Assembly: GCF_016469035.1 (NCBI RefSeq)
Contig: NZ_JAEHJZ010000020.1
Location: forward strand, 1-36,058
Direction of reading: 5' to 3'
Source of the DNA: Gelidibacter salicanalis
GTDB taxonomy: Bacteria > Bacteroidota > Bacteroidia > Flavobacteriales > Flavobacteriaceae
DNA length: 36,058 nt
Shown here: one piece after another, positions 1-36,058 of the stretch
Numbering within the stretch: the stretch's first letter is position 1
Layout of the letters: each line of letters begins with the position of its first letter
Made by a program: the position numbers and the translations under genes
The notes under the pieces: generated by a model
The model's database searches: none
The model's input: only the letters and a program-made list of their open reading frames with translations
Told to the model about the DNA's origin: nothing

Positions 1-58
1 CTTAGCGTGATACACCCCGAAGTGGTTATCTTTATTTCGACTCCTGGAAATCGAGGTG

Positions 59-66
59 CAAATATA
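59..66 (-). promoter_or_regulatory. possible -7 promoter box firing leftward
   Basis: Read on the minus strand, these bases are TATATTTG, a full match to the Bacteroidota -7 consensus TAnnTTTG. Transcription would leave the window on its left edge, so this could serve a divergent gene whose body lies outside. No good -33 TTTG was identified and no confident start codon is visible in the remaining 58 bases, so this is a motif match only. Confidence 0.25.
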
Positions 67-127
67 TGGCTTTTCTTTAAATTGTAACAAATATTATTTA
101 TAAATTTATGGATTAATCGCTAACTGT

Positions 128-1234
128 ATGAAAATTAAAAATTACGTCACACTAATAATGGCATTTGTGGGCATTAGCTCATGTGCCCAAGATAAGAACC
201 CGGTCAATACCAACCATGATTTTGAAGTAGTGGTAGCTGACTTGTCAAACCCTTGGGGGTTTGTGTTTTTACCAGATAATTCAATGTTGATCAACGAAAA
301 GGAAGGTAAAATCATTCACTTTAAAGATGGTAAAAAATCAATGATTGAAGGGGTTCCTGAAGTATACAATAGAGGACAAGGGGGGCTGTTGGATATTGCA
401 CTCCATCCAAACTATCAAGAAAATGGGTGGATTTATTTGACCTACGCTTCTTCAGAAGGCGATGATGAGGGCGGTAACACGGCCCTGATGCGTGCTAAAC
501 TTCAAAACAACATGCTCGTAAGTAAAGAAGTACTTTACAAAGCAACTCCAAACACTACAAAAGGGCAACATTTTGGTTCACGAATTGTTTTTGATAGAGA
601 CGGTTATTTGTATTTTACCGTTGGTGATCGTGGGAATCGTGACGAAAACTCACAGGACATCACAAGAGATGGGGGTAAGGTCTATCGCTTAAATGATGAT
701 GGTTCAATTCCTGCTGACAATCCGTTTGTCAATGACCCGAATGCGAAAAAAGCAATTTATTCTTACGGACATCGAAATCCGCAAGGTATGGTCTTACATT
801 CTGAAACGGGCGATATTTGGACCCATGAGCATGGGCCTAAAGGCGGCGATGAAATAAATATTATTAAAAAAGGAGCTAATTATGGTTGGCCAGTAATTAG
901 TTACGGCGTCAATTATGTAGGCACTAAATTCACTGATATTACCGAAAAAGAAGGTATGGAGCAGCCATTACATTATTGGGATCCTTCCATAGCACCTAGC
1001 GGCATGGCTTTTATTACCAGTGATAATTATCCAGGTTGGAAAGGTGATTTATTGGTAGGTTCTCTAAAGTTTTTATATGTAAATAAGGTGGTCTTAAAAG
1101 ATGGACAGGTGGTAAAGGAAGAACGCCTTTTAGATGGTTTAGGTCGTGTTAGATCTATTAACCAAGGCCCTGATGGCTTTATTTATGTAGGCATCGAAAA
1201 TAAAGGCATTGTTAAAATATTACCTAAGAATTAA
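128..1234 (+). CDS. PQQ-dependent sugar dehydrogenase family lipoprotein (glucose/sorbosone dehydrogenase-like)
   Basis: 368 residues. A signal peptide ends in the lipobox GISSC with Cys19, so the mature protein should be lipid-anchored in the envelope. The rest is a six-bladed beta-propeller of the soluble glucose/sorbosone dehydrogenase family: the N-terminal 'LSNPWGFVFLPD' blade, 'GQGGLLDIALHPNY', 'YGHRNPQG' and 'HEHGPKGGDEIN' are family hallmarks. This family oxidises aldoses with PQQ as cofactor and passes electrons to a carrier. The next gene is a lipoprotein cytochrome c whose start overlaps this stop, which fits an oxidase/electron-acceptor pair. Family members often have an unknown true substrate. 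The ATG at 128 is chosen because it directly begins the signal peptide. Length is normal for bacterial members. Confidence 0.85.
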   Translation: MKIKNYVTLIMAFVGISSCAQDKNPVNTNHDFEVVVADLSNPWGFVFLPDNSMLINEKEGKIIHFKDGKKSMIEGVPEVYNRGQGGLLDIALHPNYQENGWIYLTYASSEGDDEGGNTALMRAKLQNNMLVSKEVLYKATPNTTKGQHFGSRIVFDRDGYLYFTVGDRGNRDENSQDITRDGGKVYRLNDDGSIPADNPFVNDPNAKKAIYSYGHRNPQGMVLHSETGDIWTHEHGPKGGDEINIIKKGANYGWPVISYGVNYVGTKFTDITEKEGMEQPLHYWDPSIAPSGMAFITSDNYPGWKGDLLVGSLKFLYVNKVVLKDGQVVKEERLLDGLGRVRSINQGPDGFIYVGIENKGIVKILPKN

Positions 1235-1641
1235 TGGTAAGAATGGTAGCATTAGTTATATTTTTAAGTGTGTTGTTTTCCTGTAAGACGAGTCCGCAGC
1301 ATACACCAGAACTAAAAGAAAGTATGGCACGAGGCGCTGTGGTTTATGAAGATTTTTGCATGAACTGCCACATGCCCAATGGCGAAGGTGTTCCCAAAGC
1401 ATTTCCGCCTTTGGCAAAAGCTGATTATTTGATGAACAAGCGTCTTGAAAGTATTAAAGCGGTAAAGTACGGGTTGTCTGGTGAAATTACGGTCAATGGC
1501 GTTGTCTATAACAGTACCATGGCGGCGTTGGGTCTTTCTGATAGTGAAGTTGCTGACGTTATGAACTTCGTTTTAAATTCCTGGGGAAACGACGATGGAA
1601 AAATAGTAACAGCCGCTGAAGTTTCTAAAATTGAGCCCTAG
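1234..1641 (+). CDS. lipoprotein c-type cytochrome
   Basis: 135 residues with a short signal peptide and lipobox (FSC, Cys17). The haem-binding motif is CMNCH (Cys42, Cys45, His46). Met96 in 'NSTMAALG', before an 'LSDSEVADVMNFV' helix, is the likely distal haem ligand, as in small monohaem cytochromes of the cytochrome c551/cbb3-III type. The ATG overlaps the previous stop by one base (TAATG), so the two genes are probably translationally coupled. This protein is the probable electron acceptor for the sugar dehydrogenase. The partnership is inferred from position only. A second in-frame ATG at 1243 is an alternative start. Confidence 0.88.
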   Translation: MVRMVALVIFLSVLFSCKTSPQHTPELKESMARGAVVYEDFCMNCHMPNGEGVPKAFPPLAKADYLMNKRLESIKAVKYGLSGEITVNGVVYNSTMAALGLSDSEVADVMNFVLNSWGNDDGKIVTAAEVSKIEP

Positions 1642-1690
1642 TAGTTCTTAATAATTGGTTAAATTTGCCCTGAAATTTAAAGAATTAAAG

Positions 1691-2299
1691 ATGCTGATTA
1701 TAGGAATAGCTGGGGGTACAGGATGTGGAAAAACTACCGTGGTCAATCAAATTTTAAAAGAATTGCCTGAAGGTGAGGTAGGGGTTATTTCACAGGATTC
1801 CTATTATAAAGATACCACGCACTTGAGTTTTGACGAGCGGGTAAAAATTAATTTTGACCATCCGCGTTCGATTGATTTTGAATTGCTGGAGAATCATTTA
1901 AAAGACTTGCGCGAAGGTATTGACATTCACCAACCGGTCTATTCGTTTATAAAGCATAATAGAACAGGAGATACGATACTTACGCACCCAAGAAAAGTGA
2001 TGATTGTTGAGGGCATTTTGATTTTGACCAATCCTGAATTACGTAAAATGTTTGACATCAAGATTTTTGTTCATGCTGATAGTGACGAACGGTTGATAAG
2101 ACGCTTAAAACGAGATATATCAGAACGGGGCCGTGATTTGGATGAGGTTTTGGCACGTTATCAAAACACGCTCAAACCAATGCATCAGCAATTTATAGAG
2201 CCAATGAAAGAGTATGCAGACATTATTATCCCCAACAATAAATACAACACCGTAGCAGTTGATATTGTAAAGTCCATAATTAACCAACGCTTAGTATAA
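1691..2299 (+). CDS. udk: uridine kinase
   Basis: 203 residues from the ATG at 1691. A TTG 36 bases upstream is open in the same frame, but it would add residues before the conserved beginning 'MLIIGIAGGTGCGKTT', so the ATG is preferred. The Walker A motif GGTGCGKT lies at residues 8-15. Other uridine kinase signatures visible are 'SQDSYYKD', 'NFDHPRSIDF' and 'RDISERGRD'. The enzyme phosphorylates uridine and cytidine to UMP and CMP in pyrimidine salvage in the cytoplasm. It starts a tightly spaced run with the divIC-like gene, one base downstream, and the methylmalonyl-CoA mutase genes. Length is slightly shorter than the roughly 210 residues usual for Udk. Confidence 0.95.
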   Translation: MLIIGIAGGTGCGKTTVVNQILKELPEGEVGVISQDSYYKDTTHLSFDERVKINFDHPRSIDFELLENHLKDLREGIDIHQPVYSFIKHNRTGDTILTHPRKVMIVEGILILTNPELRKMFDIKIFVHADSDERLIRRLKRDISERGRDLDEVLARYQNTLKPMHQQFIEPMKEYADIIIPNNKYNTVAVDIVKSIINQRLV

Positions 2300-2300
2300 G

Positions 2301-2624
2301 TTGAAAATTAAAAATAAATATCTCAAGTTCTTCAGGAACATGTACGTGCTTATATTTGTTGTATTTGCAGGGTGGATGCTGTTTTTTGATGCCAATTCAT
2401 ATCTCATTCATCGTGAACTGAATTCTGAAATGGACGATCTTGAGGAGGCACGCGATCATTACAAAAGAGAAATCAAAAAGGACGAAAAGGCCATTAAGGC
2501 TATAAGTACCGAAGAAGGCTTGGAACGATTGGCGCGAGAAAAATACTATATGAAGAGAGAGAATGAAGAAATTTATATTATCGAATATGAGGATAGTATA
2601 AGAAATCAAAAGGAATATGACTAA
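2301..2624 (+). CDS. FtsB/DivIC-family septum formation protein
   Basis: 107 residues. A single transmembrane helix (about residues 14-29, 'MYVLIFVVFAGWMLFFDA') is followed by a charged coiled coil (about 38-75) and the short conserved segment 'LERLAREKYYMKRENEE', typical of FtsB/DivIC proteins of the divisome. The family joins the FtsL/FtsQ complex that activates septal wall synthesis. The TTG at 2301, one base after the udk stop, is chosen because basic residues 'KNKYLKFFRN' precede the helix as in relatives. The ATG at 2340 would remove this anchor. The stop overlaps the next start by eight bases, so translation of the three genes is probably coupled. The name DivIC versus FtsB cannot be settled here. 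Confidence 0.8.
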   Translation: MKIKNKYLKFFRNMYVLIFVVFAGWMLFFDANSYLIHRELNSEMDDLEEARDHYKREIKKDEKAIKAISTEEGLERLAREKYYMKRENEEIYIIEYEDSIRNQKEYD

Positions 2625-3987
2625 AACGTTATTTGATGATTTTAACGAGGCATCCTCCAAACAATGGAAACAACTTATTCAATATGATTTAAAGGGAGCG
2701 GACTACAATGAAACCTTGGTGTGGAAAACTGATGAAGGCATCCATGTGAAACCTTTCTATCATGCCGATGAATTTGAAAAGCGTCCAGAAGTTTCTGATA
2801 CTAAAGCAACAGAATGGCGAATTGGCCAATCTATATATGTGGCTAATGTTGAAAAGTCCAACCTTAAGGCTGTCAATGCTATAGAACGGGGCGCGGAAAG
2901 TATTACCTTCATTCTGCCCTCAGAAACTGTCGTAATAAAAGATCTTTTGGTCAACATCAATCTGACTAAGATTACCGTTTTTTTTGAATGTCAATTCTTG
3001 TCTGAAGCCTTTGTCAAACAATTCGATGTCATTCCAAGTAAAGAGCATATTTATATCCACACAGATATTATTGGAAACCTCGCTAAAACCGGAAATTGGT
3101 TCAAAAATTTAAAAGCAGACCATGCTGAGTTTGAGGCGATCATAAAACATACAAACGCCTTTTCAGTCCACCTCGATACATACCAAAATGCCGGTGCCAA
3201 TATGGTACAACAGCTGGCATATGCGTTAGCCCATGTCAATGAATATTTAAATCATTTAGATACCGTTCTTGCTAGCGAGGCAAAGCAATCGTTTAAAGTC
3301 CTTTTTAATGTGTCTGTAGGAACGAATTATTTCTTTGAAATTGCAAAACTTCGTGCCTTACGAAAGTTGTGGCACACCCTGGCAGAGGCTTACGGTTTTA
3401 ATCCAGAGTGTTTGATTTTTGTTAAGCCAACCAAGCGCAATAAAACGCTTTACGATTATAATACCAATTTATTGCGTACCACAACCGAATGTATGAGTGC
3501 TATATTTGGCGGTGCAAACACCATTTGCAATGTGCCTTATGATGCTATTTATCATAAGGATAATGAGTTTTCTGAACGCATTGCAAGAAACCAATTATTG
3601 GTGCTAAAACACGAAAGCTACTTTGATAAAGTTAATAATCCCGCAGATGGGACATATTATATTGAAAGTCTAACCGATCAGTTGGCAGAGAAATCTTTAG
3701 CATTGTTTAAGGATATTGAGGCTAATGGCGGATTCCTAGTTCAGTTAAAAGAGGGCATTATTCAAAAAAAGATTAAGGAAAGCGCTGCAAAAGAACAAAG
3801 CCAATTTGATAAAGGCGAATTGATTTTGTTGGGTACAAATAAACATCCTAATGCTGCTGATAAAATGAAGCTTGATCTGGAACTGTACCCTTTCGTAAAG
3901 AAAAATCCTGTAAAGACTTTAATAGAGCCTATTATAGAAAAACGTTTGGCAGAGGCTGTTGAACAAAAACGATTGGATGATGAGTAG
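2617..3987 (+). CDS. mutA: methylmalonyl-CoA mutase small (beta) subunit
   Basis: 456 residues, homologous to the TIM-barrel half of methylmalonyl-CoA mutase. Segments such as '[14 protein letters not shown]', '[15 protein letters not shown]' and '[20 protein letters not shown]' parallel the large subunit ('[16 protein letters not shown]', '[20 protein letters not shown]'). It lacks the cobalamin-binding DxHxxG motif, as expected for the non-catalytic partner. The C-terminal B12-domain remnant of longer homologues (over 600 residues) is also absent. It pairs with the next gene as a heterodimer that interconverts methylmalonyl-CoA and succinyl-CoA. The start ATG lies inside the last codons of the divIC-like gene (ATGACTAA), and its own end overlaps mutB. 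Confidence 0.9.
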
Positions 3988-6103
3988 AAAGGATGTACAA
4001 CATATAGTTCTAAAGAATATAGACTCTAGAGCCAAGAGTCAAGATGCAGAGTCTTTTGAGACCGCCGAAGATATTGATATTCAATCTACTTATTCTAAAG
4101 AGGATTTAGAAACTGTAGAACATCTTAATTTTATCGCAGGATTGGCACCAAACCTGCGCGGACCCTATTCTACCATGTATGTGCGCAGACCTTGGACAAT
4201 TCGCCAGTATGCCGGATTCTCCACCGCTGAAGAAAGTAATGCGTTTTACAGACGAAATTTAGCAGCAGGCCAAAAAGGTTTGTCGGTAGCTTTTGATTTG
4301 GCCACCCATCGCGGTTATGATTCTGATCATCCACGGGTGGTTGGAGATGTAGGTAAGGCAGGTGTCGCTATCGATTCTGTAGAGGACATGAAACTCCTTT
4401 TTGATCAAATTCCTTTAGATAAAATGTCGGTATCCATGACCATGAATGGAGCTGTGTTGCCCATTATGGCGTTTTATATTGTGGCTGCTGAGGCACAAGG
4501 GGTGCAACCTGAGCAATTGGCAGGCACAATCCAAAATGATATATTAAAGGAGTTCATGGTTCGGAATACTTACATTTATCCGCCAACACCATCCATGAAA
4601 ATCATCTCGGATATTTTTGAATATTCGAGCAAAAACATGCCAAAATTCAACAGTATCAGTATTTCTGGGTACCATATGCAAGAAGCTGGTGCTACTTGTG
4701 ATATTGAATTGGCATACACCCTGGCAGACGGATTGGAATACATTAGAAAAGGATTGGATGCAGGTATGGATATTGACACATTTGCTCCACGATTATCCTT
4801 TTTCTGGGCCATAGGCATGAATCATTTTATGGAAATCGCTAAAATGCGTGCAGCACGTATGTTATGGGCCAAATTGGTGAAGCAGTTCAACCCTAAAAAC
4901 GATAAATCACTTTCTTTGCGTACCCATTGCCAGACTTCAGGCTGGAGTTTGACCGAACAAGATCCGTTTAATAACGTGGCAAGAACCACCATTGAAGCGG
5001 CTGCAGCAGCTTTTGGAGGGACCCAGAGTCTACATACCAATGCCTTAGATGAGGCGATTGCCTTACCAACAGATTTTTCAGCAAGAATAGCTAGAAATAC
5101 CCAGCTTTTTCTGCAACAAGAAACCCACATCACCAAAACGGTCGATCCGTGGGCGGGAAGTTATTACGTGGAAAAACTGACCCACGATATTGCCCAAAAA
5201 GCCTGGGAATTGATTGAGGAAGTTGAAGAACTTGGTGGGATGACCAAAGCAATTGAAGCGGGAATTCCTAAGTTGCGAATTGAGGAAGCTGCAGCACGTA
5301 AACAGGCTCGTATTGATTCCTCTCAAGATATCATTGTAGGTGTGAACAAATACCGATTGGAAAAGGAAGATCCAATCTCAACCTTAGAAGTTGATAATCA
5401 AACCGTGAGACTCTCTCAAATTGCACGCTTAAACAGAATTAAATCTGAACGCAACGCTGCAAAAGCAAAGGCAGCATTATCAAAATTAACGGAAGTTGCC
5501 CGTACAGGTGAAGGTAATTTATTAGCTTTAGCTGTAGAAGCTGCTCGGGAACGCGCTACTTTAGGTGAAATCAGCGATGCGCTTGAAGAAGTGTTTGGTA
5601 GATATAAAGCTCAGATAAAATCATTTTCAGGTGTGTATAGCAAAGAAATAAAAGACGATAGCTCGTTTAAAAGAGCACGGGAATTGGCCGATAAATTTGC
5701 AGAACAAGATGGGCGGAGACCCCGAATTATGATTGCAAAGATGGGGCAGGATGGTCATGATAGAGGCGCAAAAGTGGTCGCCACCGGATATGCTGATGTT
5801 GGTTTTGATGTAGATATTGGGCCCTTATTCCAAACCCCAAAAGAAGCCGCAAAACAAGCCGTTGAAAATGACGTGCATATTTTAGGAGTATCATCCTTAG
5901 CTGCAGGGCACAAAACTTTGGTGCCTCAGGTGATTGAAGAGCTCAAAAATTATGGTCGTGAAGATATTATGGTCATCGTTGGTGGTGTCATTCCTAAACA
6001 AGATTATCAATATTTATTTGATGCAGGTGCCGTTGCTGTTTTTGGTCCTGGTACACGCATTAGTGATGCCGCGATTCAGATCTTAGAGATTTTAATCGAT
6101 TGA
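3980..6103 (+). CDS. mutB: methylmalonyl-CoA mutase large (alpha) subunit, adenosylcobalamin-dependent
   Basis: 707 residues from the ATG at 3980. An adjacent ATG at 3977 and an upstream TTG are alternatives, but '[11 protein letters not shown]' is the natural N-terminus. The N-terminal two thirds is the substrate-binding barrel ('[20 protein letters not shown]', '[19 protein letters not shown]'). The C-terminal third is the B12 domain, with the cobalt-ligating motif DGHDRG at residues 591-596 (His593). The enzyme isomerises (R)-methylmalonyl-CoA and succinyl-CoA, linking propionate, odd-chain fatty acid and branched amino-acid breakdown to the TCA cycle. It overlaps mutA by eight bases. No MeaB chaperone gene or epimerase is present in the window. 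Confidence 0.95.
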
Positions 6104-6396
6104 CCTATTTTTAGTGATGCTATGTGTAGCGTTATTAACAATTATAACTTCTCGCACTAGATGATTGATCTATTTCTAATTTTATCTTTAAATTATAAGA
6201 TCAATATGTTATTAGAGAGCACTGTCAAACCAAAGAATTGGGATAAAATAATGAAGACGATAAGCTTCTCTAATTTTATCTGATGTGCTGTTAATTACAG
6301 CACTGAATCTCAAAGTAATCAGTGTTACATCTGACAATTCACATCCTTAGTTATTGTGCAGCTGTGTTGTCTTTTAAAAAATAAACTCTTCAGATT
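6104..6396. other. intergenic region with a small hairpin
   Basis: About 290 AT-rich bases between mutB and the sulfatase gene. The only clear structure is GTGCTGT-TAATT-ACAGCAC at 6285-6303, a perfect 7-bp stem with a 5-base loop. It has no T-run after it, so it is more likely an operator or mRNA-leader element than a terminator. No strong TAnnTTTG box precedes the sulfatase. A 25-codon open frame at 6206-6283 shows no sign of being a gene. Confidence 0.4.
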
Positions 6397-7866
6397 ATGA
6401 AAAATCTCCTCGCATTGTTACTGCTCAGCGTACTATTTTCTTGTAAAGCAGGAATACAGAAAGAAGAAACCAAACCAAATATCTTATTAATTGTTATAGA
6501 TGATTTGGGATATGCCGATTTTTCGCCATTTGCTGATCATGATCAGCGGATTTCTACGCCAAATATTTCCCGATTGGGAAAATCGGGAACCGTCTACACT
6601 CAGGCATATGTAACTGCACCAGTTTGCAGTCCGTCACGGGCAGGAATCCTTACCGGACAGAATCAATTTAGATGGGATAAACCCGCTAGTTGGGGCCCAG
6701 GACTTCCAGAGAATGTCAAAACCATTGCTGAATACCTGAAAGAGGCAGGCTATACCACAGCACACATAGGTAAAAATGATTTGGGAAGAAATTTTCACAA
6801 AAATGATGTTCGTGAATATCCTTTAAAACATGGCTACGGCGAGTTTTTAGGGTTTAGTGCACATGCCCATGATTATTGGTTGAATTCAAAAGAAATAAAA
6901 GATAGAACGCCTGATCCCTATGGAACAAGTGCGCTATTGGGTCCGTTGATGCATAATATGGGCGAAAAAAGTTATGAAGAAGGTTACTTGACCGATATTT
7001 TTACGGACGAATCAATTGACTATATCAAACAAAAAAGAGACCAACCATTTTTCCTGACCTTATCATACAGCGCGGTTCACCATCTCATACATGAAGTTCC
7101 AAAAAAGTATTTAGACAAGTATAATGTGAAGGAAATCCCAAATTACGATCCTGATAATATGGAAGCTTTTGGGAAACACAAACCAGGATCCTACGCTGCG
7201 TATTATGATAAATATTCTCGAGTGGGAGCCATTCAGCATGAGGACCTAAGAAATTATTATTTAGCGAATCTCAATTGTCTTGATGACAATATTGGACGTT
7301 TGTTGGATGCTATAAAACAGCAGGGATTGGAGAAGGAAACCTTAATTGTATTTGTTTCTGACAATGGGGGGGCTCCACTTACGGGTGCCAATAATAGGCC
7401 GCTTACGGGTGGCAAATATTCCTTGTGGGAAGGTGGTATTCGTGTGCCAATTGCGATGAGTTGGCCGGGTAAAGTAGAAGCAGGGGCCATACGTAATGAG
7501 TATGTGTCTGCACTTGATATTTTGCCGACATTGGTAGAAACTGCGGGTTCTAAAATCACGGATCCTACGCTTGATGGCATAAGTCTATTCAATCCGGATC
7601 CTAACCGTTTATTGGTGTGGAAATGGCAAAAAACTTGGGCGGTAAGACAAGGCGATTGGAAATTGACCAATGCCAATGAAAATCATTGGAAAAGTGAGCC
7701 TTCAGCACAGTATATTAAACCAATTAGGGATGATTTTACCTTGAAGTTGTTCGACCTTTCTAAAGATCCTGGAGAACGTGTGGATTTAGCAGCGGCACAT
7801 CCGGCGAAGGTAAAAGAATTAGAAGATGCTTATAAGGCGTGGATTGAGGCTAACGTCATTAAGTAA
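6397..7866 (+). CDS. S1-family sulfatase, lipoprotein
   Basis: 489 residues. Signal peptide and lipobox (FSC, Cys16) place it in the envelope as a lipoprotein. The metal-binding pair is Asp35-Asp36 in 'LIVIDDLGYAD'. The formylglycine maturation motif is Cys77-Ser-Pro-Ser-Arg in 'VCSPSRAGILTG', so this is a Cys-type sulfatase that needs an FGE or anSME activator not present in the window. 'VFVSDNGG' and 'GGIRVPIAMSWPG' are further family motifs. The usual GKWHLG block appears as GKNDLG (residues 125-130), with Asp in place of the His. The substrate is unknown; a sulfated carbohydrate is likely from the neighbouring PUL. The gene is convergent with glpR, 17 bases away, and may or may not belong to the PUL system. 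Confidence 0.88.
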   Translation: MKNLLALLLLSVLFSCKAGIQKEETKPNILLIVIDDLGYADFSPFADHDQRISTPNISRLGKSGTVYTQAYVTAPVCSPSRAGILTGQNQFRWDKPASWGPGLPENVKTIAEYLKEAGYTTAHIGKNDLGRNFHKNDVREYPLKHGYGEFLGFSAHAHDYWLNSKEIKDRTPDPYGTSALLGPLMHNMGEKSYEEGYLTDIFTDESIDYIKQKRDQPFFLTLSYSAVHHLIHEVPKKYLDKYNVKEIPNYDPDNMEAFGKHKPGSYAAYYDKYSRVGAIQHEDLRNYYLANLNCLDDNIGRLLDAIKQQGLEKETLIVFVSDNGGAPLTGANNRPLTGGKYSLWEGGIRVPIAMSWPGKVEAGAIRNEYVSALDILPTLVETAGSKITDPTLDGISLFNPDPNRLLVWKWQKTWAVRQGDWKLTNANENHWKSEPSAQYIKPIRDDFTLKLFDLSKDPGERVDLAAAHPAKVKELEDAYKAWIEANVIK

Positions 7867-7883
7867 CCTACATTTTAATATAG

Positions 7884-8648
7884 TTATCTTGAGTGCTCTG
7901 CTATGGTGACTTTAATGCCCTTTTCTTCAAATTTCTTTATTAAACCTGCCGAAATTCCTTTGTCGGTAATCAATTCGTGAATCTGATCTAAATCGCAGAT
8001 TTTAGCAAAACTCTTTTTGCCAAATTTGGAAGAATCAGCTAAAACAATAATTTTTTGCGCAGCTGCTAGCATTTTTCTATTGAGCTGTGCTTCTTCTAAG
8101 TTGGTGGTAGAAAGTCCATAATCGAAATCAAGTCCGTCAACTCCTAAAAAAAGTTTGCTACAAGAAACGTTGGCTAAAATATGTTCGGCATAGGAGCCAA
8201 TAACAGAGCCTGACGAGTGCCGAATATACCCTCCTAGTTGGAGGATTTCAATGCTTTTGTCATGAATTAAATGTATAACTACATACAATGAGGATGTGAT
8301 TACCGTTAATTTGTTTTTGGGTTTGATAAATTTTGACAATGCTTGTACCGTAGTGCCTGAAGCAATAAGGATAGAATCATTTTCATCTATTAATCTGGCA
8401 GCGCATTCTGCAATCCCATTTTTTTCTTCTACGGAGATTTTTTCTTTTTCGCCAATCGCTTTTTCATTGATATAAGGATTGTCCAAAGAGGCACCCCCGT
8501 GGGTACGATATAACAGCCCCTTTTCCTCCAACAATCTCAAATCCTTACGGATGGTTACTGCAGAAACATCGAGTAGTTCGCATAAATCCAAAACTTCAAG
8601 GTGTTTTTCCTTGGCCAATTTTTCTAATATAATTTGATGTCTTTTCAT
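7884..8648 (-). CDS. glpR: DeoR-family repressor, probable glycerol-3-phosphate regulator
   Basis: 254 residues, the usual DeoR/GlpR length. The N-terminal winged helix-turn-helix covers residues about 3-57, with 'LLDVSAVTIRKDLRLLEEKG' as the recognition region and the family 'LYRTHGGA' link. The C-terminal DeoRC sensor domain (about 75-235) resembles sugar-phosphate isomerases ('IASGTTVQALSKFI', 'LFLGVDGLDFDYGLS'). It is divergent from glpD, so it most likely represses glpDKF and itself and is relieved by glycerol-3-phosphate. The effector is inferred from the neighbours, because DeoR proteins bind many sugar phosphates. The shared intergenic region contains phased TTTC(G/A)TTT repeats that make a good operator candidate. 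Confidence 0.85.
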   Translation of the reverse strand: MKRHQIILEKLAKEKHLEVLDLCELLDVSAVTIRKDLRLLEEKGLLYRTHGGASLDNPYINEKAIGEKEKISVEEKNGIAECAARLIDENDSILIASGTTVQALSKFIKPKNKLTVITSSLYVVIHLIHDKSIEILQLGGYIRHSSGSVIGSYAEHILANVSCSKLFLGVDGLDFDYGLSTTNLEEAQLNRKMLAAAQKIIVLADSSKFGKKSFAKICDLDQIHELITDKGISAGLIKKFEEKGIKVTIAEHSR

Positions 8649-8660
8649 AGTCTTGCATCA

Positions 8661-8668
8661 CAAATATA
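8661..8668 (-). promoter_or_regulatory. probable -7 box of glpR
   Basis: On the minus strand these bases read TATATTTG, a complete match to TAnnTTTG, 12 bases upstream of the glpR start. A minus-strand TTTCATTT (8672-8679) abuts it on the upstream side, so a repressor bound there would overlap the promoter and give autoregulation. No clear -33 TTTG was found at the expected distance. Confidence 0.45.
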
Positions 8669-8708
8669 AACAAATGAAAGCTGTTGAATGTAATATTCTT
8701 TAATTAGG

Positions 8709-8746
8709 TTTCGTTTTACATAAAAAAATTTCGTTTTGTTTCATTT
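8709..8746 (+). promoter_or_regulatory. candidate GlpR operator: phased direct repeats
   Basis: Three direct repeats occur: TTTCGTTTT at 8709-8717, TTTCGTTTT at 8729-8737 and TTTCATTT at 8739-8746. Their starts are spaced 20 and 10 bases apart, two and one helical turns, so all lie on one face of the DNA. An inverted copy (TTTCATTT on the minus strand) sits at 8672-8679. DeoR-family repressors commonly bind arrays built from TTTC/GAAA elements. The array ends 15 bases before the probable -7 box of glpD and would cover the -33 region. Binding is inferred. Confidence 0.5.
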
Positions 8747-8761
8747 AGAAAAAATAATATT

Positions 8762-8769
8762 TATATTTG
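8762..8769 (+). promoter_or_regulatory. probable -7 box of the glpDKF operon
   Basis: TATATTTG is a complete match to TAnnTTTG. A TTTG lies 23 bases upstream (8735-8738), and a TTTC lies at the more usual 19-base spacing (8739-8742). Both sit inside the repeat array, so repressor binding would block RNA polymerase. Confidence 0.5.
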
Positions 8770-8807
8770 AAACCAAATAAAAGAAATGTTGATAATACCT
8801 TTAGAAT

Positions 8808-10370
8808 TTGTTCGATAGAAAAACGTTAATAAAACCCTTAGAGAGCAGTCCTGATTGGGATGTTATTATTATTGGGGGAGGAGCAACAGGTTTGGGTGTG
8901 GCCTTAGATAGCGTTACAAGAGGTTATAGAACGTTGTTGTTAGAGCAATCTGATTTTGCCAAAGGCACTTCCAGCAGAAGCACTAAATTGGTGCATGGCG
9001 GGGTCCGGTATCTGGCGCAAGGCAATATTGACTTGGTTCAGGAAGCGCTTTATGAAAGAGGCTTGATGCTTAAAAACGCATCCCATTTGGTCAGAAATCA
9101 ATCGTTTATTATTCCTAATTATAAATGGTGGGATTCGCTGGTTTACACTGTCGGATTAAAAGTATATGACTTTCTGGCTGGCAAATTAAGTTTTGGTAAA
9201 TCGACCAGAATTTCTAAAAAAGAGACCTCCTCGCGACTTTCGACCATCAAAACAGAGCATCTTAAAGGTGGCGTTGTTTATCATGACGGACAATTTGATG
9301 ATGCCCGATTGGCAGTCAATATGGCCCAAACAGCAATTGAACAAGGCGCAACGGTTTTAAATCATTTTAAGGTAAGCCACTTGCAAAAGGATGCGAATGG
9401 AAAGGTTAACGGCGTAACGGCCATAGATAATGAGACCCATAAAGAATATACATTTAACACCAAAGTGGTCATTAATGCTACGGGCGTGTTTACTGATGAA
9501 ATCTTGCAAATGGACACTGCAGGGGCTAAAAACACGGTGAGACCCAGTCAGGGCATTCATTTGGTATTAGACCGCTCTTTTTTACCAGGTAATGACGCCA
9601 TTATGATTCCTAAAACAGCAGATGGAAGAGTGCTTTTTTTGGTGCCATGGCATCATAGAGTTGTGGTTGGCACTACAGACACGCTGCTGGATAGTCACAG
9701 TTTGGAGCCAAAACCACTTGACAAGGAAGTCGATTTTATTTTGGAAACGGCTAATGCCTATTTAAATAAGCCAGTTTCCAAAGCTGATGTTTTGAGCATT
9801 TTTGCTGGCCTTCGTCCATTGGCGGCTCCTAAAGATGCTTCAGAAAAAACGAAGGAAATTTCAAGAAGTCATAAAATTATTGTATCGACATCTGGTTTAA
9901 TCACCATTACAGGTGGCAAATGGACCACCTATAGAAAGATGGCTCAAGATACCATAAACAAGGTCATCTTTTTGGGTAAATTGCCGCATCGGGAATGTCA
10001 AACAAAACACCTGTCCATTCATGGCGCCGATGGGTCTGCTGATGATACTGACCATCTTTATATTTATGGAACAGATCAAAAGGCTATTGAACGTCTGATA
10101 CAGGAATCTCCAGAACTAGGAGACAAACTACATCCGAGATTGGAATTTTTAAAAGCTGAAGTCGTTTGGGCTGTAAAAAATGAAATGGCGCTCACAGTAG
10201 AAGACGTGTTGGCAAGACGTGTGCGAATCTTGTTCTTGGATGCCAAGGCGGCTAAAGAATGTGCACCTGTAGTTGCTGACATATTAGCATGGTATTTAGG
10301 CAAGGATGACGATTGGAAACAATCACAAATCAATGAATTTACGTACTTAACAAATCAATATATCTTATAA
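8808..10370 (+). CDS. glpD: FAD-dependent glycerol-3-phosphate dehydrogenase
   Basis: 520 residues. The N-terminal FAD-binding Rossmann fold is clear ('DVIIIGGGATGLGVALDS', about residues 19-36), followed by 'KGTSSRSTKLVHGGVRYL', a hallmark of GlpD/GlpA. The C-terminal DAO-C domain includes 'DVLARRVRILFLD'. The enzyme oxidises sn-glycerol-3-phosphate to dihydroxyacetone phosphate at the inner membrane and feeds electrons to quinone. The start is a TTG at 8808: no in-frame ATG lies upstream, and the TTG gives the short family-like N-terminus 'MFDRKTLIKPLE'. An out-of-frame ATG at 8786 opens only 10 codons and ends within the glpD start region. It is first of glpD-glpK-glpF and divergent from the repressor. 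Confidence 0.95.
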   Translation: MFDRKTLIKPLESSPDWDVIIIGGGATGLGVALDSVTRGYRTLLLEQSDFAKGTSSRSTKLVHGGVRYLAQGNIDLVQEALYERGLMLKNASHLVRNQSFIIPNYKWWDSLVYTVGLKVYDFLAGKLSFGKSTRISKKETSSRLSTIKTEHLKGGVVYHDGQFDDARLAVNMAQTAIEQGATVLNHFKVSHLQKDANGKVNGVTAIDNETHKEYTFNTKVVINATGVFTDEILQMDTAGAKNTVRPSQGIHLVLDRSFLPGNDAIMIPKTADGRVLFLVPWHHRVVVGTTDTLLDSHSLEPKPLDKEVDFILETANAYLNKPVSKADVLSIFAGLRPLAAPKDASEKTKEISRSHKIIVSTSGLITITGGKWTTYRKMAQDTINKVIFLGKLPHRECQTKHLSIHGADGSADDTDHLYIYGTDQKAIERLIQESPELGDKLHPRLEFLKAEVVWAVKNEMALTVEDVLARRVRILFLDAKAAKECAPVVADILAWYLGKDDDWKQSQINEFTYLTNQYIL

Positions 10371-10433
10371 ATACTAGCTGCTCAATATTTTAAGAGCTGT
10401 TTTTGTTTTATTTTTAAACATAAAAATCATATC

Positions 10434-11933
10434 ATGGCAGACTACATTCTCGCTTTAGATCAAGGCACCACGAGTTCTAGAGCTATCGTTTTTGATAAGC
10501 AAGGCACTATTATTTCTATTGCGCAAAAGGAATTTGCCCAATATTTTCCAAAACCCGGGTGGGTGGAGCACGACCCTTTGGAAATTTGGTCAACACAAAC
10601 CGGTGTTGCCGCTGAAGCTATTGCCAAAAAAGGTTTGGATGTAGGGAATATTGCAGCTATAGGGATTACCAATCAGCGGGAAACCGTCGTGGTTTGGGAT
10701 AAAAAAACAGGACAGCCAGTCTATAATGCTATCGTTTGGCAGGATAAAAGAACTTCTGATTTTTGCGATGAGTTGAAAAAGCAAGGTAAAAATGATCTCA
10801 TTAGGGATAAAACAGGGCTAGTCATAGATTCTTATTTTTCAGGAACCAAAGTAAAATGGATCTTGGATAATGTGGAAGGGGCAAGAGCTAGAGCAGAAGC
10901 TGGAGATCTTATATTGGGTACCATTGACACTTGGTTGGTTTGGAATTTTACCAAAGGAGAGCAGCACATTACAGATGTGACCAATGCATCCAGGACGATG
11001 CTTTTCAACATTAACACCATGGATTGGGACGATGAATTATTGGACTTATTGACCATCCCGAAAAGTATGTTACCTAAAGTGAAAGCCTCAAGTGAAGTTT
11101 ATGGGCATACAAAATCTACGTTTTATGATTCTAAAATTCCCATTGCAGGAATAGCGGGAGATCAACAAGCGGCTTTATTTGGCCAGATGTGCACCAAGCC
11201 TGGAATGGTAAAGAACACCTACGGAACAGGGTGTTTTATGTTGATGAACATCGGGGATAAGCCAGTGGTGTCCAAGCATAACTTATTGACCACCGTAGCT
11301 TGGAAGATAAATGGCAAAACGACCTATGCTTTTGAAGGCAGTGTTTTTATTGCTGGTGCAGTGGTACAATGGCTAAGAGATAGTCTGAAAATCATAAGAA
11401 CTTCTCAAGAAGTTGAATATTTGGCCGGTTCTGTAGAAAGTTCAGAAGGCGTTTATTTTGTGCCTGCTTTTGCAGGACTTGGTGCGCCTTATTGGAATCA
11501 GCACGCCCAAGGGGTCATTTTTGGGTTGACCCGAGGTAGTACAGATGCGCATATTGCACGTGCTGCTGTAGAATCTATTGCCTATCAGACCATGGACATT
11601 CTTAAAGCTATGGAAGCAGATTCTGGCATTTCAATAAAGGAATTGCGTGTGGATGGTGGTGCCACCATCAATAGTATGTTGATGCAGTTTCAGGCGGATG
11701 TGTTGAATACAGAAACCGTGCGACCAAAAATAGTGGAGACAACAGCTATGGGTGCGGCATTTTTAGCAGGTTTGGCGGTTGGATATTGGGAAAACCCCGA
11801 AGAAATTCAACAAATTTGGCAAACAGACAAACGCTTTTCCCCAAAACAAGATAGGACGTCCATAGAAAAGGATATCAAAGGCTGGTACAGAGCTATCGAT
11901 GCTTTAGAATATTGGTCTAAGGAAGATAAATAA
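10434..11933 (+). CDS. glpK: glycerol kinase
   Basis: 499 residues, full length for the FGGY family. The N-terminal phosphate-binding segment '[14 protein letters not shown]', '[13 protein letters not shown]', '[13 protein letters not shown]', '[15 protein letters not shown]' and '[19 protein letters not shown]' are diagnostic of GlpK rather than other FGGY sugar kinases. It phosphorylates glycerol to glycerol-3-phosphate with ATP in the cytoplasm, trapping glycerol brought in by GlpF and supplying GlpD. It follows glpD by 63 bases and precedes glpF by 22, so the three are probably one transcript. Confidence 0.97.
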
Positions 11934-11955
11934 TGTTAACAATCAATAACAGGAG

Positions 11956-12684
11956 ATGACACCATTTATATCAGAAATTATAGGAACCGCACTGTTAATC
12001 CTGTTAGGAGGCGGTGTTGTAGCCAACGTTGTATTGAGTAAAACCATTGGTAATAACGGTGGTTGGATAGTGATTACCACTGGCTGGGCGTTGGCGGTGT
12101 ATGTTGCGGTTGTCGTGGCATCACCTCATAGCGGTGCACATTTAAACCCGGCCGTAAGTATTGGTTTGGCCGTTGCAGGTAAATTTCCTTGGCAGGATGT
12201 TCCGGCCTATATATTAGCACAGATGTTAGGTGCCATGATGGGGGCAGGGGCCGTTTGGTTAGTGTATAAACATCATTTTAAAGCTACTGAAGATGCTGGC
12301 GCAAAAAAAGCGGTGTTTTGTACGGCACCGGCTATACGCAATCTTTTTAGCAATTTTTTGAGTGAAGTAATGGGCACCTTCGTACTTATTTTTTCAGTGC
12401 TCTATTTTACGGACGCAACCTTAGCTGAACCTGAAACGGTTATAGGTCTTGGCTCTTTGGGAGCATTGCCCGTTGCATTGGTAGTATGGTCCATAGGCCT
12501 GTCCTTGGGAGGGACAACCGGGTACGCCATTAACCCTGCCCGTGATTTAGGACCGAGAATTATGCATGCGCTACTGCCAATAAAAAACAAGGCTTCCAAT
12601 GATTGGAGCTATGCATGGGTCCCCGTTATAGGACCCATTGTTGGTGCATGTTTGGCAGCGGTGTTGATGTTGGCCTTAGCTTAA
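11956..12684 (+). CDS. glpF: glycerol facilitator (aquaglyceroporin)
   Basis: 242 residues with six hydrophobic helices and the two half-helix NPA motifs of the MIP family, at residues 64-66 (HLNPAV) and 193-195 (INPARD). The Asp197 directly after the second motif (NPARD) is the usual mark of glycerol facilitators as opposed to strict water channels. It sits in the inner membrane and lets glycerol diffuse in. An AGGAG directly abuts the ATG, unusual for this genome, where Shine-Dalgarno sequences are mostly absent. The spacing of zero makes its function doubtful. It is last in the glpDKF run. Confidence 0.95.
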   Translation: MTPFISEIIGTALLILLGGGVVANVVLSKTIGNNGGWIVITTGWALAVYVAVVVASPHSGAHLNPAVSIGLAVAGKFPWQDVPAYILAQMLGAMMGAGAVWLVYKHHFKATEDAGAKKAVFCTAPAIRNLFSNFLSEVMGTFVLIFSVLYFTDATLAEPETVIGLGSLGALPVALVVWSIGLSLGGTTGYAINPARDLGPRIMHALLPIKNKASNDWSYAWVPVIGPIVGACLAAVLMLALA

Positions 12685-12730
12685 GTATTAATTTGGGATT
12701 TTTGGCTCTTCCGTAATAGGAAAACTTCAT

Positions 12731-12761
12731 TTTGTATAATCATTTTCAAAAACTATCTTTA
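12731..12761 (+). promoter_or_regulatory. probable promoter of the PUL sensor gene
   Basis: TTTG at 12731-12734 and TATCTTTA at 12754-12761 are separated by 19 bases. This matches the Bacteroidota -33/-7 pattern (TTTG...TAnnTTTG) except for the last base of the -7 box. It lies 41 bases before the regulator ATG and after the glpF stop, so the sensor gene can be transcribed separately from glpDKF. Confidence 0.4.
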
Positions 12762-12802
12762 TGATTGGTCTTTATAGGTCTATTCGCTGACTGTTGTATT
12801 TC

Positions 12803-15574
12803 ATGAAAATTTTTCTTCTTCTTTTTTTTCTTATTTTAAACTTGACCGTCTATGGTCAGGAGATGCCTCCAATTGAGAAATTTTCTTCTGAAGACTACGG
12901 GGGGGACAATCAAAACTGGATGCTTTCTCAAGCTTCAAATCATTTTATGTATGTTGCCAACAATCGTGGTCTTCTTGAGTTTGATGGGGCCAGTTGGACG
13001 CTGTACGATTCACCAAACAATACCATCATGCGTGCGGTAAGCGTAATCGATGATAGAATTTATACCGGTTGTTTTGCAGAATTTGGATATTGGATCCCAA
13101 ATCAGTTTGGTGTTTTGGAATATACCTCGCTTGTGCCAAAGCTCGAAATGAAAATGGTAGAGGATGAGCAGGTCTGGAATATTATTGACTATGATGAATG
13201 GGTCCTTTTTCAAACCAATGACCATATCTATTTTTATAATACTGAGACTGAAAAATTCAAGACTATTGAAGTCCAAAACATTATTTACAAACTGTTTAAG
13301 GTTAACAATCGCATTTACTATCATGTGGCCAATGAAGGATTGTATCGTATTGATGGCGGTAAACCCAATCTTATCATTGGAGGAGACATCGTTGAAAAAG
13401 GCAGAGTCGTTAACGTATTTGAAGTAGATAATCAGTTGCGGTTGATTACAAGAAACAGTGGCTTTTTTACTTTTAAAAATGAAGAACTTAAAAAGTGGGA
13501 TATTGGAGCTGATGACATTTTAAAAGGCACGAGCGTTTTTACCGGAATTCAGCTGAAGGATGGATCCTATATGATAGGTACTATTTCAAATGGCTTGTTA
13601 CATATTACAAAAGAAGGTGAACTCGATTATCAAATCACCCAAAAAAGAGGACTGAGCAACAATACGGTATTGTCGCTTTTTGAAGATAATGCACAAAATG
13701 TTTGGACCGGTCTTGATAATGGGATAGACTGCGTCAATGCCAAATCGGCCATCAAAACCTTGTATGACTACGAAGGTGTGATGGGAACTGTTTATGCATC
13801 GCAAGTGTTTAAGGATGTACTATATGTTGGAACCAATCAAGGGCTTTTTTATAGAAAATTAAAGGATAGCAATGCAGTTTTTAAATCGATAAAAGGCACA
13901 GAAGGCCAGGTGTGGAGCTTTTATAACCATAATGATGAAACTTTGTTTTGTGGCCATCATTTAGGAACTTTTTTGATTGAAGGTGAAAAAGCAAAACAGA
14001 TTAGTACTGTGCTAGGGACTTGGGATTTTAAGAAAATACCCCATAACAACCAATTATTACTCCAAGGTAATTATACTGGATTGAACATTCTGCATAACAT
14101 AAATGGGAATTGGCAAGTGAGGAACAAAATTGGAGGATTTAAAAATTCATCACGATATTTTACAATTGACAAAGCCAATCAAGTTTGGGTAAACCATGAA
14201 TATAAAGGCGTTTTTCGCTTAAAGCTCAATGAGCAATTTACCGAAGTAAAAGAACTCCAAATGGAGAAGGCGCTCTCTGTAGGCAAAAATTCAAGTTTAG
14301 TAGCTTATAACAACCAGATTATCTTTGCTTCTGAAGAGGGAGTTTTTAAATCCGATCCCAAAAATGCCAGTTTTGAAAGAGATAGTATTTTAAGTACACT
14401 GTTTACTGGAGACAATTATATTTCAGGGAAGCTTATAGTGGATAAAGTGAATAAATTATGGGCATTTACCAAAGCCAATATCATTTATATAACCACTGAT
14501 GATGTGTCCAACAAACCTAAAATAAATACCATTTCTATTCCATCATATCTAAGAAAAGGGCCTCTGGGATATGAAAACATATCCTTAATTAATGACGACA
14601 GGTATCTCTTGGGTACAGCTAATGGATATATTACGATCGATCTCTCACAAATAGCGTACACACATAAGTATCATGTGTATTTAAATACAGTAACCCTTTT
14701 AGGGCTTGATGAGCAATATCAATTGTTAAATGTTGATACTGAAGGAGAACTTGACTATAAAAAAGGGATTATTAACTTTGAATATTCAGTGCCTGAATTC
14801 GATAAATTTCTTGAAGTACAATATCAATATCGATTAATTGGGCTGACTGACAAATGGAGTAAATTGTCCAACGAATCCCGCACTAGTTTTGAAAATCTTT
14901 CTTTTGGTGCATATAGATTTGAAGTTCGGGCTGTGATTGGCAATGACCCCTCTCAGAATTTAGAATCCTACAGCTTTACTATTAATAGGCCATGGTACCT
15001 GAGTAATTTGGCCTTAATTTTTTATACCCTATTGTTTTTGTTTCTTGGCGTTGTCACTCACAAAACCTATAAGCGCTATTACAGCAAAAAAATGAAGCAT
15101 GAGCAACTGGAGAATGAACAAACGATCATGAAAATCAAGAATGAAAAATTAAATCAGGATATAGATAGTAAAAATAGGGAGCTGGCTATTTCAACCATGA
15201 GTATTATTAAAAAGAATGAAGTGCTTAATAGTATTAAGAAGGAATTGCGGAAAAGTAAGGCCACATCTGAAATCAGCTCAGCGGTGGAGCTTATTGACAA
15301 AAACTTGAATAATACTAAAGATTGGAAGTTCTTTGAGCAAGCATTTAACAATGCCGATAAAGATTTTTTAGAGAAGATAAAACAGGCGCATCCAAATCTT
15401 ACTCCCAACGATTTGCGTTTTTGTGCTTACCTCAGATTAAACTTATCTTCAAAGGAAATCGCCCCTTTACTAAACATCTCTACTAAAAGTGTCGAAACCA
15501 AACGCTATCGTCTCCGAAAACGATTGAAACTAGAGCATGACGAAGGACTCGTTGAGTACATCCTAAATTTCTAA
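12803..15574 (+). CDS. membrane-bound Reg_prop / Y_Y_Y sensor with LuxR-type DNA-binding domain
   Basis: 923 residues from the ATG at 12803; an in-frame TTG nine bases earlier is less likely. A signal peptide (about 1-19) leads a large periplasmic double-propeller sensor ('GLSNNTVLSLFEDNAQNVW' is a typical Reg_prop repeat). This is followed by a Y_Y_Y domain (about 653-727, 'VQYQYRLIGLTDKWSKL'), a transmembrane helix (about 733-753), a long coiled coil, and a C-terminal LuxR-type helix-turn-helix (about 880-907, 'SSKEIAPLLNISTKSVETKR'). There is no histidine kinase or receiver domain, so it is not a classical hybrid two-component system but a one-component membrane regulator. It lies directly before susC and most likely senses a periplasmic oligosaccharide and activates the PUL. 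The ligand is unknown. Confidence 0.88.
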   Translation: MKIFLLLFFLILNLTVYGQEMPPIEKFSSEDYGGDNQNWMLSQASNHFMYVANNRGLLEFDGASWTLYDSPNNTIMRAVSVIDDRIYTGCFAEFGYWIPNQFGVLEYTSLVPKLEMKMVEDEQVWNIIDYDEWVLFQTNDHIYFYNTETEKFKTIEVQNIIYKLFKVNNRIYYHVANEGLYRIDGGKPNLIIGGDIVEKGRVVNVFEVDNQLRLITRNSGFFTFKNEELKKWDIGADDILKGTSVFTGIQLKDGSYMIGTISNGLLHITKEGELDYQITQKRGLSNNTVLSLFEDNAQNVWTGLDNGIDCVNAKSAIKTLYDYEGVMGTVYASQVFKDVLYVGTNQGLFYRKLKDSNAVFKSIKGTEGQVWSFYNHNDETLFCGHHLGTFLIEGEKAKQISTVLGTWDFKKIPHNNQLLLQGNYTGLNILHNINGNWQVRNKIGGFKNSSRYFTIDKANQVWVNHEYKGVFRLKLNEQFTEVKELQMEKALSVGKNSSLVAYNNQIIFASEEGVFKSDPKNASFERDSILSTLFTGDNYISGKLIVDKVNKLWAFTKANIIYITTDDVSNKPKINTISIPSYLRKGPLGYENISLINDDRYLLGTANGYITIDLSQIAYTHKYHVYLNTVTLLGLDEQYQLLNVDTEGELDYKKGIINFEYSVPEFDKFLEVQYQYRLIGLTDKWSKLSNESRTSFENLSFGAYRFEVRAVIGNDPSQNLESYSFTINRPWYLSNLALIFYTLLFLFLGVVTHKTYKRYYSKKMKHEQLENEQTIMKIKNEKLNQDIDSKNRELAISTMSIIKKNEVLNSIKKELRKSKATSEISSAVELIDKNLNNTKDWKFFEQAFNNADKDFLEKIKQAHPNLTPNDLRFCAYLRLNLSSKEIAPLLNISTKSVETKRYRLRKRLKLEHDEGLVEYILNF

Positions 15575-15882
15575 CAACACTACAGGTACTAAATTCACCA
15601 CGACAAAACCACTACAAGGGCTTATAGTCAGCGCATTAGCTTAATTTTATTTAAAAATAGCTAAACTTTCGGGTCCTTAATGTTTATGCGTATTACCGCG
15701 CTTATCATGTTAATTTTTTCTTAAAGAAATCGGCGTGTTCGTTTTTTATCGAGGTGCTATTTGCCGACTTAAGTTTTTTTTGGAGTTAAATTTACCAAGA
15801 TCGAGTATGGAATTCGCTTCTATGTGGGGTAAAATCATAAATGCAAAAAAGACAACTATAATTTTAACAAAAACCAATATTC
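15575..15882 (+). promoter_or_regulatory. 308-base susC leader / intergenic region
   Basis: The gap between the sensor gene and susC holds no gene. It contains an inverted repeat TTAGCT/AGCTAA at 15636-15641 and 15659-15664, a terminator-like hairpin at 15720-15781 (listed separately), and a weak promoter-like pair (TTTG at 15760-15763, TAAATTTA at 15787-15794, 23 bases apart). The last 90 bases before the ATG are A-rich and consistent with the initiation regions of this genome. The actual transcription start cannot be placed. Confidence 0.4.
15720..15781 (+). terminator. terminator- or attenuator-like hairpin upstream of susC
   Basis: CTTAA (15720-15724) and TCGGC (15730-15734) pair with GCCGA (15763-15767) and TTAAG (15769-15773), followed directly by eight T residues (15774-15781). 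The stem is interrupted by an asymmetric internal loop, and the apical loop is 28 bases, which is large for an intrinsic terminator. It could end the sensor transcript or regulate read-through into susC. Confidence 0.4.
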
Positions 15883-18800
15883 ATGAAATTAAAATTATTT
15901 AATCAAAAATTCAAACTGTTAATCGCACTATTCTTTATGTCAAGTATGACTATTTTAACTGCGCAAACAGTAACACAAGTAAACGGAACGGTAGTCTCTT
16001 CTGAAGACAATATGCCATTACCGGGAACTTCTGTTATAGAGAAGGGAACTAACAATGGTACATCTACTGATTTTGATGGGAAATTCAAACTAGATGTTGC
16101 CAATGCCAATGCAATATTAATCATTTCATATGTTGGTTTTAAAACTCAAGAAGTTAAAGCGTCAACTAATATGTCCATTTCTTTAGTGCCAGACGCGAGC
16201 GCTTTGGATGAGGTTGTTGTAGTGGGGTATGGTACCCAGAAAAAGAGTGATATCGTAAACTCAGTGGCTACTGTAGATTTGGAAGATGCAACCTTAACGC
16301 CAACATCTGACGTCAATGAGATGTTAAGAGGCAGAATAGCCGGACTACAAGTTAATGTAGGAGGTGGTACCTTAAGACCAGGTGGTACTTCTGAAATTAT
16401 TTTTAGAGGCCAAGGTTCTATAGAAGGCAGTGTGAGTGCCATTTATGTTGTGGATGGTATCATTAGAGATGGCGGAATTGAAGATATTGATTCAGATGAT
16501 ATTGAATCCATCGAATTTTTAAAAGATGCATCTGCACAAGCTATCTATGGTTCGAGAGGCGCAAACGGTGTGGTATTAATTACGACCAAACGTGGTAAAG
16601 CAAATAAATTAAGTGTAAGTTATCACGGTTTTGTAACCACTAAAACGATAGAAAGAAATTTTGATGTTTATAGCGGTCAGGAATTTGCACAGTTAAGACG
16701 AGAGGCACGCAGATCTACTAATGCTGGGGATGAATATTCACCTGAAGACGTTAACTTTACAGCACTAGAATTAGAATCTATTGCGAACAATGATTTTGTA
16801 GATTGGGAAGAAGAACTGATGAAAAATGGCTTGGTTAACAGTCAGGCTATTAGCGTTAGTGGCGGAACAGAGATGACTAAAGTTTTTGGGAGTATCAATT
16901 ATTTTAAGGAAGGTGGTATTATTCCAACATCCAGCTATACTAGAAAGACCTTCCGTTTGAATGTAGATCAAAAAGTCAGTGAAAAATTTTCTGTAAATTT
17001 TGATGTCAATTTATTGAATGATGATACTGAAAGACCAGCAAATGTTAACGTCATTACATTTTCACCATTAGGTAGAGCTTATGATAAAAATGGTAATCTT
17101 ACCCGATTTCCTAGCGGTGAAGATGCGTCTGCAGTAAATCCAATCTTTAATCTTCGTGAACAGCAAAATGATGAAAAAGGAAATGATTATGTTATTAACG
17201 TGACACCAATTTGGCAAATTACAGAGAATTTACAGTATCAATTAAAGACCAACATGACTAGAAGAACTTCTGAAAGAGGGCAGTATCAATCTTCTCTAAG
17301 TTCCGCAGGCGATGACGTTAATGGAATTGCCAGAATTGATAATCAACTAAGAGAATCTTATTTGATTGAAAATATCTTAACCTGGGATAAAGAGTTTAAT
17401 GATAACAATCAACTCAACGTGACCTTGGTTCAGTCTGCACAAGAAAATAAATTTAGTAGAACGTTTACAGAAGGACAAGGTTTTACAAATGAAAGTTTAG
17501 GATATGATGGTATTACAAATGCTATTGGCAATGTAACGGTGGAACGGGATAAAAACCAACAGAGATTAGCATCATTTCTAGGGAGGGCCAGATATAATTT
17601 TATGAAAAGATATCTCTTTGAAGTCACGGGAAGAGGTGATGGCGCTTCTGTTAATTCTGCTAACAATAAGTGGAGTTTCAACCCTGCAGTGTCTTTTGCA
17701 TGGCAAATTCATAAGGAAGGCTTTTTAAAAGATGTCAATTCAATACAGGAATTGAAGTTTAGAGCCAGTTACGGTTCTTTAGTAAATGATTTAGGTCGGG
17801 CATATACCTCACTTTTTACCGCTGTAGGGCAAAACTATATTTTTGATGAAGAATCTGCTTCGGGATATTCACCGTCAGTAATTTTACCTAATACTGATTT
17901 AAGATTTGAAAGAATTACAACAGCCAATCTTGGCTTGGACTTTTCAGTTTTCAACAGAATATTGGTAGGTAATTTCAACTGGTATGATGCAAGAACTACA
18001 GACTTGTTGCTAAAAAGAGGTGTGCCATCAACTACAGGTTATGAATATACTTTCTTTAATGCTGGCGAATTACAAAATACAGGAGTTGAACTCAGCTTAA
18101 CAGCTAACATCATCAATACTGATAATTTCAGATGGTCTGTTTCTACAAACTGGTCAAATAACAAAAACAAATTGATAGAATTGTATACTGATGGTGATGG
18201 TAATCCTATCCTTGCAGATGATACCTACAAATATTATGTAGGACAGTCAGTTGGTGTAATTTATCAATATCAATTTGACGGGATTTGGCAAGTGGGCGAT
18301 GATTTTGCCAATGCACCACAGGCAAACCCAGATTCGGCGATTAAGCAGAATAATTTGAGACCTGGAGATATAAAAATCGCGGACACTAACGGCGTTGATG
18401 ACAACGGAAATGTAACCGGTGTACCAGATGGTAAAATAACACAAGAAGATCGCGTATTTACGGATCCCAATCCAGATTGGTTTGGATCAGTGTCAACAAG
18501 CCTATCTTATAAAGGATTTGATTTATTTGTAGACTTTTATATTGTAGAAGGTGCAACAAAAGTCAATCCGTTTTTAAACACCTATAATAACGGAGGTACA
18601 TTGGAAAGTAAATTAAACGGGGTAAAAGTGGATTATTATACACCAGAAAACCCTTCAACAACATTTCCAAGACCTAATTATGATGCTGCACCAACATACT
18701 TGAATGCATTGGCTGTAAGAGATGCCTCTTATGTAAGACTTAGAACAGTAAGTTTGGGTTATAGCTTGTCAGATGCAGTTAATGCTCAGTTGGGCTTAGA

Positions 18801-18957
18801 TCAAATCAGGTTTTATGTAACAGGTTCAAACTTATTTACAAACACAGATTATATTGGGTATAGTCCAGAGGTAAACATTAGAGATACATATTCAAATGCA
18901 GATACCGGCTATCCGGACGCAAGAAGTTTCACCTTTGGCGTAAGAGTTAAATTTTAA
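15883..18957 (+). CDS. SusC/RagA-family TonB-dependent outer-membrane transporter
   Basis: 1024 residues. Signal peptide (about 1-28, ending 'ILTAQ'), then the carboxypeptidase-regulatory-like domain (about 33-95, 'NGTVVSSEDNMPLPGTSV'), the SusC-type junction 'LDEVVVVGYGTQKKSD', the plug with 'MLRGRIAGLQV' and 'IYGSRGANGVVLITTKRG', and a long beta-barrel ending in the aromatic-terminal 'FTFGVRVKF' expected for outer-membrane insertion. With the SusD lipoprotein it forms the bed-bin uptake complex that imports oligosaccharides using TonB energy. The substrate cannot be read from the sequence; GH16 and GH3 enzymes next door point to a beta-glucan. It is followed by susD after 19 bases. Confidence 0.95.
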   Translation: MKLKLFNQKFKLLIALFFMSSMTILTAQTVTQVNGTVVSSEDNMPLPGTSVIEKGTNNGTSTDFDGKFKLDVANANAILIISYVGFKTQEVKASTNMSISLVPDASALDEVVVVGYGTQKKSDIVNSVATVDLEDATLTPTSDVNEMLRGRIAGLQVNVGGGTLRPGGTSEIIFRGQGSIEGSVSAIYVVDGIIRDGGIEDIDSDDIESIEFLKDASAQAIYGSRGANGVVLITTKRGKANKLSVSYHGFVTTKTIERNFDVYSGQEFAQLRREARRSTNAGDEYSPEDVNFTALELESIANNDFVDWEEELMKNGLVNSQAISVSGGTEMTKVFGSINYFKEGGIIPTSSYTRKTFRLNVDQKVSEKFSVNFDVNLLNDDTERPANVNVITFSPLGRAYDKNGNLTRFPSGEDASAVNPIFNLREQQNDEKGNDYVINVTPIWQITENLQYQLKTNMTRRTSERGQYQSSLSSAGDDVNGIARIDNQLRESYLIENILTWDKEFNDNNQLNVTLVQSAQENKFSRTFTEGQGFTNESLGYDGITNAIGNVTVERDKNQQRLASFLGRARYNFMKRYLFEVTGRGDGASVNSANNKWSFNPAVSFAWQIHKEGFLKDVNSIQELKFRASYGSLVNDLGRAYTSLFTAVGQNYIFDEESASGYSPSVILPNTDLRFERITTANLGLDFSVFNRILVGNFNWYDARTTDLLLKRGVPSTTGYEYTFFNAGELQNTGVELSLTANIINTDNFRWSVSTNWSNNKNKLIELYTDGDGNPILADDTYKYYVGQSVGVIYQYQFDGIWQVGDDFANAPQANPDSAIKQNNLRPGDIKIADTNGVDDNGNVTGVPDGKITQEDRVFTDPNPDWFGSVSTSLSYKGFDLFVDFYIVEGATKVNPFLNTYNNGGTLESKLNGVKVDYYTPENPSTTFPRPNYDAAPTYLNALAVRDASYVRLRTVSLGYSLSDAVNAQLGLDQIRFYVTGSNLFTNTDYIGYSPEVNIRDTYSNADTGYPDARSFTFGVRVKF

Positions 18958-18976
18958 TTTTAAAAAAAATAATATT

Positions 18977-20581
18977 ATGAAAATGAAGTTTTTTAATTTG
19001 GAATTAAAAGGAAGCCTGCTACTTTTCATAGCACTTTCCTTTGTCTTAGTGGGTTGTCAAGATTATCTTGAAGAACAACCAAGCACGCTTATTGACTCTG
19101 ATTATATTTTTACTACTCAAGAAGGTTTAAAGTCTGGCGTGGTTAGTTTATATAAGATAAACAGAGATCGATATGATAACGGGACAGAAGATTTCATGGG
19201 TGCCGTTTTAATGTCCTCCAGAAGTGACTTGGCATTTAGCAGATCAGGCTATACAGGATTGATGGGCAGATACGAAAGAGGAGTATCACCAGTTGACCAA
19301 GGTGCTAATTTTGTGTCAGGGCTGTTTTGGAAACATTATTATAACCTTGCCAATAAAGCAACGGCAATAATAAATGCTGCTGAGGATATAGAAGGCATCG
19401 ATGAAGAGGTGAGAATTCAGGTTTTAGGTGAGGCAAAGTTTTTTAGAGCTGAAGCTTATTTCTACTTATACAGAATGTTTAACAATATTTATGTGAGCAC
19501 TCAAACTGTCACTGTAGATAATGCCTTTGATGTGGTTAACGACAGATCTTCAAAAGAAGAAATTTTTGCACTCCTAAACAATGACCTTAGTTTTGCGATA
19601 GAGCATTTGGGATGGATAGCTACTCCTGGACGCGTTACAAAAGGAACGGCGAAACATGTAAAAGCAAAGGTGGCCATGTGGGAAGGTGATTGGGAAGAGG
19701 CTAAATCTCAAGCAGTTTCTCTCATCAACGAAGGTCCACATAGTTTAGTTGCAACAACTGCAGATGTTTTTGCTGGAGATAGAAATAACTCGGAAGCATT
19801 ATTTGTTATACAATCTAAGGATGATTTATTGGGTGGAGGAGAAAATACTATGATGAACGCTAACTATGTTACCCAGTATTTTCATATTTCTGGTATTGAG
19901 GCGAATTTGGACCAAGGAGGAAAGGGGTTCTCCCGTATATTACCAAATTTATATTTATTAAATCTATTGGCTGAAGATCCAAACGATACCAGAGACGATA
20001 ATACCTATTTTAGATTAAAATATTATTATACATCGGGTGATGAGGTTGGTCAGGAAATTACAATCTATAAACCAATAACCGATCTTAATAATCCAAGTCC
20101 TACGTATCAAAAATATTATCAAAATTTACACCCGTCATGTATAAAATTTGCTCAAGATGATGACGATCCTGACTCGTATTTGAATAGAAGTAATATTATG
20201 GTGTACCGTTTGGCGGAAACTTACCTAATTGCTGCTGAGGCCATCATGAGATCTTCTGGAGACCCTTTACCATACATTAATGCCATAAGAACCAGAGCTA
20301 ATGCTGAACCATTGTCAAGTGTCGACCAACAGGCTATCCTTGATGAACGCGCTAGAGAACTGGCTTTTGAAGGACAGCGTTGGTTTACTTTAAAGCGAAT
20401 GGGACAAGATGTTATTAACTCTCAAATCACTAATTATGCTGGCGATGGTGAATATTTCCCTAATAATTTAGGGAGTAAAGATCCTAGAGAAAATTGGAAG
20501 CCTTATTATATCAATTTTCCAATTGCACAAATTGATCTGAATTTATTAGGGCCAAATTACCCTCAAAATACTGGATATTAA
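18977..20581 (+). CDS. SusD/RagB-family glycan-binding surface lipoprotein
   Basis: 534 residues. A signal peptide is followed by the lipobox LVGC (Cys27) and 'QDYLEEQPST', the classic SusD N-terminus. The middle has the TPR-rich fold ('VLGEAKFFRAEAYFYLYRMF', 'GTAKHVKAKVAMWEGDWEEA'). The C-terminal segment 'LDERARELAFEGQRWFTLKR' is strongly conserved in the family. It sits on the cell surface, binds the glycan and caps the SusC transporter. It is separated by 97 bases from the GDPD-GH16 gene, which shows no terminator-like hairpin in between, so one transcript through the enzymes is plausible. Confidence 0.95.
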   Translation: MKMKFFNLELKGSLLLFIALSFVLVGCQDYLEEQPSTLIDSDYIFTTQEGLKSGVVSLYKINRDRYDNGTEDFMGAVLMSSRSDLAFSRSGYTGLMGRYERGVSPVDQGANFVSGLFWKHYYNLANKATAIINAAEDIEGIDEEVRIQVLGEAKFFRAEAYFYLYRMFNNIYVSTQTVTVDNAFDVVNDRSSKEEIFALLNNDLSFAIEHLGWIATPGRVTKGTAKHVKAKVAMWEGDWEEAKSQAVSLINEGPHSLVATTADVFAGDRNNSEALFVIQSKDDLLGGGENTMMNANYVTQYFHISGIEANLDQGGKGFSRILPNLYLLNLLAEDPNDTRDDNTYFRLKYYYTSGDEVGQEITIYKPITDLNNPSPTYQKYYQNLHPSCIKFAQDDDDPDSYLNRSNIMVYRLAETYLIAAEAIMRSSGDPLPYINAIRTRANAEPLSSVDQQAILDERARELAFEGQRWFTLKRMGQDVINSQITNYAGDGEYFPNNLGSKDPRENWKPYYINFPIAQIDLNLLGPNYPQNTGY

Positions 20582-20678
20582 AATCAGATTTATAAAAATA
20601 AAATAGACGACAACCAACGATTAATAGCAGGAGTTCTTTTTAGAATCCATATGCTTTAATGCCATAAAAGATTACAGT

Positions 20679-22268
20679 ATGCGTTTTATATTTATTGCTT
20701 TAGCTTTTCTAGCATTTAATGCTTGCAAATCATCTAAGTCGGAGAGTACTTTTTCATTTGTTGAGAATCCAGTGGTTGCCCACAGAGGTGCTTGGAAGGC
20801 TCAGAATCTTCCCCAAAACTCTATTGCATCCTTAAAACGTGCAATAGAGTTAGGTTGCACCGGATCAGAATTTGATGTTAGGATGACCTCAGACAATGTG
20901 TTGATTGTTACCCATGATCCTGATTTTAATGGTTTGTTTATTGAAGACCACACCTATGCAGAATTGTCAAAACACAAACTGCCCAATGGCGAAATGTTGC
21001 CCACTTTAAAGAACTATCTACTTGCCGGAATGGAAGACAATCCTGGTACCGGCTTAGTATGTGAGATCAAACCCTCCAAAACCGAAGGGAGAAATGCGCT
21101 CATGGCAGAAAAAGTATTGGAACTGGTTGATGAACTTAAGGCTGAGAGGTATATATCCTATTATATCAGTTTTAGCTATGAGCTATTAAAGAGAATTATT
21201 GAAATAAATCCCAATGCTAAAACACTATACTTAGATGGTTCAAAGTCTCCTAAAAGCTTAAAGGATGATGGTGTTACGGGATTAGATTATGCAGCATATA
21301 TCTATAAAAGAAAACCCGAATGGATAGAAAGTGCTAAAGCGAACAACTTAAAACTGAACGCTTGGACCGTCAATAAAACCGAAGATATAGATCTATTTTT
21401 GGCGCATGATTTTAATTATATCACTACAGATGAGCCAGAACTTGTATTTGAACGCATCCGAAATAGTGCCACGTATAACACAGGTTATCAATTGGTATGG
21501 AACGATGAATTCAATTATAAAGGTGAACCAGATACTACAAAATGGGTGTACAGTTACGGTTTTATCGCAAATCAGGAAAAGCAATATTATACTGATAGTT
21601 TAAAGAATGCCAGAGTAGAAAATGGGCATTTGATTATTGAGGCCCATAAAGAAAAACTCGCTAATAAAGATTATAACAATCCTAATCTTAAAGAATGGGC
21701 CAATTATAAAAAGGACATTGATTCCGCACAGTATTCCTCTGCAAGATTATCGACAGAAGGCTTAGCGGCATGGACATATGGACGTATTGAAGTTCGTGCA
21801 AAGTTGCCCAAAGGTCGTGGAATGTGGCCGGCAATATGGATGTTAAGTGAAGACCGAAAAGCTATAGGTTGGCCGGAAAGTGGCGAAATTGATATTATGG
21901 AACATGTAGGCTATGACAATGATACCATACATGGTACCATCCATACCAAAGCTTACAATCATTTAAAAGGAACCCAAAAAGGTAAAACCATATTTATTGA
22001 TGATCCCAATGAAACTTTTCATGTCTTTGCATTGGAATGGACCCCAGAGAAAATGGATTTTTTGCTGGATGGGGTTGTTTACAATAGTATAATAAATGAG
22101 CATAAGACTACAGCGGAATGGCCTTTTGATAAAAAATTCCATCTCATTTTAAATGTAGCTGTTGGAGGCATGTGGGGAGGATTAAAAGGCGTTGATGATT
22201 CGATATTTCCGCAGCAGATGACCGTTGATTATGTCAGAGTATTTCAGCAAAAACCTAAAGACTTATAA
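20679..22268 (+). CDS. fusion lipoprotein: glycerophosphodiester phosphodiesterase + GH16 endo-beta-glucanase
   Basis: 529 residues in one uninterrupted frame. Signal peptide and lipobox FNAC (Cys16). Residues about 30-258 are a GDPD barrel with the catalytic residues in place: His35-Arg36 (VAHRGAW), Glu64 and Asp66 (SEFDVRM), His79 (VTHDPD), Glu129/Lys131 (CEIKPS), and the C-terminal 'LNAWTVNKTEDI'. Residues about 268-525 are a GH16 domain starting 'YQLVWNDEFNYKGEPD', with the catalytic box Glu403-Ile-Asp405-Ile-Met-Glu408 inside 'WPESGEIDIMEHVGY' and 'MWPAIWML', as in laminarinase-type GH16. There is almost no linker. Predicted jobs: cleavage of glycerophosphodiesters and of an internal beta-1,3(4)-glucan bond, on the same envelope-anchored protein. 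The next gene starts at the base after its stop. The GH16 subfamily is judged by eye only. Confidence 0.9.
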   Translation: MRFIFIALAFLAFNACKSSKSESTFSFVENPVVAHRGAWKAQNLPQNSIASLKRAIELGCTGSEFDVRMTSDNVLIVTHDPDFNGLFIEDHTYAELSKHKLPNGEMLPTLKNYLLAGMEDNPGTGLVCEIKPSKTEGRNALMAEKVLELVDELKAERYISYYISFSYELLKRIIEINPNAKTLYLDGSKSPKSLKDDGVTGLDYAAYIYKRKPEWIESAKANNLKLNAWTVNKTEDIDLFLAHDFNYITTDEPELVFERIRNSATYNTGYQLVWNDEFNYKGEPDTTKWVYSYGFIANQEKQYYTDSLKNARVENGHLIIEAHKEKLANKDYNNPNLKEWANYKKDIDSAQYSSARLSTEGLAAWTYGRIEVRAKLPKGRGMWPAIWMLSEDRKAIGWPESGEIDIMEHVGYDNDTIHGTIHTKAYNHLKGTQKGKTIFIDDPNETFHVFALEWTPEKMDFLLDGVVYNSIINEHKTTAEWPFDKKFHLILNVAVGGMWGGLKGVDDSIFPQQMTVDYVRVFQQKPKDL

Positions 22269-23123
22269 ATGAAACAAGTGTTGATAGTATTGGTAGTTAT
22301 GACTTTTGCAATGACAAGCTGTAAAAGTTTGGATCAGGGTGCATTGAAATCAAATGGACTTAAGGTCATGACTTATAATATACGTTTGGATATCGCGTCT
22401 GATAAAGAAAATGCGTGGCCTAATAGAAAAGCATTTGTAAGTTCTCAAATTTTGTTTTTGGAACCTGATATTCTTGGAGTGCAGGAAGCACGGCCAAATC
22501 AGGTGACTGATCTAAATGATGCTTTAACGGACTATAAGTTTATCGGACAGGGACGAGATGGAGGACAGGAAGGTGAGCATGCCGGCATTTATTATAATAG
22601 CAAAAGAATGACAGTGCAGCAGGAGCAAACATTTTGGTTATCCACAACTCCAGAGACGGTTTCCAAGGGTTGGGATGCAGCTTATCCAAGAGTGTGCACA
22701 TTTGGATTGTTCACTTTTAAGCAGAGCAAACAGAAGGTGTGGGTATTCAATACTCATTTGGACCATGTGGGAAAAGTTGCCCAAAAAGAGGGCTTGCTAC
22801 TCATTTTAGAGAAGATTAAAAGGGTCAATAATCACAATTATCCAGTAATCTTAATGGGCGACTTCAATATAGAACCTGACTCTGAAATACTGACAAATTT
22901 AAGAACTAAATTCTCTGATTCAAGAGCTGAAGCTGAGGTTGTTTTTGGACCTGAAGGCACATTTAATGCTTTCAAATATGATGAACCTATTACCAGAAGA
23001 ATCGACTATATTATGGTTTCTGAGGGTATAAGTGTGCAAAAATACGCAACCTTATCAAGTACTATTGATTTCAGGTTTCCTTCAGACCATTTTCCTGTTT
23101 TTGTTCAATTAATGCTCAAATAA
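22269..23123 (+). CDS. endonuclease/exonuclease/phosphatase (EEP) family lipoprotein
   Basis: 284 residues. Lipobox MTSC (Cys18). The EEP (DNase I-like) metal-dependent phosphoesterase motifs are all present: 'VMTYNIRLD' (Asn37), 'LGVQEARP' (Glu73), 'NTHLDHVG', 'LMGDFNIEP' (Asp198, Asn200) and the C-terminal 'PSDHFPV' (Asp273, His274). The family includes nucleases, sphingomyelinases, inositol phosphatases and other phosphodiesterases. Lipid anchoring in a PUL makes a role on a phosphorylated glycan or on glycerol phosphate more likely than DNA repair. It begins immediately after the GDPD-GH16 stop and 11 bases before the GH3 gene, so it is firmly within this operon. The precise bond cleaved is unknown. 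Confidence 0.87.
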   Translation: MKQVLIVLVVMTFAMTSCKSLDQGALKSNGLKVMTYNIRLDIASDKENAWPNRKAFVSSQILFLEPDILGVQEARPNQVTDLNDALTDYKFIGQGRDGGQEGEHAGIYYNSKRMTVQQEQTFWLSTTPETVSKGWDAAYPRVCTFGLFTFKQSKQKVWVFNTHLDHVGKVAQKEGLLLILEKIKRVNNHNYPVILMGDFNIEPDSEILTNLRTKFSDSRAEAEVVFGPEGTFNAFKYDEPITRRIDYIMVSEGISVQKYATLSSTIDFRFPSDHFPVFVQLMLK

Positions 23124-23134
23124 AATTTTATCAC

Positions 23135-25462
23135 ATGAAAATCTCCACTTCAATTCTATATACAACCGTTGTAGGTTTAAAACTTTCTTTAATTGCATTA
23201 TTGTTATCATCGTCTTCAGATACTCGCAGTGTAAAACCATCACCTTCAAATAATTCTATCGAACAAAAAGTGGACTCTGTTTTGGCACTCATGCGCCTTA
23301 ATGAAAAGATTGGTCAGCTGGTACAATACAGTGGTGGATGGGATGCTACAGGACCGACATCTTCACAGGGCGATCAGCATAAATTGGAAAAACTCAAAAG
23401 AGGTGAGGTCGGTTCTATGTTAAATGTTACTACAGTAGCAAGTATTAGGGAAACACAAAAGATCATTATGGACAATAGTCGTTTAAAGATTCCTCTGATT
23501 TTTGCTTATGATGTTATTCATGGTTATAAAACAATTTTTCCAATACCGTTAGGTGAAAGCGCTAGTTGGGATTTGGAACTGATGCAGAAATCGGCACAAA
23601 TCTCCGCTCGCGAATCTGCTGCCTCAGGGTTGCATTGGACGTTTGCGCCAATGATAGATGTGTCTAGAGATGCACGCTGGGGTCGTGTCATGGAAGGTGC
23701 TGGTGAAGACCCATTCTTAAATTCGAAAATTGGTGTGGCGCGTATCAAAGGTTTTCAGGGTGATGATCTATCTTCTGAATTTACGATAGCCGCATGTGCA
23801 AAACATTTTGCTGGATACGGGTTTGGGGAGGCCGGACGTGACTACAATACGGTAAATATCGGGGTTCATGAATTGCATAATACAATTTTACCACCATTTA
23901 AAGCCGCAGCCGAGGCTGGTGTGGCCACTTTTATGAATGCGTTTAATGATATTGATGGTATTCCTGCAACTGGACATAAAGAATTGCAACGTGATCTATT
24001 GAAAGGAGAATGGCAATGGAATGGTCTTATGGTTTCAGATTGGGGCTCTATTGGTGAAATGATAGCCCACGGTTATGCGACGGACAAAAAGCATGCTGCA
24101 GAAATTGCCTTAAATGCTGGGAGTGATATGGACATGGAGTCTTATGCCTATGAAGCACATTTAGGAACCTTGCTAAAAGAAAACAAGATTTCGGTGGACC
24201 ATCTTGATGATGCCGTCAGACGTGTGCTACGGTTAAAATTTGAGTTGGGCTTGTTTGATGATCCCTATAAATACTGTGATGAAGAACGAGAAAAGAAGGA
24301 AGTATACACCCCTGAAAATTTAGCCTTTGCTAGAGAAGTTGCAAAAAAGTCTATTGTATTGCTTAAAAATGACAACAAGATTCTGCCATTGTCAAAAGAC
24401 ATCAAAAGTATTGCCGTAATCGGGCCCTTGGCAAATGATAAGGATTCACCGTTAGGCAATTGGAGAGGTAAAGGCGATTATAATTCGGCCGTGTCCTTAT
24501 TGGAAGGCGTAAAAGGAATGGTTGGTAAAAACACTAAAATCTATTATGAAAAAGGAATCGATTTGACCATACCAACTGTTGAACCCGGTAGCAATCAGTT
24601 TTTGCATCCTTTAAAATTTAATACCACCGACGCTTCTGGGATTTCGGCAGCTGTTGCCGCTGCAAAAAAAGCAGATGTGGTATTGCTGGCCATTGGCGAA
24701 AATGCGTATCAAACCGGAGAGGGTAGAAGTCAGGTGAATATTGGTTTTGCCGGATTACAGAACGAACTTTTGGAAGCCGTATACAAGGCAAACAAAAATG
24801 TGGTGATTGTGCTAATGAATGGTCGACCAATGGATCTTAGTCGCGCCTCGGAGATTGTACCTTCTATTTTAGAGTGCTGGCATTTGGGTTCAGAATCAGG
24901 CAATGCCATTGCTGATGTGTTATTTGGAGATTACAATCCTTCAGGAAAATTGCCAGTGTCCTTTCCGTACCATGTAGGTCAAGAGCCATTATACTACAAC
25001 CAAAAAAATACGGGAAGACCCTACAGTCCAAATCATGTTACGTTTTCCGGTTATAGGGATGCTCCTAAGGGCGCTTTATATCCTTTTGGATTTGGATTGA
25101 GTTATACCACATTTGAATATAGTGACATCAGATTGGACCAAACTGAAATGGCTGTAAATGGTGATTTAAAAGTGTCTGTAGATGTTAAAAATACAGGTGA
25201 TGTAGAGGGCGAAGAGGTCGTACAGTTATATATCAGAGATATGGTTGGCAGTTTGGTGCGTCCAATAAAAGAATTAAAAGGTTTCGAGAAAATCAATTTA
25301 AAAGCAGGAGCTTCACAAACCGTTATTTTTACGATTAATGCCGAGCTACTTCAATTTTACACGGCAAATAATACATGGGAAGTAGAACCAGGAGCTTTCA
25401 CCGTATGGATAGGCGGCGATAGCAACACCAAATTAAAGACAGGTTTTAGTGTGGTTGAATAA
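23135..25462 (+). CDS. GH3 family beta-glucosidase (BglX-like)
   Basis: 775 residues with the three-domain layout of BglX-type enzymes: GH3 N-terminal barrel (about 45-365), C-terminal alpha/beta sandwich (about 395-620), and a fibronectin-III-like domain (about 685-760, 'GEEVVQLYIRDMVGSLVRP'). The nucleophile is Asp302 in 'LMVSDWGS'. 'FAPMIDVSRDARWGRVMEG' and 'CAKHFAGYGF' are substrate-pocket motifs. It should remove terminal glucose from beta-linked oligosaccharides made by the GH16 domain. The N-terminus is hydrophobic and followed by a run of serines where PUL neighbours have a lipobox Cys, so it looks like a periplasmic secreted protein. It is the last gene of the PUL; the next gene is convergent. 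Confidence 0.95.
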   Translation: MKISTSILYTTVVGLKLSLIALLLSSSSDTRSVKPSPSNNSIEQKVDSVLALMRLNEKIGQLVQYSGGWDATGPTSSQGDQHKLEKLKRGEVGSMLNVTTVASIRETQKIIMDNSRLKIPLIFAYDVIHGYKTIFPIPLGESASWDLELMQKSAQISARESAASGLHWTFAPMIDVSRDARWGRVMEGAGEDPFLNSKIGVARIKGFQGDDLSSEFTIAACAKHFAGYGFGEAGRDYNTVNIGVHELHNTILPPFKAAAEAGVATFMNAFNDIDGIPATGHKELQRDLLKGEWQWNGLMVSDWGSIGEMIAHGYATDKKHAAEIALNAGSDMDMESYAYEAHLGTLLKENKISVDHLDDAVRRVLRLKFELGLFDDPYKYCDEEREKKEVYTPENLAFAREVAKKSIVLLKNDNKILPLSKDIKSIAVIGPLANDKDSPLGNWRGKGDYNSAVSLLEGVKGMVGKNTKIYYEKGIDLTIPTVEPGSNQFLHPLKFNTTDASGISAAVAAAKKADVVLLAIGENAYQTGEGRSQVNIGFAGLQNELLEAVYKANKNVVIVLMNGRPMDLSRASEIVPSILECWHLGSESGNAIADVLFGDYNPSGKLPVSFPYHVGQEPLYYNQKNTGRPYSPNHVTFSGYRDAPKGALYPFGFGLSYTTFEYSDIRLDQTEMAVNGDLKVSVDVKNTGDVEGEEVVQLYIRDMVGSLVRPIKELKGFEKINLKAGASQTVIFTINAELLQFYTANNTWEVEPGAFTVWIGGDSNTKLKTGFSVVE

Positions 25463-25487
25463 GAAATAAGAATACTTAATGGAATTA

Positions 25488-25952
25488 CTATTCAATACGT
25501 TTATAATTTTCTGAATAAATACGGTTTCCTTGATCATCAACTTCAATTTGACTGAATTTGTCTTTTTCCAGTCGGAGTTCGTATTTAAATTCTTTCTTTT
25601 CTTCAATGATCTTTCGCATCATTTCTGAGCCGTATTCTAAGGTTTCCTTAAGTTCGTTTTCGTTATGGTTATAGTTACCATATCCAAACCATTCGCTCGA
25701 GTCTGCTGGAACGTTTTTACTCCACATGACCTTATGGTCTGTGTACATCTTAACTTGTCTAAATCCGTTGTTGGTTTGGAAGGAATCAACAATCTTATTA
25801 TCTACGTAGTTATAATACCCCACCATTTCCCAGGTCCCATTAAGTGTACTTGCCTTGTCTTGTGTCTTATCCTCAGCTTTAATATTTGATTTATCCTGTT
25901 CATTACAAGCGCTAAATGTGAATAACACCAGTATAAAAAATAAAAGTTTCAT
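25488..25952 (-). CDS. small lipoprotein of unknown function, possibly lipocalin-like
   Basis: 154 residues. Clear signal peptide and lipobox FSAC (Cys16), then a low-complexity charged stretch, and 'LNGTWEMVGYYNY' at about residues 38-50. A G-T-W beside an aromatic and hydrophobic strand, followed by several beta-strand-like segments, resembles the opening of lipocalin-like domains, but the match is only visual. Convergent with the GH3 gene (25 bases between stops), so it is probably not part of the PUL transcript. Confidence 0.65.
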   Translation of the reverse strand: MKLLFFILVLFTFSACNEQDKSNIKAEDKTQDKASTLNGTWEMVGYYNYVDNKIVDSFQTNNGFRQVKMYTDHKVMWSKNVPADSSEWFGYGNYNHNENELKETLEYGSEMMRKIIEEKKEFKYELRLEKDKFSQIEVDDQGNRIYSENYKRIE

Positions 25953-26131
25953 AGAGCTAAGTTTTTGATTATTAAGGAATAACTTATCCTAATTTACAAA
26001 AAACTGAGGACTTCTCTTAGGTATATTTTATTTAATTGTATTATAAGTTTTTTAGAAACGGATAAGAAAAGACAAGATGCAGATTGGAAACATATTTTCA
26101 AAATCTTCTCGAAATTAGGCTTTAGTATGTA

Positions 26132-26203
26132 TTATTTTGTAGTTGCATCTTTTTGAAAAATATAATCTTTCGTTTTTTCTTTTTCTTCTTTAATAAAACT
26201 CAT
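26132..26203 (-). CDS. possible 23-residue peptide downstream of the aldehyde dehydrogenase
   Basis: The minus-strand frame reads ATG, 23 codons, then TAA, starting 11 bases after the aldehyde dehydrogenase stop. The product 'MSFIKEEKEKTKDYIFQKD' is charged and amphipathic and looks protein-like. Such a short frame can be chance, or the remnant of a longer gene. It also happens to contain an exact TTTCGTTTT on the plus strand (26168-26176). No function is proposed. Confidence 0.2.
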   Translation of the reverse strand: MSFIKEEKEKTKDYIFQKDATTK

Positions 26204-26214
26204 TGATGATTATT

Positions 26215-27579
26215 TTAGTGATTAATAAATACGGTTTTCTTATTTACAAATTCGTGAATCCCTTCCTTTGAAAGCTCTCTCCCATAACCTGACGCTTTTG
26301 TGCCGCCAAAGGGAAGCCGTGAGTCAGATTTTACAAGTTCATTGATAAAATAGGAACCGTCGTCAATTGTGGAGATATAGTCTTGAGCGGTTTCAATAGA
26401 TTTTGTAAACACCATTGTGCCCAAACCATACCTGCTTTCTGAAGCAACTTTAAAAGCTTCTTTAGTGTTTTTGACCTTCATAATTGGGGCTATAGGACCA
26501 AAGGTCTCTTCTTTAAATACAGGCATATCTTTAGTGATATTTGTAAGTATTGTAGGCTCAAAATAAGACTTGTTTTGGTTGTTGCCGGTTATTACAGTTG
26601 CCCCCAGCGCCACGGAATCTTCTATTTGCTTTTTTAGAGTGTCTGCAAAATCTTTCTTTGCTAGGGAACCAAAGGTGGTTTCCTCTTTCATTGGGTCACC
26701 ATGTAAAAGCTCTGCTACTTTTTCTTTGAATCGCTTTAAGAAGTCCTCATAAATAGCTTCGGTAACTATAAAACGTTTGGCAGCTATACAACTCTGACCC
26801 GCATTTTGCATTCTCGCATTGACAATCGTGTCCATGTACTTATCCAAATCAGCATCATCCAAAACAATACAGGCATTATTGCCGCCCAGTTCCAATACTG
26901 TTTTCTTTAGATTTCTGCCTGCAGTTTCAGCAATTTTTTTGCCCGCTTTTTCACTGCCGGTTAAGGTTACTGCCTTAATCAAATCATTGGAAATGAGTTT
27001 TTCAACGGCATCATGTCCTGCTAAAATAGTCGAAAAACAGCCTTTTGGATAGCCCGCTTTTTCAAAAAGCTTTTCTATAGCCAAACCACAACCTGTTACA
27101 TTGCCAGCATGTTTTAAAATGGCCGTATTTCCGGCTGTCAAGGTTGGTATTGCAAATCGCATCACTTGCCAAAAAGGGTAATTCCAAGGCATTATTGCTA
27201 AAATGGTTCCTAACGGATCATAACTTATGAAACTTTCAGTGGCTTCTGTTTCAATAAGTTCATCTGCTAAAAAATCGTCCGCATTAGTAGCGTAAAAATC
27301 GCAAAGGGTGATGCATTTTTCAATTTCTGCAATACTTTGGGTAATCGGTTTTCCCATTTCTTGGGTGATGAGTTCAGCAAGTTCCTGTGTGTCATCATCC
27401 ATTACTTGCGCCAAATTCAACAATAATCTACAGCGTTGCTTAATAGAAGTTTGCCGCCACTCATAGAATCGTTTATCAGCAGTGTTTAAAATGTTTGTTA
27501 AGTCTTCAGAAGTGTGAAGCTGATACTCTTTAATCACTTTATTGTTAAAAGGATTGACTGTTTTTATAGAATTATTCAT
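26215..27579 (-). CDS. NAD(P)-dependent aldehyde dehydrogenase, succinate-semialdehyde type
   Basis: 454 residues from the ATG at 27579. Upstream in-frame starts reach 27624 but add residues before the conserved 'IKTVNPFNNKVIKEY'. Catalytic Cys264 is in 'NAGQSCIAAKRF', and the general base Glu230 is in 'VLELGGNN'. 'AIMPWNYPFWQVMRFAIPTL' and 'ITQEMGKPITQSIAEI' are typical of the short GabD-like branch. These oxidise succinate semialdehyde or related aldehydes to the acid. The substrate is not decided by the sequence. It stands alone with no pathway genes beside it. No fusion or break was seen. Confidence 0.88.
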   Translation of the reverse strand: MNNSIKTVNPFNNKVIKEYQLHTSEDLTNILNTADKRFYEWRQTSIKQRCRLLLNLAQVMDDDTQELAELITQEMGKPITQSIAEIEKCITLCDFYATNADDFLADELIETEATESFISYDPLGTILAIMPWNYPFWQVMRFAIPTLTAGNTAILKHAGNVTGCGLAIEKLFEKAGYPKGCFSTILAGHDAVEKLISNDLIKAVTLTGSEKAGKKIAETAGRNLKKTVLELGGNNACIVLDDADLDKYMDTIVNARMQNAGQSCIAAKRFIVTEAIYEDFLKRFKEKVAELLHGDPMKEETTFGSLAKKDFADTLKKQIEDSVALGATVITGNNQNKSYFEPTILTNITKDMPVFKEETFGPIAPIMKVKNTKEAFKVASESRYGLGTMVFTKSIETAQDYISTIDDGSYFINELVKSDSRLPFGGTKASGYGRELSKEGIHEFVNKKTVFINH

Positions 27580-27762
27580 AATTGAAGCAATTAGTGTTAA
27601 ATTCATCGTAAATGCTTTTAACATTTAGGATATCATACATAATTTTACTATTATATAATGAGTGTTTACCGAAAATATAGGAATTAATTAAGGTCTGCAA
27701 GAACTATTCTGTAATAGTTAAAAATTTATCTTTTTGAGGCAATATAGATCCAAATTGATGTT

Positions 27763-27770
27763 TATTTTTG
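27763..27770 (+). promoter_or_regulatory. probable -7 box of the ytxH-like gene
   Basis: TATTTTTG matches TAnnTTTG and lies 46 bases before the ytxH-like ATG. A TTTG (27733-27736) is present upstream at 26 bases, longer than usual, so the -33 element is uncertain. Confidence 0.35.
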
Positions 27771-27816
27771 TTGAACACTTAAAATCAAATATTAACAATT
27801 TAAATAAAACGATATT

Positions 27817-28185
27817 ATGGGAAATAATAGTAGTAGTAATACGCTTATCGGCATGTTGGCGGGTACGGCAATTGGAGCAACATTAGGTATTTTATTCGCG
27901 CCGGATAAAGGCATCAATACAAGACAAAGGATTTCAGATGAAGCTTTGTCTGCAAAAGATAGGTTAACTGAAACCGCTTTGGCAGCAAAAGATAATCTTG
28001 CCAATAAAGCAGCTCACTTAAGAGATAATCTAGTTGATACTGTAAATACTAAAAAGTTAACTCTAGACGAAAAGGTTGAATCTATTGTATCTGACGCAAG
28101 CCATAAGACTGAAGATGTCATCTCGACATTAGAAAATAAATTGGCAATGTTAAAAGATAAAAATAAGAAATTACAAAAATTCTAA
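27817..28185 (+). CDS. YtxH-domain membrane protein
   Basis: 122 residues. A short polar start precedes one glycine-rich transmembrane segment (about 9-27, 'TLIGMLAGTAIGATLGILFAP') and the 'APDKGINTRQRI' turn that defines the YtxH family. A long charged, helical, coiled-coil-like tail follows (about 35-120). YtxH proteins are linked to general stress responses; their biochemical role is not known. It heads a run of three small genes (9 and 3 bases between them) whose other two members look membrane-associated too. Confidence 0.82.
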   Translation: MGNNSSSNTLIGMLAGTAIGATLGILFAPDKGINTRQRISDEALSAKDRLTETALAAKDNLANKAAHLRDNLVDTVNTKKLTLDEKVESIVSDASHKTEDVISTLENKLAMLKDKNKKLQKF

Positions 28186-28194
28186 ATTGAGTCT

Positions 28195-28542
28195 ATGAAT
28201 ATTTTTGAATCTATAAATAATACCTCCAATAAAGCGGCGGATATTGGTGAGCGATACTTTGATAAAAGTCAAGAGTATTATAAATTAAGAATTTTCCAGC
28301 AAGTTTCCTATACCGTAAGTATGGTGGGGAAGGCTTTGATTATTGGTGCCGTATTATTTATAGGTTTAATTTTTTTAGCTGTAGCCGCGGCTATTGCCAT
28401 AGGTGATCTATTAGGACATGTGGCTTGGGGGTATCTCATTGTGGCCGCTGTTTTCTTTATCGTGGCTTTTATAATTTATCAGGTGAGACATTTGATAGAC
28501 GGTGCAATAATTAAAAAGTTTCAAACCAAAATATTTAAATAA
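28195..28542 (+). CDS. Holin-X / phage-holin-superfamily-like membrane protein
   Basis: 115 residues with an amphipathic N-terminal region (about 1-45) and two transmembrane helices (about 48-75, 'GKALIIGAVLFIGLIFLAVA', and about 82-100, 'WGYLIVAAVFFIVAFIIY'). The layout and position after YtxH match the widespread Holin-X (holin superfamily III) proteins. Despite the name these are usually chromosomal envelope proteins and not lysis proteins, and no phage genes surround it. Function unknown; a stress-related envelope role is inferred from its neighbours. Confidence 0.7.
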   Translation: MNIFESINNTSNKAADIGERYFDKSQEYYKLRIFQQVSYTVSMVGKALIIGAVLFIGLIFLAVAAAIAIGDLLGHVAWGYLIVAAVFFIVAFIIYQVRHLIDGAIIKKFQTKIFK

Positions 28543-28545
28543 CAT

Positions 28546-28749
28546 ATGAAGACCTACCAATCCTTTGATGAAATTGAGTACGATTTGAATAAACTGAAGC
28601 TTGAACGTCAAATTGCCTGGGAAGAATTAAAGGGCGTTAAAAATGAATTTCAAGAAGACATGAAACCTCTTAATTGGGTGAGTACTGGAGTTAATTTTGC
28701 GGGAAAATATGGTCTTTTTTTATTGCTGAAAAAGTTGTTCAGAAAGTAA
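28546..28749 (+). CDS. small conserved-looking protein in the ytxH cluster
   Basis: 67 residues. The N-terminal two thirds is charged and helical ('YQSFDEIEYDLNKLKLERQI'), and the C-terminal part has a short hydrophobic segment ('VNFAGKYGLFLLLKKLF') that may touch the membrane. It resembles the small DUF6327-type proteins found beside Holin-X genes in flavobacteria, but this is from memory of the arrangement and is weak. It starts three bases after the previous stop and ends two bases before the convergent AraC gene. Confidence 0.6.
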   Translation: MKTYQSFDEIEYDLNKLKLERQIAWEELKGVKNEFQEDMKPLNWVSTGVNFAGKYGLFLLLKKLFRK

Positions 28750-28751
28750 TT

Positions 28752-29798
28752 TTAATTCTCTAGATCGTTAAGATTTTCATTTATCACAACAACTTGTTTT
28801 TTGAATTCATGAGGAGTCATACTATATTTGTCTTTAAAAATTTTTGAAAAATAACTTCTACTCGTAAAACCAATAGTATACACAATTTGAGATATGTTCA
28901 AATCTGTAGTATTCATTAAATCTCGAGCAGCTTCCAATCGGGTATGTCTTATATATTCTGTAACTGTTCTAGCATATAAAAACTTAAAGCCTTCTTGTAA
29001 TTTCGCTTGGGATAATCCAGTTTCGCTCGAAAGTTGATCTAAATTATAGTTCAAAGACGGATCACTTAAAATTTTTCTTCCTAATCGTCCAATAATATTT
29101 AATTCATCCTTTAAAAGTGAATTTGGTATCAATTCATTATTCTGGTGTTTATCGTGACGTGCAATGTGCATGGCGATCAGTTGATAAACTTCACCTTCAA
29201 TTTGAAGTACCCTGGTCATTCCCTCTAGTTTTAAATCGCGTAAGGATTTGACATGATCTTCCATTCTTAAATGGATAGGACTATAATAAGCGTAACTACT
29301 CTCATTGTTTTCATCTACAAAAACCCGATGCAAGATTTCATTAAGATCTGCCAGTTGACTGTTACGCTTTTTCAAAAACTCCGTTCTGATAATGCGGATA
29401 TTGTTGAAGATGATATGCAGGTCTTTTTGTAGAAGAGTAAAATGTTTCACACTTTTCCCGGCAACCAGAATAGATGAATGGTATTGTCCAATAGAGCGAT
29501 AGTCGCATTGATTTTCAAAACGGTGTTGGTAACTACCACGAGAACAATAAGAGAAATGCAATGGATTGGCACTTTTATGGTAATCTATAATTAAAATGTC
29601 ATCAAAGAACAACACATCAAATTCCATCAAACTTATTCCCCAGTCAAAGTTTATACATCTAATACAGCCTTTTGCAATGTCATTATCAAATAGTAAGGTG
29701 TATTCACCCCATCGCTCAGTTATTTCCCCGCCTAAAACAGCTCTAATTTGACTGAGTGCATCTTCAGTACTATCAGCATCTACGGTTATCTTTATCAT
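28752..29798 (-). CDS. AraC-family transcriptional regulator
   Basis: 348 residues. The C-terminal AraC double helix-turn-helix covers about residues 245-335 ('YNLDQLSSETGLSQAKLQEG', 'NISQIVYTIGFTSRSYFSKI', 'KDKYSMTPHEFKKQ'). The first 230 residues form an unassigned sensor domain, not a typical cupin by eye. The gene is convergent with the ytxH cluster, its stop only two bases from theirs. Which genes it controls cannot be said; the neighbouring stress-type genes are candidates. The start ATG at 29798 gives 'MIKITVDADS' with no better alternative. Confidence 0.88.
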   Translation of the reverse strand: MIKITVDADSTEDALSQIRAVLGGEITERWGEYTLLFDNDIAKGCIRCINFDWGISLMEFDVLFFDDILIIDYHKSANPLHFSYCSRGSYQHRFENQCDYRSIGQYHSSILVAGKSVKHFTLLQKDLHIIFNNIRIIRTEFLKKRNSQLADLNEILHRVFVDENNESSYAYYSPIHLRMEDHVKSLRDLKLEGMTRVLQIEGEVYQLIAMHIARHDKHQNNELIPNSLLKDELNIIGRLGRKILSDPSLNYNLDQLSSETGLSQAKLQEGFKFLYARTVTEYIRHTRLEAARDLMNTTDLNISQIVYTIGFTSRSYFSKIFKDKYSMTPHEFKKQVVVINENLNDLEN

Positions 29799-30046
29799 GA
29801 CGAGCTTAAATTAATTAACTAATTGATATTTAAATTTTAAAAAATCTTATATAATTAGCAATAAACCAATAGAATTCACAAACTAATTGATGAACAAATA
29901 TAAACAAAGTGCAGTCAATATTGATGCGCTATGTTATTCTGTTCAAATTTAAGACATTTTAAAGACTGAGAAAGCCATAATGTTTACAGTCAAATTTTTG
30001 TCGGATTGAGATCGCAAACACTGTAGAATAGTTTTAATTTAGTGGT

Positions 30047-30274
30047 ATGGAAAAGGGTCTAGTACTCTTTTACACTGGTTGGTTAGTTAGGAAGAATGAC
30101 CTCAGCACTACTTCAAAAAAGGCTGAGGTTTTCTTTTATCACTATTGTAACACTTCAAAAAAAAACAATCAGACCCCTCAGAAATTTGGAGATATAGACC
30201 TCACGTCCTTGAACAATGTAGCCATTGCTCGTGAGTTGTACACTGGTTGGATAAAAAAACTTTTAAATTATTAA
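30047..30274 (+). CDS. possible small protein, 75 residues, unrecognised
   Basis: An ATG-started frame encodes a 75-residue soluble-looking protein. Two similar segments appear at its ends ('LFYTGWLVRK' and 'LYTGWIKKLL') because of a 12-base direct repeat, TACACTGGTTGG, at 30071-30082 and 30239-30250. A terminator-like hairpin (30099-30129) lies inside it, which argues either for a non-coding transcript or for an attenuator. I do not recognise the family. A TTTG (29997-30000) with TAGAATAG (30024-30031) is a poor promoter match. Confidence 0.35.
   Translation: MEKGLVLFYTGWLVRKNDLSTTSKKAEVFFYHYCNTSKKNNQTPQKFGDIDLTSLNNVAIARELYTGWIKKLLNY
30099..30137 (+). terminator. terminator-like hairpin inside the small frame
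   Basis: ACCTCAGC (30099-30106) and GCTGAGGT (30122-30129) form a perfect 8-bp stem with a 15-base loop, followed by TTTTCTTTT. This looks like an intrinsic terminator on the plus strand. It could end a small RNA that starts near 30030. Confidence 0.4.
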
Positions 30275-30374
30275 GTTCGCGCACTTGTCGTCAACATAAT
30301 TAATGATTTGCTAATGCAAGAATTCTTAACACATATGATGTGACACTATTTAATCAATATTAATGAAATGTTAA

Positions 30375-30389
30375 TTTACTGACAGTAAA
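30375..30389. promoter_or_regulatory. perfect 7-bp palindrome upstream of the DUF2383 gene
   Basis: TTTACTG-A-CAGTAAA is a perfect inverted repeat with a one-base centre, 85 bases before the DUF2383 start. It has the shape of a dimeric regulator operator. The 200-base gap around it (30275-30474) shows no gene. Confidence 0.3.
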
Positions 30390-30474
30390 CTGAATGGGTC
30401 AATTTTCTTCGGAATAGAAGTAATTGTGCACCATAATGATTAGTAGATTTATAAAAACTAAAAACATATATATT

Positions 30475-30924
30475 ATGAGTGATTACACAGATAAATTAGG
30501 AAATAGGTTAAATGATTTATTAGAAAAAAATTACGATGCCGAGAAAGGTTTCAAGAAAGCTGCTGAAAATGCGAAACATGTCGGCCTTAAATCTTATTTC
30601 TCTAAGAAAGCGCAGGAACGCTACAACTTTGGACATCAGTTAAAGTCTGAATTAAGAAATTTTGGACAAGAACCAGATGAAAGCGGAAGTGTTGCAGGAG
30701 CTGCTCACCGTACGTGGATGGAGGTTAAGTCTTGGTTCTCTGCAGATGACGATGAATCTATGTTAGAAGAAGCTATCCGAGGTGAGAAAGCGTCAGTAGA
30801 TGAGTATCGTGAAGTACTCGCGGAAAATGTTATCCCTGGATCGACAAAACAATTGTTAGAATCTCAGAAGACCACCATAGAGCAAGGTTTAAACAATATT
30901 AAAAGATTGGAAGATTTGAGATAA
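30475..30924 (+). CDS. PA2169/DUF2383 family ferritin-like four-helix protein
   Basis: 149 residues from the ATG at 30475; earlier in-frame codons (back to 30424) add an unlikely basic tail. The sequence is helical throughout, with 'LNDLLEKNYDAEKGFKKAAE' at the start, 'HRTWMEVKSWFSADDDESML' in the middle, and 'ILEEAIRGEKASVDEYRE'-like glutamate-rich helices, as in the PA2169 family, which adopts a ferritin-like fold. It has been associated with stress conditions; its activity is not established. A strong terminator follows 23 bases after the stop, so it is probably monocistronic. Confidence 0.82.
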   Translation: MSDYTDKLGNRLNDLLEKNYDAEKGFKKAAENAKHVGLKSYFSKKAQERYNFGHQLKSELRNFGQEPDESGSVAGAAHRTWMEVKSWFSADDDESMLEEAIRGEKASVDEYREVLAENVIPGSTKQLLESQKTTIEQGLNNIKRLEDLR

Positions 30925-30947
30925 TCCTTAAATTTTTTTAAAGAGAA

Positions 30948-30975
30948 GGGCACTTATTAAAGTGTCCTTTTTTTT
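30948..30975 (+). terminator. intrinsic terminator of the DUF2383 gene
   Basis: GGGCACTT (30948-30955), loop ATTA, AAGTGTCC (30960-30967): an 8-bp stem with one G-U pair, followed by eight T residues (30968-30975). Confidence 0.8.
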
Positions 30976-31088
30976 ATTTGTAAGGTTGAAAAACTATGAA
31001 AGGTAGAATTGTTTGCGTTACCAATTGATGCATTCAAGTCAAGTGTTACAATCCATTTTGAGTTATTTAGATATAGATATTCTTTACC

Positions 31089-31727
31089 ATGTTTTACAAA
31101 ATCTCAAACATAGCCAACAAAGATGCCATTGAACGAAAATTTCATGTAACCTTTCAATTTCCAAATCTTTACAAACCATTAAAACTTATTGAAGGTTTAA
31201 AAGAATCGACGGTAGCTATTATTACAGCTACGGAACCGGAGAAGGTGACTTACGCTATTTGGGGATTGCTCCCAGAAAATTTTGAAGATAATTGGAGTGT
31301 GTTTCAGGATGTTCTGAATACGCTAAATGTTAGGATCGAAACGCTCCAACATGGCAGTGAGGTTTATACTAATGCACTTAAGCAGAGGCGGTGCGTGATT
31401 ATAGCAACTGGATTTTATACCACACTATTGAATAAGGGATCTGTAGAGCGTTGCCACGTGCATCTCCCTAATTTTGAACCATTTCCAATTGCTGCTATCT
31501 TTAATGAACTCAGTGATGGATTTTTAACATGTGCACTAGTGCTGATTAAAGCCAATAATTCTTTTAAGAATATTCCAAACATTTCTGATTTAAAGCCGCT
31601 TGTCTTAAATGATGACGAATTAAACCAATGGCTTGATGCGTCCACACCTACAGATTCCATCAATACAATTTGTCAAAACCATTGTTCCTTGAATTTCGTT
31701 TTTGAACAAGAATACAGTGTTACATAA
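31089..31727 (+). CDS. SRAP (HMCES/YedK)-like protein lacking the catalytic residues
   Basis: 212 residues that follow the SOS-response-associated peptidase fold along their whole length: 'AIWGLLPENFED' (usual WGL), 'LNVRIETL' (usual NARSET, Asn kept), 'RRCVIIATGFYTT' (usual RRCLIP..GFYEW) and 'LKPLVLNDDELNQWLD' (usual MPVIL..EWL). SRAP proteins form a covalent link with abasic sites through Cys2. Here residue 2 is Phe (codon TTT, one base from TGT), the GFYEW Glu is Thr, and the His before MPVIL appears to be Pro. The frame is intact, so it may be a non-catalytic relative that still binds DNA or that has another job. Read by eye, without alignment. Confidence 0.7.
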   Translation: MFYKISNIANKDAIERKFHVTFQFPNLYKPLKLIEGLKESTVAIITATEPEKVTYAIWGLLPENFEDNWSVFQDVLNTLNVRIETLQHGSEVYTNALKQRRCVIIATGFYTTLLNKGSVERCHVHLPNFEPFPIAAIFNELSDGFLTCALVLIKANNSFKNIPNISDLKPLVLNDDELNQWLDASTPTDSINTICQNHCSLNFVFEQEYSVT

Positions 31728-31780
31728 GCACTTCTTACACTTTTGTTCTTGGATGTTATGAGTTAATTTCTATTTTGATA

Positions 31781-31791
31781 GGGTTAAACCC
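31781..31791. promoter_or_regulatory. inverted repeat before the DUF1328 gene
   Basis: GGGTT-A-AACCC, a perfect 5-bp inverted repeat 55 bases before the DUF1328 start and 18 bases before TACCTTTA (31809-31816), a near match to the -7 box. Possible regulator site upstream of a stress-type membrane protein. Confidence 0.25.
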
Positions 31792-31845
31792 CTAGCGCCA
31801 GAAAGTTGTACCTTTATACTACATTAACTTAAAAACTAAAAAATT

Positions 31846-32007
31846 ATGTTACGTTGGACTATTATTTTTATAGTAATTGCTATTATCGCTGGTATTTTAG
31901 GATTTGGCGGAGTTGCTGGGGCATCAGCAGGCATAGCAAAAATATTCTTTTTTATTTTTATAGTCCTGTTCATTTTATCTCTATTGAGAGGTGGATTAAA
32001 AAAATAA
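31846..32007 (+). CDS. DUF1328 small membrane protein
   Basis: 53 residues beginning '[20 protein letters not shown]' and continuing '[20 protein letters not shown]', the exact pattern of the DUF1328 (YtjA) family, with two closely packed transmembrane segments and a 'LLRGGLKK' basic tail. Function unknown; usually found with stress-induced envelope genes. It lies 35 bases before the small lipoprotein gene, which shares its terminator, so the two probably form one short operon. Confidence 0.9.
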
Positions 32008-32042
32008 AACTATCTTTATTAACTAAAACCAAATTTTAAATT

Positions 32043-32210
32043 ATGAAAAAACTAATGATGACTTTCGCGGTTCTGTTTTCTTTAGGAACTGCAATGACAA
32101 CTTTTACGAGTTGCAGAGAAACAAATAAGAGTGATGTAGAAAGAGCAGCAGATGATGTTGGAGATGCAGTCGAAGACGCAGCTGACGATGTTGGAGATGC
32201 TATAGACTAA
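32043..32210 (+). CDS. 55-residue lipoprotein with an internal acidic repeat
   Basis: Signal peptide and lipobox-like FTSC (Cys24) after 'LGTAMTT'. The mature part is only about 32 residues and consists mostly of an acidic repeat, ADDVGDAVEDA then ADDVGDAID, from a DNA duplication (GATGTTGGAGATGC twice at about 32154 and 32188). The pattern gives an amphipathic helix like the small entericidin-type lipoproteins. Expression is presumably coupled to the DUF1328 gene upstream. A strong terminator follows. No function known. Confidence 0.8.
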   Translation: MKKLMMTFAVLFSLGTAMTTFTSCRETNKSDVERAADDVGDAVEDAADDVGDAID

Positions 32211-32250
32211 TAATAGACTAATACATGTAATTGTATATTTTTACAAAGAA

Positions 32251-32279
32251 AAGCCCATCATTTTCATGATGGGCTTTTT
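32251..32279. terminator. bidirectional intrinsic terminator
   Basis: AAGCCCATCAT (32251-32261), loop TTTC, ATGATGGGCTT (32266-32276): a perfect 11-bp stem followed by a T-run on the plus strand. The minus-strand side is flanked by TTCTTTG, so it may also end the convergent ArsC-like transcript. Confidence 0.85.
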
Positions 32280-32280
32280 C

Positions 32281-32676
32281 TTATTTTATGCCTTTGCTAT
32301 CTGGCTCTATATACTTGACAAAGTCGGACGGCGATGTCAATTGTACAAAATGTTCACCAATAATCGCAATTGGAGCTGTGAGTACTTCAGGTTGCTTATC
32401 CAGAATTTTCAACCAATCTTCTTGTTCTAAATCGACATGCTCTCCGTAATTTTTAACAAAGTCCGGATGTTCCTTGTTGATAAGATCTGAAATGCCTACT
32501 CCCAAACCTTTGGCCAATTCGGTCCATTGTGTACCTGTCACCTTGGTTTTTGAAATATCAATTGTTAAAACTTTTTTCTCTGAAGCTAAAACATATGCCT
32601 GTATTTGCTTTCCAATTGAATTTTCAGAATGAAAGTATAACTTTATTTCATTTTTGTCTGTTGATATCACTCCCAT
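32281..32676 (-). CDS. ArsC/Spx-family (thioredoxin-fold) protein without the catalytic cysteine
   Basis: 131 residues. The fold signature of the ArsC-like family is visible: 'IKLYFHSENSIGKQIQAYVL' where active members have a Cys in YxxxxCxxS, 'TGTQWTELAKGLGVGISDLI', and the C-terminal 'PEVLTAPIAIIGEHFVQLTS', which matches the usual 'RPIVV.G....' substrate loop. No cysteine occurs anywhere in the protein, so arsenate or disulfide reduction is impossible by the standard mechanism. It is recognised as a conserved flavobacterial family and may be a regulatory relative of Spx. The neighbouring thioredoxin reductase makes a redox link tempting but unproven. Confidence 0.72.
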   Translation of the reverse strand: MGVISTDKNEIKLYFHSENSIGKQIQAYVLASEKKVLTIDISKTKVTGTQWTELAKGLGVGISDLINKEHPDFVKNYGEHVDLEQEDWLKILDKQPEVLTAPIAIIGEHFVQLTSPSDFVKYIEPDSKGIK

Positions 32677-32881
32677 TAATTTTTTATGATTAAAAATCTA
32701 TATTAGTAATTCTTATTTAGGATCTAATAAACCCTTAACAAACAATGAGTTAATAGGTGTGTTTAATAGTAAATAAGATGTACTAAATATATAAAAAAAA
32801 GATGAGACAGCACATTGCTAAAACCAATTGTTAAATAATAACTTTTAATGATAATACCGAAAGGTTTTGCATCAAAATCTC

Positions 32882-32889
32882 TATTTTTG
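32882..32889 (+). promoter_or_regulatory. probable -7 box of trxB
   Basis: TATTTTTG matches TAnnTTTG, 22 bases before the trxB ATG. A TTTG at 32866-32869 is too near (12 bases) to be the usual -33 element. Confidence 0.35.
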
Positions 32890-32911
32890 TTACGTTCAAA
32901 ATTTAATACAT

Positions 32912-33895
32912 ATGATGTCAGATTCAATCGAGAAAGTAAAATGCCTAATTATAGGTTCGGGACCAGCAGGATATACCGCTGCTATTTATGCAGCTAGAGC
33001 AAATATGTTTCCAGTGCTGTACCAAGGAGCACAACCAGGCGGCCAATTGACAACTACAAATGATGTGGAAAACTTCCCTGGATACCCAGATGGGATAACA
33101 GGCCCTGAAATGATGATAGAGTTGCAAAGACAAGCTGAGCGTTTTGGAACAGATGTTAGAGATGGTTGGGTTACTAAAGTCGATTTTTCAGGAGATGTTC
33201 ATAAGGTATGGATACAAGACACCAAAGAAATCCATTGTGAAACCGTAATTATTTCAACAGGAGCTTCCGCAAAATATTTAGGATTACCATCAGAACAAAA
33301 ATATTTACAATTAGGTGGAGGTGTTTCTGCTTGTGCCGTATGCGACGGTTTTTTCTATAGAAATCAGGAGGTGGTTATTGTAGGTGCAGGAGATTCTGCT
33401 TGTGAAGAAGCACATTACTTGTCTAAATTATGTAAAAAAGTCACCATGTTGGTAAGACGTGATGAGTTTAGAGCCTCACAAATTATGCAAGCAAGAGTAA
33501 AAAATACTAAAAACATTGAAATCTTGTTTAATACTGACACTGAGGAAGTATTGGGTGATGGCCAATTAGTGACGGGTGTTAGGGTTAGAAATAATGTGAG
33601 TGGAGAAGTCAGTGAGATTCCTGCAACTGGATTTTTCGTGGCCATTGGTCATAAGCCAAATACTGATATTTTTAAAGGCTTTTTGGAATTGGATGAAACT
33701 GGGTACATTATCAACATCCCGGGAACAGCAAAAACGCACATTGATGGCATTTTTGTTTCTGGAGATGCTGCTGACCACGTTTATAGACAGGCTGTGACCG
33801 CTGCAGGTACTGGATGTATGGCAGCCTTGGATGCTGAGCGTTACTTAGCTGCAATTGATTCCAACTTTGAAGTCAATACAGCTACCAATTATTAA
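32912..33895 (+). CDS. trxB: thioredoxin reductase (NADPH)
   Basis: 327 residues from the ATG at 32912; a second ATG follows at 32915, and an upstream TTG would add a non-conserved stretch. FAD-binding 'CLIIGSGPAGYTAAIYAARA' (GSGPAG at 15-20), the redox-active CAVC (Cys141, Cys144) in 'GVSACAVCDGFFY', NADPH-binding 'VIVGAGDSACEEA' and the terminal FAD motif 'GIFVSGDAADHVYRQAVTAA'. It reduces thioredoxin with NADPH in the cytoplasm. A strong hairpin terminator follows. Confidence 0.97.
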   Translation: MMSDSIEKVKCLIIGSGPAGYTAAIYAARANMFPVLYQGAQPGGQLTTTNDVENFPGYPDGITGPEMMIELQRQAERFGTDVRDGWVTKVDFSGDVHKVWIQDTKEIHCETVIISTGASAKYLGLPSEQKYLQLGGGVSACAVCDGFFYRNQEVVIVGAGDSACEEAHYLSKLCKKVTMLVRRDEFRASQIMQARVKNTKNIEILFNTDTEEVLGDGQLVTGVRVRNNVSGEVSEIPATGFFVAIGHKPNTDIFKGFLELDETGYIINIPGTAKTHIDGIFVSGDAADHVYRQAVTAAGTGCMAALDAERYLAAIDSNFEVNTATNY

Positions 33896-33923
33896 GATTT
33901 AGTAGCGGTGCATAAAATTATAA

Positions 33924-33967
33924 AATCCTAAACTTTAGTTAGCAACTAAAGTTTAGGATTTTTTTTT
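33924..33967. terminator. strong terminator between trxB and the convergent poxB-like gene
   Basis: AATCCTAAACTTTAGTT (33924-33940), loop AGC, AACTAAAGTTTAGGATT (33944-33960): a perfect 17-bp stem with a 9-base T-run on the plus strand (33959-33967). It ends the trxB transcript and may work in both directions. Confidence 0.88.
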
Positions 33968-34009
33968 GTTGGTTCATCAACAGGTCGTAGCATATAAAGA
34001 CATCAATCA

Positions 34010-34026
34010 CCTCCTATAAATGGAGG
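34010..34026. other. small hairpin near the poxB-like 3' end
   Basis: CCTCC, loop TATAAAT, GGAGG: a 5-bp stem 40 bases beyond the poxB-like stop. No long T-run is adjacent, so it is a weak candidate for its terminator. Confidence 0.3.
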
Positions 34027-34065
34027 GACAAAAACGAAACATCTAAAAGTAATGCTCGTTATTTT

Positions 34066-35805
34066 CTAAAATAATTCCTTTAAATATTTCATATTGGATT
34101 TTGCGATGTCAATAACATCAGCAGCTTGACCGTTCAGCATTAATTTGCCCATAGTTTTAGCAAAGCCTTTTACTTGATCAAATTCTACCTTAGGCGGCAT
34201 TGCCAAGGCATCTGGATCTGTAAATATGTTCACAAGAGCAGGACCATCGTGGTTCATCGCTTGTTGGATAACGGTTTTTACGTTTTCGCATTCATCTACA
34301 TTCCATGCCCTAATATCCATGGCTTCTGCGACTTTAGCAAAATCAGGGTTTTTCATTTCAGTTTGCCATTCTGGATATCCGGCTACTTGCATTTCTAATT
34401 TGACCATGCCTAGAGAGCGGTTGTTGAAAATAATAATTTTCACGGGAATGTTATATTGGCTTATCGTCATCAGATCTCCCAGTAGCATGCTAATGCCGCC
34501 GTCTCCGCATAAAGCTATCACCTGACGGTCTGGTCTTGATAGTCCTGCGCCAATGGCCATAGGCATGGCATTTGCCATAGACCCATGATTAAAGGAGCCC
34601 GTTAGGTAACGGTTGCGTTTTCCTTTAATATAACGGGCAGCCCATACGGCTGACATTCCGGTATCCACAGTAAAAATAGCATCATCAGTGGCGATGTCGT
34701 CAATTACTGACGCTACGAACTCTGGATGGATCAATTTTTCCTTCGATTTTTCATCTACATAAGACGCATATTTTTCTTCTTGTTCGTCATGTAATTTTCG
34801 CATGTCTTTTAAAAACGCGTCGTCAGATTTGGGTTCTAATAAAGGAAGTAAAACTTCTAATGTATCTTTTATGCTCCCGGCATAGCCATAATCTACTTTT
34901 GCTCGACGCCCTATACGTTCTGGTTTATGATCAATTTGTATCATCGTATTTTTCTCTGGCAGAAACGCTGTATAAGGAAAATCAGTGCCTAATAAAATTA
35001 CTAAATCAGCTTCATGCATGGCTTTAAAACCAGATTTGCTGCCTAATAACCCGTTTAGACCTATAGCATAGGGGTTGCTAATTTTGTCAAAAAATATTTT
35101 ACCTCTGAAACTATAGCCCATAGGAGCATTTAGTTTTTCAGAAAGTTGCATTGCTTCTACTTGAGCATCTTTGCAGCCATAACCACAAAATAACATTATC
35201 TTTTCGTGGGAATTGATTACCTGTGCCAATTCTTCCATTTCTTCATTCCCGGGAATAAGCCTAGATTTGGTATAGTAATTTTTATGGGAGGTAGTAATCT
35301 CTTCAACATCAGCTTCTGATACGTCACCTGGCAACCCGACTACGGCAACCCCTTTCTTTTCAATAGCATGTTGGATTGCTGTTTGAAACGCTTGGGCAGC
35401 TTGTTGGGGCGTATTGGCCATGACGCAATACTTACTACAATCATCAAAGAGTTTGACCACGTTGGTCTCCTGGAAATTATCCAAGCCCATTTTATCGGTA
35501 TTAATTGTAGTAGCAATTGCGATTACGGGATTACCAGACCGATTAGCATCATACAATCCATTAATCAAATGGACATGTCCGGGGCCGCTACTGCCCATAC
35601 AACACCCTATCCCATCCAATTCGGCATCCATAGAGGCGGCATATGCACCCGCTTCTTCATGGCGTACGTGAATCCACTCCAATCTCCCATCTCTTCTTAC
35701 CGCATCATTGATAGGATTTAAACTATCTCCGGTAACGGCATATAATCTCTTAACACCCGCATTCACTAAATTTTCAACCAATAAGTCTGCTACAGTTTTT
35801 GCCAT
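34066..35805 (-). CDS. poxB: PoxB-type pyruvate oxidase, thiamine-diphosphate-dependent
   Basis: 579 residues with the three ThDP-enzyme domains in order. The N-terminal domain contains catalytic Glu50 in 'VRHEEAGAYAA' and 'SSGPGHVHLINGLYDANRSG'. The central domain contains 'GYGCKDAQVEAMQLSEKL' and 'VILLGTDFPY'. The C-terminal ThDP site contains 'ALCGDGGISMLLGDLMTISQ' followed by 'IIIFNNRSLGMVKLEM' (GDG...NN). The N-terminal order 'YAVTGDSLNPINDAVRRDG' closely follows E. coli PoxB, an FAD- and quinone-linked peripheral membrane enzyme that oxidises pyruvate to acetate and CO2. The closest alternative is an acetolactate-synthase-like paralogue, less likely because the PoxB-type 'FQETNVVKLFDDCSKYC' block is present. 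It is convergent with trxB. Confidence 0.85.
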   Translation of the reverse strand: MAKTVADLLVENLVNAGVKRLYAVTGDSLNPINDAVRRDGRLEWIHVRHEEAGAYAASMDAELDGIGCCMGSSGPGHVHLINGLYDANRSGNPVIAIATTINTDKMGLDNFQETNVVKLFDDCSKYCVMANTPQQAAQAFQTAIQHAIEKKGVAVVGLPGDVSEADVEEITTSHKNYYTKSRLIPGNEEMEELAQVINSHEKIMLFCGYGCKDAQVEAMQLSEKLNAPMGYSFRGKIFFDKISNPYAIGLNGLLGSKSGFKAMHEADLVILLGTDFPYTAFLPEKNTMIQIDHKPERIGRRAKVDYGYAGSIKDTLEVLLPLLEPKSDDAFLKDMRKLHDEQEEKYASYVDEKSKEKLIHPEFVASVIDDIATDDAIFTVDTGMSAVWAARYIKGKRNRYLTGSFNHGSMANAMPMAIGAGLSRPDRQVIALCGDGGISMLLGDLMTISQYNIPVKIIIFNNRSLGMVKLEMQVAGYPEWQTEMKNPDFAKVAEAMDIRAWNVDECENVKTVIQQAMNHDGPALVNIFTDPDALAMPPKVEFDQVKGFAKTMGKLMLNGQAADVIDIAKSNMKYLKELF

Positions 35806-35950
35806 GTTTATGCTTTTCTTTTAAAGATACTCGTGAAATATTTATTTATTGTTAAAGCAGCGTTAATTGTATAGCGATTAATAAGTTAAGTCTCACAACT
35901 ATAAAAAATCATTATTGTCCGATAAAGAATTAAGATCGCTGCGCTTATAG

Positions 35951-35966
35951 TCCCGAACTATCGGGA
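35951..35966. repeat. short palindrome in the right-edge intergenic region
   Basis: TCCCGA, loop ACTA, TCGGGA forms a 6-bp stem. TCCCGA...TCGGGA palindromes of this kind occur repeatedly in flavobacterial intergenic DNA, but no second copy is in this window. The remaining bases of 35806-36058 hold no recognised gene. Confidence 0.35.
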
Positions 35967-36058
35967 AAAGAACAAAGACTTGATTGTAACTAACTGATGA
36001 ACTGTCGTTATTCTAAATTAAATTTGTCCAATCACTCTAAGTGAAATTGGTTTAAAAA

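Follow-up and report, generated by a model that had tools for sequence, protein, structure and literature searches.

PULs for laminarin in flavobacteria have been grouped into variants A-D, of which variant A, as presented in PMC6298971, shares SusCD, a GH16 beta-1,3(4)-glucanase and a GH3 glucosidase with a locus of Gelidibacter salicanalis (assembly GCF_016469035.1, contig NZ_JAEHJZ010000020.1). The locus described here lies at 7884..25462 of the window, by which we mean the whole analysed stretch of that contig (1-36,058; 36,058 nucleotides). Unlike the variants A-D, however, this locus has its GH16 fused to a GDPD domain and additionally possesses an EEP gene, a sulfatase gene and glpDKF. 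The main text of PMC6298971 contains none of the words phosphodiesterase, phosphatase and glycerol.

The fusion has a solved relative, PDB 7WW4/7WWC, a GDPD-GH16 protein 48% identical to it, and 7WWC was solved with laminaritriose. The entry 7WW4/7WWC is a multidomain beta-1,3(4)-glucanase. PMC12448869 refers to it as the Pedobacter terrae glucanase and states that it had no publication to go with it; the same paper also prints 7WWC beside another enzyme. A preliminary description of the locus had called glucan PULs with a built-in phosphodiesterase not characterised, which has to be narrowed, since a crystal structure exists, although it is reported only as a glucanase and, by that paper, stands without a publication of its own. 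Moreover, the Pedobacter fusions L086, L087 and L089-L092 differ from the window in having no SusCD-EEP-glp cassette in their flanks, and in the 10-kb flanks of eight Pedobacter and Niabella fusion loci no window-like regulator, SusCD, EEP or glp gene was found.

As for the phosphodiesterase part, Bacillus subtilis GlpQ is presented in PMC7086022 (PDB 5T9B/5T9C) as a stereospecific glycerophosphodiesterase, and differs from the predicted GDPD domain of the window in having no glucanase domain fused to it. SusCD genes with phosphodiesterase and phosphomonoesterase genes also occur in the Pi-inducible PusCD loci of Flavobacterium, which PMC8115612 treats as phosphate-starvation loci, whereas the window has GH16, GH3 and glycerol genes and a Y_Y_Y regulator of its own. 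No literature linking GDPD with GH16, or glp with a PUL, was found in open-licence papers among the matches listed.

Gene content, fold and catalytic residues

All genes named in the preliminary description are intact ORFs lying where it had placed them, and Pfam and NCBIfam concur with its naming (Table 1). The SusC and SusD genes are adjacent and accompanied by carbohydrate-active enzymes, as in a PUL, and the laminarinase-type GH16 and BglX-type GH3 beta-glucosidase are the enzymes of a laminarin PUL. The enzyme genes are tightly packed, with 0 bp between the fusion and EEP genes and 11 bp between EEP and GH3.

Table 1. Features of the window of Gelidibacter salicanalis
Feature	Position	Strand	Evidence
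S1-family sulfatase lipoprotein, motif CSPSR	6397..7866	+	Pfam Sulfatase E 6e-58, 197 bits
DeoR-family regulator, GlpR-like by context	7884..8648	-	Pfam DeoRC/HTH_DeoR
Candidate DeoR operator TTTCGTTTTGTTTCAT, deoR-glpD gap	8729..8744	+	Recurs in relatives' deoR-glpD gap
glpD, glycerol-3-phosphate dehydrogenase	8808..10370	+	Pfam DAO + DAO_C
glpK, glycerol kinase	10434..11933	+	TIGR01311 753 bits, cut-off 590
glpF, MIP channel, aquaglyceroporin-like	11956..12684	+	Pfam MIP; TIGR00861 182 bits, cut-off 171
Y_Y_Y + LuxR-HTH regulator, presumed PUL regulator	12794..15574	+	Pfam Y_Y_Y, GerE
ACCACGACA-type repeat 5' of susC, candidate Y_Y_Y-regulator operator	15597..15616	+	Recurs in relatives' YYY-susC gaps
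Recurrent element TGTTCGTTTTTTATCG 5' of susC	15736..15751	+	Recurs in relatives' YYY-susC gaps
SusC-like TonB-dependent transporter	15883..18957	+	Pfam CarbopepD_reg_2, Plug
SusD-like lipoprotein	18977..20581	+	Pfam SusD_RagB E 1.5e-28
GDPD-GH16 fusion lipoprotein	20679..22268	+	GDPD ~20781-21440, GH16 ~21480-22256
EEP (endonuclease/exonuclease/phosphatase) lipoprotein, probable phosphomonoesterase	22269..23123	+	Pfam Exo_endo_phos
GH3 BglX-type beta-glucosidase	23135..25462	+	PRK15098 773 bits, cut-off 666

The genes of a glycerol catabolic operon are present, GlpK and the MIP channel exceeding their NCBIfam cut-offs, while the identification of GlpD rests on Pfam (its best NCBIfam match, PRK12266, reaches 306 bits against a cut-off of 360). 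The MIP channel carries NPARD, which we take to be a signature of such channels. The adjoining regulator had been named glpR; it does belong to the DeoR family and lies beside glpDKF, but no NCBIfam equivalog scores above cut-off (the best, AgaR, gives 231 of 260 bits). We take it as the glp regulator because its relatives adjoin glpDKF in two loci (L065 and L073) that have no PUL-like gene, judged against the window PUL, within 20 kb; the regulator and glpDKF are also adjacent in 6 of 25 cassette loci. A GlpT-type transporter had been noted as absent, and a genome-wide profile search for GlpT agrees, the best TIGR00712 match reaching 53 bits where the cut-off is 632.

In the fusion protein, the GDPD domain spans residues 35-254 (E 1e-22; PF03009 81.8 bits against a Pfam cut-off of 23.6) and the GH16 domain residues 344-519 (E 5e-26, above the Pfam cut-off). 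The catalytic residues of GDPD, GH16 and EEP are intact, and the GDPD set, with the roles that we presume for its residues, is invariant in 11/11 sequences. By both sequence and fold the GH16 domain is near to laminarinases, its nearest solved chains being 7WWC, laminarinase 3iln and SCLam. A Q in place of the E of the PENT motif was considered as a sign of inactivity and dropped, as this position varies between Q, E and K in relatives that keep the other active-site residues.

The EEP protein belongs to the same family as the mannosyl-6-phosphatase PDB 4C1R (E 1e-47), which is the second of its four solved matches; the window EEP lies beside a beta-glucanase and a GDPD, unlike 4C1R, whose context we take to be mannan. 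The EEP residues N37, E73, H163, D198, N200, D273 and H274, to which we assign their usual roles by assumption, are invariant in 25 rows, two of which are repeats. Gramella sp. AN32 carries a GH16-EEP fusion, and GH16 adjoins EEP in G199 as well as at a second site of G125, which ties the EEP to the same substrate. The nearest solved chains of GH3 include periplasmic beta-glucosidases.

A sulfatase, although missing from the model of the preliminary description, belongs to the cluster as well. A copy at least 66% identical lies beside the cassette in 9 of the 25 other loci, and CSPSR is present in the window copy and in five distinct relatives that cover the motif, four others being cut there. 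Its nearest solved chains are 6prm (exo-4S-kappa-carrageenan sulfatase), 6bia ('Sulfatase') and 6b0k (iota-carrageenan sulfatase).

Recurrence of the cassette and linkage to glp genes

With at most four candidates scored per genome, a full-length GDPD-GH16 fusion is found in 11 of 299 family genomes, the window's included, and GDPD and GH16 are near neighbours in four more. The same gene order at 79-97% identity occurs in the same-genus genome G244, so that the arrangement is not due to chance; the other same-genus genome sampled, G013, matches neither the fusion (E <= 1e-30) nor glpK (E <= 1e-150). Besides the window, 25 cassette loci were picked by hand as places where a SusC-like gene neighbours a close GDPD, with three repeat or overlap pairs merged and one pair joined from two stretches. 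They contain GH16 (24), EEP (20), GH3 (14), glpK (12) and sulfatase (9), and a Y_Y_Y/LuxR regulator adjoins the cassette in all except L042, a 7.9-kb contig. The maps covered 20-kb stretches round chosen matches (20 + 20 regions) and 38 of 80 further loci whose flanks reached 10 kb at most, drawn from at least 592 stretches; ORFs were called mechanically and labelled by BLAST matches to window proteins (E <= 1e-6). The absence of glp, sulfatase or GH3 may thus reflect a cut flank; L042 (G047) ends with its contig.

The glp genes are joined to the cassette in more than one arrangement, lying upstream of the regulator gene, immediately 3' of GH3 (G070, L056), or behind GH31 and esterases (G133, L057). 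The upstream order is seen in 11 of 13 linked loci, window included. In G225 (L044) the order is glpK-glpF-GDPD-GH16, with gaps of ~12 bp at glpF-GDPD and GDPD-GH16 and of ~126 bp at glpK-glpF, and two Arenibacter loci (L097, L099) show glpK-glpF-GH16 with a glpF-GH16 gap of ~12 bp and no close GDPD. GDPD lies 0.9-12 kb from glpK in 9 of 12 genomes, a figure that leaves out G047 (unresolved), G001 (different contigs) and G173, G153, G181 and G269 (no glpK match). By comparison, none of 11 control GH16 genes lies within 20 kb of glpK and all are more than 200 kb away; these controls were chosen by eye among the matches listed, with both genes on one contig and without a full count, and two of them (G125, G157) themselves carry the cassette, their other GH16 being the one scored. 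GDPD and glpK are separated by 270-552 kb in G143, G080 and G289.

The co-occurrence of glpDKF, GDPD-GH16 and SusCD, proposed earlier as a check, was borne out in part: glpK adjoins nearly half of the other cassettes, but several cassette genomes have no glpK match, namely G153, G173 (Tamlana, the same as G300), G181, a Lutibacter MAG, a Saccharicrinis MAG and Cellulophaga baltica, of which G173 and G181 lack a glpD match too (E <= 1e-20). The glp module is therefore dispensable to the cassette. At the genome level, glpK of at least 84% identity is present in 9/18 close-GDPD genomes against 4/280 others, and any glpK in 14/18 against 116/280, both by Fisher's test and both confounded by kinship, and for that reason more weight was put on the rearranged neighbourhoods; a binomial test, which takes no account of kinship, was discarded. 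A GDPD tree of 38 rows, 37 of them labelled, requires 11 changes of the glp label, at least five forced by starred branches; shuffles give 12.3 on average and 147 of 500 were as low, so the label is not clustered, and gain and loss of the linkage are not distinguishable there.

The host also possesses a second GDPD locus, L054, with SusC, a SusD-like gene (by eye), a calcineurin-type phosphoesterase, GDPD, a HAD phosphatase and glpDKF, and no glycosidase among the genes listed. Three genomes carry a GDPD that shares 62% identity or more with the L054 one, and among these G180 has no glpK match.

Candidate regulatory elements

A 16-bp matrix was built from five deoR-glpD sites, the window's own TTTCGTTTTGTTTCAT among them. 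That site, at 8729, is the best in the window (24.2 bits; second-best 13.1). No DeoR box was found at susC, where the best score (11.1 at 15737) is near a background of 3.0 matches of at least 10.5 bits per shuffled window (20 plain shuffles). An operator common to glp and PUL was thus rejected, the DeoR box being found only at glp, and with no common operator found at glp and susC there is no sequence sign of co-induction. Other sites in relatives score up to 18.8 bits (L039, within the regulator ORF); near the 3' end of that ORF, a weak site of 11-15.7 bits recurs in the window, L034, L036, L037, L038, L041 and L048; these sites are taken as probable coding sequence.

Upstream of susC, the ACCACGACA-type repeat has one window match at one mismatch against 0.05 expected, with a pattern derived from the YYY-susC gaps themselves, and the TGTTCGTTTTTTATCG element, altered in L039, L043 and L045-L047, has two at up to three mismatches against 0.65 expected, with a pattern derived from the site itself. 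Neither sigma-70 promoter patterns (75 in the window; shuffles 64.6, sd 10) nor terminator patterns (8; shuffles 14.1) show a clear excess.

Proposed route and alternative explanations

For the locus as a laminarinase-type beta-1,3-glucan PUL, whose glucan carries glycerophosphodiester groups and which is coupled to glycerol catabolism, we see roughly even chances. We only infer the phosphoglycerol on the glucan. The analysis establishes gene content, fold, intact catalytic residues and recurrent linkage, whereas the substrate, cleavage products, cell locations and co-expression in the following route are presumed. At the cell surface, the GDPD domain of the fusion lipoprotein would hydrolyse the glycerophosphodiester side groups and the GH16 domain would cut the bared beta-1,3-glucan. 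The S1 sulfatase would remove further decoration. The oligosaccharides may be taken in by SusCD and trimmed to glucose by GH3. The EEP might dephosphorylate the freed glycerol phosphate, or residual sugar phosphate, and glycerol would enter via GlpF to be burnt via GlpK and GlpD. As read from the genes, this route from GDPD over a phosphatase to GlpF, GlpK and GlpD appears credible because the glp genes are linked to the cassette, the controls lie far from glpK, and L054 combines phosphatases with glpDKF. The earlier reading of a phosphoglycerol-glucan locus is accordingly favoured by the linkage of glp to GDPD/GH16, the catalytic residues, the lack of GlpT by profile and L054, but is weakened by the dispensable glp genes, the lack of a common operator and the sulfatase that it left out.

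Should the group come from phosphatidylglycerol, its release would yield sn-glycerol-1-phosphate, which GlpD could not use; the right enantiomer would then be reached only if EEP first removed the phosphate and GlpK acted on the glycerol. Phosphoglycerol-substituted osmoregulated periplasmic glucan (OPG), which had been offered as an example substrate, is doubtful on linkage and stereochemistry and was disfavoured. A locus for degrading OPG would be expected to encode a beta-1,2-glucanase (families GH144, GH162, GH186 and GH189), and no such family appeared among the Pfam matches of the 15 window proteins scanned. A beta-1,3-glucan bearing phosphoglycerol is not known to us from this habitat, and none was named among the matches listed in literature searches.

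The two activities might instead serve separate molecules, with GH16 taking storage or wall beta-glucan and GDPD, EEP and Glp taking membrane-lipid glycerophosphodiesters from the same algal or fungal debris. The laminaritriose bound by the solved relative, the glycosidase-free L054 and the Arenibacter GH16 beside glpKF would all suit this explanation, which we nevertheless hold to be rather unlikely, as the fusion of GDPD to GH16, and elsewhere of GH16 to EEP, and the persistence of cassettes where glpK has no match in the genome suggest one shared substrate. Those same genomes, the mannosyl-6-phosphatase among the relatives of EEP and the GH16-EEP fusion speak for a glycerol-free phosphodiester decoration (for example, sugar-P-sugar), which GDPD would open and whose sugar phosphate EEP would remove as in phosphomannan breakdown, glp being a frequent but separate neighbour. 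Nevertheless, glpKF adjoin GDPD/GH16 in varied arrangements, a parallel locus exists and the controls gave 0/11, and such a decoration is distinctly improbable.

The chances are slim that the locus is of the Pus type, scavenging phosphate through SusCD, phosphodiesterase and phosphatase under phosphate starvation rather than in response to glycan. GDPD and EEP are of phosphate-releasing types, and Pi-inducible SusCD loci with such esterases are presented for Flavobacterium in PMC8115612, but the cassettes nearly always have their own Y_Y_Y/LuxR regulator and GH16, GH3 in over half, and the presence of a sulfatase and of glycerol catabolism suggests that carbon is what is sought. Least credence of all, and very little, is given to the view that a common laminarin PUL and a common glp operon adjoin by chance and have stayed adjacent through shared descent: the one order of most linked loci and the separate regulatory sites would then be expected, whereas other orders and chromosomal places, short gaps, L054 and the scattered glp label on the GDPD tree would not.

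Returning to the phosphoglycerol-glucan reading, we tentatively suggest, at somewhat less than even likelihood, that an undescribed class of beta-1,3-glucan with glycerophosphate, and perhaps sulfate, is common in the sea, and that several Bacteroidota lineages have a dedicated PUL for it, in which phosphodiesterase and endoglucanase are fused in one surface protein and adjoining glp genes burn the glycerol. Laminarin is put at >10% of yearly fixed CO2 in PMC11345257. If the suggestion is true, part of the laminarin-type glucan pool would carry phosphate and glycerol and connect the cycles of carbon and phosphorus, and the locus would supply a set of enzymes, with SusD as bait, for finding such a polymer.

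Gene content of the locus

All genes named in the preliminary description were recovered intact and in place by open reading frame and Pfam/NCBIfam profile analysis of the window, which forms the first 36 kb of a 51.7-kb contig in a genome of 5.16 Mb, and its statement that GlpT is absent was borne out by profile search. The regulator between glpF and SusC is 926 aa long and combines a Y_Y_Y domain with a LuxR-type helix-turn-helix, while the genes for the GDPD-GH16 fusion, EEP and GH3 are spaced by only 0 and 11 bp.

Positions of features discussed, in window coordinates unless a contig or locus is named
Feature	Position	Remark
PQQ-type sugar dehydrogenase-like gene, then cytochrome c-like gene	128-1641	ORF list, by eye
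S1 sulfatase	6397-7866	3' end 17 bp from DeoR-type regulator gene
glp module	7884-12684	
Y_Y_Y regulator-susC gap	15575-15882	
susC	15883-18957	
GDPD-GH16 fusion	20679-22268	
EEP	22269-23123	
GH3	23135-25462	
SRAP (SOS response associated peptidase) family protein	31089-31727	212 aa, Pfam
Second glp locus, L054	C284:68000-87990	host genome
Third glp locus, L055	C541:17000-36990	host genome
GH16-EEP fusion, Gramella sp. AN32	L094:8836-10605	

The GDPD residues H35, R36, E64, D66, H79, E129 and K131, the GH16 residues E403, D405 and E408, and C16 are invariant in 11/11 aligned fusions, and we take them to be the functional residues of the two domains and the lipoprotein cysteine, respectively. 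Over 472 residues, the AlphaFold model of the fusion (mean pLDDT 84) matches 7WWC at 1.5 Å and 48% identity; 7WWC is a β-1,3(4)-glucanase whose structure was determined with laminaritriose. The GDPD half of the model matches 3no3. Because of the match to 7WWC, the GDPD-GH16 architecture already has a solved member, so the claim that such systems are not characterised holds only in part: a structure exists, but no accompanying publication was available according to PMC12448869. The solved relatives of the EEP include 4c1r, a structure deposited as mannosyl-6-phosphatase; the GH3 is BglX-like (NCBIfam and nearest solved chains), and the sulfatase retains the CSPSR motif, with carrageenan sulfatases as best solved matches.

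Distribution of the fusion and the cassette

The full-length fusion occurs in 11 of the 299 family genomes, that of the window included, and in four more (G225, G001, G143 and G133) GDPD and GH16 are close neighbours, with a distance of about 3 kb in G133. GDPD of at least 55% identity without such a GH16 was found in G157, G269, G080 and G289 (4/299), and the same-genus genome G013 gave no match to the fusion in this 299-genome search. Among the best 80 loci of a GTDB scan, 20 full-length fusions were detected, 18 of them new (the Tamlana and Aureibaculum marinum fusions repeat G173 and G119), extending to Saprospiraceae, Marinilabiliaceae, Chitinophagaceae and Sphingobacteriaceae. For the regulator, SusCD, EEP and glp genes of the window, no match was present in the flanks of the eight Pedobacter/Niabella fusion loci.

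Besides the window, 25 loci carry the cassette, a close GDPD next to a SusC-like gene, with the Y_Y_Y regulator in 24, GH16 in 24, EEP in 20, GH3 in 14, glpK in 12 and a sulfatase of at least 66% identity in nine. SusC/SusD are often replaced by distant versions (SusC down to 24% identity), whereas GDPD, GH16, EEP and GH3 show identities of 42-91%. The GH16-EEP fusion of Gramella sp. AN32 mirrors the GDPD-GH16 fusion, and in a MAG GH16 is fused to GH2 with EEP alongside. The fusions among GDPD, GH16 and EEP are good evidence for one common substrate met by all three. As well, an extra GH2 enzyme is present in variant loci L043, L047, L088 and L095 (Pfam) and L110 (size and place), fused to GH16 in L095 and accompanied by two GH30 in L043.

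Linkage to glycerol genes and regulation

The glpDKF or glpKF genes adjoin the cassette upstream of the regulator in the window, G244, G134, G209, G119, G125 and G157, as well as in Aureibaculum flavum, Polaribacter porphyrae, Psychroserpens and Winogradskyella echinorum. They lie downstream of GH3 in G070 and farther downstream, beyond GH31 and esterases, in G133; G225 has the order glpK-glpF-GDPD-GH16, with about 12 bp from glpF to GDPD and from GDPD to GH16, and two Arenibacter have glpK-glpF-GH16. At a recurrent chromosomal place (L061, L062, L069-L071, L097, L099 and L044), glpK-glpF is found beside a gene for about 425 aa, read by eye as a flavoprotein in L044, together with a distant GDPD. 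In G225 this place has cassette-type GDPD and GH16, and in Arenibacter it has GH16.

The distance between GDPD and glpK is 0.9-12 kb in nine of 12 tabulated genomes and 270-552 kb in the remaining three; G001, where they are on separate contigs, and G047 fall outside these 12. In each of the 11 genomes chosen as controls, other GH16 genes are separated from glpK by over 200 kb. When mapped onto the GDPD tree, the glp label requires 11 changes, of which starred branches force at least five; gain and loss are indistinguishable there. Taken with glpK in 12/25 cassette loci, the several arrangements and the controls strengthen the proposed glp-PUL linkage, but some cassette genomes had no glpK match: four of the 25 searched through their loci had none at E ≤ 1e-100, all with the fusion cassette (Lutibacter MAG, Tamlana, Saccharicrinis MAG and Cellulophaga baltica). 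Likewise, G153, G173 (the same Tamlana) and G181 had none at E ≤ 1e-150, and G173 and G181 had no glpD match at E ≤ 1e-20. Glycerol use is therefore a frequent extra, not core.

In the L054 locus, SusC and a protein judged SusD-like by eye accompany a calcineurin-type phosphoesterase, GDPD, an HAD phosphatase and glpDKF; the glpK there is 90% identical to that of the window, and the gene set of the locus parallels the proposed order of diesterase, phosphatase, glycerol channel, kinase and dehydrogenase. Two other genomes have a GDPD sharing at least 62% identity with the L054 protein: in G094 glpK lies at a distance of about 11 kb, and G180 gave no glpK match. L055 is a SusCD locus with a third glpK/glpD-like pair, neighboured by an alpha-galactosidase-like protein and an SSS-type symporter, both named by eye.

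The search for a DeoR operator gave a candidate at deoR/glpD and none at susC. The gap before susC carries ACCACGACA-type repeats and TGTTCGTTTTTTATCG, recurring in many relatives, which may serve as operator for regulators of the Y_Y_Y/LuxR class. Since susC has these elements of its own, control as one regulon is not indicated by sequence.

Proposed substrate

Most likely, the surface fusion would remove a glycerophosphodiester group and cut β-1,3-glucan, EEP and GH3 would complete the breakdown, and glycerol would enter through GlpF. The earlier reading, a glucan bearing phosphoglycerol, is partly supported: it agrees with the gene content and the recurrent linkage, but the polymer is one that we infer, no shared operator was found, and the glp genes are dispensable. 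Osmoregulated periplasmic glucans with phosphoglycerol, the example given in the preliminary description, fit poorly as substrate by their linkage and stereochemistry. Cyclic β-1,3-β-1,6 osmoregulated periplasmic glucans exist, but nothing in the literature consulted showed that they carry phosphoglycerol. The sulfatase points to a second decoration on the polymer, and a new polymer may stand behind this PUL.
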